64,000 nt of DNA. It comes from Glandiceps talaboti. Taxonomy: Eukaryota > Hemichordata > Enteropneusta > Spengelidae. The notes under the pieces were generated by a model. The model had not been told where the DNA came from. It saw only the letters and a list, made by a program, of their open reading frames with translations, and did no database searches. The translations under genes and the position numbers were made by a program. The stretch lies in contig NC_135560.1 in the NCBI RefSeq assembly GCF_964340395.1, positions 12,567,598 through 12,631,597 of the forward strand. The letters are read 5' to 3'. This document shows positions 1-64,000 of this stretch, piece by piece; within the stretch, counting starts at the first letter, position 1; each line of letters opens with the position of its first letter.

Positions 1-239
1 TTTCAACTTGTGAATTTGCCATTAATTTTAGTCTACCAAAGCAAAATATTATTGGCTGATATTGTGATAAACTTACAACTTTTGCATACATCACACATGT
101 GTCCCGCTCCCTACCTCATTTAGTTGTATTTTACTTGTAGGCGTACTACATGTATCGGTGCATTCCCGGCAATTTTCATACATGAATGCATAAATTTTAA
201 CATCATGATTTGTGAACTACTATACAATGTGAAATTGAA

Positions 240-640
240 AGAGTGAGATGTGTTGAAATTGGGGTGTTTTGAAATTGGGATGTGTTGAAATTGGGGTGTT
301 TTGAAATTGGGATGTGTTGAAATTGGGTTGAGTTGAAATTGGGGTGTTTTGAAATTGGGGTGTGTTGAAATGGGATGAATTGAAATTGGGATGTGTTGAA
401 ATTGGGATGTGTTGAAATTGGGGTGAGTTGGAATTGGGGTGTGTTGAAATGGGATGAATTAAACTTGGGATGTGTTGAAATTGGGATGAGTTGAAATTGG
501 GGTGTTTAGAAATGGGATGAGTTGAAATTGGGATGAGTTGAAATGGGATGAGTTGAAATTGATGAGTTGAAATTGGGATGTTTTGAAATGGGATGAGTTG
601 GAATGGGTTGAGTTGAAATTGGGGTGTTTTGAAATTGGGC
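240..640. repeat. Minisatellite, 14-16 bp unit
   Basis: About 27 imperfect copies of a unit like GTTGAAATTGGGATGT in tandem. Unit length varies by one or two bases and the T/G-rich part drifts between GGGATGT, GGGGTGT and GGGTTGAG. The open reading frame on the minus strand here is a by-product of the repeat. Confidence 0.9.
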
Positions 641-1507
641 GAAGTGTGTCACATTCAGGTGGGGGTTGGCTATAATGGGGAGTATATCTGCATGTCTACA
701 CCTTACATGGTGTCGTAGCAAACATTTGATCGATGTGTATTTCCATGAACTATTACTTTTAAGACTCACCAATCTTGTTTACAACATGTGTGTCTGCAAC
801 AGACTGGTATACATCATGCCATGAAATTAATTCTTTATAGATGTAGATAATTCATGAATATAACAAGAAAATTTCTACTCGCAGAGTCAAAAATGTTTTT
901 GGAAACGAATGCCAAATTTTCGCTTATGTCTTGTCAATATCATGAGGGGTGTACAGCAGTGCTATCAAAGTATGCACCCAGAGTTCATGAACCTTGAATC
1001 TCGCATAATGGTAACGTCACATTGTATTACAATGGCCAATCAAATGACTTGATCAATTTTTCAATGGATTGCAAGCATGCCAGTATGAAACAAAAACTTC
1101 CAAATTACCAAATATTCATTTCATATTAAGTTATCAAATATTCATGTCATGTGTTACCTAATTAACAAACTAAAATGAATTTCACTTAATTATGTACGTA
1201 TATTATATTATATTTTATGTAAGTTCCTGTCAATAGGAATTGGTCGTCACGTTATTTATTTATGTAAATTGTTTTCATGACATCATAGTATATCAAAATC
1301 CACTACTTTATAAAAACCTGTAAGGAGAGACTGTGTGTGCATGTAAAATTATTCAGTGTAGCTCTTGGACTTCCTATTTTGAGGATTCATCATTTTTGGC
1401 AATTTATGCGTTGTAAGATCCTCCAAAAATTAGAGACCACACCCATCCCTAGGTATTGTACTATTGCACCCACTTCCCCCAACCACCCTCAGGTATTATT
1501 ACTGTAA

Positions 1508-1533
1508 GTCTCCCCCCCCCCCCCCCCCCCCCC
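1508..1533. repeat. Poly-C homopolymer run
   Basis: An uninterrupted run of about 25 C. Similar G or C runs recur at about 22098-22111, 24068-24080, 24970-24988 and 26366-26388. Such runs are frequent sites of sequencing-length error. Confidence 0.9.
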
Positions 1534-2294
1534 ATGGGCCACCCTGTGGTATTGCAGTATTGTACTAAGCATAAGCCATGAGTAATTTTGGGTTAAATTA
1601 AAATAAATGTTCTTTTTGTATTTTGTGCAGAATTTTTGAAATTTTTATAAAGTTTCCATAAATTATGCTCTTAATTTTGAATCTTGAAATTTAATATTAT
1701 TATGTATGAATATCACATAACTGTCCAGTACACCTTCAATGCTGGGGAGAACTCTTTGTAAAATAATAGTGCTGTCGACTTGTCCTCAAAAGCTTCAAAT
1801 GTGGCAATATTTGTAGTCCACATAATTACCATGGCAACCAGTTGCAAATGAGTAGTCATTCTGTGATGAAAGTCTTGTCGATTCAGCAACCATAAAACTG
1901 GTATGTCACAATAATTTCATTTTCAAACTTCTTTGTTTGCTATAAATTGAAGTAATGATTCCGTACGGCAAAGCATCTGAATAGCAGATCTAGTTTAATA
2001 GAGTGCAAATAATTCTTTAGCCTTTTATTCATCAGCTCCAGGAAATATCAATTATATTTCCATATTTCAGTTTTAATAACACATGGGAATGGGTTATATA
2101 TTAGTATGCGATATTGTAGTTCATTTCACCCCAAGTAATGTCTCGGTTCATTTTTTGTTGTCAGTTTATATTGCCCCAAGTTATCGGTATTGGTAAACTG
2201 ACAATACTCGTGTGATCCAGGTATTTTTACAATGGGGACCTACTGCAAAGCAGTCATAATGTCTAACATGTAATGAAATGTTATCACTTCACAG

Positions 2295-5200
2295 AATCAT
2301 CTTCACCTAGCCAAACCCGTTCTAAGGAAAGCCATAGGGGTTTCACAACTGTCTGCGTACTGGCATTGTCGGCTCCTCTTCCAATTAGCTGTAAGTATGA
2401 CCGCTAAAAATGTATGTCGCTGTGACTGCCTAGCCAGGTGGGCTGAGATCTGGCAGCGATAATAGGAAATGGGTTTCTATACATTCCAAAAATGTCATTC
2501 GAAAAGAGCACATTCTGTGTTTTGATCATTTTTTTTCCACAGTCTGTATGTAGCTTGAAGCTACTGTTAATAGAATTGTTCATACCTATGATAGGATTAC
2601 CCAATGGTATTTAAAAAAATACTTTGGAAAGTATTTTTGTCTGTTTTTTGATTGACAAAGATTAATGTAAAGCATACAATAAAAGTAGTGAAGACTCTGC
2701 TCAACGTACTGGAAAACTTGAAATCTAGACATTTTATTTTCAGTTGATATGACTTTGACAATCTTACAATTTGAAAATTATATAATTTGTTTTCTTATTT
2801 TTCCCCAATTAGGTAAAAATTGATTGTTATCAAACTACTGTTTGTTTGAATTTTCAAATTTTTGAGTTTGCGAAAAAAGCATAATTTGTTTACTTATTTT
2901 AAATTGATTGTAATGTTATAGAAGTACTGATTTTGTAAAGTTTGATTTATAAAAATGAAGAAAAAAATATAATAAAAAAGGCACATAATGATGTGACCTT
3001 ATGCTGCCGCAGTGATGTTTTACCTGGTAAATTTAACAAATCCGTTGCATACATACATCTGTTGCAAGTAATATTACATTCAGCTCTTTTAGCTTCTCCG
3101 ATGTATGACCATTCTCCATTCAGCTATTTTCAAAGGATTCATCTCTTATTTGCATCTCAAAGATGAGGGCACTCAGATGTCAGTTGTCATAGCAACGGTT
3201 CATGAGGAGACTTGGCATTCTCCGAGGACATGATAAGATTGAAACTCTCCTTCTGATTAGCTTAGGCAAATGTGATTATCAAACAGCGCCCCCAACAGTT
3301 GAACATATGATGTATGGGTGCTGTTTAGAGCAATTTTGAAGTGGTGGATTATAAAAATCTATGTATTCCTGAGGTGTTTCTGAGACATTATTTTTTGCTC
3401 GGGTTAGATACCACTGAAGTGAGAAGCTGAAATTGAAATTCTGGCATTCTTTTGACTTGTTTCATTTTCTATTTGAAAAAAAAATCTTGTGTAATAATAG
3501 CAATGATGAGGGACCATAAGGAAGGTTCATCTGTTTGTTTTGAAGCTGACTGTAAATCCCCATATGTGTTTGTTTTTGATCTGCACAGCAAATCCATGCG
3601 TTTGAGAAAGACATTATATCAGCCTGTGAATTACTTGGTGTGGGAGCAGACTACGCCTGCATGGCTCGTTCTGATTACTCAAGATGCTTGTTCCTTCTCA
3701 GCAAAGGAATGGTAAGTTTTGTAATAACAGCATCATATTGTTTTCAAGTTCAAGCTCAATGTCATCCAGATCGAAACATAATTTTGTTTGTCGAAAAGTT
3801 TGTCGTAATGTGTTGATATTACAGATAATTGAGCCTGTCTTAACACTCACTTGAGTATCTGTTTTGATGTGTGTTCTTTATTTTTGTCAAATTGTTCATA
3901 GTGACAATGTTGTAGTCTTGAGATTCACATGAATTCATGTATTATGTAATTATAGTTGTAGGGTTATATTCCTTGTTTTCAGCTCCCAGAAATATGCCAA
4001 GTAGTAAAAATCTATGATTATAATTTTCTTCACCAAAAATGCTTGACAAAATATGTCACCTGGGGCATCCCTGTGGTCATCCCTGCCCATAGAAAGGGAG
4101 GAGAAGTGCACCCACAGTGGTGTCCACAGTCTACAAAAATGCATTCTTCTGTAAAAATGTGTATTTTATTTTGTTCAGTAACCCTTACCAGAGTACATTA
4201 CACTGTAAAACAACACTTCAGATCAGGGTTGTCCCACAGCCTGTATGGAATTACTGGTTTCACCCTACGATTTGCTGAGAATGACATATCATAATTTACA
4301 TAACAATATCCCTTTGTTATGTAAATATCACACAGTTCTGGGGAGAACAATGCCTTCTGTTCTTGATATTGAGACTCTAAATACGAAGGCCAGTCCTCTG
4401 ATTTGATCTCATCTTTCCATGTACTGTAAATTCCATTACATGAGATTTGAATTCTATGTGTGTTGTTTTCTCCTCAGCTCCTACTGCTAGATAAGAAATT
4501 AACTGAAGTACACCAAGTGCTGTCAACGTGTGGGACGCTAATAGAGTCATTTACTGGCAATCCAACACAGCAAGAATCACTTAAAGTTTTCTTTCTCATA
4601 TTACAAGTTTGTCATTTTCTTCTTGCTGGCCAGGTAAGCAGACTGAAACTCTGTATGTCCAAATATTTGTTGAAAGGTATATCCTTCAAAAAATCACCCT
4701 AAGCTGTTCAAGTATTGTAATATGTCTAGATTTACTTCACTGAATAAGACTTACAAGTTAGGGACACTTGACAATCTGTACTAATCGAGGTGGTTGTCTT
4801 GTAAGCCTATATATTTAGTGTTTTCAGGCTCTTTGAATTGTCACAGTGTTTGAATCATCGTAGAGGGCAGCCATGCACAATCTTTGTAAGATACCTGTAT
4901 GTTCAAAATGAGCATACTGATTGACCTTAGCTGGTGAAATATTACAGTTAAGCTTTCTCTAGAAAAAAAACATGTAGATAACATTATCCTCAGTTATTGC
5001 TACATTATTCTATTATTGCTACATTATAAAAAATTCTGTATTGCTCCAACATTCTTAGTTATTGCTACGTTATTCTCAGTTATTGCTACATCAGTCGATT
5101 ATTGCTACATGAATGTCAGTTATTGTTACATTATTCTGATATTACATTATTCTCAGTTATTGCTACACTATTCTCAGTTAATTTGCTGTGTTCTTATTAT

Positions 5201-8200
5201 TGCTGTTATTCTAAAGTTAATTGCTACATTAGTCTTATTACTACATTATTCTCAGTTATTGCTACATTGGTCTCAGTTATTGCTACGTTCTCCTGTTATC
5301 GCCATTATTCTTAGTTACTAGGTTATTTTCAGTTATTCTTACTTTATTCTGTTACTGCTACATTAATGTCAATTATTGTTACATTATTCTGTTATTCTCA
5401 GTTATGGCATGTTTTCATGAAAATATGAAGCAAATATGATGTAATAATCACAATTTATAATGTTTAGCTGACCTAGGACTGAGTCTAAACTTAGACACTT
5501 CAGGAAAAAGGGTGGTAACATATCCATGACATTACATTTGATCACCATAATGCTTAATAATTTGATATCTGTGTTATTTAACGACACACAGGTTAAGAGT
5601 GTGAAACCATGTCTTAAACAATTACAACAATCAATACAGACTATAACAGTGTTACATTCAGATGACGGTAAGTACCCATTGTCATTTTAACTGTAGTAGT
5701 TTGGCAAGTTTCTATTACTATAGTCTAGTTCCTAATCCTATACAGTATCGTTACAATTTATATCTTTACTTCACTTATGTCACTATAACAGTTGGGGTTC
5801 ACTGGGTAGATGAACAACTTTCTGTGCTGATTGAGGGGACTTTGACCAGACTGTTGTTAAACCACAGTTGGCATCCAGAGTACTTTAGTATCTTTGATAC
5901 GAAAAGTTATTTGATGTATTCCGTAGATCTCAAGGAATGATAACTATGTAAATTTGTAACAACTTTGTAAATTTGTGATAAATGTAAAAATGTGATAAAT
6001 CGTGAACTAACTCCTTCATTTTCCAAATTTTTTTTTTCAGAACCCCTTTCTAGTAATCCAGCCGATCTTTTTCATTGGTTACCAAAGGAACATATGTGTG
6101 TGCTTGTATATTTGGTAAGTCACACATGCTGTGTACTAAATTAGCGTACAGTCTATGCTGTCTTGTTCTTTGTGATGGTAAAAATTGAAATGTTCCATAG
6201 AGAGGATACAGAGGCTGATTTGTAACAGTCGTATTGGATGTGTTTAAACAGTGCTACATCAGCCAAAATGTGCACAAATAGATGAGAATGAAAAACACAG
6301 GTTGTTACTTCCATGGATACAGTTTAGAAGGTGACAGGGGATATAGAGTAACTTAGGACCCATGACTTTCATGACGTCATTAGCTTGTAGCTGCAGGGCC
6401 CCTAATACTGCCATAGCCATAACCTTTTAACAGCACTTGATCTTAAGAAGGTCCTTTTGTAAGGGTCTTCTCTTCTATTTCTTACAAATATCTGCCTAAA
6501 TATACAAACTATAATGCCCATAACATGAATATAAACGCAATGAGAACTTATGTATAAAATGAGAGTGTAGATAATACTGTATTCTCATACACGATGTAAT
6601 TTTTCACTTTCTAGGTAACTGTCATGCACTCAATGCAGGCTGGTTATATGGACAAAGCACAGAAGTACACAGACAAAGCCTTACTGCAGATTGGCAAACT
6701 GAAGATTCTAGACTCCCATCCTATATTATCAGCATTTCAACTCATGTTATTAGAGCATATTATAATGTGTAGGTTAGTCATGGGGAACAAGTCACTGGCA
6801 ATACAAGAGGTATGTATGGATTGCATTATTGGTGGTGTAGATTTCATTGTTAACGGTGTATATGTATATTTCATTATTGGTGGTGTATATTTCATTATTG
6901 GTTGTGTATATTTCATTATTGGTGGTGTGGATTTCATCATTAATTTCATAATTGGGGATGTAGATGTTCTGACTTATCAGGGGGTTATTTTCCATTTTAA
7001 TTCCAGTGTTTTTGTTAAGGGCAGTATAGTGTATGGGAAAGTGTGCCAGTTTTACCAGATTTACCCCTTCCTGTTACCATGGTTCCTGGCTCTTAGCAAA
7101 AAAAACTGTAATTCTGTATACATCCTTGAAGACACAGACATATAATTTTCATGTATGTAGCATGCCCTCACATGGCCAAAAATACTGTAACTTATTGACC
7201 AACCAGAAAGCTCTTTATTGTACTAGCGACTTTGGGGTAACTGATAATGCAGACAATTTTAATGAAGGCACATGTAATGAATCAACCAGTGACATAGACA
7301 CGTATTGTCGTGACATAGATGCGTGTTGTCAGGATATAGAATGACCATGGTGTAAATTCCATATTTTTCTGTTCAACTTAGCATGTGCATAGTATAATAG
7401 CTGCTGTCGAACTTAGTCAGGTTTTAAGTTGTATGTACAGCAGACAATATGATCCCAAATGATTTTGATTTGGAAAAACAAGATAAGAACTCTTTGCTGT
7501 ATGATATAACTATCCAAGTTGAGTTCAATATCTGGTCAAAGGATGAGTCCCAGGTGACAATCTGGTCTTGGCTTCCTGCATAACTTCATCAGAGAAAGTT
7601 GTAACCATGTAGTGATTGTGATCATACAATGTATGATTTAAAATGATAACATTCATGCTTGAAATCAAACTGATTTTGAAATGTGTGTTTTTTCTTCCGC
7701 TGATGTTCAAACATTCAAAAAAATTGTCACCATAAGGGTTTAACCAAAAAAAGAAAATAGTCAATCACTAAATAAGAGCACAGATCTGTGATAAAAAAAT
7801 TGAAAAACATTATTCTTAACTCTATCATCTGTAAGTCTCAAAACTTAATAACTTATCTCTCTTCTTATTTATGCATGGCAATTTTAACTTTGGGGAAACC
7901 ATAAATTTATTGTTAAAATTTGAATTAAGTCTTTTCAAAAAACCTAATCACACTCAAAAATGTAATTGCATTTTTTTTCTTGGACAGATTTCACAAGCAT
8001 GTCAAGTCTGTCAACAACAGCCTAAGTTATTTACAACACATGGAGCTCAGCTTCACACGTTATTAGGTTTATATTCAATGTCCATGAACTGTATGGAGAG
8101 TGCAGAGGCACAGTTTACCACAGCCTGTAGAGTAAGTATGACTACATCCTATAACAAAATGAATAGAACTCTTCTGACCGCTAGACCATCAACAACCCAA

Positions 8201-11200
8201 AACAAAAGACTACTGTCATTGTTAAGGGGAATATCACCCCAAGAAATAAAAGCATTTTCATAAACTATGGGTTCTGGAAAGTCACTTTTTCATAAACTAT
8301 GGGTTCTGGAGAGTCACTTTTTCATAAACTAAAGGTTCTGGAGAGTCATTTCACGATTTTACATCACCTACAAATACTAAACAATTTCAGAGAAACATCA
8401 AGTTGATCTTGTGCCTCTATAGGATATCTTCCCTGTTGCCTAGTGCATTATGGGAGTCAGTAAAAATAATATATTCGTGTTTACATAATGAATATTCATG
8501 AGAGGTGTTTTACAATGAGACACATGGGCATGTAGGAGTCATGAATATTCACTGGAAAATGATTAAACAACTTTGTCTAGTGCCGTTATATTATGGTTTT
8601 GGTTTGATGAAATTTGTCACGCTGAAAGTGAAAATTATTATTGTTTAGTTTGACTTTACTGGACAACACAGATTTTCCCCAAATATTATATTTTCTCTCT
8701 CACTATATTTCTAAGTTACATCATCCTCTTTTAAATGAAAAATGACAGCTATGAACTATAAATTACACATTTGAATATGGCGGCCAATAATTAAAAAATT
8801 ATGTAATTGTGAAATGCCATATGTTTCACAGACTTTAAGTACTATTAGAACTGCTATAATGTTTTTATTTGTATTTCTTCCTTTGTTTCAGTTAACAACG
8901 CAAACAGAACTGTGGATATTTATATCATTAAATCTTGCTATAGTATATCTCAGGTGTGGAAACAGACAACAAGAGGTAAGATAAAGTCTAAGTTAGAGTT
9001 GTTACTTTTTTAACACAACTGACCTAAGTACAAAAAAAAAATGTTCAGCCAATTATAATGATAATCTGTGGGATGATAATTTGGGTGTTAAGTTTGGAAA
9101 TTGTTCGAAGGAAAGGAGCAGCATCGACTCGGTGTCCTTAGTTGTGCTGCAGTGCCATTGGCACTGTTTTTGGTTGCAATTTCTGATCCTACTTATTTCT
9201 CCTTCTTGGGACCTGGCTGGTGACATATTTAGTCAAAATATAAAAGAAGAAAATTTGTGTCCTCTCAAAATGTTGACAACAAAATAATATATTGATATAA
9301 AATGTTGTATAAAGATGTAGTAACAAAATTTTCTCACATACACATTATTACAATTTTCAATCTAGTGGGAATGACTTGGGAAATTATACCATGATACAAG
9401 ATATGTAATAATTAGTTAGTATTCCCCAATACTTTTCTTCTTTCAGCTGAGGAAAATCAAGTGACCTAAGGGGCCTTGTCACTATGAGTTGCTAGACAAG
9501 TAGTTACAAAGCCATTAGGTCACTAGTATTTTTCTGGCTGAATGAAGTAAAATATTGAAGAATAATATAACTATACCTCCTCAAGCATAATTTATGAAAA
9601 ATCGAGAAAAATAATGATGATTTGGAACCTTTTTAACTCGTAGTTCGATCACTGCAAAACCAGTGATATGCATGTAGACACGGGTTGTCATGACGTAGAA
9701 CAGCAAGGGTATATAATCCATATTTTCTGTTCAAAGACAATAACTTGGTTTGAGTATGGTATTATTATGCCCTGGTAATGGTACACATCTATAAAGTACC
9801 TTCCACAGTGAAGGTTTTCATCATAACACTGTACCATTAATTATTATTACCCCCATGACACAGACCAATAGTGGCGTAATGGCCTATATAAATTCATCCT
9901 CTCCCTGGGGAGCATACAATCCATTGCAGCCTTTGAAACGCATATGGTAAATTAAAACATTCACATTGCAACCTCTGTTCTACCAGGTATACAGCTGGAT
10001 TGACTGGGGCACAATTCTAGTTCAAATCTAGCTATAATGAGACCAAGTGCAGTGACATGGCTCGAATCAGCAACCTGCAGATTGCAATATAGGCATTAAG
10101 ACCAGTGTGACTGTATTGTAAGAGATCTGAACAGAAAACTTGTGTTTTTGACAGTTTTTTAATATTGTTATTTCTTTCACTCGTCTACAGGCAGTATCAT
10201 TGCTTGAAAGAATACAGCCTGAGAATATCCGGACAAGTTCACACAGTCTCAAGGCAGCGGCATTTTATGTGAAAGGTCTCCAGTCATTCTTTCAAAACAG
10301 ATATAACGATGCAAAGTAAGTTGCAGTGTTCAAAATCATACAGTTGATATCTGTAGACAATAGCACCATAGATAGAACAGCTGATAATTAGCCATACCAC
10401 ACCACACCACACCACAACACACCACACTACCCCATGCCACACCACACCACATTACATCCCAGCCCACCACATCACATCACACTGCACCACACCACATCAC
10501 ACCTCACCTCACCACACCACACCACATTTTGTTTATTTTTACGACTATCAGTTCACTGCAAGATGCAGATTTGATTTTGTTGCAATTTTCTATGAACATT
10601 TATTGATAACGTAAGTTTTCCTAAAATGTGCTGTAAAATAGTGTTTTTCTCACTATTGAATGTTCTACAAGGTTAATAATCAACATAGCCCAGACATGGA
10701 ATAGTTCAAGTATCTACCCATTCTTGTCCGAGTGTACTCATGATACTATGCCCCATATTGTGTTCTACTGTCAAAATGTGGTAGCGTGAGACAAATTTTG
10801 TCCAAATTTTGTTTTGAAATGTTTTCAGTTTTCCAGATGTAGGATTTGTTTGATAATTTCACTTACTGTTACTGGTAGTATTAGAGAAGGTGTGATGCCA
10901 CAACAGTTTAAGCAGTCAGCATAAACTGCTGAACTACCTGAAAGTCTACCCAAGGTTTCCATAGGTTGGCAGTAGCTGTCATATAAACACCATTATCAGG
11001 AGGATATATCTTTTGTTTGTGAAAGCCTTCATTATTTTGTAGTACTGGTAATTTGATTCCAAACAATTTCCATTTCTGACCTTTAGGGAAAAAGTTTCCA
11101 AAATGAAAGCCAGTGTAAGCTATAGTGAATACTGTATGGTAAATTGGTATGTATGATTAATCTAGGGATGGTTTGTGTTTGTTATTTCACAGGAGGTATC

Positions 11201-14200
11201 TGAGAGAGACATTAAAGATGTCAAATACAGAAGATTTGAACAGATTGACGGCTTGTTCACTTGTGCTTTTAGGCCATATCTTTTTATCATTGGGCAATAC
11301 AAGGGTAAGTCAAACAAACAAACAAACAGCTTGTACATGTGTACATTGGGCCATATCTTTTTATTGAATTGAATTTAATGGAATCAAAATGAAATTTATT
11401 CCACCAGTGAAGAAAAATATATACACAAACTCTGAAAGCAACAGAAAGAACATTTTTGGTGAGGGCCATGGAAATAGTTCCCTAGGAACTAATCAAAGTC
11501 CATGGACCAGACATGCAAATAATTAAGACAAATTTGGGTGGGTATGACTCTGAGTTTCACAATAACAAAAAAAAAAAAAAAAATTATGTAGAGATAAAAA
11601 TATGTTGGTTTATCATTGGGCAATACACGTAAGTCAATCAAATAGACTGATAGCTTTTATTTTGTGTTGAGATAAGGAAAAATCAGGATTTTTGAGAATT
11701 AGCAATTTGATAATTGATTGTATTGACATACATTTACATTGTATAATGATTGTCTGGTGGTTATTATGATGTATTGATCACAGTTTTCTGATTTATTTTA
11801 CAACCCTAGATAGTTTTATCATTGCTACAGTTTTCACATTTCTGTGCTTCGAAAAGCATTTATGCCACCTTGGGGTAAAAAACAACATCTACGGTAGTTG
11901 TGTGGACTTGGTTTAAATAAAGTAAATTCTCCTTTTCAGATAAAGTTAAACCAAGTGAATGACGAAAGTTGTTACAGTGTAGTTTACTCTCATGTTTTTC
12001 ATGACTATTACTTAAATAGTGGGAAATTTCACTCGTTAGCAATCAAGGAGAGACACAAAGGATATTTATTCCAACTTCAGGAGTATGAGTACTGAATACT
12101 AATATAAATCATATCATAAACTATTTTCTATTTTAATTTTTATTCATACCACCAATTTTAGGAGAGTCTAAATATGGTCATGCCAGCAATGCAACTTGCA
12201 AGTAAAATTCCAGATGTTCACGTGCAGCTTTGGGCGTCAGCACTTCTAAAAGGTAATGTTACTATGAAATCCTCAAAAATAAACTATAATCTACACAATA
12301 TTTGAAAAGATAATATTTGGTAGAATGCTAGTTGAAAAATACACCATATTTTTTGCTGAAACTCTAATGAATTGCTGAGTATAAATAAATCATGTAAATG
12401 ATTTATTTTTTCAAAAATATGACAAAAAAATGTTTTCTGATGACACTCCCATGCCAGTGGGCATCTATTTTAGAGTCAGATTCACAGCAGCAGTGCTTGT
12501 TATTGATATGCTTATCTAGAGTGCAACTTTTCATTGTAAAAACGAGTACATATTCAGTGGTTTTTTCCACACAGTCCAGTATGTTAGTGGGCATTATATC
12601 TGTAGAAAAAATCAAACTATTGCAAATATCCAGCTAAAATATATCCAGCATCAAAATAAATAATATTGACAGTATGTATATCTACCATAGCAGATTTTGA
12701 CATTTGACATGTCAATCTTCATATTCCTAAGACTGGTTAGGAAATTTCTGATATCGATGAACTGTTCTGTGTGAAAACAGAACGGATTGTTTGTATTTGT
12801 TTTTTTTTTGTATTTCTATTTCAGTTTACAAATATGTAAATTTATGATTTTTTATTTATTTATGAAATTACTAGATTTGTACCAGCTAAGTGGAGATCCA
12901 ATCAGGGAATCAGAGGGATATCAAATGCACACTTCATTCTCATCTCAGCTACTCAAAGACCATTTCCAGTCAACACAGTTATCAGAACACCAGCTTATAC
13001 AGGTGAGTTGATGTTTGTAGTTTAATCAAAGTCATCAGAACACCAGCTTAGGGTGACCCCATTTTTTTCCTGTTTCTCATTACCCGACCGACCCAAATTT
13101 TCAGCTCTGACATCAAAATAAAAAAAATTATTTTTGCTCACCCTTAATAATTTGTGGAACAGCACCATCTCTGGCAACAATAAGCAATTGTCTTGACTGT
13201 CAGTGTCAACTACAGTCATGGTGGCGGCAACGGCACTTGTTCATGAACAGAGCAATTCCTTCATGACGGAATTTATTCAAGTAGTGAGCCTGAAAACATG
13301 TCAATTGTGTACAGAAGCTGGGAAAGGGCTTGTTACCAGGAATTCAATAAAAAGAAGATAGAGAGGAGGAAAAGGAGAGGCAGAGAAACACAAAGACAAT
13401 TTTGTATTTTTTTCAACTTTTTTGTGTGAAAAATAATCCAACCCATGCATAGTTGCTATGAAAAGGTAATGAGAAACTTTAAAAACATAGGGTCACCCTT
13501 ATACAGGTGAGTTGATGTTTGTAGTCAACACAAGGACCTACAGGCTACACAGACAAGTTCATTGTAATTTTCTCACCTAAGTACTTGCAATTTTCACTGT
13601 TAATTCTCATAATACTTGAAATAGAATTTGACCCCCTAGCCATGTCATAGGAATAATGACCATATGATTTCTTGGTCTACATCATGACTTCCTGTCCATT
13701 TATCAATTGCATTATTATATGTGCACGTAAGAATAACTTGATCTCCATGTTCTATTTTGACCTCTAGGATGAGGTAAAATGTTAGCTTAGATACTGAAAA
13801 TTAAAAATTTACAACTGCCAACATCAGATGGAAAGGTAGACTGTAAGATACGTCGTGACGTTTCACCCTCACCGGCCTCCTCTGTGTTAGGGGTTGGCCG
13901 ATGGTTGAGGGCACCCCGTCACGGCGTACCTTACAGACTAATGGAAAGGAACCTGTGTCAAACAGGAAAGCAAACAAGTGAATTGGATTGATAACATGTG
14001 GCACAGCATGTTGGAAGTACAGATACTTATATTACATTTCATCATTTGATAAGAACAGTTGTATGGCCTCTTTACATAATAGGTCACGGTTACAAACAAG
14101 TTAGAAGTTCCCCTAGCATTTCATTCATGTACACATAAAGAGGCCATAAAACTGTTCTTATCAAACCATGAAATGTAATACAAGTCTCTGCTGTTCAACC

Positions 14201-14391
14201 TGCTGTGTCACGTTTTATTAATCCAATTCATTTGTTTACTTTCCTTGTTTGTGACAGGTTCTGTGCATCCTAAGGTCTGATGTCGGTAGTTGTACTAAAT
14301 TGCTTGTCTTTGTTTCTTTTCCCTACAGTGGACAGAAGGGCCATGTCCTGTACAACAGCCACCAGATGGCGCCAGTGCCAGCCTACTGTAA
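2295..14391 (+). CDS. MAU2: MAU2 chromatid cohesion factor homolog (SCC4), 3' 13 exons
   Basis: MAU2 is the all-TPR partner of NIPBL/SCC2 in the nuclear cohesin-loading complex. Exons, all with AG/GT borders and matching phases: 2295-2390, 3589-3711, 4478-4633, 5592-5667, 6041-6114, 6615-6809, 7988-8131, 8892-8975, 10191-10315, 11193-11304, 12162-12252, 12875-13002, 14329-14391 (stop TAA). They join to 488 residues, against about 613 for human MAU2, so roughly 125 N-terminal residues lie left of the window. Strongly conserved blocks are KPVLRKAI and [11 protein letters not shown] (exon 1), ELLGVGADY (2), [13 protein letters not shown] (3), [13 protein letters not shown] (4), [18 protein letters not shown] (5), [15 protein letters not shown] and [10 protein letters not shown] (6), [12 protein letters not shown] (7), [20 protein letters not shown] (10), [11 protein letters not shown] (11) and a last exon ending ASLL. 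Two exons (10 and 12) have their 3' ends duplicated in the next intron. Identification rests on remembered family sequence and is very secure. Confidence 0.96.
4985..5400. repeat. Tandem repeat, about 20 bp unit, in MAU2 intron 3
   Basis: Some 18-20 degenerate copies of a unit like CAGTTATTGCTACATTATTC, ending about 190 bp before exon 4. Overlapping open frames in this stretch are repeat artefacts. Confidence 0.85.
6820..6960. repeat. Tandem repeat, 21 bp unit, just after MAU2 exon 6
   Basis: About six copies of a TTCATTATTGGTGGTGTATAT-like unit begin within 15 bp of the exon 6 splice donor (6809/6810). Unlike the four cases described elsewhere, the unit does not resemble the exon end. Confidence 0.8.
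7245..7390 (+). mobile_element. Fragment of composite foldback element (family J)
   Basis: Contains GACATAGACACG...TTGTC(A/G)TGACATAGA and TTCCATATTTTTCTGTTCAAC, which also occur in order in the element copies at about 9673-9740, 21495-21590 (reverse) and 53540-53640. Only the tail part is present here. Confidence 0.5.
8255..8347. repeat. Tandem repeat, about 31 bp, three copies
   Basis: Three near-identical units of the form TTTTCATAAACTATGGGTTC followed by TGGAGAGTCAC in the intron after MAU2 exon 7. Confidence 0.85.
9412..9740 (+). mobile_element. Composite foldback element, family J, copy 1
   Basis: A palindromic core (CAGCTGAGGAAAATC, GTGACCTAAGGGGCCTTGTC, then the reverse-complement GCCATTAGGTCACTAG and TATTTTTCTGGCTGAA) is followed by a tail with CACGGGTTGTCATGACG and CCATATTTTCTGTTCAA. 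The same core plus tail occurs at 21495-21790 (reverse) and 53285-53655 (forward). No transposase is visible, so it is a non-autonomous repeat of unknown class. Confidence 0.7.
9895..10112 (+). mobile_element. Degenerate SINE-like repeat, copy 1
   Basis: The segment with TATACAGCTGGATTGACTGG, GTGACATGGCTCGAATCAGC and AACCTGCAGATTGC has a relative at about 62180-62355 (CATACAGCTGGGTTGACTGA, ACTTGCAGCCCTGAG, GACCAGTGTGATT). The wording resembles 3' portions of tRNA-derived SINEs common in marine invertebrates. It lies in the intron before MAU2 exon 9. Confidence 0.45.
10395..10530. repeat. ACCAC-type microsatellite
   Basis: Imperfect (CACAC/CACCA)n run of about 135 bp, 80 bp downstream of the MAU2 exon 9 donor. 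Confidence 0.9.
11272..11642 (+). repeat. Duplicated end of MAU2 exon 10 with its splice donor
   Basis: The exon 10 end plus donor (11272-11334) is repeated downstream in two pieces: GGCCATATCTTTTTATT at 11349-11365 and TTTATCATTGGGCAATACAC followed by GTAAGTCAATCAAA at 11609-11642. The two pieces are separated by about 243 bp (11366-11608) containing a long A run and a TTCAATTCAATAAA-like end on the reverse strand, which looks like a retroelement fragment. A donor-like GTAAGT is retained at 11629. Confidence 0.75.
12981..13524 (+). repeat. Duplicated end of MAU2 exon 12 with its splice donor
   Basis: The 40-bp segment 12981-13020 (last 22 bases of exon 12 plus 18 of intron, including CAG|GTGAGT) is repeated at 13034-13050 and 13502-13524, split by a 448-bp inverted-repeat element. 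Removing the element and one TTA restores a near-perfect copy of the exon end and donor. Confidence 0.85.
13048..13501 (+). mobile_element. PIF/Harbinger-like MITE with TTA target duplication
   Basis: Starts GGGTGACCC at 13051 and ends GGGTCACCC at 13498, flanked on both sides by TTA (13048-13050 and 13499-13501). The inverted ends extend about 35 bp with some mismatches (CTGTTTCTCATTACC against GGTAATGAGAAAC). A 3-bp TTA/TAA target and GGG-starting ends are typical of PIF/Harbinger; no transposase is present. The empty site is known because the element splits a copy of the MAU2 exon 12 end. Confidence 0.8.
13810..14294 (+). mobile_element. Long inverted-repeat (foldback) element before last MAU2 exon
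   Basis: Arms of about 150 bp: left 13810-14084 (interrupted by a smaller element), right about 14131-14294. Matching pieces include TACAACTGCCAACATCAGA with TCTGATGTCGGTAGTTGTA, GAATTGGATT with AATCCAATTC, and TTTGATAAGAACAGTT with AACTGTTCTTATCAAA. The loop is about 45 bp. The right end stops 35 bp before the last MAU2 exon, so in pre-mRNA the hairpin would sit beside the polypyrimidine tract. Confidence 0.75.
13828..13949 (+). mobile_element. 104-bp foldback MITE nested in the larger one, 9-bp target duplication
   Basis: Element 13837-13940 has ends TAGACTGTAAGATACG and CGTACCTTACAGACTA and is almost a perfect foldback (CGTCGTGACG against CGTCACGGCG). It is flanked by ATGGAAAGG at 13828-13836 and 13941-13949. 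A 9-bp target duplication is usual for Mutator-like elements. A diverged relative lies in a FAN1 intron at about 48737-48835. Confidence 0.75.
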
Positions 14392-14595
14392 AACAGGTTG
14401 ACATGTCATCAAATCTCATGTCTCTCTGTACTAAGGCAACTTTATAACTAACTACCAGTGTTTTCTTTTGCCACTCTGTAAATATTCCAAGCTGGGCCCA
14501 CAAGAAGAGTTTCCATATTTTGTACAAATATAAATCAAACCATTTTCTGTCTCAGTACTTTTGCTCATAGTAGACTTTTTTTGTGTAAAGACAGA

Positions 14596-14601
14596 AATAA
14601 A
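14596..14601 (+). terminator. Candidate MAU2 polyadenylation signal AATAAA
   Basis: The first canonical AATAAA downstream of the MAU2 stop, 205 bp beyond it. Further AATAAA copies occur (for example at 15364-15369), so longer 3' UTRs are possible. Confidence 0.5.
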
Positions 14602-17504
14602 TGGACTTCAGTATCAAAAAATAGAAATTAGAAGATATATTTTCCCCCACTTTTTTCAACGTACAGTAATAGGAGTAATAGATGGCTTGAATGCGTTAAC
14701 TGTAGATAGCACATGTTAAAGTAGCGCTGCATTATTTTGTGTACGCATTTGGGGGTGAGGGGGTAGGGGAGGGGGGATGTCAAGGATAAAATCGTGACTA
14801 TTTCTGAGCTAGTCGACAATTTTTTTCACAAAGGGGCTAGAATAGAAATAATTTGGACAGACTGTTATTTCAGTTCTCAATATGCATGAAAAAGACTGTA
14901 TTTATTGTAAATAGTGTTATGGTGTTTCATTCTGTGTTGTTGAACACAGTAACGTGATTTGTGCAGAGTCTAAGTGTGTTTAGTTCTTTAACCCTGATGG
15001 AATAGTATATTTTTTATGATATCTTCTAGACTTAAAAAAAAATTGGAATTAATTTTTTTTTTTTTGGAAATCCTGTGTCTCATTCCTTACTTATCTGTAG
15101 AAAAATGTAAATACAGCGTAGTTTATATGTTTATACAGGAATTTTGTGGTCATTCGTCCCTCTTTTTTTGAAAATGGAATGACCCGTGTATTCAGTATGA
15201 TGGGGGCTGTACCATGCTAAATAGTAACATGGGTGGGTATGACAGATTTTTTAGCTTGCTGATGGCAGTTTTCAACTTTATATGTGAAATTGTTGGATGT
15301 GATCATTTCAGTTTTGATATGCCAGCTTGAAACACAACACTGCAGTTGAATTTCTTCATTATAAATAAACCAATTCGATTCATAGATATTGTTCGAGAAA
15401 AATCATGTGAAGAAATCGAAATAAATAATTGACATTAGTCTTTTGTGAGAAACCTAATCAGGAACTAATTCGGTGTTTTAACAATTCGTCAAAAAACATC
15501 TTGTTATGATTTTGCCTCACTGTACGTAACCTTTTCTTTCTTGCCAACAATGTTCCAAATCTGTGCTATGTAATATATTTTTTTGTAACTTTTTTCACTT
15601 TGAATTATTTGTGTTATGTTAGTCATCATTACTACTTTGTTGTGTTGTCAATTTCATCATACATAGACAGGACAAACTGGGAAAAAAAAAAAAGACACAA
15701 ATTGTGTAAAATAATGTACATTCAATTTCTTGTAGCAATATACAATATTTTATAGTACAATCAAGGCAGCTTTCACGGATTTTCTTCAATTAGTAGTCAT
15801 TTTTACAAAAGAGAAAAAATAATCTTATATCGAAGGATCGTTCATTCCTTCTAAAAATTGAAAATAAAACCCTGCCCCTTGCTAAGTTTTGCCACCGTTT
15901 TGTCCTAATTTCAGCCAAGATGTAAGTATAATTGTTGTTTCTGGATTATTCTACTGTTTTTCTTCAAGGTATACCCATAAAATAGATACTTGTTAGTCAT
16001 TTTTATCCAGTTCTATATTCAAATAAATGCGAGGCTTCATTATTTTTGCCTGAAAGTACTAAGAAGTGTTACACATCTCTTTTATGGTGTTAAAATATGT
16101 CTCAGTGAATGAATTTCTTTAAAAAAATTTGACCATTTTGTTCAGTTCGAATTAACTACTGTAAAACTGAAATACTTTCCTATTTACTTTGGCATAAGTT
16201 TGGTTGGAAACCCTATGAAAATGTTTGAAAAATAGGGTTTACTTTCTCAGACGTCGTAATGAACTTGCTGCCTTTACAACTATACTATTGTGTATTGCTA
16301 CTGTGAGCACATTACCAGACTAAATCTTGTACCAAAAGGCCAACAAATGATCGGGGAGCAGTTAGGTAATTTTGCTGCCAAGTATTGATCCAAGTCATTC
16401 TTCTCAAAAATCATGTTGTGATTGTTCATTCTATTGTTCATTCTATTGTAAGAATCAGGTGTACAATGCATTGCTATCCTCCCTCTCACATTGGTGACCT
16501 TTGACTGAAATGTGACCCATGACCTCTAGTTATTTATAGCTCTTAATTAACATATACCTGTTGTTGTGATTCAGCCAGTGGTCATACTTCAACCAATACG
16601 GCAACAAAAAAAGTGATCAATGTTAAATATTGAATTAATCATACTGGAAATGTCTTTTCTGTATAAGATGTGCCTCAAGTACTAATTTTCATGCAAAATA
16701 AAAAGATTCCAAAACCAGCCTTCTGAAGTCTTATGCAAAGTCTGTTACAGTAACATAGACAAACGGTGAGCAAGAAATTGTGAATATTTCCAAAAGTTGA
16801 TTTCACATTTACTTTCTACCATAAGAACTATTATGGTTTAACTTTTTATCTTAAAACTCAACATCATTCAGCAGACGTGAAACTTTTTTGTGAAACATAA
16901 TCTTGAATTATCAAGGATTCTCTATTCTCCATTCCTAATCATGAAAGCATTGTGTACACTCACTTGTACCCTACGTGATGCAAAAATATAATTGTCTTGC
17001 ATCATATTAGCCCAGAGACTTGCCTATCTCACTCAACATACTGGTTTTTTCTTATGAAAAACATTTTCAAACCAGGAGTATCTGGGCAACAGCAACTTGA
17101 AGACCAATCAGAAAGGTCCTTTCATGCCAGCCACTTTTGAGAATTTACATGTAGCTTCATGTAACCACGACAACTGGATGTGTATGCATTTTAATGGAAG
17201 TCCATGTCATGGCACACCATATTTTGCAATGCATTTCCAATCAATCAATCAATCAATCAATCGAATATCCTCGATAATTCAGGAGAGTTAAAACACATAG
17301 GTCCCTTTCTACAGTCTGGTACACCAAGTAGGATTCATAATGAATGTGGTCAGTTAAACAAATCTCAAAAATGTTACCACACAGAAATAGTCTGTTTACA
17401 GATAATGATCATCTCAGCTAGATTGATCCATCACATGGTGATAGTATTGAAGGAAGACTACTGTGAGAGTACCAATGCATGGCCTTTATATCAAGCAATA
17501 TGTC
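14602..17504. other. MAU2 3' flank, no gene seen
   Basis: AT-rich with several T and A runs. It could include an extended MAU2 3' UTR. I see no conserved reading frame, RNA gene or clear repeat apart from a short (AATC)n run near 17237-17263. Confidence 0.5.
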
Positions 17505-17710
17505 TACTAGTCAAGCTCTTGGATATGGTAGACGTGGCATCCTACTAATGGTTTGATATGATGTATGTACCCCTCAAGCTGCTGGATATGGCATATGTGT
17601 GCTCCTCAAGCAGTTGGATATGGCATCATGCTGAATGTGCACTGGATGTGGCATAGGATACCCCTCAAGCTATTGGATATTTTATATATGTACCACTCAA
17701 GTTATCCAAG
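17505..17710. repeat. Degenerate tandem repeat, about 35-65 bp units
   Basis: Four to five diverged copies of a unit containing CCCCTCAAGCTGCTGGATAT and GGCATATGTG. Confidence 0.6.
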
Positions 17711-17926
17711 GTACCAGTGAACTATAGGAGATGTTCATACTTGTTATGCTAATACCTGACAACCACACAGCTATCTTTTGTTGGCAGAACTGCCATTTGC
17801 ATTTCATGGGGAATCATTAACTAGTAGATTGTTTGTGACCAGCGCTGTCATTGAATTTCTTGTCTGTGCTTGTACTTACATGGCACAGTGTAAACATATT
17901 GGGGTTCCTGCTTACATGTGCTAATC

Positions 17927-18390
17927 AATCTGATTAAAATCTGATGTGGTGAAAGCGGCTAGATGTCTTTATTTACTTCTATTTCCATCGTTCTGTGTGT
18001 GATGATTGCCTCCTTCCCACATCTGACCCTGTGTAATAGAAAATCTTGTTTGAATTTCAAGGATCTTGAAAGGTTTCTTCAACCAATCAGCACGATTCTT
18101 TCAAAATCATTCTGAGAGATTGCGCTACCAATGACAGGTCGTGTCGTCAACGCAATTTCTCGGTGTGTATGTTTGTTTTTTCAATTTCTCCAGTGTGAAC
18201 AGCTGCCAATGTATCGCTCAACCTGATTGGCTACTCAAAAGCGCGAGTTCAAAACAAGATTTTCTATTACACAGGGTCAGATGTGGGAAGGCAGCGATCA
18301 CCCGGAACAAAACAAACGACACAAAATGATGGAAATAGAGGTAAATAAAGACATCTAGCTGCATTCACCACATCAGATTTTAATCAGATT
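17927..18390. mobile_element. Foldback MITE family A, copy 1 (464 bp)
   Basis: Ends are exact inverted copies: AATCTGATTAAAATCTGATG at 17927 and its reverse complement ending at 18390. Arms run about 150 bp (for example TGTGTAATAGAAAATCTTGT at about 18032 pairs with ACAAGATTTTCTATTACACA near 18257). Shortened relatives occur at 23180-23302 and 43352-43515. No coding capacity is seen. Confidence 0.88.
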
Positions 18391-18939
18391 GCAGTTTCAT
18401 TGACTGTATGTTGTAAACTTTATCAGGGACTCACATTTGGTCTCTGTGATGTTTTGAGTTTAGCCTGCAACCAAAAATGCCCACATTTGAAATACTGTAT
18501 CTGTAACATTGAGTAGGTTTATATGTAATTCAGTGATGTTTTGATGTGTTTGTCTGCTGTAGCTATGGTAAGATGCAAACACCATAGGGTGATCATGCTT
18601 CCTTTAGCTACTTTGCAAGTGTGAGCAGCTGGTGATTGTATTTATACTATAGTAAATCCTATTTGCAAGTTTCACCACCATTTCAGAAAAAAATAAAGTA
18701 AAGGGGAAATTCAGATGCCACAGGCTTGAATTGGCTGTGTAGAAACTTTGGAATTATTGAGAATCATTCAAAATTGTTAGAAGCAAACGCTCTGCCAGTC
18801 AAGTATATATCACGTGTATAAATAACCCCATTTGATTTACCCCTCTAACAAATGTGAGCAAGTATAAGACATGCACTTCATTGCTTAGTTTTGCCAGAAA
18901 TATTGGTATATGCACTGTACTGCTGCTTGCCGCCTCTTG
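18391..18939. other. Spacer, nothing recognised
   Basis: AT-rich intergenic sequence between two repeat elements. No gene, RNA or repeat could be supported. Confidence 0.5.
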
Positions 18940-19300
18940 GGCCTAAAAAAATAGTTGTTTGGTTCCGGTTACCCGACCCCACCTATTTTTTCACTGCCAA
19001 CCCTAAACTTTTTTTTTACGTATTTGAGAAAAAATTGTGAAGTTTCAGGAGAAATAGTGGATGTGGAAACTGACGTCAACTTAAAAAGACAATATAAAAC
19101 TGTTCTTCAAATCTGTAATGGCTGTACATCTGATGGGAAGGAATAAATGACACAAAGGCCATATGGAAAACATTGGAAAACCTGAACTAGACACTCACAC
19201 ATGAAAAAAATTATGATAAAATAAAATAAAAAATCTACTGACCCCACCTATTCTCTAAAATTGAGCGTAATTGGAACTACACAATTTTTTTTATGAGGCC
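18940..19300 (+). mobile_element. Inverted-repeat element family B, copy 1
   Basis: Begins GGCCTAAAAAAATAGTTG, then TTGGTTCCGGTTACCCGACC, and ends with the rough reverse complement (AATTGGAACTACACAATT ... ATGAGGCC). The same element lies reversed at 43237-43782, and its left part again at 59533-59715. About 360 bp, no transposase. Confidence 0.8.
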
Positions 19301-19429
19301 CTATCATCGATAATAGTGTAATTGGCAACCAGAGGTTCACTTAGCTAACTCAGGGTGTGTGCTTTTATGGCAGAATTACATTACTGAACATCACAATTTC
19401 ATACATAGTTGGCTGCATTTTAAGCATTG

Positions 19430-19900
19430 GCGATAAAAAGCTTGAGGTAGAACAATAGAAGTAACTGAAGTTGACGACTGCCATCATGCAAAATTTGAGG
19501 TTTCAGGCTGAAAACATATGGTTTCTAGTTTGGTCACTCTATCACAAAACATATGCCACAGTTCGTATTAAAAAGCTGGAGCTAGAACAACAGGAGTTCA
19601 AACTACAGCACAAATCACAAAATTTCCAGTTGACTATTACGGTACCGTGTAAAATTGTACATTTCTACTCAGAATCAAAAAAGTTCTCTGAAGCAAATCC
19701 TAAATTTTCAGGATTTCTAGTTTGGTACGTCCCCCTTTGTCCCAAAATGTTTGTCCTACTTTGTAGTATCCAGCTTGTGGTAGTATATAAACAGAATTAA
19801 CTAAATCATAAATTGAAAGTTTCACAACATTTCCAGTTGACTATTGCCATGCAAAACATTTAGAATGAATTCAAAATGAAAATATTATCATTTATACTTT
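19430..19900. repeat. Degenerate direct repeats, about 200 bp
   Basis: Phrases such as TTCTAGTTTGGTCACTCTAT / TTCTAGTTTGGTACGTCCCC and TTTCCAGTTGACTATTACGG / TTTCCAGTTGACTATTGCCA recur at roughly 200-bp spacing, suggesting two to three diverged tandem units. The 109-residue open frame across it is not recognised as a protein. Confidence 0.45.
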
Positions 19901-21494
19901 GGTCAAACTATCTTACAAAATCTACCCCACCGTGTAGCACTGCCAAATACATTATAAACATGTGCCTACTTGGCACTTTTTTCAAGATGTTAGAAATTTG
20001 TTGAACACAAGGCTCTTTAAGTAATGTATTCGTCACTTATATGGTACAATTTTGCTGTGAGTCAGACAATGCTACAAGATATTTGTTTGTTTTAACAATG
20101 AAAATAGTTGAATAATACCTTCATTACCTTGTACATGTGTTTCCACATTCTACTTTATGTATACATTCTGTTCAAACCCATTGTAATTCAGTTACTTGGA
20201 CTGCCTATGACACACAATTATTCAAATTTATGTTAAAAATGTCAAGCCTGCTGAGCTTGAATTGTACATGTACCATGTGTCAAATAAACTGAAAGATTTG
20301 ACATTGTGTACACACCTTTAAAGGGCCATGTTTCAATCCCTGGTTATCGCATTAGTGTTATCTTAGTTAGGAGTAAATGGGATCATTCTTTGTGTTCTGT
20401 ACCAAGTTTTTCTATTGAATTGCCAAACAAATGTTTTTCACGTCTAGATTTTAATCCTAATCTGAAGAGGGCCTTTAAAATCAAAAGATTATGGTTTAAC
20501 AGGATTGCCAACAAAGATGAATCTATCAGTCTACGTATAAGGGGTTTCTGTCCAACAAACCTTAAGTTTACTGTCAATGAATCCTTCGCATGACAATATA
20601 AACAAAACTACCCATTTTTCAAAGCTGCACTAGCTGCAAATGTATTGTGTTTTGAAACTATTTTATTAGATGGTATGAGTTGATTGTAATATCATACACG
20701 CTGAACTATATTGAATCAACTGTGGTAAGCATATCTTATGTAGCTGTATACATAATATGTTACAATCAATGCAATCAAATGGAATTTTCAGTCCGCACCT
20801 GAATATCAGCCAATTGTGATGTCAACCAGTTACCAATACTACCTATGGATGGAATCAACCTGTAATTAACATGTGCAATGTCTAATTATTGCTATTTTAA
20901 CAATTTTCAGTGAATAGATTGTTGGTTATCTGATCAAAAAACAATACTCCAGTTACCAGCTAGTTGCAGGTTCAGTGTTACAGAGCTTGAAGTCAAGTAA
21001 ATCAAGAGTATAATAGAAATAAGTTTGGGACAGAAAGAAGGTTGACGACATTAATTCTAAAGAAATCATCTCAGTTAGCTTACTTTGTTTTTATGTGTTG
21101 ATTTCCACAAACATTACATGTTTTTTTTTCAAAGTTTTATTTTTGTATTTTTAAAAGTTCTAAATTTGTCTTGATGTAGAATGGTAAAATCTACCAAGTT
21201 CCTTTTTTGTGTTTTTGTTCATTTTTTTTCATGACGAAATATTGCATGCTATGTTTTCAGGTCATATGTCAGTTGTGAAGCAAGGTTAGTTATAAGATTC
21301 TGTGTGTAGGGGCATAAGCTGTGTTTATATGATTTGGGACTGTTTTTTTTTTTTTCTGCATCGTAAAATTTCTTGTACTGTTCTACTTACTAATGCATAT
21401 TTAACTACCCATTTGCTTTTAGCAGACTCAAACCTGACATTTGGGTGTATTCCATAAATGGTCCAATGACATAATTTATTATACCATGCACAAA
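19901..21494. other. Spacer, nothing recognised
   Basis: AT-rich intergenic sequence. Open frames of up to about 95 residues resemble nothing I know and have no splice or conservation support. Confidence 0.45.
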
Positions 21495-21790
21495 TGAAGT
21501 TGAACAAAAAAATATGGAATGTATACCCTGGTCGTTCTACTTCATGACAAGTTTACGTCACTGGTTCGGCTGTGTTTGAAATATGAGTCAAAACATTCAA
21601 AATTGCAATAACTTTCCCCAATTTTTCTTTGATATTACTGGCACTAGTATAATTATATTTTTCCTCAATATTTTTCATTCAACTGCGGAAAATACTCGTG
21701 ACCTTTGTCACTACTCATCTAGTAATGAATCATACTGACAAAGCCCCTTAGGTCACTCATATTTTCATTGGCTGAACAAAGAAAGGGAGT
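21495..21790 (-). mobile_element. Composite foldback element, family J, copy 2
   Basis: Reverse-oriented copy of the element at 9412-9740. The tail comes first (AAATATGGAATGTATACCCT, TTCATGACAAG), then the core with GTGACCTTTGTCACTACTCA and AAAGCCCCTTAGGTCAC, ending TTGGCTGAACAAAG. Confidence 0.7.
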
Positions 21791-23179
21791 AATTATATGT
21801 ATCCTGGAATGTCAAGGAAACACTTCTCATGCTATCAAGTGTTCTAAACAATGCCAAAAAGATGTGAATGCCACCGAAGGACATGCATCAGTAGAAACAT
21901 TATACTAAAATAATTTAATATAAATATATTCACCTCAGTGACAATGAGTATATATTCAACTTGTGTCCCTTGAAAAGTATGAAAAGAAAAATGTGGAGAA
22001 AAGGATAATATGTAATTTGTAAATTACAAGTAAACAAGAAAAAAGGTCATGAATGCAGCCCCACAGAACAAGCCATTAAATCCTCTTTCTACCAATGGAG
22101 GGGGGGGGGGGGTATTTGTTTGTACACAGAAAACTACAAATTGGGAAAAAAATGACTTATTTATAGAATCGCTCTAAAAAAAGCCAAGAATTTAAGAATG
22201 TAATGAAATTAGAGGTTCAATCACAAGCAGCCCTAAAACAATTGTATTACATCAGTTGCATGTAGGTTGGTCTCCGTTTCCAAAAGAATAGACATTGCTA
22301 TTATGTTTTACATCTCTTTGTATTTTCACCACTGTTGAATCATAGACAGTGGAGTCCTGTCTATGGTTGAATTGTTGTTATGATTTATACTACAAGTTAC
22401 TGGATACTTTGACTGCAGCAATTAACATTTTGGCATACTAAGATAGACGACAACTAAAACTTGTTGCAACATGTTGATAACAGCTATTGAGTGGACTTTA
22501 GTGTAATTGTACTCACACTAGGGTGGCATTTCTGATAACTTCCATGATCTTGCAGTGTACATTTTTGAGAATTCAATGCTTTCCCTATCTTGATTACAGG
22601 GTGATAAATCCACACAACAAAGGCACTTGCGGTTATCACCCACTTGTGTAATCTACCACATTGAATGGTAGTAGTTTTAGTTTGTGTCTATCTTAGTAAG
22701 CCGAAACCTTGATTACTGCTGTAGTACTAAGATTTTGCAGCGAGAGCTTGGTCACGTACATTTGTGTAACTTTTATGTACCTTCTCTGTAAAAACTGACA
22801 TGTTATACTGGTTACAGACCCCCATCAACAGATCATACCAGTTATGCTGTAACTTCTTGCAATGAAAGGTTTATTCTTAATACCAGCTGTATTTTACATT
22901 ATGTAGCTCTTCTGAGTATGGTTACCATGGTTAAAGAGTACATTTCAAGCACTCATGCCCTCTGGCTCATTTTTTATTATTTTTTGTTAGAATTGAAATA
23001 AATATGAACCACTGTATTTCCTGTATGAAAGTTGTAGCAAATACAAAAATTCAATGTTAAATAGTTTTGCAAATTTGTGCACAAGACCAAAATACTCCAG
23101 TTATGACTCGTCAATTCTTTTCTCAGTATTGACATTACGATGCAAATGTACAATTACTTGATGGAGGGATGTACTCACT
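21791..23179. other. Spacer, nothing recognised
   Basis: Intergenic sequence with a poly-G run (about 22098-22111) and a weak hairpin at about 22329-22375 (CATAGACAG / CTGTCTATG). No gene is seen. Confidence 0.45.
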
Positions 23180-23302
23180 CTGATTAAAATCTGATTTTGG
23201 AAGGCACTCTCTCGGAACAAAAAAATTGAAAATGACAATATACAAAGGAAATAGAGGTAAATAAAGCAATCGAGTTGTATTCCTAGATCAGGTTTTAATC
23301 AG
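23180..23302. mobile_element. Foldback MITE family A, copy 2 (123 bp)
   Basis: Ends CTGATTAAAATCTG and GGTTTTAATCAG. The interior (CGGAACAAAA, GGAAATAGAGGTAAATAAAG) matches the right arm of the 464-bp copy, so this is an internally deleted or one-arm derivative. Confidence 0.75.
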
Positions 23303-23516
23303 TTTGTGATATACTAAGACTGTAAAATCTGTCTTGAGGGCGCTTCATCATTACTGTCGCTTTATGACATTGTATACAGCAATAATGTTGACTGTCCCAC
23401 AATGACAAATTTTTTCAGTCTATGAGATGCATAAATATCAGTTTCTTCCTAGGTGTTTTCACTCTTGTTGCAATGTCTTTGTGATACCTACTTGGATTGT
23501 CAATACTTGATTTTCT

Positions 23517-23950
23517 GGTTCCAAGATGCATTGCATCAGATGATGCCATTTATGGAGCGTTACATTTAGGCTTGTTCTGTCTTTAGTACGTTTTGAAATA
23601 ACATTTTCATCATGAAATGATGGGAAGACATGTCGACCTCTTTAATTGTAACTGATTTTTTAGAACAAAGTCCGAACGCCATTAGTGATAGAAAGGGAGA
23701 TTTACTAGTAAACCCTGGGTATGGTCAGGTGACAACCATCCCACTGAGTAGCATGTGGGAACCCCTGAGCATACTTTACACAGCTAAAATTTATCAGATC
23801 AGGACTGTGGCATGCCAGTTCTATCAGGCCTGTGTCAGCCCTGTTGCATACCTGTGACAGGTCAATCCTGTTACAGGTATGTAGATTTTTAGCTGCAAAT
23901 GATATACATGGTGTTGTATGGGGAGACGCATGATGCATCTTGGAACCAGC
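23517..23950. mobile_element. Foldback element with nested hairpins
   Basis: Outer arms GGTTCCAAGATGCATTGCAT (near 23517) and GCATGATGCATCTTGGAACC (near 23928) are inverted. Inside, CAGCTAAAATTTATC pairs with the GATTTTTAGCTG region, and 23847-23881 is a 35-nt hairpin with arms CATACCTGTGACAGG / CCTGTTACAGGTATG. Probably a decayed DNA-type element. Confidence 0.55.
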
Positions 23951-25587
23951 AACAGGCATGAGATCTATTTTGTGTAATGAAATCATTGTAGTCAGTATTC
24001 ATAATCTTTTTGTCAATGTTAGTTCTTGAATTAGAAGTAGGATATCAAAATACATTTCTTGACTGATGGGGGGGGGGGGGTGTCCTTGGTCCTATTTCGA
24101 ACTTGCCTTTTACATCACCATGCAATACCTAATATGCTGAGTGCCCTTCCCCCCAAAAAAGTGTAAATGGAAATTTTTTTCTAATAACGCCAACACACAA
24201 CTCACAAACGAATTTCCAAACCCATAAATTGTGTCTGTGACATACAGAATTTGTCGAGGCCATTCCTGAATCTCACTGGTATAAAACTAGAACTACCAAA
24301 TGTTAAGTACCACTGACTACACATACATTTTTAATTCAACTGTACCATATTTTTCTGTTTTAACTTTCTTTCTTTGTAAAGCATATATACATGTACATCT
24401 TAACTGTCACATTACCATGGCAATGTGTTAAATGGACCTTTCTACTACAAGTTGCTATCATGTATCCCATGTGTTAAACATATAGGTGTCGTGTCAATTT
24501 TTAGACCAAATAGTTGAACAGTGTACATTACTAATATCTTCAAATGTCACGTCAAATACATTTTATCTCTACAAGGAAATCTAAATCTTTCATACTTCTC
24601 TTTTATTTTGTCAAAAGTATTTTTCTCTAAAAGAAGACAGTTTGTAAGTTTTTTCCTATATTTATTGCTGCCATCTGTATCAATTGTTTTAGATGTTAAA
24701 TTCAGTAATTATGAGAATAAAAATCGACCATTTTTCATGACTTTTGAATCTTTACTTTCTCTGTTATATTATTAGTAATGGTTGTTTTTAGTTATGTGTT
24801 TTGTAGTTTTCATTATCTTGTGTTATCAGAACTCAACAATACTTAAATTTATATTTTGTTTTAATTGTAGTTCCTATTTTACACTTTTTGTCAAAACACA
24901 TACATTTTGCAGTGGGGAGCTTGATAGCTGCAAAATTTGCAATGACTGTTTCGCTGGAAAAGTGCTCAACCCCCCCCCCCCCCCCCCCACCAGCTGAAGA
25001 TACAAATCAATTGTATGAGATAACTTTGATAGCAGTAAGTTTGTTAACAGTAAACATGCAACAATTTTGTTCTTTTTCTGGTGAAGTGCTTAACTCTCTC
25101 CCCCCACCCCAACCCCACCCCCACTAAAAATACCACATCACTTTTATCAGATAAACTTAAATGCAGCTTTTGGAAAACTTTCTTCAAACATTTGACTGAA
25201 ATTTAAGTCACAAAATGTATTTTTAATGGATGATACTGTCTGGAAAATGGAACTTTTAAGTGTATATCTCGTCCCCACAAAACTTTTTGCCAGATAAGCA
25301 ACTTTTTCTGTTAGTCATTTGAGCGTGTCCTTTGTGTTATAACAGGAATCTCCAATTCACACTATTCAGATGTAGTTTCATCCAAACTGATAACAGAAAA
25401 GATGGAGACTTTCTACACAAGAAAGTGAAAATGAATATTTCAAGAGAAAAGTCACGAAGATATGTGAAGTAGGTATAATCCAGAGGTTGAAATCTGTGAT
25501 GTGAGAAATGGAAAGCGTAATCCGATATTCATTTATTGATACAGTGATGTAAATGAATTATAGAGGTAAACGGAGTTTGTCAAGCGG
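23951..25587. other. Spacer with G/C homopolymers
   Basis: Contains a poly-G run (about 24068) and two C-rich runs (24970-24988, 25098-25125) sitting after similar phrases (CTGGAAAAGTGCTCAAC, CTGGTGAAGTGCTTAAC), which suggests a diverged direct repeat. No gene was found. Confidence 0.4.
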
Positions 25588-25745
25588 GTCACATGACCTG
25601 CATGGTACAAGCCTTTTACAAACAACCTGATGTTTAGAGGGTGGAGTCTATCAAGGTCACATGACTGACAGAGCTTATCAACATAAGTATCAGCTGAGCA
25701 TGATGGGAAATTTGTGAGAGATGATTGCCACTGGTGTCACGTGAC
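25588..25745. promoter_or_regulatory. Cluster of three GTCAC(A/G)TGAC E-boxes
   Basis: GTCACATGAC at 25588-25597 and 25656-25665 and the perfect palindrome GTCACGTGAC at 25736-25745, all within 158 bp. GTCACGTGAC is the known ideal site for MiT/TFE and USF basic helix-loop-helix proteins (CLEAR-type). It lies about 2.4 kb upstream of the probable GATAD2 first exon. Enhancer function is inferred only. Confidence 0.4.
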
Positions 25746-27829
25746 CAAAGCATGTTTCACTTGACGTCATTTGCATATCAATAGGTTGCAATGTCCTGCC
25801 TGCAATCTAAATACAAACAAAGAAAGCCTGCCGATCATAGAAAATTCTCCCAACATGGTTTGGTGAGATGGAACCACCTCATAGCTTTGTTGCCATGAAG
25901 GGTTGACATCTGATAGTGAAAATAATAACAGGAAATACATCTGGTTTGGTGTCTTAGCTCATAAAATGACAAAGTCTGGATAAAAGCCTCCGAGTTATCA
26001 AGTGACCCCATTTCTATCCAGACACTGCAGGAACAAATAACATTCATGAATTCTGAAACGAAAAGAGTGATGAAAAAAGATTTCTGCAATTCCGCAAGGC
26101 CTTGTTTTCCTGTATGAAAAAGACATATTTCAAGACATCTACGTATCACTTTTAATCTAAAGTATTTAAAAATTATAGTCGGTTTGATAATCAGAAAAAA
26201 TATCTTTAATGATTTGCATCAATTGATTTGTCAGGCAAGTCTGATAGTCCTTGCACAAGGACTTTTTTTAGAGATCTCATACCTGCTAAAAAAATCCAAT
26301 TATTGATGCGTCTCTAATTTAAGTGGCCCCAAAACCCTGATTTTTAGGGTAACTGTAAAGAAACCGGGGGGGGGGGGGGGGGGGGGGGTAATTAACTAAT
26401 AGTCATCTTCATAATTTGTTTTTTAATGCCTCACATTTGCACAATTGAATTATGTTTTATACTATCCCCATTCAAAACTTTTTTGAAAAAATTACCAACT
26501 ACAATTTCTATATATGAAGAAAGAAAATAATAAAAAATAAAAACAATCAGATACATTTGTATATGAACATGAACCAAGGAGTCACCCGTTCCAGAATCTA
26601 TAATATGAATGAATCGGAACATTACTAATGTAAAAAAAAAAAAGAATCTATGCCAGACAACACTGCAGTAGAGATGTTGGAATTATGGAACTATGAAAAA
26701 GAAAAAATGCTTGTTTTAAAGAGCCTGTTATAAGGGAAATGGGAATATAACCATTTCCAAGTCAACAGAGTTCATACTTAGTTTTGCAATGAGTTTTGTT
26801 GGCAATGGAAATTTTCTTGTCTGAACGCTATTCAAGGAATGATGTTGTCTCATGTATGACGGCAGAAATGTGAGTATAAGGAAAACATGATTGTTACCAA
26901 TACAAAATTTTGAAAGCAATATCGTAAAATTTTGCCAGTAGGAACAGCGTTTACAGAAAATAATTGAGATGAGGAAACAACTGTTTCTTACTTGGAAACA
27001 GTCAAAGGTATACAAGGGGATTTGCAATAATTTTATTTTATCTTTGTTTCTATTTTTAAACAAAAAAAAATCAAATATAGAAAAAGTGTGGTGTTATTGA
27101 AGTTTTTTTGTTTTTTTTTACAAAGTTTTCTTAAATAGTTTGCAAACTGTCTTTATTTCTGTTATTTCTTTTTATGAACAATGAAAAGTTGTTTGCTGGT
27201 AATCATTCTTGATGATACGCATGTTTGCTCCAGAGCTTCTCTGCCAGGGATAGTCATATGGGAAAATAAGAATGTAGAAAAAGAAATCTTTCATGGCAAT
27301 CTCCATGGCAACCAAGTGAAATTAGCACAACGATGCATATGAAGGTTAGTAATCCTTGAGATATGTCACTTAAGGAATTATATTATATATTTTTTATCAC
27401 CAACTGCTGCTAAATGCCCTACCTTAACCCTAGCCATATCATCCTCAGAATGAGTGGGTGGAGTGACCAGGGAGAAAATACTGTTGACAATTGAAAGTAA
27501 ATTCATTACCATGCATAGCAAGCTGTCAATTATGATAATGAAGGCAATACAAAAGATTCATGTGAGAATTAATGGCATCTAGCCAATCACCAGGCTCTGT
27601 CTTGAAAGTCTCTGATGTCATCCATAAATCAACACATACCTGCTGTAAATACTATAATTGTTGACAAACTATGATGCAGGCAGATGTTCAGACACAACAA
27701 GAACAACTGTTCACATGGCAACATGGTTGATGTCTGACAGAAGGCTTGGCCTCATTGGGTAGGTATGTGGTCATGTGATCAACCACACCAAATAAGGTCG
27801 TAACTGATGTTTACTAGTAAACAACTTGT
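25746..27829. other. Spacer, nothing recognised
   Basis: AT-rich intergenic sequence with a 23-base poly-G run (26366-26388) and a short near-palindrome AGTCCTTGCACAAGGACT at 26246-26263. No supported gene. Confidence 0.45.
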
Positions 27830-27839
27830 TGTCTTTACC

Positions 27840-28176
27840 CCTGATCCATAGTCACTGAAACCCCGTAGTAAACAGTAAACCACCACACGCCATTTTCTTC
27901 CCAAAACGGACCTTTTTGTGCAAAGATTACTGGGGGTACTCCTGCCTTTGTCTTGCCCCTCTCGTTGACTACTTCACGCGTGAAACCCACCCAACATCGG
28001 TTTCGGGAAGGTCCTGTGACACCCAATATATTACGCCACAGTGTAAGGCCCTTGTGTGTTACAGATTGGCGATTCGACAGTGTGGCATAACATAATTTTT
28101 TGTTCGTCACCTTGAATGGCCGACCAGCCAGCGCCAAAGGTCATCCATAGGAAATAAAAGTTGACTGACCGGGACG
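27840..28176 (+). promoter_or_regulatory. GATAD2: Probable GATAD2 promoter and non-coding first exon
   Basis: Base composition changes here to a CpG-richer stretch (about 27840-28340) in otherwise AT-rich DNA. A strong donor, CGGGACG|GTAAGT, follows 28176. The first coding exon of GATAD2 at 30975 opens with an acceptor 7 bases before its ATG, so at least one untranslated upstream exon must exist, and this is the best candidate. The transcription start cannot be placed. Confidence 0.4.
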
Positions 28177-30974
28177 GTAAGTCTTGCTTCCTTAATTTGT
28201 TTAGGCGGCTAAATAATGAAGAAATGTGGTCTTTCATGTTCATTGTTAAAATTTCATGGTTAGCGATGGTTTTACCAATAGAACTTGCAAAACTCGCGCC
28301 ATTCGCCGGCGAGACAAGCTCAGTACGAGGTGAACTACGTAATGGTATATCCCAACAAATGGTGGGAAGAATTTCATACTATATCGTGAAACTTTTGGTG
28401 CTAACTGGCACGTACTCCTCCCAAAAATACTTAGATTTTGGAATGAAGTAGTTAATGAAAGTAATTTATCGATGAATGGAATTGTAAATTTGATTATTCC
28501 TGAGATTCAGTTACATTTTGGCAGTTGTATGACCTAATTGTTGATCACGTGTAGATTCTCATTACCGAAGTATCATTTTCCGCGCAACTTGCCGGTTCAC
28601 ACTTCTTGTGAGATTAATTTATTTTAGGTGTTAAATTTATTTGAAAATGACAAAAGTGCATCCCTACAATTAATCGAAACCCTGTTTACTTCTATGGGGC
28701 CAATTTCATAATTTCGACTCGCTAGCTATACGAGAAACATGTACGACAGAGATAGCGTAATTTTAGGAAGTCCCAGGCCTCCCTTTCATTCATCACATGC
28801 AAAATTCTTCATTGGCAAATCAGAGTTCCCCATTTTTTACGCTTCGGCCCCAGTTCATCCCCACAAACGAGTATGTTCAGAGGCTGCTAGTAATTGAGGG
28901 GCTTCCAAATCTGTATTTAGATATGTAATTGTTGTGATATTTACTGGTTTGAAAGTCGACCTCAAGTATTGAGTCAGGAACTCTGTGTGTACGTACCTAT
29001 GACATGCAAAGAAACTACAAAAGTACTTACGTCAGTAGTTTCATTTTGAATATAAAAAAAAGAAGACCCAACTACACTTTTGTTTATATTGGAGGTGTAA
29101 ATCTTAGAAATTGTAATATTGATAAGTAAATTTGCCTGAAGGGGAAACAATGCTGTGTGTGCTACTTCAGAGTCAATTTGAATAAAATATATAGTATAAT
29201 GTACAACTTCCTTGTTTATGAATTTTGTACTTGTGGATGTGTCAACAATTAGCTTGTACAGAGATGTGTATGCTAGTTTTTAAGTAAAGGTAATTTACTA
29301 GTCATTTTGGAAATCACAATTTATTTCTGATTCACATGAACTCTAAAGTTTTCTGTTCTTGTATTCTAAGTAGGTGGGTTTGTAGGGCTTCATCTAATTT
29401 AAGATTACATCATTTAAATATTGATCATAATGTCTGGTATGCTACTCAAAAAAGTGCTTCTCCAGTGTTTAAGAATTGTGGTAGTGAGCAGTATATTTGA
29501 TTGTTTCAAAGTAGATTTGCTATGTTGGCCTGACTCTATGGTCTCATGTCTATTTTGTTGGAGATATGAGCATCCAAAATCTGCATTTTCATAATTCCAT
29601 ATAATTTGTACATAACAGTGGTATACCTCGAGACCATCCCATTAATTGTGACATCAAAATAAAATAGAAGGTGATATGTGTTTAGTGCTGCAGATCACGT
29701 CAGTGTTTCTATTAGCATTATCATTTATTTGTCAACATGTTTTGATCACTTGTTCAAATTGATGACCCCTTTTTTGCATATCATGAATAAATGGCAATGT
29801 AAAAGTGTCAATAAAAACTGATTTATTGTGATATAATGCAACATGTAAATAGAAATTTGTAATATGTTTGTAAACAAAAACCTAGCTTTGTCTGTATTTA
29901 GAAGGTTGGTAAAATATGCACAGGTCTGTATTTTATTATGTCTGCCTGCCAACCTTGTCCATCATGGTGTAACATGTCTTTTACGTGGCAAGACATCACT
30001 GTATCAACCAATCACAAACAAGCATTCTGAATTGATAACCCATATGCCTTATATGGGCACGATAAATAAAGCAGCCAATAGAAAGCCAGTGGTGTGCTTA
30101 TCACCGCCAGACAATAACAATCTTCCCATCATGCCACAGGACATGTTTGTTATTATAATGAGCATAAGGCGTAACCTGTCTTTTGTGTCACAGGCTGTAT
30201 CCTTGGTGATGTCATCAATTATATATGCCATTGTTTTCCTTGGTGGGTAACTATAACAATAAACATAAGAAAGGCATCTGTGCACTTTTGTACCTTGTTA
30301 TTATCGAGAAAAAATATTAATTGGGAATTCCTGTATTTACAGTGGTGTTCCTATTAAAGGAATAAAAATGTTGTATTGCAAGTTCACTGTCTAAATTAGT
30401 TCAACTTGAAAATCAAGTACTGCGGTAATATCAAAGTTATGAAGTTCTGGGTATGGTGAAAGTTTTCTGTGAAATCACAGAATACAATGTTTGTATCTAT
30501 TGGTCTGTGTTGTGCCAAAAGTGAAGAGTGAAAATAAGTCAAAATAAACAACTCTGGTGCAAAACTGAATTGAGTCTACTAGTATCCAGTAGAAATGAAC
30601 AAAATGTAAAATTTACAAAAAATATTCCATTGGCCAAGGCTAATCCCCGTAATTTCATATTTTGTTGTGTTTTGACACAACTGAAGAATTGCTGACCTAA
30701 CCTAAGTTTGGAATTGAAGAAGAAAATATAGACAAAGTAAAGATAGTTTTGTTCCTAATAGTAACCCATCTCCAAAAACAAAGAACACAGGAGACAGATA
30801 TTGTGTGTTAGTGTTAGGCTGGGATCTGTGCTAATTGCTGGTTATGTGTCACAGTGTGTCCAGTAATCTTAAGTTTCAGTATTGATTGCAAATTGTAATC
30901 TAAAGTAATATCGAAATATTCAACCTCTATCATACAAAAAACAACAACCAACAAATCATCTTTTTATCTTTTAG
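28177..30974 (+). other. GATAD2: Probable first intron of GATAD2
   Basis: Sequence between the candidate untranslated exon and the first coding exon. It contains a CACGTG at about 28549 but no other feature I can support. Confidence 0.4.
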
Positions 30975-30981
30975 GTTTATC

Positions 30982-33900
30982 ATGTCAGAAGAAAGGGTGA
31001 CCCGAAGTGGAAGGTCGTATCCACCGTCACCAAGTAAATCAATAGAACGGTAAGTACCAAAGAATTTGGTGATTTCCACATCAGTCTTGTACCTGGTACG
31101 AGAAGGGTTAACACCCTGCTCTTTTGTATGGGTGATGCTGTGACATTAAGAAATTAAATTGTGGTCTTTTGGTACCATGAGACAGTTTTGATACCATTAC
31201 AAAGTGTAATGTTCATTTTATGCAGAGGGTACTGAAAAGTCATAAAGATAGCTTCGTTATCAATGCTCAGGGTGAATTTTATCAAAATCTCAAAATCATA
31301 ATCTTGGATATCGCGAGACAAAATAAATTATATGTAGGTTTCAGCGATAGTGTGTTCGCTATAAGAAGAGGTTGAGTCAGTCTACCTCGGTCAATCTCCA
31401 GTTTATATACCAAGGGTCCCTACCAAAATATGTTGAAACAAGGAAATGATGTAAAATCCTACATGATTTCTAACCCCCACCCCCATATATATCTTAATAA
31501 CAGATTACAAACATTGAAAAAATGCTGTGAAACACTATCTTTCTTCAGAATCTATATAAATGTTCATTGGTAATATATACATATATATACATATATATAA
31601 ACTTGCTGGCATTTTAGAGTTATGAAATCCTAAGACAAGTCAAGGTATTAATATAATTCATAAGTGCATCCTATATACAGGATATTGATTTGCATAAAGT
31701 AATGTTGTCATTCTTCAATATCTTGTAGCTATAACCATTACTTGTCCATGAGTATTACTTACCTGATGTAGGATGTTCACTTTAATCAAATTTGCATTTA
31801 TACTGTTATTGTCGTGCAAGTATTCTGAAACCAATAAGCCTGACTTCAAGTCACAGATTCTCGATTCAGAGATTGGTTTGGTATAAATGCTTCATGAAGC
31901 AGATAAGCTCATGCTGTTGATATGTTTACACAGATGATTCTCCCTGCAAATCTGTTACATACTATAATAATAATATTAAAAAAATTATCATCCCAAACTC
32001 AAAAACAGTGAATTTGAATATTTGTTTTTGCTAATGAACCCATGTAACCGGAATGGTGGAAACCAAATGAAATTGTCATAGTCCGCCGCCCCCATATCAT
32101 AATTTTGTTCGGAACAGTCAACCTTGGTAAAGCTGAACTCCAGTAGCTTTTACGTAGTCTATATCACTTTTAACCAAAAACACTGCTGAAATTCTGTGAG
32201 CGCATAGAGCCCTTAGTTACTGAGTGAATCTGGTAAAATTAATCCAAAATACCCCACAGCTTTTTCGGGAACGTGACTGAAATGCCTTTTAAGCATAGGT
32301 ACACTGTGATCTAACAGATGTGTGCTACAACAAACATATTATGAATATATTAATTGAAAGATGTTCCAAAAAGACAAGGGAATTAAGTGTATAAATCTTT
32401 TTATTTGATTTCAATGGTTAGATTTAACTTGGCATTCAAATTTTCATCTAACTTGTTCTCTCTCCCCAAATTTGAGTACAAAGGGATTTATGTTCTGTTT
32501 GGAAAGGAAGGCAAGCAAACATTAGGTTATATCTAAATATAGAACTGTGCCTGGACTATTTATTGGTTCCAGATGATAGTACTCCACCTACTAGTCACGT
32601 CAGGTCAAACTATGTGATCCTTTTGAGCAAGTCAAACATGTCATTGATCCAGTGAATGCATGCATTGTGTTTCCAGAAATGAAGTGTAAGAAACTTGACA
32701 GAAAACAAGAGTTGGTTTTATAAATAGGAGGAAAACTTTTAGTGTAGTTTATTTAGAAGACAGGCAAAAGCATGTATATACAAATAAATATTATTTCTAG
32801 TTGACAGCAGTACAGGTAAAATGATAATTGATGACATTACATGTATGTGTGGATCAAAAAATTGGTTTTCTTGCATAGCAAAGGATAGAGGTTACGGATA
32901 ACTCCAAATTTTGATGGGTCACAATAAATTGCTCCATCAGATGGGTTTAGAGGGTATACTGCTTGACAGGTCCAAAGATTGCAACATCTAGTACAAATCT
33001 GACCCCATTCATTCATTCATTCATTCATTCATTCATTCATTCATTCATTCATTCATTCATTCATTCATTCATTGAAATGGTCCTAGCAAGTATGGCTTTT
33101 GCTTATATTTTGAATCAACAATAAATGAGTATTCAGAATGATTTATTACGAAAACTTGAAAAGCTATCTTTTGGTAATTGGGTTGGGTGAAAATCTGCAT
33201 ATCACTATATCAAACTCTGAGCAGCTGACTGTTTTCACACCAGATCTACATGTAATTGCCATATGTACTTATGTTTATGTAATTTATTCATGTTTCAGAC
33301 GGTCGTCGACTGATTCCTCCTCTAGTGAAAGAGTTACTCGTAGTGGGAAAAGACTTCGAACTTCAGATTCAGAAGATGAAATCCCAGGATCTCCCAGAAA
33401 ATCTAACCCACCTTCTCCTACCAAAAAGTAAGTGGTACTAATATGTGTTTGATCTGAGTTTGTGGTTGTGATATTTGAACAGTTTCACAGTATTTTTTTG
33501 GCTTTGTTGATTTGACAAAGTTATACAAATACTGAGATTAGATCAGCAATTAATATAATGAAACTTGGAAGGAGATGTTACAACCAAATTCTTGAAATAT
33601 ATATCACATGTTTTGTTGAGCGCGAATATATATAACATGATTGGTGGTACATGTATAGTGAAGTTTATGTTAAACTCTTGGTTTGTTGTGTGGTGGTGGT
33701 TTGCATGGGTGAGGGGGTGGGAATTTGATGATGTGGACCAGTTATTTGCAAATCTTCTGGAATATTTAAATATGTTTTAGTTGATTTTTGCAAGTCATCT
33801 CTGAAAAATAAATATTTACCTGTGTTTTAACTAAAGATGAAAGATTGAGGCCTGATTATGGATAGACAAGATAAAGGTTTACCGTTAAATCTACACTAGA

Positions 33901-36900
33901 TTATTGAAAATAATGTTTCCTATCATCATAAAATCTGTTCAGTGTCAAACACAGTTTAATTTTGTGACAATTCTGTAGTTGGAACAACGATCATTATTAA
34001 TTAAAATTTTCTTTCTACCAGTCCGATATTTGTTTGCACAGCCAAAAAATTGCTATTTGATCAACTTGTCCAAGTTGAAATGACAAAAAGGGTTATACCA
34101 CTAGAGGGCATAACAAATGAATGCAGGGTAGCCATCGTGTTTAGACTTGTACACAGGACTAGTCGTGATTGTTTATAAATTCCAAGTTGCCTAAGCTGGC
34201 ACCCAGGAAGTCTGTAAAATAACAGACATCATCAGTTTATTTGTGTGGTGACACATTTTGTACTGTCATAGTAAAAGCACTGTTGAAATAGTCAAGATGA
34301 CCTTGACCTTCAAGGTCAAATCTCCAAGTCTAATGAATTGATATATTGCAGACAGAATTGATATATCTCAGACAGAAGCTATGCGACATAGCAGTATTAT
34401 TTACTTTGATATATACCCATATGTACGGTAAAGCAGTAAATTACAGTATGGGTTTGATTTTGATCTAGAGATAATGGGTCTAATGAATAGAGTCGTTCAA
34501 GTGTTGAGAAGTAGGCTGCTATTCATGTTGAATGAGTAATCTAGTCAAAATCCCAGTTGACTGCCTTGATTACACCTTGATTGATATAGATCAGGAAATA
34601 TTCTGTAACAAAGGATATCAAGGCAAGATATACGTGTGTAAGTAGGTCACCATCTGACATTATATCTAACTCTATGTGTTATGACATAGAACAAAACATC
34701 ACAAGTTCTAATAAATGGTAAAATATGTGAAGAATGATCACTAGATGTGATGCACTGCTATATCTGTGATCTAATTTTTAATGGCCTCAACCATGACCAA
34801 ATATTACATTGGACCTATACCTTGAAGTAGAGAGACTTGGTTTGTAGTGAAGTTTTAACAGGCATAATAATCTCTATTTTCTTGGTTCATAGGATGAAGA
34901 TAGAATTCAGTGATCCAGCTCGTAGTAATAAACGATTCCGATCGGAACAAGAGGATCAATCTGGCAGCTCACAGGAACTATCTCCAATTAAGGAAAATAA
35001 TCACGACGGAGACCGCAAAGTTGTCACCTCTGCTGAAGAAGGAGACTTTGTTGCTGATGACAGTGATCCAGAAGTGTCATTCAAAGAAAGCAGCTTTAGG
35101 GGAGAAGAGGATGCCATGGAGGAGGAACAAGCAGATAACCATGGCAACAATGAAGATGAGACTACAGTTTCCATGGTTGCAAAAGATGACGAGGATAACA
35201 AACAGGTTACTTCAGAGCAGGGTGATGAGAAGAGTGTACATGAACAAGGGAATGAACTTGTCGGATCTGAACAGGATACGGAAGAGGAAACGCTTGACCA
35301 AGGAAATAAACAGGATACAGATGATACCTCAGAAAAGACAGAAAATGTGGAAAAAGCAGAAAATGATATGACTGAACCACAGGAGCAAAGGGAACAAAGT
35401 GTTGTTGATGAAAAGGATGCTAAGGGAGAGACAAGTGTTGATGATGTAACACCAAAGGAATCAGGTGATCCAGATAGTATAGAAAATACTGAGGAAATAA
35501 AGGATAGTAAAGATAAAACCGTTGTAGAGGATGGTAGTGAAAAGTCAGAAACAGAGAGAACTGTAGAATCAGACACAGATGTGAAATCTGATACCAAAGA
35601 CTCTACCAATGTGATAGAAAGTGTAGATATAGAAGATGAAACTACAGATAAATCAAATACTGAAATATCAGAGGACCAAAAAGAGGAAACAACGGAAGCC
35701 AAAAGTAAGGAGGAGGAGGATGATAAAGATGATGATGTTGATGATGATAAAGATAAAGATAAGTCAGATGATGTTGAAAAGATGGAGGTTGACCAGCCAC
35801 AAAATGTAACTGTGAAGGATTCCGAGGATGTAGTCACAAAGGATTCTGAGGATGTAGTCACAAAGGATTCTGAGGATGTAGTCACAAAGGATTCTGAGGA
35901 TGTTGTCACAAAGGAGTCCCAGGATGTAGTCACGAAGGAGTCCCAGGATGTAGTCACAAAGGAGTCCCAGGATGTAGTCACGAAGGAGTCCCAGGATGTA
36001 GTCATGAAGGAGTCCCAGGATGTAGTTGTGACTAAAGCTGACAGTGAGAGTGGAGATAAAGATAAAGATGTGCCAAGCGATAAAAGTGATGAAATCTCAA
36101 AGAAAGATGCTGATAATGCAGAGGAAGAGGAGAGACTACAAAAGTAAGCATTGTTATGTTTTGTTTCTCTCAGGGGTTTCTTGTGTGGGGTTCCAGGGAA
36201 GCGAATTAGGCAATGCGTTGGTGCATGTGTTTCTCTTATTAACACATTTAAATACATGGGTGGGTGTGGATTTAGAGATGATTAGGGTGGGGTTGAACAT
36301 CCCTGTTATTACAAAAGGTCTCTGTGGAATGTTACAATGCTATCCAGTGTTAATCTTAATGCTATGAAATACAGCAGCAGATGAGTGTTTTTGTTCAGGG
36401 CAGGAAGCAGGTAATCTGCCTGACTTACGAGTTACCCTGGTTTTTTACCACCATATTACCGGTACCTCCTTTTCTGTTACCGAGGTTACCCATCCATAGC
36501 AAAAACACTGCAGATAATAAGTATTCATTGGTAAGGCTTAGAAAAAAAAAAAGGCAAGCACTGAAAGAAAAAATATTTAAAAATGAAAATATGAAGCTAA
36601 TGTTTTATAATAAAAGTGATTTGATAATGATGATGTCAGAATTAGACTGTAATTATGTTTTCAATGCCAAAATCAAGTAATCAAATCGGTTTGGAAACCA
36701 AAGTACGAATAAGAAGTGTTAAGAATATTGTACATTTATGTGACAGCATACATGTACAATTAATTGAGAGAAGGGTGGGTCATAATTATTGCTGCATTAC
36801 AAACTATATCTAAGGACCATTTAATGGTATAGTAGGAAAATCTACATGAGTTCCTCATATTTTATTTGCATTGCGAACCAAAATGATTGAATGTAAGGGG

Positions 36901-39900
36901 AAACAGTAAATTTTATGGTTCTAGAAACACTGTCACTTGTAATTAATTGCTTATTTTAAAATATGAGAGTGTGAACTAAAACTATTAGGGAATGTGAAGT
37001 GTTAACTAAAACTATGAGAGAATGTGAAGGGCCTAGTAATTGGAAGTAAAGTAAATATATGTAGTATTTGTGCATGTAATGTCATGTATTGTTGACATTT
37101 CTTATATTGGTTGCCATTTCAAATGTAAAAGTTTGGCAGTATTTAGAGATATATGAGTAAAATATATACTTTTGTACTTGTGAATGTTGATAAATCAGAT
37201 CATCTGTCTTGTACAGGTGAACAAAGAAAGGTTATGGTTAAATTATGATAATTATATGCGTAAACTGTATATCTTACATGTACATTTATTAAAGGAGCAG
37301 GTAATGAAACTGCTGCATGTGTTCTTTCTGTTACTTGTGAGACAGGAAAGTAATTATTAGTCACTCAAATCTAGTACATGTATTTAAAACAAGTGTCATG
37401 ATCTATGAATATACATATACTCGACTCAAGCATTTAGGGATAATCTGTCCATTAAAAAATAATCACATTGACCTTGCCTTCCCTTCATGTACATAGTCAA
37501 ATGCCAAGATCAACTGTTTGAGTTTCACAGATGAATCACACAGGATTATGATTCAGGCATGATGTTTATGTTCTGAGAGTGAATTTGTAAAGAGTGTGTG
37601 GTGTCCTTGACCCAGGGTCCCTGCAAGATGACTCCTAAAGTCAAGTCTTGTGATCTGTGTGGTCTTGTTAGTGTGTAAATATCTAGTGGGATAATTGGAT
37701 GGGTAGATAATTATAGCATTTAGTAAGATATGACTGTTAAATATGTGATTATTCATTTAGCTGATGTTGTTGTTGTTAATTAATCTAGAGAATTTTACCC
37801 ATAGATTAATGTACATGTAGGGTTTACTAGGGGAGTACATGTATGCAGGTCAAGTCTATGGATACCTCAGACTTGTGTAGGCTTCTGTGGAAACTATATT
37901 TTAACCTGATTGCTGAGAGTCTAAAATCTCAAAAGAAAACTACACACATTGTACATTGTACTACATTTGGAGATTGTGTTACAGTGCATGTGTATTTACC
38001 ACAGTGTATTCTTTGTTGTCCAGGTTGAAAGAGGAAAGAGCCAACTTGTCATCACCAGATGATGTCATCGTCCTGTCAGATGATTCATCTGGTCCTATGG
38101 TTAACGGTATGGATGTCGATTCAGACTGTTCCTCACCTACTTTCCAGAACGGACTTAAGAAACTAACCCAGGATGAAGTGACAGAGAGAGATAAGTTAAT
38201 ACGTAGATTGCAAGAGGAACTTAGGAACGAAGAAGCCAAGTTGCTGCTCTTGAAGAAGCTACGACAAAGTCAGCTGCAACCAGTTCAGGTGAAAGATCAG
38301 AATGCAGCCCAGGGTGGAGTGCCGGGTAAGCTGCCAATACCACGCAATCCAAATGCCCAACCTCCACCTCTTGTCCGTGGTGGACAGCAAATGCTGAAAT
38401 CGCAACAGCAGGTGATGATGCCTCCACTTGTAAGAGGAAATCAGATACAGAGTATACGAACACAAGCTTCACAGCAGGGTCCCCCACCCCTGATGCTGGG
38501 GCCACGTAGTGGGGTACACATACAGTCACAAATGGTTAGACCACCTATCGTCAGGGTTGGAAGTGGAAGTAATTTAGTGGCATACAGCACAACCCCAACA
38601 ACTTACACGGTGCAACAGGTTGTCCAAAGCCAACCACAACAAGTCAAGGTGGCAATGCCTAGTAACACAGTGTCTGCCATGGCTGCAGAGTCACCAGCAA
38701 GTAGACAGGCTGCCGCTAAATTAGCATTGAGAAAGCAGCTCGAAAAGACACTGTTACAGATCCCACCTCCCAAACCTCCACCCCCAGAGATGCATTTCTT
38801 GCCAAGTGCTGCTAATAATGAGTTTATATATCTAGTGGGTCTTGAAGAGGTCGTGAATAGAATCACTGAGGAACTGAGTAGAGAGAAGAAAGACAAAATG
38901 GCCAGGTTCATAGAACCGTTTTCTTGTTCTCAGTGTAAATCTGACTTCACAACTGTCTGGAAGAGAGATCCAAAGAAAGCCAATGCTGTCATGTGTGAAA
39001 CTTGTGTTGTAACCAACCAAAAGAAGGCGCTGAAAGCAGAACACACAAACCGTCTAAAAACTGCGTTTGTCAAAGCTCTACAACAGGAACAAGAAATTGA
39101 ACAGAGGATGAGTCAGTCTGTGTCTACTGCAGTGACGGCCAACGGAACTCAAGCCCACACATCGCATCACAGAGAACAGCTGCAGAAAGTACAGCAGGAG
39201 CAACTCAGACAGCATCACCAGCTACTACAAGCACACCAACAACAAATGCAACGCCATCATGTCCGACCTGTCTATGGCCAGATTCCGCAGGCTCATATAA
39301 CACCTACTATAACATATGCTTATCATGTTCCACAGGTTGGTAACATTTCTAATACATTCTCATGAGTATGTAGCGCAGTAAACACATACCTGTATCATAT
39401 ATAGCTGTTATTTTATATACTAACTGTATTTGTATAGTGTCTGAATATAATTTCAACTCCTACAGAAACATACCGTGTTCGGATTCAGTACTATTTTGGC
39501 AGATGCTGTCCGATTAAATCTCATGTTTCCTAAGATAACACACTTGTGATAAATTGTTTTAGAGATCTACTGTTTATCACGTAATTGTTAGGAATTGTAG
39601 ATAAAACAAAGACATGAAAGGAACGACAGCAAAGATTTGAGGGGGAGAATACATTGTTTACTGATGATAGGGCTCAGAATTAACAGTAGTCCCGTGTCCA
39701 CAGACTACCATTTCTTGTCATGGGGCTACCATAATTTGCAGCTGGTAGCCCACTCAGGCTACCACTGATTATATGATTGAAAGGATGGAAGATTTACGGA
39801 CATGAAAGTATTTTAATATAAACACATATTTCCAATAGAGGAACTCTGTTTTTCAGTTCAGGAATATAGGACTATTGGTCACCATCTTCGGCAACAACTT

Positions 39901-40492
39901 TCTGAAATTGGTAACTTACTGGGACAATAAAGAAAAATGTTAATTTTTGAACCCTGGATGAAATTATTTATTGTTTCCAGAGTATTAGTCAGTCTGTTTC
40001 ATATGTACACATATGAAATAATTGTCTCAAGTGCTATACAGTATTGATTCAGTTCTTGACTGTAGTGGGATGTATTAGCATTTTGATGGCCTGGATCGGT
40101 TCTTAGAGGGGCATAACTCCTGTGTTAAAATAGGAAATATGTCCGTCTTGTTCTGGGCCAGTGATTTGTCATACAAAACAGGGTTTGTGAAGATTGAAGT
40201 AGGAAATGCCAGTTATTTATTAAAACGTTGGCCTTTAAAGACCCCCCAAGTTATGGGCCTTGTAAAGTAGAGTGTCTAGAAGTTGAACATGGTTGATTTC
40301 TATGCCCAAAAGAAGACATTTGTGATCTAGATTGATCAACTAATTTTATATGTTATCATTTGTATGTTTCAGTTGATGACCAAACCACAGGTGATAACGA
40401 CACTAGCTCAACCCAGTGATAGACAACGAGAGTATTTGTTAGATATGATACCTTCAAGATCAATGGCACAGACAGTCACCTGGAAACAGTAG
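30982..40492 (+). CDS. GATAD2: GATAD2 / p66, GATA zinc-finger subunit of NuRD
   Basis: p66 links MBD2/3 to the CHD chromatin remodeller in the nuclear NuRD repressor complex. Coding exons with consistent phases: 30982-31049 (acceptor before 30975), 33299-33427, 34893-36143, 38024-39335, 40373-40492 (stop TAG), joining to about 959 residues against about 633 for human GATAD2A. Order of parts: two short RSG/SP-rich exons ending KKMKIEF; a 417-residue acidic exon absent from vertebrates as I know them; a VIVLSDD motif (about 497-503, SUMO-interaction-like); the CR1 coiled coil that binds MBD2/3 (about 537-566, RDKLIRRLQEELRNEEAKLL); PPLVRG repeats; the CR2 block with ESPASRQAAAKLALRKQLEK (from about 705) and FIYLVGLEEVV; the GATA-type finger C784-x2-C787-x19-C807-x2-C810, then TNQKKALKAEHTNRLKTAF; and a conserved tail DRQREYLLDMIPSRSMAQ. 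Whether the lineage has one p66 gene or several cannot be seen. Confidence 0.95.
31050..33298 (+). other. GATAD2: GATAD2 intron between coding exons 1 and 2
   Basis: No coding sequence is seen. It contains an AT dinucleotide-rich patch near 31577-31602 and a perfect ATTC tetranucleotide run at about 33005-33073. Confidence 0.6.
33005..33073. repeat. (ATTC)n microsatellite
   Basis: About 17 uninterrupted ATTC units in a GATAD2 intron. Confidence 0.95.
34298..34318. promoter_or_regulatory. Clustered nuclear-receptor half-sites
   Basis: TGACCTTGACCT followed by TCAAGGTCA gives two direct TGACCT half-sites and one inverted AGGTCA half-site within 21 bp, in a GATAD2 intron. TCAAGGTCA is the classic extended half-site of ERR-type receptors. 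Similar strings occur inside repeats in many invertebrates, so this may be repeat-derived. Confidence 0.3.
35815..36030 (+). repeat. GATAD2: Coding minisatellite in GATAD2 exon 3, nine 24-bp units
   Basis: Nine in-frame 8-residue units: first four KDSEDVVT, then five KESQDVVT-type (the last preceded by M and followed by VVTK). Both sub-types are nearly identical at the DNA level, so array growth happened in two steps. It sits in an exon rich in Asp, Glu, Ser, Thr and Lys without predicted fold. Confidence 0.95.
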
Positions 40493-40710
40493 TAATGCTA
40501 TATATGTTAATGCCAGATTGGATTTCAAATTTATTGCTGGAGTTTGGGACGAAACAACAAAGAAAACTTAGGAAATATTGCAAGTTGGGAGTTTTTGCAG
40601 CACTTATTGCAACAAAGCATTGCTGTGATGTTGTCAAATGCTTAGCGGCAATAAACATCTTCATATGTTTCTGCAATATTTTTTGGACAAACTTATCCAC
40701 TGAGGGCAGT

Positions 40711-40850
40711 GTAAGATACTTAGGGACAAGATAGGATGCTTGAACTCAAAGACTGAAGGACAAGATAAGATGTTTGAACTCAAAGACTGACGGACGAGAT
40801 AGGATTTGAACTCAAGACTGAAGGACAAGATAGGATGACAAAGGTCGTGT
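40711..40850 (+). repeat. Tandem repeat in GATAD2 3' UTR, about 45 bp unit
   Basis: Three copies of a unit with GGACAAGATAGGATG followed by TTTGAACTCAAAGACTGA begin about 220 bp after the GATAD2 stop. Confidence 0.8.
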
Positions 40851-41325
40851 ATGTTGCGGAGTTATAGTGGACTTACAAATGTTAGACCTTGAGTGAGGCC
40901 TGGTGCAATGACATTTTTTTCATGACTTTATACCTAACCTAATACCTCAAATACACTGCTCAAAATGACCAGCTCTAAAAGAAGTACACTACTTGTAATA
41001 TTTTACGATGGCACTTGGACAAAAAATGATAAGGAACAATATATCTGTGTCAACATAACTCCTCCAGTGGAAATGTGTACCCATCTGAAAATGAACGGAA
41101 GGGTAGAAAAATGAAGAATTCTTCAGGAAAGTTGGAGGTCATACTTCGGCGAGCGTTTTATCGTCGGGTTTCAGTATCTATCAATTTTAGCTGTGCTGTA
41201 CAGAGAAGGATCGTTTATGAGATGTGTTACATGCTTCTATTTGTTTGAGTTGCTGAGCACGAGATGAAGTCCACCTTACTAACATTTTCCGCTTTGACAA
41301 TGATATGAAAAATTAACCGTAGATA

Positions 41326-41331
41326 AATAAA
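41326..41331 (+). terminator. Candidate GATAD2 polyadenylation signal AATAAA
   Basis: AATAAA about 835 bp past the stop codon. Other A-rich variants follow, so the true end is uncertain. Confidence 0.35.
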
Positions 41332-43236
41332 ACGATAAATAGTTCCCATCTTGGCCAATGTTATCCACACTAACATAACGATTGAACTGGTTCAGGTCAA
41401 AGTTCAAATATTTTCAGTAATATTAGAGTTACAGGATGAAAATTACACAAAAAGAAATTATTGAAACTCCTAATATTCTTTTTGATTTTGCTGCAGAAAG
41501 TTGTAGTTATTACTTTGGTTTAGTCTTTCTTTATTTTGATCTCCTGGCCAAGAACAGGTTAGATAGAGTAGCGTAGCTTATTTTTGATTCCTAGTCGAAG
41601 ACAGAGTTAATACTAAAGAGAAACTATTTTATATGTCAATCATGTTACTTTTCCAGTAACAGTGTTCTTGTTACGGCACTGGGAAAGCAAGAGAAATGTA
41701 TTAAGTGTTATTACTAAGAGATAGAAGTGTATAGATATTTGGGGTTGCCGTCGACTGCGATATTATAAATAGCGTTGCGTTTTAGAGATCCAACCAGCAA
41801 CGAGACATGTACAGTATTTATTTATTTGTTCCAAATGAAACGACAGTCAAAAGCAAGCAAACTGGACAGGGGATAACACTTTACTGCATGATGTGGTCGC
41901 ACTCGTCCCTCTGTTGTGTGTTGTTAGGTAACTTTCTCAACGTTTAAAAAGGATAAAATTTCTTCTTTTTTTTTCTCTCCCCCGTTTAATAACACTTTGT
42001 ATTAAAAGTCACAGCAAAAACAAGTCCTGTATCAAGTTTCTAATGTTCAGCATTGTTTGTTGGTCACGCCTAACTGCTGCCACATGTGTCACATGATTGA
42101 ATACGCTTCAATATATTAAAATGTGTGTTGCTGTATATTTGTATTTTGCTAAGAGCTAAAAAAATAATGAAATTGGATGACTTGTACGATTGGTTCCAAT
42201 TCAGAAGGCAGTCTAATGTATGTCAAATTAACAAAAAAAAATTTCCAAAAATAAGACATTGCGTTCTGTCGAATAATATAATACAGAATACTGCGATGTT
42301 CTGCCCACTTTTCTTTGTTGTTTACCTTTAATTTATAAGGATGTTACTAAAAAAAGCCCCCAAATTGTATTCAAAATATTTAATTTTTTTCTGTATGTAG
42401 TCAAATATTAAAAAAAATATTCTTTAAACATAGTCATCAGAGTTGTTTCTGTTTTATATGTGGTCTGTAAAATGTGATGTGTCAGAGAAACCCCTACTTC
42501 TACAGAGAAGGCTCATGAGGGTAAAGTGACACAACATATCGTAACAGTGCTGCATTTTGTATGCTGTGTGATTGACAGAAATCATGGGTTGTGACAGATG
42601 TTTTGATAGTAAACTTTGTTTGGTTGGCCAAATTGATTGTATCAAACTAAATTCATCATTGCTTGTGTATGTGTTGTCCATTACAGTGCTATCAATGTGA
42701 AATTTTGTTTCGTTGGAGAAAAGATAACTAAACCGTTGGTACTCCTGAACTTAAGACTATCCTCAACTACCATACAAAGGGGGGTTAGCCCCCATCTTTC
42801 ACTTGGAGAAATCTTTGTGAAATATTTCAACAGCTATACCAGGAAAATACTATGCCTGTAGGTTTCTATAGGCATATGGACAAACAGTTTATTCCATGGA
42901 GATTATTGCATATTTATTGAATAGGCATTCACCTCAGCTCAATACAATCCCATCTCCCTTGTCCCAGCCAGTGAGATACATGTACTATATTAGTAATGGC
43001 TGATAGCAATATCACGACACACACATAGAATATCATACCCCTTAAACTATGTTAGAAAACGAAAAACATTTTTTGGTATGAACGGTGTCACATTGCATAA
43101 GGTTCTATTCAGATTTATGCTTGTTAATCTAACACACATTTTAGATAGTATCTCGTAGCGAAATTTCAGAGGAAATTTAAAATTCTATAATTTAAATTGA
43201 AAGACAAATAGCTGTTAGTGTTAGCACAGAAGTTTA
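41332..43236. other. Spacer between GATAD2 and FAN1, left part
   Basis: AT-rich sequence. I see no gene, RNA or clear repeat. Confidence 0.45.
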
Positions 43237-43782
43237 GGCCTAACAAAAAAAATTGTGTGGTTCCGATTACACTCAATTTTAGAACAGATGGGGTACCGTA
43301 CAGATTTTTTATTTTATTTTTTTTGTATATTTTTTGTCATGTGAGTATCTAATCTGATTAAAATCCAATGTGGCTAAATGCTTTATTTACCTCTTTTGTG
43401 TCATTTGTTTTTGTTTGGTCACTTGGAACAAAACAAACGACACAAAACAATGGAAATAGAGGTAAATAAAGCATTTAGCCACTTTCACCACATTGGATTT
43501 TAATCAGATTGGTGGGTATCTAGTTCAGGTAGTTATGTTTTCCATATGGTCTATGTGTTATTGGTTTCTTCCTATCAGATGTACAGCCATTACAGATTGG
43601 AAGAACAGTTTTATATTGTCTTTTTAAGTTGATGTCAGTTTCCGCATTCACTATTTCTTGTGAGACGTCACAATTTTTATGGTTTTATTTTTTTTTCCGA
43701 ATATGTAAAAATAAGTTAAGGTTGGTGTGAAAAACTAGGTGGGTTGGGTAACCGGAACTAAACAATTTTTTTTTTATGCCTA
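43237..43782 (-). mobile_element. Inverted-repeat element family B, copy 2, split by another element
   Basis: Reverse-oriented copy of the element at 18940-19300: left end TTTAGGCCTAACAAAAAAAA then TTGTGTGGTTCCGATTAC, right end GGGTAACCGGAACTAAACAA ... ATGCC. Internal phrases (TTTTCCATATGGTC, AGATGTACAGCCATTACAGA, TTGATGTCAGTTTCC) match the reverse complement of copy 1. It is interrupted at 43345-43522 by a family A element. Confidence 0.85.
43345..43522. mobile_element. Foldback MITE family A, copy 3, nested, 7-bp target duplication
   Basis: Ends ATCTGATTAAAATCCAATGT (43352) and ACATTGGATTTTAATCAGAT (to about 43509, plus GGTGG). GTATCTA is repeated at 43345-43351 and 43516-43522. The uninterrupted family B copy at 18940-19300 (reverse complement GTGTCTAGTTCAGG) shows the empty site. 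Interior arms AAGCATTTAGCCAC / GTGGCTAAATGCTTT are also inverted. Confidence 0.85.
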
Positions 43783-44055
43783 AGTAGAAAGCTTTTACAA
43801 CATAAACACATAGGTGAGGTGATGTGTTGGATTTGATAATCTTGATGACTAAAGAGCTATTACGTGTTTTGATTTACGTTTGTATTTCTACAGTAAATGG
43901 GTGACACATCATACACTGACAATTAGTTCTTTATTCACATAATAAAATTACTATATGGCACACAACAGATTTATGTCCATATCTACATCACAATACTGCT
44001 CTAGATTTATTCCGAAGAAATATTTCATCATAAAATTATTGTACGTTTATTTTTA
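43783..44055. other. Short spacer, nothing recognised
   Basis: AT-rich sequence between two elements with no supportable feature. Confidence 0.4.
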
Positions 44056-44324
44056 TAGTGGCCATATGGATGAAGATTGGGTATCGTGGCTTCCTACTTG
44101 AAAAATCAATGTGAAACAACATATGTCGAGTCCTCTGTAGTTAAACTCAATAATTTGCAAAGGACTTTAAGAATGCGTAAATTGTTTGTTATTGTACATA
44201 CGATAAACTATTAGAGTTACAAATACAGACTTGGTCAGTGTAGTTTCACGTTGATTTTTCAATAAAATTGTTTGTAAATAAAAAATCCAAAAGAAATCAA
44301 ATCCTCATCCATATGGCCACTTTA
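44056..44324. mobile_element. 269-bp MITE with TAGTGGCCATATGGATGA ends
   Basis: Left end TAGTGGCCATATGGATGA, right end TCATCCATATGGCCACTTTA. A second inverted pair lies inside (TTGAAAAATCAATGTGAAAC and GTTTCACGTTGATTTTTCAA). A TA duplication at the borders would suit a Tc1/mariner-type parent, but this is inference. Only one copy is seen in the window. Confidence 0.75.
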
Positions 44325-44755
44325 ATATATACGTTGTTTTATAACACAAAATGAGTTCTGCTTTCCTGATATATAGCAGACCAGAAATAGGGTATAAAAA
44401 TTCCTACTTATTTCAGGTTTGTTTTATTCGACAGTGTTCAGTTGCTGTTACTGGCCAAAAAATGTACCCTGTCTTAGGATATTTCAGTGTTGAATCACAA
44501 AATGTGTGGGAATGAAAGCATACAAATGATTAGTTTGCTTAGATTTCATGGGTTTACTCAAACTAGAAGTAAAGATTTAGCAACTTGCTTGGTAACAAAA
44601 ACTGATCAAAACGGACATCTCAATCAAACATATCAATGAAATTTACAAAAAAAATATCCACTTTCTGGACAAGTACTCTCTGATTTGGACAACTGATTTT
44701 TAAATTTCTACTTGTCCAGTGGGAAAGAAAATATTTTTCATTATTTCAAGCCCTG

Positions 44756-44840
44756 CATCGTTAGCTGGTCTTGCCTCTTAATACTCGTAATCAACCTCAT
44801 TGAGATTACGAGCGTTAGGTGGTATGATCAGCTAACGATG
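44756..44840. other. 85-nt near-perfect hairpin (pre-miRNA-like or tiny foldback)
   Basis: Arms of 37 nt close with CATCGTTAGCTG / CAGCTAACGATG and CTCGTAATC / GATTACGAG around an 11-nt loop (AACCTCATTGA). Only three mismatches are seen and several pairs are G-T wobbles on the plus strand. Size and shape suit a microRNA precursor, but a minimal foldback element is equally possible. Confidence 0.4.
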
Positions 44841-46124
44841 TATCTCAACAGCACAGTCACTAGGCTAGTAATGATCATGCTTTCAGTAAGAAATAACTGA
44901 ATACTGATTTTGAAAAGATAATTTTGAACATTCCCTGATTCTTTTTTGAATATTAACAAATACAAAGTAAAAATACAAAGCATACTCATTGTAGTTGTGT
45001 CTTTGAAAAAATTTCCTTGAAAATGACTTATTTCAAGTTATACATTCAATAACTTCTCAATTCTTGATTCCATCTTCACTCAATACTTGCTCGTAGTTTC
45101 TTTCCACCAACAGCTAATGACGAAAAAAAGATTGAAAAATATGTTAGAACAAGAGGAAATATTCACAATATGGGTAGTTAGGTCTTCAACTGTTGAGAAG
45201 CTTTTTCTAAAGCTTCTAACAAAAAACTGGAAAATTTCCACAACCGAATCATTTTATATTGCACACATGATGATTGGGTACTGTCTCATGTTGTTGTATG
45301 GGGTAAAGAAAGTGAAAATTTGTTAAGATTAGTAAAAGATTTATATGTGAACAGCGCCCTCAACATGTTAGTGGTATTTCACTTTTCTTTTTTCATTTAC
45401 TGGTAAATTGTTTAGAGAAAACCAGCTGAATTTGTTTCTGAGTGAAACAATGGGTGGGTGATTTGCATCAAGAAATATTGCTCAAGTCTACAGCAGGCAC
45501 CTGTTTTCTAATGGCTGTTAAAAATTAAAATTTTAGAAAATAAAAATGTTTTAAAAAAAATATTTATAAAACATGAATATTATCTTGATGCCAAACATAA
45601 AATTATATGTGATAAGTTTTGGAATATTTGAATTGCTTCTCAAATTAGGTTTTGTAAGTAAATGATCTCAATCAATACTTTCGCTGTCATTCTGTCAAGT
45701 AGTTCTGTGCATGCAAGAATCTCTTCATTCTGGCACATGCAGGGATGGTCACAGGTATCTTGTCAGTATCCCACTGAGATTGACTGTAAAATCTTCTAGT
45801 TTAGTGTACAACACTTCAACAAATGAAAGAAGACATAGTTGAAAACCAACACTAGTAATCTATCAACGTCAACATAAACGTTCTTTTTGCTTTTCTTTTA
45901 AAAGATATATAACTGAAAAATCAACTTCAACTGGAAATAAATATTCAACAGCATACTATATTTTAATTATATTTGATAAAACCTAGTTAAACAAATAGTT
46001 GGTTTGAAACATCGAGATCAGTCATAATGTGAACCACTGAAGCTAGTTTGTTGACAAGTGAGATCAGAGTTGATACTGGACAGCGCCCCCAGTGTCAACA
46101 TTGGAATATACTACAGATTTTTGC
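44841..46124. other. Spacer / FAN1 3' flank
   Basis: AT-rich sequence. An ATTAAA on the minus strand (45962-45967, about 160 bp past the FAN1 stop) is a possible poly(A) signal. Nothing else is recognised. Confidence 0.4.
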
Positions 46125-49100
46125 TCACTGACCAGTGACATGACAGACTTCAGCTGTAGCACCAATTGAGTTCAGATAGTCAATCCAGAGAATCTGTTTG
46201 TGAGCTAGTCTGTCGTTTGGACCCTTCACTTCCACAATCTGAAGAAAATGTGAAAAACTAAGATCAGAAAACTGGTGACCAAAAATTACCACCTGCATGA
46301 ATAACAAAGATTATAACCGCACAATCAGTTCAACTTAGTAAATTGACTATGTCATTATATCATTTCACATGAAAGTGCTGTAACCATTGTAAAAAGAATG
46401 CCACGGTAACCAGATAATCTATGAAAATATTGCAACTAAAATCTTGTTTCTTGTTGATAGCGAGTTCCTCTTCAACCAGTTACACTGATGCAGTTCTGTT
46501 GGGAATGACACTGGCACTTGGCACAGGAAAATGGACTACAAATCACCGGGAACAACATGCAATTTTTTAAACAGAAATTAACGGCCACTATCAATATATT
46601 GTCTTCAGTCAAAAAAAGCATAAAATACTGTCAGTTCTCTTATACTAATTGATCACTTACTAGTATCTCATTTATGCAAACAGACTTGTACAACCCCATC
46701 AAATTGCAAAGTTGGAGAAAAATGTAATTGGTAAGATTTTTGTCACCATTGTGCAGTCACAAGACATCCCCCCCCCCTCCCCTTTACCCCTAAACACATA
46801 CTAAGAGATAGGTTCTGAGCTATAAAATGACACCCAGCTTACTTTGAAAGTATTATTTACAGTGTTCCAGACCACCAAGTCTGGGACTCCTCCTCGACAG
46901 TGTCGATGGTCTCTCAGGATTCGTCTGCCAATTCCAGACAGAACCTCCCCTCCCATGCATGAAACCAGACCCTGTAAAGTAATACAAAACATGAGTAATC
47001 TCTCAGGGTGTATAGGCTTCATTTCAAAGTTCTACATGGATAACAGCGCCCCCATGTGACAGGGTTACATCATGTTATCAACTTTTGTTTTTATGCAAGT
47101 GGCTCTGCCATAGGTACATAGAGACAGCAGGGGGCCTTGTTTTCTATGGATTAAGACACAAAACTAAATATGAACAGTTAGGAGAATATTCATGAGAAAA
47201 ACCAATTTCACATGTATGTCATCACATCTCATCTCATCACAATCTACTGGTGTATGGCTGTATCTCTTGTTATATAACTCTATGTATTTATCTGGCATAT
47301 CTGACTTCCTTTATTTGTTAGATTAACATATTGATTTGTGAGGACTGTGTCAAAGGTGAAAGGTTAAACTTACTTTGACATGACCTAGGTCATTAAACAG
47401 TTCCCAATTGACCAAGGTGCACTGTTTGCCTTCATGAGTGTTCCATGTTTCTTCCACCATAGTGTGAAGATCATCAACGTTAGATTTCATTATCAAATCT
47501 AATCTTCTTTCTATTATGTCTTTTCTATTGTCGTAAAAATCATCTGTTCTCATGTCCAGTGGAGCACTCTGTGTAAAAAACAAGAAAGTAAACTCTTTAA
47601 AAAAATGTTTGGATAAATGATTCTAATGTTAAGATTCAAATAATGTCACTGCAGTTAAATACCATTGTTATTAAAATTTACGTGAATTCAACTTTCTCAG
47701 AAATCACTTTTTTAGTATGGACATAATTTTTTCATTTTTCATACCAATGTCATCATCCAAACTGAGTCGATAAAATCACAAAGAATAAAGAAAAGAATAT
47801 ATAATGAACATAGACTAAGTCCTGCCTTGCTAGTAGACCAATCACAGAACTTGGTAATTAAACTCACCTGGAATGAGTACATAAATACATCTGGTACATC
47901 ATCAGCATACAAAACGCCACATGTTAACTGACCAATCACAGAACTTTACAGATAAACTCACCTGGAATGAGTACCTGAATACATCTGGTATTCTATCATC
48001 ATGCTAACCGACCAATCACTGAACTTTACAGATAAACTCACCTGGAATGAATACCTGAATACATCTGGCATATCATCCACATAAAAAGTGTCACATGTTA
48101 ACTGACCAATCACAGAACCCTGACAGATAAACTCACCTGGAAAGAGTACCTGAATACATCTGGTATATCAGCAGCAAAAACAATGTCCCACGCTAACAGA
48201 CCAATCAAAGTTGTAAATGTAGACCCTTCACCATGCAGACCTGTCAATCAAAGACACCAACCAATAAGAAATTATTGTAAATGACAATTCAGAAATATAC
48301 AAATTTTCACATATCACACATTTTTAGATGACACTTGACAAACTGAAAACTATTTAAAAAACGTGAATCAGTGATTCATTGCACACAACCTTTTCTGTGT
48401 TGTTAGATAAATCAGGTGTATGCTAGGGAGTCTAACCTATACCTCTAACTCCCTATCTTGACTACAAATTCTAACTTAGTGCACAGTCCACTGTTCTACA
48501 ATTTTTCCTGCTAATGTGACATACCTTCATTGTAACCATGATTCTGTTTGTAGTAATGTAACACATACTCTTCAACTCTAGATGTTAGAATTTCTTCTTC
48601 GTTCTCCTCCTCATTCTCTTTCTTGATTACATAGAATCTTTCATTCACCACATCGTTTTGTTTAATATGACCAGAAATAATAACCTTTCATAGAAACGAA
48701 AAAGAGAGAAGAGTTTCCCGGTGAGGATAATGATAATCACACGCAACATGTCACCTACACTGTAAGATATGCTATGTTGCTCAACCCTTAAAGTTCTGAA
48801 AGGGGTTGGCTGATGTATGAGTGTGCCCTGACACATACAGACTACCATCTACCAAATAACAACACTATTCAAAGAACACCACCTCTATCCAAAACACACC
48901 ACTAGAGGGAGCTGTTTAGGAACAAGACCTCGACTAAAAGACGACAATCTCTGCTCACCTTAGGAGTTTCGGATATCTTGGAAATGTCAAATTCCTTCAA
49001 TCTTCCTTTCAACTTGACATTGCTTGGTGATTCACATATCTTAAAGACTCTTTGTTGAAGTGCCAGCCTGTGACCGGTTTTGACGTGACTGTCGGATAAA

Positions 49101-50351
49101 GCTTCTTTTATAGCATCAAGAGACTGAAACCATAATAAACATGATTTTACATCCGAACATAATTTATACCAAGCAAGGTCATCTCATAACAGAAATTTCT
49201 ATATAGCAGTACTATCATAAATTATTCATGAAGTCAGTAATATGCAAATTATATTTTTGATATACAAATATAAATGAGTTAAAATATGCAAATTATATTC
49301 ATGATGTCAAATATATGTAGATTACTAATGCTACAAATATGCAAATATAAACCTGTGACGGATTAGTCAATGAAAATCGTAATATATTATAGATAGAGGA
49401 ATTTTCTTTTATGAAACTGGTATGCTCTGTATTAGTAGACACATGTTTGATATGCTTAAAAGGTTCGGTCAAAATTTGTTGTCCAAAGACACGCCTCAGA
49501 AGTGATGATCGATGGACTACTTTTCATACTACTTGTATTTCATCACATTTCACTAACAAAATAGTTAATAACATCATATTTGTAAAAAAATAATCTGTAG
49601 TATTTTTGACATCTAACATTCAGTCTTTACAGCAAACAGATAATTCAGATTTTCAGTCATATACGTTGCCATAGAGAAGATGTATCAACAAGTCCTTTCT
49701 TACCTTTGATGGTTTCTTGAGATGTTGATCTAAGTTGAGTGCTAATCTATCCCACCATCTTCCCCTAGCACGCACACAGTAAGTATCTTGGTTCAGTAGT
49801 TCTCGAAGTTTCTCCACAGCCTCACCATAGCGTCGCAACTTCTGCAAAATTTCAACACCCAGTCCGAGAATGCGAGTGTAAATCCAGGAAGTTGTGTAAC
49901 ATCTCAGGAACATTGGTAGACTTGTATTGAATCTGTTGTAAACACAAGGTATAGCTATAGGAACATGCACTGTAAAAGTTGCTGAAATTGCAGGTGACAG
50001 CACCCTCTAGAGGCCAACATGAAACTAGCAACTATCACCCTTTCACTGTAACAATTGTGTTATATCTATGAAATTTTTTGAAAGAGAGAAAGGTGTACAG
50101 AGTGTGTTTATAAACTTCCACTACATTTCTCCTTTAACTTTTAACTAATAAAACTTTAGAAGACCTTTTACCACTTTATCAAGCAGTAAACATGTATCTT
50201 TCAGCTTGATTCCTTTTTGTATTTTTAAACAAGGTGGAATTAATCAATCATTCACATATTATTTTTTGGAAAACACCAAAGTTTCTTATATTTTGTAATC
50301 CCTTATCTAATTGTTTCAGGTATGGGAAAGTCTACAATGTGTCAATTAAAA

Positions 50352-50424
<73 letters not shown>

Positions 50425-53400
50425 TGTGTGTGTGTACATGTGTGCATGTGTGTGTTGGAAATTTCTCTAGGTCTAAATTACCTATGGATCTCTGGGTCTT
50501 GTCTCATTGGTTCATATTGTTGGCATGCCTCCGTATACATCTGTAATGCACCTTCAAAGTCATTGTTACCAAGGAGACCATGAATATCACTCTCATACTG
50601 TAGAGCAACCTGAAATCTTTCAATATAGAAAACAAACAAGATAGTTCTAAAATTTAGCAAGATCATATATCCAATAGGGTAGTGTTGATTTTGTATTTAC
50701 CCGATAGGTATAATTTCTTACATATTATAAACATGGTAGAATATCAAACAACAAACAACAAACAACAAACAAACAAACAAACAGTTTACACATATCCCAT
50801 TCTGCATCCTGGAGTAATGTTATGAGAGGCCATGAAGACAACAAAAAGGTTTACAAGGTATAATCGTTAACGAAAGTCAGTACTACTACTACTACTTTAC
50901 CAAATGTGCACAATTCTAAAAGTAAAAGTCTCAAATATTACATGCAATAATTTGATTTGATCGATTTGATTTTGATTTGCTTTGATTTTAGTAAACTTTA
51001 TATCTGATTTGTTATTGACTGATTGATTGGCTTAGATTAGATTTGATATGATTTGGAAGGGATGACAGAAACTTACTTCAAGAAATCATCTCTACTTCTG
51101 AACAACACTGTTGGCCGATATACTGTATAATTGTGATACATAACACGGCCATAATTGGCTAGGAACAGCATGGACCTGTACAAGAAAGAAAAACTTTCAA
51201 TGTTAGTACACATGTATATACAATAGTTTTGTGAAATTCTATATAGATACACTTCATCTTACAAATTCGATACACTGTAAGATTTGAATTTTGTAGCTAA
51301 GACATGTGTCTGAGACAGTCCAAAACTTGATATTTTTTTTGCCAATTTAGTCCCATTTGAAAGCTATGTACATAATATACTATTTACAAATTAAAGTGAA
51401 CTTTGCTTCTCATAGAATTCTGTCTTATCATTTAGAAATGAGACAATAAAAACATCTTCTTTCATCTTCATAATGTAGGCAGCAAAGTTTGCGAAACTTT
51501 CAATACTTGCATTTACATATTGTTGAAGCAACTTACAGGAGTGATTGACCACCACTTGCATAGACATCTTCTTCATCCGTCACATTGGTCAACGAAAACA
51601 GTAGCAGTAAGCGAGTAAACACTGCCTTTACATCCCGTACCAATTTCACGCAGGAACCTAGAGACTTTTTAGCTCTAAAATGACATAAAAAGAAAGTATT
51701 CATACAACATTTGGCTATTAAGCCATTTATCTGAGTTTGGTTATTTTTTGTTACCATATAGAAAATGACTGCAGTGGTTTGACATGAAATATTCTTGTTA
51801 TCAAAAAGGGGCACACTGCTTGTAAGAGAACGCTGAGCACCCGTATAACTTGATTCAGGGACTGTACAATTACTACAAAGTTGGACTGATTTGTATATTT
51901 TACCTATAGGCAAATTACCTTTTTAGTATTAATGTGTTAAGGCCTCCAAAGATAGATCTTTGCTGTCTGCCATGTCTGAGTAAAGCAGCAACAATTTGAC
52001 TCCGCTGCATACCACTGCATGACACCTTCAGAGATTTGGCCAAAATTTTCAAATCTGGTGCCTGTAGTAGATGTAGTGTCTCTTCTAAATCTGTCAAATC
52101 TTTTTCTATAGAATAAAAATGACAATGGAATTATAACCATAAAATTTGTAATATGGATTAGAAGAAGTAATATTTTACCATTCCATTTCTTCTTTATATC
52201 TTGGGTAAAAAAAAAGTATGCTAGACTACCAGTAGATATTGTTCTCTTATATGTCTCATTGTACTCTCGTAAGACTTCTGTTACCCTCAGTAAAATAGCC
52301 ATGTTATCGTAACGTTCATACACTAATGCAGAAAGCTACACTTCTGTTATACTAAGTTCATACCTGTACAAAGCCACACTTCACTAAAGTTCATACCTGT
52401 ACAAAGCCACACTTCACTAAAGTTCATACCTGTACAAAGCCACACTTCACTAAAGTTCATACCTGTACAACCACACTTCACTAAATACCATACCTGTACA
52501 AAGCCACACTTCACTAAAGTTCATACCTGTACAAAGCTACACTTCCTAAAGTTCATACCTGTACAAAGCCACACTTCACTAAAGTTCATACCTGTACAAA
52601 GCCACACTTCACTAAAGTTCATACCTGTACAAAGCCACACTTCACTAAAGTTCATACCTGTACAACCACACTTCACTAAATACCATACCTGTACAAAGCC
52701 ACACTTCCTAAAGTTCATACCTGAACAAAGCCACACTTCACTAAAGTTCATACCTGTACAAAGCCACACTTCACTAAAGTTCATACCTGTACAAAGCCAC
52801 ACTTCACTAAAGTTCATACCTGTACAAAGCCACACTTCACTAAAGTTCATACCTGTACAAAGCCACACCACTAAAGTTCATACCTGTATGCAGAAAACCA
52901 TTCTTCACCAACTCAGCAGCAACAGGAGTCAGATCTTCAGCAATTTTGGGATAGTCTAGTTTACTAACTCGAAGCCATGTTGGTTTTCTTTGATATAGCC
53001 TTACATATAGTTTCTGGGCTTCATCTACGTGAACAGAAATGAAAATATAATTACTAACATTTAGACATCATTCACAATATCAAAGTGTCAATCCAAATCA
53101 TATATCACTCAGTATTTGAAGACAAATAACAGAATTTGTCTCCCTTTCACCATAAAATAAGAATGAACATTTGAAGGCAATGACATCATCAAGTTGGCAT
53201 GCCATTGGAAGCAAAGTTCCTATCCCAAAATATTTCTACATGCTCAGCCTGTAAAAGTAAAGAATAAATATACATGTACTTTGAGATTATTTGAGGATAA
53301 TTAGATATTATTTCCCCATTATTTTTCTTTGTTCAGCCACGGAAAATATGACTGACCTATGGGGTCTTTGTCACTACAAATCACTAGACAAGTAGTAACA

Positions 53401-55263
53401 ACCTTTAGGTCATGAGTATTTTCCGGTTGATACATTATATATTACTGGGGAATAACATAATTATACCATTGCCAGTAATATAAAAAAAAATGGGGAAAGC
53501 AATGCCAATTTTAAACATTTTGACTTATATTTGGAACACAGCAGAACCAATGATGTAGATACAGGGTGTCATGACATAGACACATGTTGACGTGATGCAC
53601 AGCGACTAGCGTATATATATGCCATATTTTTTTTTGAACCTGGCTCATGCATGGTATAAATATCAATATGTATATTGAAGACAGAAATACACAGGTACTA
53701 ACCCGAGATAGTTTTAAACTTCTCAATAAAACTCATGTCATCTTCATTGAATAAATTTCTGTCTTCATCATTTTCTAACACAGTATTCATCACTAGAAAG
53801 AAGTTGGCAAGATAATATGGTTGATATTTGCTTGGTTCTTCCGTCTCTTCCACTGTGCTTTGACTACTTAGCATTGAATTGTCTTCTTGTGAAGTTGATG
53901 GTGTGTTTGATGTAGAGTCATTGACAGCAGATGAGGTATCAGTACTTGGAGTTGAGGCTCTTTCTAGCACTGGAGTACTTAATGAGGTGTCAGTACTTGG
54001 AGTTGAGACTCTTTCTAGCACTGGTGTACTGAGTGAGGTGTCAGTGCTAGGAGTTGAGGCTCTTTCTAGTACTGGAGTACTGAGTGAGGTGTCAGTGCTA
54101 GAAGCCGTGATGCTCTCCGACACTAGCATACTGGAATTGTCAAAAATTTGACAATCCATCGAACATTCACTTGCAGTTGATTCAACTGCTGTTTCTGGGT
54201 TTGTTCTTGGTATAATTTCGGGAGTGTTCAATCTTTCAACTGCATCAGGAAATGCTGCACTTGCATGTGAATCCATGCTTGCCCTTTGTTCACATTCTTG
54301 TTCACAACTTGTCCTTTTTTCACAAACAAGTTGTAAATCATCAGAAGTATGTCCAGCTGCAGCTGTATCTCTATCACCATCAACACTGTCTGAGGCATCA
54401 AGTGAATTTTTAACACCTGAATGTTTCTTTCTTGTGACTTTACTTTTGACTTCACAATTTTCAGATTTCAAAACAAAAAGGTCAGGCTTTGGATCAGACC
54501 TTTCAAAAGAATCCACATTCTGTGTCAAGTCCATATCTTCACATCTACTATGTCTTCTAGGTACATCGGTATCATTCCTCACTCTACTTGCATCACTACT
54601 TAGTTGTCCTATGCTTACTCCACCACTCACTGCTCTTTTGACAGTTCTTGTCTGTTTTTCCACAGACAAACTTTGATTACTTTCAGTCAAATTAAAAGAC
54701 AGAGACTTCTTTGTCAACTTTAATTTTGATCTTTTAGACTCAAACTTGTGTTTTGCATTATCTTTTTTAAAATATGGGCTGACAGTTCCTGTTGTTTTTG
54801 TGTCAAACTCTCTCTTTTTCGGTGATAAAGACAGTTTCGTTATCTCACAATTTTTGGCCAACTTGATTTGTCGGGAAACTTCTCTTTTTCCATCTGTAGC
54901 TTCCCTGTCATGTGACACATTACAGTACATTATTTCTGGACTATCTGTATCATCAACACTTTCTTCTGTCTTTTCAGGAGCTTTTCCAGGAGTGCTTGTA
55001 GTTGCTTGGCAACTATGTTTGGTTGCTAGGCAGCCACTGTCTAGATGTTGATTCATTTTTGAAAGGATCACTCTCTGTCTGCAAACTGGGCATTCTGCAG
55101 TCTGTCCCTGTTTCTGTTTATTCAGCAAATCCAGTATATTTGGTGTTTTGTTTGTACCACCTTCCTTGCCTTCCGCACTATTACCAGTTGTTCCTGCACT
55201 GCTACTCTTTCTCTTTTTCAGAGAAAGCCTGCTTCTTTTTCTCTTACTTTCTTCCTGGGACAT
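46125..55263 (-). CDS. FAN1: FAN1, Fanconi-associated structure-specific nuclease
   Basis: FAN1 is a nuclear 5' flap endonuclease/exonuclease acting in interstrand crosslink repair with FANCD2-ID and limiting repeat expansion with MLH1. Coding exons in transcript order: 55263-53703, 53024-52884, 52105-51919, 51674-51537, 51175-51077, 50616-50482, 49932-49704, 49123-48959, 48684-48525, 48240-48137, 47568-47374, 46971-46843, 46238-46125. All phases agree and give about 1118 residues (human 1017). Parts: UBZ4 zinc finger C58-x2-C61-x11-H73-x4-C78; SPYF at 162-165, the known MLH1-binding motif; a long Ser/Thr-rich linker with repeats; the winged-helix start [20 protein letters not shown]; a SAP-like block (about 568-615); a TPR-like region with [16 protein letters not shown]; and the VRR_NUC core HGEGSTF (E943), GGVPDLVVW (D1069), EVKGPND (E1084, K1086), all catalytic residues present. 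Exon 6 needs the acceptor at 50616 rather than the AG six bases later to keep phase. Confidence 0.96.
47830..48240 (-). repeat. FAN1 exon 10 with three downstream copies of its 3' end and donor
   Basis: The 3' part of exon 10 (…CCAGATGTATTCAGGTAC…CAG|GTGAGTTTATCTG) recurs three times in the following intron, with donor positions 47868, 47962 and 48042 against the authentic 48137 (spacings 94, 80, 95 bp). The copies at 48042 and 47868 stay open in the exon frame (IGQLT…PDVF.YSFQ); the middle one has lost bases and meets stops. The HGEGSTF part of the exon, with its acceptor, is not copied. A fourth, 5'-only fragment lies near 47805-47860. Confidence 0.85.
48737..48835. mobile_element. Diverged relative of the 104-bp foldback MITE
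   Basis: CACTGTAAGATATGCTATGT, then CAACCC, AGGGGTTGGCTGATG and GACACATACAGACTA follow the same order as in the copy at 13837-13940. It sits in the FAN1 intron between exons 8 and 9. No target duplication can be read. Confidence 0.55.
50353..50456. repeat. (GT)n microsatellite
   Basis: About 34 perfect GT units followed by an imperfect tail, in a FAN1 intron. The cysteine/valine-only open frames across it are artefacts. Confidence 0.95.
50745..51060. repeat. Simple repeats in a FAN1 intron
   Basis: An (AAAC)n-like run (about 50747-50782), a short (CTA)n run (about 50881-50896) and a TTTGATTTGAT-type low-complexity tract (about 50948-51055). Confidence 0.7.
52340..52884 (-). repeat. 33-bp minisatellite built from the FAN1 exon 2 splice donor
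   Basis: Directly after the donor of FAN1 coding exon 2 (52884/52883) come 16 tandem units of about 33 bp. Each carries TACAG|GTATGAACTTTAGTG (one has TTCAG), matching the authentic exon-intron border ATACAG|GTATGAACTTTAGTG. Units are 90% or more alike, with a few missing 2-5 bases. The first spacing is 31 bp, the others mostly 33. The apparent protein repeat reading [11 protein letters not shown] is a by-product of 33 = 11 codons. Confidence 0.92.
53285..53655 (+). mobile_element. Composite foldback element, family J, copy 3
   Basis: Core TTCAGCCACGGAAAATATGA, CTTTGTCACTACAAATCACT, TTTAGGTCATGAGTATTTTC, then a tail with GGGTGTCATGACATAGACAC and GCCATATTTTTTTTTGAAC. It lies in the large first coding intron of FAN1, just upstream of exon 2 on the minus strand. 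Confidence 0.7.
53933..54103 (-). repeat. FAN1: Coding repeat in FAN1 linker, 51-bp unit
   Basis: Three full 17-residue units of [17 protein letters not shown] type and a partial fourth, spaced exactly 51 bp, in the long first coding exon between the SPYF motif and the winged-helix region. Codon-level similarity is high, implying recent array growth. Reading frame is preserved. Confidence 0.93.
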
Positions 55264-55291
55264 CTTTAGTTGCTTGGTGACAACTTCATCA
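55264..55291 (-). other. FAN1: FAN1 5' UTR start of coding exon, with acceptor and small upstream ORF
   Basis: On the minus strand a long T-run and TTTGGCAG precede 55291, forming a strong acceptor, so an untranslated first exon lies further upstream. The 28-nt leader contains an ATG that opens an 8-codon frame ending in TAA just before the real start at 55263 ([10 protein letters not shown]…). The start was chosen because the basic Lys/Arg-rich N-terminus and the UBZ position match FAN1. Confidence 0.55.
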
Positions 55292-55299
55292 CTGCCAAA

Positions 55300-55947
55300 A
55301 AAAAAAAGTCTACGGTGTTTATAATTCTTCCTAAAATGAAAAATTGAATATATTAAAATAGGGTTCTTCATATTCATGAACCAAATCAATAACCCAGTAG
55401 TCTGTTAATAATACTTGCAGTGCTTGCAAGGACACGAATAAAACCATAGGCCATACATATAAGAGAGGACAAGTACTTAATATATTTCCATGCTATATGA
55501 AGAAAATACAATGTGATATATGAAACAATAATATTTTACCTCCATTTGAAGCTAACTTTCTGAAATCTAGATGTGCTTGCTTTTTTACCGTCATCGCATT
55601 TTAAGTTAATTAAAAAAAACAATGGTTGTTTCACAATGAGTGAACTTGCACAATCACAGAAACAAGTGTAATTTCACCCCTTTCATATAGAGTTGGCTAA
55701 ATACGACAATATTATCGATATTTTATTGTATTCTGATAGAAACATTCTGACACATATCTAGGAAAACAAGTGCCTGTGGGCTGGTAGTGATATTTAGGTC
55801 ACAAGTATTGTTGCAAACCCTATTAAAGAAGATAAAAAGTAAAACGAGTCACACAAATAAAATATAAAAAAGAATAAAAAAGTATTGCAAATGAAAACAA
55901 AGCAACAATTATTGCAGCTAGGGTATGTGTGCATGTGTAGTTCCACC
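55300..55947. other. FAN1 first intron or 5' flank
   Basis: AT-rich. A donor-like ATGGAG|GTAAAA on the minus strand (border near 55553) could end an untranslated exon; it is not otherwise supported. Nothing else is seen. Confidence 0.3.
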
Positions 55948-56031
55948 AGCACTCGAATCAATTTGTATGATTTTTTAAAATGTATAGTAGACATTTTTTT
56001 TAAAAATCATACAGAATGATTCGAGGAGTGC
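55948..56031. mobile_element. Imperfect foldback, arms about 35 bp
   Basis: CACTCGAATCAATTTGTATG at about 55950 is mirrored by CATACAGAATGATTCGAGGAG at about 56009. Inner arms continue through A/T runs (TTTTTTAAAATGT / ACATTTTTTTTAAAAA). Confidence 0.6.
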
Positions 56032-56038
56032 CTGTGTG

Positions 56039-56212
56039 TAGCTCTGGATGTATACGCTGCGTTGCGGGGTTTTGACACGTCTTCTCCGCTTCGTATCGAA
56101 ACCCCGCAACGTAGAGCTAGGGTATAGGGCATAGTTTCGACACATAATACTAGTATTATGCCATGCCATGGATAATACCATAGTATTAGATCCATGGACA
56201 CATCCAGAGCTA
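56039..56212. mobile_element. Nested palindromic element upstream of FAN1
   Basis: Outer inverted arms TAGCTCTGGATG (56039-56050) and CATCCAGAGCTA (56201-56212) enclose an inner perfect 13-bp pair CGTTGCGGGGTTT (56060-56072) / AAACCCCGCAACG (56099-56111), and further palindromes (AATACTAGTATT, GATCCATGGA). No protein is encoded. Confidence 0.6.
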
Positions 56213-56399
56213 GTAGTAGTAGAAGTTCTAGAACATGCAACTGAGACAGCGACCGTCTTAATCAAATGTGTTTGTATATATTCGTTCGACGTTGTAAATA
56301 TCCATAAACATTGACTATAAGACTGTTAATTCTTACTTAAAACTATTCAACTTGTACTCTAGAAGTGCTTCTCATTTCCAAAAGAGCTTCACTCAGCAC

Positions 56400-56777
56400 T
56401 TTTCTGTCACTACTAGATTTGTCATGCCTTCATCGTGTTGGGTCAGCGCGATGAACTTTGACCCTAAAACCGAGGGTTTTTATTCATATTGTACTTTTCG
56501 GTACTTATCATGATATTTATCGTCACGTATACTTAAAATTATAATTTAAATAATCATAAATCATTTTAAAAAGCGAAAATATAATAGCATAACATGACCT
56601 CTGACCGCGACAGTAAGTTTATATCACGTGACCATAAACCCGGAAACTTAAAACACTTCGCAGAAAAAGACTGGGCTGGGTGAAATGCAATACATTTTTC
56701 ACTCTACGTGACAGAAGGGATCAATATGCGTCTTCTTTACAAGCTGTCCTGACAGTTACAGGTTTTTTACCGTTTTG
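56400..56777. promoter_or_regulatory. Probable divergent promoter between FAN1 and the ankyrin gene
   Basis: The head-to-head genes share this CpG-richer spacer. It contains a TCACGTGA E-box at 56624-56631 and a CCGGAAAC ETS-like site at about 56640, 130-150 bp upstream of the ankyrin-gene ATG. On the minus strand a donor-like TTTTAA|GTAAGA near 56337 might end the FAN1 untranslated exon. No TATA box is placed. Confidence 0.4.
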
Positions 56778-58364
56778 ATGGCTTCCAACGATGTACAGTA
56801 TATCGACGGTAAGTGCAAGTGACCTCAGGAGACCTTGTTCAAGTTGTTGTACGTTGTTATGCATGAACAGGGGAACAGAAATGTTAGTGAAATTTCGCTA
56901 ATACCTCCATGGTCTATAGAACTGGAGCTCTGTGCTTGGACCCTCAAGTGCGATCGGTTACTTGTATCATGAAGGTACACATAAGGGGACATCTCCCCTT
57001 ATATCATGCTTGTATGAAGACTCTTGTCGAGACCCGTAAGTAACTCCACATCAGATCGAACGAAATCGAAACTTGCGAAAGTAAAAGTTGTCATGGTTGA
57101 ACAGTCAATAATATGCGCAATCGTTACCGATTGTTATTGTCACATTTATGTACAGGTGTGTGAGAAGTGCCAATTCAGTCATGATTCAGTGGACTTTGTG
57201 TTTGGTTGTAATAGAACACATACATTTGTGAAAGTGTTAGTGTTAGACAGACCGCACCACATATCCTTGTGACCACAGATATACTGAAGTGACACTGCAA
57301 GTCAGGGATTTTTATTATGTATGTATTATTCCCCCCCAAAATAGTGAGAAGTTTTTGAAGAGAATTTCAATTATGCTGGCTTCCAGAAACTATCACTCTG
57401 GTATCAGATGTCTCTCTAATTAATCCACAAAACAGTCAACCAAAGAGATATGACTCATTGACTAGTTCAACGTGATGCTAACCGTCACTTGATGAACAAA
57501 CATGTATCTTAAAATATTGTTTAGGTAAAAGAGACATTTTATGTTACAATTTAAGCAAAGTCAGTGTGCTTTCTTCATGTATATATAAGTAGAACAATTT
57601 ATTTTGTTTTGTTTTCTTCGGTCAGACAGTCAGAGTTATGCAATCAGAGGTGCCATTGATAACATTAATCAGATTACTTAGAAGAAATAGAAAATGATAT
57701 CAAATGAACGGAGATTGTCAGGATCCAGTTTCTGTTTTCCTTTGAACTGGCTGAATCTGTGACTCAACTTTTTATAAAGAGAGTATGTGTAATGGAATCA
57801 CAGAATCAGCTTGTAGACAGACCAAGTTTCTAAGTACATCCAGGGGCGCATACGTGTAAACACACGTTTTTTTATACATCCCTGGTACATCTCATTTCAG
57901 ATATTTGTTACATGGGTGTGCCACAAACAAAAGGATTGTTTCTTGTCAGTGCGCACATCACTTAAATACCCATGAGTCGGTCTACCGTCTTTTTGAGTGT
58001 GTGTTTGACCTGCCCATGCAGTGTGCAGATCCATGGTGGGGATACATAAAAATAACCCTCCCTACTTCAGTGAAAACAACTGCAGAGCTAATCATGAACA
58101 TGTAAATGACATCTGCCCCACATAAAACACCTGAAAAGAACAGTAACTGCCATAAATAGTAGACTGAGTGACAGGTTTGTTGAGAATTAAAAAAATGAAA
58201 TCGCATTGTCGCACCATTGTAGACAAACTGCCCTGACTAGAAACGTTTTTTTTTTGTTGGCCTAATATATTCATGAAGATTTTTCACGTCAACTTTTTAT
58301 ACCTAAGGCTAGTATACATATATGCTTTGTATACAAAGATTTTTTTTTTAATTTTTAATTTTTT

Positions 58365-58395
<31 letters not shown>

Positions 58396-61300
58396 GGGGG
58401 GGGGTTAGAAAATGCATGCGTGCATTAAAGTGGCAGACACTGAGTTTGTAAGCATATTACTCATGTGAAAATACTTAAACAAAACCACATTCCAGTATAT
58501 TGTTGATGTTGATGCATCATGTCTTCTATAACGTTACCATTGTCTTCTGGCATTTTTGGAACAGTTAATTGCATCATATGGATTTCTCTTTTGATATGTA
58601 TAATAAATTACATCAATCAGTGTATCTTTATAAGTTATATCTTGATACCAGGTTTGAGTTGAGTCAATTGCGAGTGGTGGTTAAGTTTGCTTCAGTAAGT
58701 AGAATACTGTGAGTACCTTTTAAATATGCAGAAAAAACTACGCCCAAATATGTGTAAACTCACTTTGTGCCCCTTTATCTAGCTAGTGTAACTTTGTGAA
58801 TGTAAACAATATATTAGCATATGGTAGACAGCTTGTAGACGCTGAATGACCCTCATTATTCATGTACTAGGAGTAGCTACAATGTAGGTGTGCAGGTAAT
58901 ACTTAGAACCCATAATCTTTTATGCCAGTATAGACAGTTGTTATGTAGTATAGTATTTTGTTACTTATACTCAACATAACATTGTAAACAATGACTACTC
59001 GTACACTTGAAACCACCACCCACCCAGTCTTGATTGTCAGAACCACAGAAGACAAGTCTGTACCAGATTACTGTTTTCAGTTTAAATTTCAGTTAGACCT
59101 TGTGACCATACTTTCAGCTGAGCATACCTGTGTAATGTTCGTCAATTCTAGTGTGATCATGAATGCATTTTTATTTATGAATGAGTAGTATTTTAGAAAG
59201 AAATTTTTAAATCTAAAAAAGAAAGCAAGATTGATTTTTTCTCTCTATATTATGTACTCTGAAAGTGAAAGATGATATGTAAATGAATGAAAGGAATTTT
59301 GATAATGAAAAGCAAAATTTCTCTGAAAATTAAAGATGACGTGTAACCCACACTTGAACTGTATTATAGAATCATAGCTCAGGAGTGTGAGTGGTTACGA
59401 AAGTAAATTTGATTTTATCATGATCCATCAGCACTGCATGAAAAGATGAAACAGATAGTAAAGAAATGAAAATGAAAGTGTAAAATATTGATGCAGGAAG
59501 TAATGCAATAAGGAAACAGAGTTTCCCAATAAGGCCAAATAAAAAAAGTTGCTTGGTTCCAGTTACCCAACCCCACCTAATTTTTCACACTGACCCTAAA
59601 CTTTTTTTTTACATATTCAAGAAAAAAAATAAGAAAATCGCGAAAATTGTGAAGTCTCGCAAGAAGTATGGATGTGGAAACAGACATCAACTGAAAAGAC
59701 TTAGAAAGACACACTGGTTTCCCTGTAGTAATGATTTATGCATTCATTTGTGTGTTATCCTGTGTGGACTAGAATTATATGCAAACTTGTATGTCAAATA
59801 TATGTCATATTTATCTGTTTAGTAGACCAAAAAATGCCCACATTTAAACCAAAGTTATAGAAAACATATTTTTACTGCAATATCCAATGAATATGTGGTA
59901 GCTACCATGTTGAATTAGCAGTTATATTGTGATGTCAAGAATTAACTTTCAAAATAATATTTTGTGTGATTGTGATTTGTAGGTACCGGTATTAGTTTAT
60001 TTTAATCTTTTCCATGTATTTTCAATTTTTGTAGTTTTAAAACAGTGATATTTGAATTGGGCGTATATCATATTTTAGTAAACTTTTGTCATTTGTACCA
60101 CTGTCCCTCAGGTAGAACCAGCAGCTTTGACAAGAATGTAGAACAGCTTACCAACTTACAAAGATTAATAATCAAGATAGGGAGTTAAAATTAGGTTTGG
60201 GTAGGGAAAGGATAAGGCTAAGACCCCTTAGCATGAACCTGATTTGTTTCATCGATATCAAATAACCAACGTTCTATTATATCGTAATTCAAAGGCTTGT
60301 GCACAATTTCTAATCCTACACAGTTTATACAAATTAAATCAGTTTGCTTCCTGGAATTGGTAGGTACATGCTTCCTTGAAATCAGTACCATCAATGGATT
60401 GCATGACATGTCTGTATTACAAGGAGTAATGAGTAATGAGTGGGCATTCTTGCAAACCAGAGCTAATATTTCTTTGAATAGGGACAGCTCCTTAAGAACA
60501 GTACTGTAAAATGGTCGTGATTTGATTTGCGATGATGTGAGGTGAGTGGGCTGTGGGATGCCTGTTTCTCTTCTATCTAAATTGTTAATGGGGAACATAA
60601 AATGTGTATGATACACACAGTCTTTTGGCAACCCTTCAATATTTCTGTTGTAACTGGGAATTTCCAAAGAACCTTTCAACTTAGACAAGACAAGATAAGA
60701 TCAGATAATCAATAAAAATGAGTTAATCACTAGGCTGAGAGATTTATGGTTTTAACAAACCAATGGATACTTCCTTCATTAGGAAATACATGCTGAGGTT
60801 TTAATAGTCTTGGACCTTAGACCCTACACAAGGGTGTAGGGCCTATGCTGTGACCTTTATCCAGTTCAAGGGTCTTTTCATCTCATTTTCAGGAAAGTTT
60901 AGCAACAATGCAAATATGATTTGTTATTTTAATGTACAAATTAAAAATCTATGACATTGTGCTGTAAGAATCAATCATAATTTGTCACATCAATGTTACC
61001 GAATTTGAGGAAGTGTTGGTAACAGCTATTAGACCCCTATTGTGTAATGAAGATATAAAGTAAATGATTATGATCATGATAGTATTACAGGCTCCCCAAG
61101 GTCTCTGTTTGTAAACTGATTAAGACTCAGGAAAATATTATTAGTTTTCAGCCACTTATTTTCAGGGCTTATTTTCTCATCTTGATCACCAGTTATTGTA
61201 GGTATTAACCGTAAAAGCAAGCTTGTAAAGGCCAAGATACATGAAGCAATTTGATGAGCAACACACCAAGGCTAGCAATTTGTCACATACAACTAGTTGC

Positions 61301-63975
61301 TCTGTGTACGCACATAATCGCAAGCCCTTGCAACATCAACAGGTGTATTGCCATTCTTATAAACCAGACCTGTTATTTCTTCCGCGAACTTCTCTCGCAG
61401 GGCATGTAATGGACAGTGCCGTAAAAAGAGGCTGTGGTTTGCGATGATGGTGTATCACAAGGAATCCAGCATGTTGATTTTTTTTACAATTCATTGCAAT
61501 TTGCTTCTTGTGTTACCCAGTAAATTGCCCTATGTACACACTTGGTTAATAATTTCTAGCTTTGTCACATGCAATAAATTGCTCACCAAATTGCTTTGCG
61601 TATCCTGTTTTTCCCAAATTGTAGTTTTTTTGTGTGCAAACCATTTCCCCTGGTAGAAAGAGCATTATCGGTAATCAGACCTCTTTCTCCCAACAGGTAA
61701 TTACTGGTTTACAAATACAGTAATACCCCATTGGGAGAAAGAGGATTGTAACATGCCAGTTATTGTATGCATTCTAAATACAACTGTTTTCACATGACTA
61801 TTATGAATTGGGTAAAATCCTTTTGAAATTGAGAAGCAGGTTTTTACAATTATTACCACTCAGTTGAATATCTACATGTAATTCCAAGAATTAAAATAAC
61901 AAAACTTTTTACAAGTTGAACAATCAAATTAATAATTATTACAACCTTTTTTTGACAAAATAAAGAACAAAAATGTTTACATAGATGTTAATAGATTACT
62001 AGTATTGGTTTCAAAGTTAGTCTCCAAGTTTACTTCAGCTGTAATCGTCTTTCTCCCAAGAGGATATTGTTTGTACACATTAAAAGTAATTACTAGTTCG
62101 ACAAAATAGGATTAATATGTACAAAGTAGTTGCAGCAATTATTCACCTCGATGTGATATGTAATTGCATAGTTTTAGGGTGAAATCCTTCACATAGCAAC
62201 CTGTGTCCTAACCTTAGATCCCCATTCATACAGCTGGGTTGACTGAGACACAATGGTGATTCAAAGCTGGTCCAATGAATGCAGCCACACAGAGCAACCG
62301 AGGCTTAAACTGACAACTTGCAGCCCTGAGCCTCTCTATTTGACCAGTGTGATTTCACAATATGAACACCCCACACCAGATATAGACATATACAATCTCA
62401 ACTGCCTGAAATGTGTATGGATTAATCTGATGCATAGCAATGACATCCTACCAGGTGCCTATTTACATTACCAGTAAACAGAGGTCATAAGTGTCATCCA
62501 AAGCCTGCACACAAAGGGCCAATCAGAAACAATAGTAGAAATAAAACTGATCAAGTATAGTTCAGATAATGGGTTGTCGGTGGGCGAGTGGTTAAACCAC
62601 TTGCCTCTTACCACTGTGGTCGGGGTTTGAACCCCATTCAGGGTTTGATTAAATTTACCATGCTGTAAGTAAGAAGAGTGTCATTCAGTTTGACTCTACC
62701 GAACAATGCAGGTTTTCCCTAGGTACTCTGGTTTCCTCCTGCATTTAACACGGAACCCATGAGGGATGGCCCTCACTGGACTTCTTGGGAGACAAGTGTT
62801 TATATACTTAAAGAACTATCCAGTAATTACAGATTCTTATTATTAATGGTGAAAATTTAGATGTTGAAAAAGTTCTGGCCTAACTATAGAAAAAGTTGGT
62901 CCAGAACAAAAGAATGATCCTATGTATGTATGTAATCCTTTGATTGCAGTGAAAAGATAATGCTTTTGTAAAAACCTGGGATTGAAACTCTGGCCTTTAA
63001 TTATGAGCCAGACATTGTAAACCTTTGGTCTTTACTGATTATACACCTATAAATAATTCAACGCCGAAATCCAAAAAAAGAAATTGTTTGTTTTTAACAT
63101 TTTCCTTTCTTCCTTTTTCAGTCATTGCAGAGAGATTGTACAGTGCAATACAAGAAGATGACCATCTTAAGATTGTAGATTTATTTAAAGGTATCCCACA
63201 AACCAATGATATACTGCATGAGCTGCTACCTCTCAAGGGTAAAGTCTGCAATAGAGACAATTACAAATATGAATTCCTATTTCTCATTTGTGAAAAAGGC
63301 AATGTGGATATTTTATTACACTTTCTTGCAATGGATGCAGATGTGGACTTTACAACTCACAGGGTAGGTACATTGTGTGTGTGTGGGGGGGGGGGTATGT
63401 GTCTACATCAGAATGTTGACATGTGTCTGTCTATATACTTATCTGAGTATGTGTATGTGGGCGATGTGCCATGGGTTAAGAAATATCATATTTCACTATA
63501 AAATCAGTTATTGTGTTGAATCTTGTTATTTTTATGACATGCCCCAAAATTTTTTAACATTTTCTATTACATTTAGTATGCATGATTATAGTAGAAATAT
63601 ATCAAATACTGTGATATGATTGTGAGATATTTATTGTCGAACATTTGCCATTTACTGTTCTTACCTAGCAGTGCACATTCAGTCCTACCCCTTGTAAAAA
63701 CGAAAGACCCAACTGTTACCCAAAGTTGTTTCAAAAGCATAGAAAAGAGGATCAAAACCCCCTGAAGAACTAATGCTACATTTCCCCTGCATACTTTATA
63801 CAGGGAACTCCATTATGTGTGGCCTGTGAGTATGGGCATTTTGAGATTGTCAGACGTCTTCTACAACATGGAGCAGACTGCACCAAAGCCTCACCAGAGG
63901 CAGGAACACCACTTTACATAGCTACACAAAATGGCCATGAAGATATTGTGGATTTTCTGGTCACTTCAAATCCAG
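56778..63975 (+). CDS. Ankyrin-repeat protein, first three exons (3' truncated)
   Basis: Exons 56778-56808 (MASNDVQYID plus one base), 63122-63363 and 63804-63975, the last followed by a GT donor just before the window edge. Phases fit: the single G left by exon 1 completes GTC with exon 2. The product begins with a helical segment (VIAERLYSAIQEDDHLKIVD…), then GTPLCVACEYGHFEIVRRLL plus QHGADCT and GTPLYIATQNGHEDIVDFLV, two textbook ankyrin repeats, preceded by a degenerate one (FLFLICEKGNVDILLHFLAM). Ankyrin repeats are protein-binding; nothing here identifies the family or function. The 6.3-kb first intron could hide another exon, though none is needed for the frame. Start choice rests on the ATG with a clean donor downstream of a promoter-like region. 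Confidence 0.72.
56809..59532 (+). other. Ankyrin-gene intron 1, left part
   Basis: Contains a poly-T tract (about 58357-58394) running into a G run. Short open frames here are not recognised. Confidence 0.5.
59533..59715 (+). mobile_element. Inverted-repeat element family B, truncated copy 3
   Basis: GGCCAAATAAAAAAAGTTGC, TTGGTTCCAGTTACCCAACC and CTAAACTTTTTTTTTACATA match the left half of the copy at 18940-19300, as does GATGTGGAAACAGACATCAA. The similarity fades after about 59715 and the right end is missing. Confidence 0.75.
60218..60688 (-). pseudogene. 156-residue open frame, unknown, possible transposon relic
   Basis: A longer-than-average open frame on the strand opposite the ankyrin gene, inside its intron. 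Part of the underlying DNA (about 60440-60540) resembles 61350-61445 (GCATTCTTGCAAACCAGAGC / CCATTCTTATAAACCAGACC, and TTTGCGATGATG in both), so it belongs to a repeated sequence. I recognise no domain. It may be a relic of a mobile-element protein or chance. Confidence 0.2.
61243..61605. mobile_element. Foldback element, about 360 bp
   Basis: AAGCAATTTGATGAGCAA at about 61243 is mirrored by TTGCTCACCAAATTGCTT at about 61579. Inner pieces TAGCAATTTGTCACATAC and GTCACATGCAATAAATTGC are also related in inverted sense. The middle shares similarity with 60440-60540. Confidence 0.6.
61680..61744. repeat. 65-nt hairpin
   Basis: Arms CCTCTTTCTCCCAA / TTGGGAGAAAGAGG (14 perfect pairs) and CAGTAAT / ATTACTG around an 11-nt loop; 23 of 27 positions pair. 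A related phrase TCTTTCTCCCAAGAGG occurs near 62048, so it is probably repeat-derived. Confidence 0.5.
62180..62355 (+). mobile_element. Degenerate SINE-like repeat, copy 2
   Basis: Related to 9895-10112: CATACAGCTGGGTTGACTGA, ACACAATGGTGATTCAAAG, AACTTGCAGCCCTGAGCC and GACCAGTGTGATT occur in the same order. Confidence 0.45.
62575..62820 (+). mobile_element. tRNA-derived SINE
   Basis: The head is tRNA-like: GGTGGGCGAGTGGTTAAACC has a box A (TGGGCGAGTGG), and GTGGTCGGGGTTTGAACCCC has a box B-like GGTTTGAACCC with one change from the consensus. The body contains GGTTTTCCCTAGGTACTCTG and GTTTCCTCCTGCATTTAACA, wording typical of the conserved central domain of widespread invertebrate SINE superfamilies. 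There is no introns-or-CCA evidence for a functional tRNA. Confidence 0.8.
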
Positions 63976-64000
63976 GTATCTTTGTATCTGTCAGTCTGTC

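Follow-up and report, generated by a model that had tools for sequence, protein, structure and literature searches.

The stretch of DNA analysed here, hereafter the window (64,000 nucleotides of contig NC_135560.1 of the hemichordate Glandiceps talaboti), is animal DNA, and it carries MAU2, GATAD2/p66, FAN1, and a fourth, ankyrin-type gene. In total, 30 donors and 31 acceptors can be placed in it. The fourth gene contributes three of these donors and two of the acceptors, none of which is spanned by a copy; for donor 63975 the test covered a single flank. No matches were returned by scans of the window with Rfam (gathering thresholds) and for tRNAs, and a Pfam scan of 10 of the 77 listed open reading frames gave none at the family's own cut-off. 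One of the scanned frames, in the fourth gene, matches the ankyrin repeats of LRRK2 below the Pfam cut-off.

An earlier note on this DNA claimed that at four donors the end of the exon, together with its 5' splice site, is repeated in tandem downstream, and saw no equivalent at acceptors. Alignment confirms all four, and at acceptors there is no clear case and one faint candidate. The features concerned are the following:

11193 to 11304, plus strand: MAU2 exon whose last ~36 bases and donor are copied downstream (continuous reading frame, Cohesin_load Pfam match, alignment score 20.5).
11346 to 11644, plus strand: second copy of this exon end and its donor; an insertion (11365-11608) at a TTTAT duplication divides it in two.
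12875 to 13002, plus strand: MAU2 exon with its end and donor duplicated (reading frame, border alignment).
13020 to 13560, plus strand: copies of the latter exon end, the second at ~13020-13050 plus 13499-13526 and a weak third at 13518-13560.
47826 to 48206, minus strand: FAN1 donor array with units of 95, 94, 80, and 94 bp and a remnant (donor motif scan and alignment).
52300 to 52910, minus strand: FAN1 donor array with 17 CAG/GTATG sites spaced 31-33 bp (distal remnant aligned to the exon end).
6810 to 6953, plus strand: array of ~21-bp units starting at the first intron base of the donor of MAU2 exon 6615-6809, with the exon not copied.
3529 to 3588, plus strand: possible old acceptor-side copy upstream of the MAU2 acceptor at 3588 (weak alignment).

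The array at 6810-6953 is a fifth donor-adjoining array, absent from the earlier list. At the four listed loci, the reading frames run from exon to exon and the copies lie within introns; they cover exon ends only, which rules out whole-exon duplication. Assembly error was also rejected as the main cause: point differences and indels distinguish the units from one another, and separate insertions sit in two of the second copies.

As for MAU2, the first of the two exons is followed by a single copy, in pieces at 11346-11364 and 11609-11644 separated by 244 inserted bp, with the copied donor at 11629. At the other exon the repeat unit is about 52 bp, and the second copy harbours a 448-bp inverted-repeat element (13051-13498) flanked by a TTA target duplication. 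In FAN1, exon 48240-48137 (minus strand) is followed by three extra copies (94, 80, and 94 bp) and a remnant reaching ~47826. The unit comprises about 70 exon and 25 intron bases, the 80-bp unit being without some of the exon, and the array holds four intact CAG/GTGAGT donors, with junctions at 48136, 48041, 47961, and 47867. The other FAN1 exon, 53024-52884 (minus strand), precedes sixteen units of 31-33 bp that extend down to 52363 and end in a terminal remnant; the inner units are nearly identical, and the remnant at the distal edge still resembles the exon end. An exact match of this 33-bp unit was sought in viral_contigs and none was found.

The splice signals within the copies are largely intact: 18 of the 21 downstream donors reach the score of the first one. 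As computed from the frame, splicing at each of these 21 would lead to a premature stop. Since most inner donors are equally strong and each would bring a stop, position must choose the donor, and the first is probably the one used. The donors that bear arrays score 8.2, 11.5, 11.5, and 11.8, with a median of 10.2 for the window. In the 33-bp array, 15 of 17 sites match both a donor and an acceptor by our own matrices and thresholds; elsewhere, on both strands of the window, six further dual-specific sites occur among 402 AGGT. Eleven of the 15 possible single-unit exons of this array would insert 11 residues in frame with no stop.

How uneven are donors and acceptors? A border was counted as spanned when a gap-tolerant alignment of the 50 bases around it found a copy with a score of at least 18 that covered at least 4 bases on both sides. 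In the window this holds for 4/30 donors and 0/31 acceptors (Fisher P = 0.0525), or 4/27 and 0/29 without the fourth gene; ungapped matching detects only 3/27 donors. The score of the faint acceptor candidate (3529-3559 against acceptor 3588) is attained in 8 of 3000 shuffles, before correction for 29 acceptors. The same test applied elsewhere in the window gave 131/1502 intron points, 36/467 exon points, and 73/2723 points outside genes. Among points in Markov sequence it gave 0/4754, and therefore the copies in the window are not chance matches. When the 15 repeat loci of the window were placed at random, 2.56 spanned donors were expected and 4 seen (P = 0.21), and 2.48 spanned acceptors were expected and 0 seen (P = 0.036).

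Beyond the window, parts of the 590-Mb genome were sampled. Neighbouring recognised genes, with exons picked by eye and not blind to the test marks, gave 2/44 donors and 0/46 acceptors. Kinase exons from 14 contigs gave 4/24 donors (2/16 and 2/8) and 1/28 acceptors (0/19 and 1/9); these exons were chosen from match coordinates before the sequence was seen, and a script set their borders. Under the cut-offs, 4/20 and 2/10 kinase loci were without a donor and 1/20 and 1/10 without an acceptor. Some of the scripted borders are a long way from the match and possibly wrong, at L056 the second copy was chosen, and the loci are partly non-independent, L057, L061, and L062 being close paralogs with a nearly identical border (none spanned). 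Curated exons outside the window thus amount to 6/68 donors versus 1/74 acceptors (P = 0.046 one-sided, 0.055 two-sided), and all curated exons including the window to 10/98 versus 1/105 (one-sided P = 0.0035). Acceptor duplication does exist, in one case (L067).

From the ab initio exon set, only predictions in recognised genes were kept. The curated 200-kb count left out exons with low-complexity peptides, uncertain ones, and ones outside recognised genes. Three of the dropped borders were spanned: the donor 142494 (poly-serine) and the acceptors 40339 (low-complexity frame) and 156098 (unrecognised). Without this filter the ab initio exons show no difference at the loosest cut (donors 3/74, acceptors 2/81), and 2/43 and 1/46 at a stricter one; at cuts 4-6 the predictor's exact exons amount to about 70-80% on its training window, and to less with MAU2 held out. 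The full chain model from ab initio prediction was discarded, as it merged genes and took microsatellite frames (RERERE, QTDRQTDR) as exons. Searches of solved structures matched the L031 exon peptide to isoleucine-tRNA ligase and gave no match for that of L035.

Genome-wide, 669 close tandem pairs of the donor word CAGGTAAGT were counted, versus 256 for its reversed control, an excess that goes beyond that of the single words (7510 versus 5869). In C1 and C2 to 31.29 Mb, the loci number 9 for the donor word versus 4 for the reversed one, a small count, and three of the nine arrays begin at exons with database support.

The clearest feature comes from the positional profile, drawn from 73 donors and 77 acceptors: repeats are nearly absent from the last ~150 nt before acceptors. 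Going into the intron from the donor, every offset between 0 and 400 nt has 4-6 of its 73 points spanned. On the acceptor side, the figures are 0/77 both at 0 nt and 10 nt upstream, 1/385 over the offsets 20, 40, 60, 100, and 150 nt, and then 2/77 at 200, 6/77 at 300, and 5/77 at 400 nt. Whether donors are hotspots relative to introns depends on the yardstick. Intron points now lying in repeats make up 2-7% (4.7% in window introns minus the four arrays, 7.3% in kinase flanks), and against this coverage donors are equal or at most weakly raised. Independent duplication events per intron point are 0.7-2.3%, with arrays weighted by the approximate factor 1/copies, and against this rate donors are raised several-fold. 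On the sampled part of the genome, the count of donors, acceptors, and intron points that the earlier note proposed for the full genome gave more spanned donors than acceptors, with a verdict on hotspots that shifts with the baseline. The donor-biased tendency it suspected beyond the window is borne out by the curated exons and the word test, and not by the unfiltered ab initio set. The note knew of no description of such a genome-wide tendency; no earlier measure of donor/acceptor lopsidedness in border duplications was found in the literature, and arrays of this kind have been described before.

These arrays are minisatellites of the "mirage" type, of which single cases are already known in amphioxus. 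As far as the available text of the reports goes (PMC3087553, PMC3902484), mirages in Adh3, TnC, the globins BflGb6 and BflGb9, and PGBD5 are tandem units of 10-160 bp across exon-intron borders, many with intact AG/GT, and their array edges escape homogenisation. They are known at both intron ends, acceptors included; in PGBD5 the first repeat reportedly lies directly against the 5' splice site, and published mirages are reported to splice normally. Allelic or somatic length variation also counts among the marks of a mirage. The window loci share the unit across the boundary, head-to-tail units within the size range (in FAN1 33 and 80-95 bp, at MAU2 exon 12875-13002 about 52 bp), and AG/GT kept in many units. 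The edge unit that escapes homogenisation is seen in the FAN1 33-bp array only, and the MAU2 copy at 11346-11644 is a single split copy. Those reports describe mirages at single genes; here frequency and donor/acceptor bias were sampled across the genome.

Other systems are related more loosely. In human IFI6 (6-16), a minisatellite is described as supplying several donors downstream of one exon (cited in PMC4526556); isoforms are said to arise there from use of the inner donors, whereas here any inner donor would lead to a premature stop. The FAN1 CAG/GT string resembles the dual-specific AGGT sites of UBC and VCX3A in scoring as donor and acceptor. The UBC sites, by the account in PMC10809524, lie in coding repeats and are spliced, whereas those of FAN1 are intronic and putative by score. 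In the Rogers model, as outlined in PMC4974935, tandem duplication of an AGGT segment leads to intron gain. Such duplications also hold AG/GT, but here the copies sit inside an existing intron, and no new intron arises between two AGGT copies in the window gene models. Finally, internal tandem repeats at exon-intron boundaries of human segmental duplications are reported to alter gene structure (PMC2812944); these are recent paralogs, and the available text of that paper holds no donor/acceptor comparison.

What, then, produces the asymmetry? The best reading, with a probability of roughly 60%, is that duplications arise often, are tolerated if the first donor keeps its place, and are purged near acceptors. 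A local tandem duplication would capture the exon end and the first intron bases; the exon-proximal copy would keep its position and probably stay the working donor, and the additional copies, now within the intron, would be free to drift, gain or lose units, and receive transposon insertions. Selection would tolerate these inner copies, the correct donor being the one that is reached first. Near an acceptor, a copy would upset the branch point, the pyrimidine tract, and the order of AGs, and for this reason would mostly be removed. The expected outcome, in a minisatellite-rich genome, is a distribution rich in donors and poor in acceptors. The earlier note had offered favoured mutation and tolerance "because the first donor wins" as two options, and the near-absence of repeats in the last ~150 nt before acceptors favours the second; selection rather than mutation probably causes the difference. 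Against this reading, the donor rate of 10/98 exceeds the event-weighted intron baseline, more than tolerance alone accounts for; freezing of the first copy by selection could contribute about a factor of two to that rate. The unfiltered ab initio counts, the acceptor duplication at L067, the non-blind curation of the neighbouring exons, and the paralogy among kinase loci weigh against it too.

This same gap in rates feeds the rather unlikely alternative that donors are true mutational hotspots, where the transcribed border (R-loop, stalled fork, or U1-bound nascent RNA) promotes tandem duplication. The tandem excess of CAGGTAAGT points the same way, as do arrays that look young, such as L069 (84-bp unit, at least 7.1 copies, 97% matches), and the G-rich coding strand in the 2-kb intervals around both FAN1 loci (plus-strand skew -0.11 to -0.18). 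However, G-C skew is ~0 at the two MAU2 loci (0.006 and 0.001), leaving no consistent R-loop-like signature, the present-day repeat share of intron points is close to the donor rate, and the weighting behind the gap is approximate.

Less probable still are small numbers combined with observer bias, copies being easiest to see at exons. The four window donors do not exceed random placement, the unfiltered 200-kb exon set is without difference, the P value outside the window is marginal, and the word-test loci are few; yet the kinase exons, picked blind to sequence, retain the donor excess, and the genome-wide pair count of the donor word agrees in direction. It is highly improbable that extra donors are favoured because additional U1 sites reinforce the definition of the exon or suppress premature polyadenylation: full strength is kept in most copies, and overlapping 5' and 3' signals are reported in PMC10809524 as mutually helpful at human AGGT sites, but array-bearing donors are no weaker than others in the window, and the motif would persist anyway in young identical units.

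With common duplication under selection as the preferred reading, a bolder one may be entertained as a tentative and somewhat doubtful extension. The 5' splice sites may be real hotspots, with about one donor in ten affected, several-fold over independent events, and the last ~150 nt before acceptors nearly free. The arrays may then be a stock of dual donor/acceptor sites, from which introns could splice recursively or yield micro-exons and new introns. If the bias is genome-wide, it would allow a direct separation of mutation from selection in splice-site duplication, and the genes with long series of equal donors would form a large natural test set for how the spliceosome chooses the first. 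It bears, too, on the origin of new introns and of alternative 5' splice sites. For annotation the arrays are a warning: where exon ends are repeated inside introns, gene models easily go wrong and assemblies are prone to collapse.

In the curated exons of this genome, tandem duplications are much commoner at 5' than at 3' splice sites: across the window, the curated 200 kb to its right and a sample of kinase exons, they span 10/98 donors against 1/105 acceptors (one-sided P=0.0035). Donor-end duplications are a known kind of repeat, and they are real here. The four window donors said by the earlier note to carry downstream copies of the exon end and 5' splice site do carry them, two in FAN1 and two in MAU2.

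Tandem copies at window donors
FAN1, exon 48240-48137: array with units of 95, 94, 80 and 94 bp, each of ~70 exon and 25 intron bases
FAN1, exon 53024-52884, array at window positions 52300-52910: 17 CAG|GTATG sites spaced 31-33 bp
MAU2, exon 11193-11304: one clear extra copy, split by a 244-bp insertion with a TTTAT duplication
MAU2, exon 12875-13002: one clear extra copy, split by a 448-bp insertion, and a weak third

The first FAN1 array keeps CAG|GTGAGT intact in all four units, the 80-bp unit lacking part of the exon. In the second, the inner units are near identical to one another and a distal remnant matches the exon end (alignment score 18); 15 of the 17 sites score as acceptors as well as donors, and 11 of 15 possible single-unit exons would be in frame and stop-free. 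The 448-bp insert (13051-13498), within the second copy at MAU2 exon 12875-13002, has 35-bp inverted ends (86% complementary) and a TTA target duplication, and may be a PIF/Harbinger-like element. A fifth array begins with the very first base of the intron that follows MAU2 exon 6615-6809.

The window, 64 kb long and with ~35% G+C, comes from an animal. Its gene models were built by hand and checked by unbroken reading frames and Pfam, which recognizes MAU2 (Cohesin_load, E 7.7e-88), FAN1 (FAN1_TPR, VRR_NUC, FAN1_HTH, SAP) and GATAD2/p66 (P66_CC above the cut-off, the GATA finger below it). The fourth gene, of ankyrin type, lies at the right edge and is followed on the same strand, in the next 200 kb, by leucine-rich, GTPase-like, kinase and WD-like exons; these exons, recognized by eye, suggest LRRK2. 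These four models supply 30 donors and 31 acceptors. In-frame coding minisatellites also occur, in GATAD2 (35815-36026, 24 bp or 8 residues, ~9 copies) and FAN1 (53932-54133, 51 bp or 17 residues, ~4 copies).

How unusual are four donors? When the 50 bases around each border were aligned to 1 kb on either side, a match being a score of at least 18 that spans the border, 4/27 donors and 0/29 acceptors matched, as did 131/1502 intron, 36/467 exon and 73/2723 outside points and 0/4754 in Markov sequence; with the fourth gene the counts become 4/30 and 0/31 (P=0.0525). If the 15 repeat loci are placed at random within their own genes, the mean number of matches is 2.56 for donors and 2.48 for acceptors. 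The donor count is therefore unremarkable (P=0.21) and the acceptor count mildly low (P=0.036), so that the window by itself is insufficient for the claim that 5' splice sites are duplication hotspots.

The genome sampled comprises 590 Mb in 47 contigs. In the 200 kb, mechanical exon predictions, several of them microsatellite artefacts, give donors 3/74 against acceptors 2/81 at the loosest cut and 2/43 against 1/46 at a stricter one; non-repetitive exons of genes recognized by eye, curated with the duplication results in view, give 2/44 and 0/46. For the kinase-domain sample, partial matches were picked by coordinates and frame columns, with some rows skipped and the sequence then unseen, and borders were set by script. 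The first 20 loci yield donors 2/16 and acceptors 0/19, the next 10 yield 2/8 and 1/9; they are spread over 14 contigs, a few being close paralogs. One (L069) has an exon-end array of at least 7.1 copies of an 84-bp unit (97% matches). Another (L067) has an exon duplicated at both ends, on the acceptor side at 385-509 (minus-strand orientation, alignment score 25) and at its donor. Outside the sample, an apparent donor array (30 bp x 8.2 copies, ACAG|GTATGT) lies at the likely preceding exon of a sampled kinase gene (L054, 233-477). Without the window, the curated counts are 6/68 against 1/74 (P=0.046 one-sided, 0.055 two-sided).

The comparison with intron points depends on how repeats are counted. 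A donor in use represents a single ancestral point while an n-copy array fills n intron units, and repeat points were therefore weighted by 1/copies. This event rate is 1.3% in window introns with the four arrays removed and 0.7% outside the window's genes. In the 200 kb it is 1.2% away from predicted exons and 0.8% in introns of recognized genes, and in kinase flanks, donor arrays included, it is 2.3%. Donors stand far above even 2.3% (P=8e-5; P=0.0045 for the 6/68 outside the window), but show no clear rise over present-day, unweighted coverage of 2.1-7.3% (P(>=10 of 98)=0.025 at 5%, 0.18 at 7.3%). Given the excess over the event rate, donors may be subject to a real bias, in mutation or in retention; slower decay, the first copy being held by selection, could yield a roughly twofold excess.

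Of the two explanations in the earlier note, a donor-favoured mechanism and tolerance because the first donor wins, we favour tolerance, and the hotspot half is now testable. In a border profile of the window and the 200 kb, 4-6/73 donor-side points lie in repeats at every intron position sampled between 0 and 400 nt from the border. For acceptors the counts are 0/154 at 0 and 10 nt and 1/385 over 20, 40, 60, 100 and 150 nt upstream, then 2/77, 6/77 and 5/77 at 200, 300 and 400 nt. Acceptors therefore have a protected, repeat-poor approach of ~150 nt, and donors have none. At the four window loci, 18 of 21 inner (copied) donors score as high as the first, and splicing at any of the 21 would bring a stop codon ahead of the next exon's end; position must therefore decide donor choice, if the genes work. 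A duplication downstream of a donor would leave the first donor where it was, whereas one upstream of an acceptor would offer an earlier AG and disturb the branch-point region. That difference would produce the asymmetry with no need for a hotspot.

Related cases have been described. Passages of PMC3902484 add PGBD5 and TnC to mirage, the amphioxus minisatellite whose unit spans an exon-intron border, and say that the first PGBD5 repeat abuts the 5' splice site; PMC4526556 mentions a human IFI6 minisatellite with several donors. Excerpts of PMC2812944 place human repeats at exon-intron borders, of PMC10809524 report dual-specific AGGT sites enriched among tandem-repeat genes, and of PMC4974935 treat the Rogers model. 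A literature search, with most subscription journals beyond its scope, found no genome-wide comparison of donors and acceptors.

Genome-wide, the donor word CAGGTAAGT recurs at 15-45 bases in 669 pairs against 256 for the reversed word (single words, 7510 against 5869). Because a few long arrays contribute most pairs, loci were counted instead: among matches listed for both words (C1, and C2 to 31.29 Mb), there are 9 donor-word against 4 control loci, a small number. Stretches were fetched for all nine. Three arrays begin at database-supported exons (cytoplasmic isoleucine-tRNA ligase, KNTC1, galaxin repeats). Three more look coding: L030 and L035, where the frame is open and the acceptor plausible and neither was identified by database searches, and L039, which to the eye resembles DEAD-box motif I. 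At L029 and L033 no exon was seen in the fetched stretches, and the array at L036 extends to the edge of its stretch. At G000:C1:2213837-2214241 the word lies at multiples of 99 bp, beyond the 15-45 base limit, and longer-unit arrays are therefore left out of this count. The acceptor-like word TTTTYYYCAG gives 152 tandem pairs against 31 reversed, on a scale not comparable with that of the donor word. Among 100 places listed, ~60 by our own count are one dispersed repeat, many others look like unrelated neighbours, and two are unit arrays by eye. A dispersed, locally clustered repeat with TTTTTTTCAGCAAAAGCGCTGAGATTTGGTAGCG mimics tandem acceptors at G000:C6:23857146-23862365, C11:20190536-20194230 and elsewhere.
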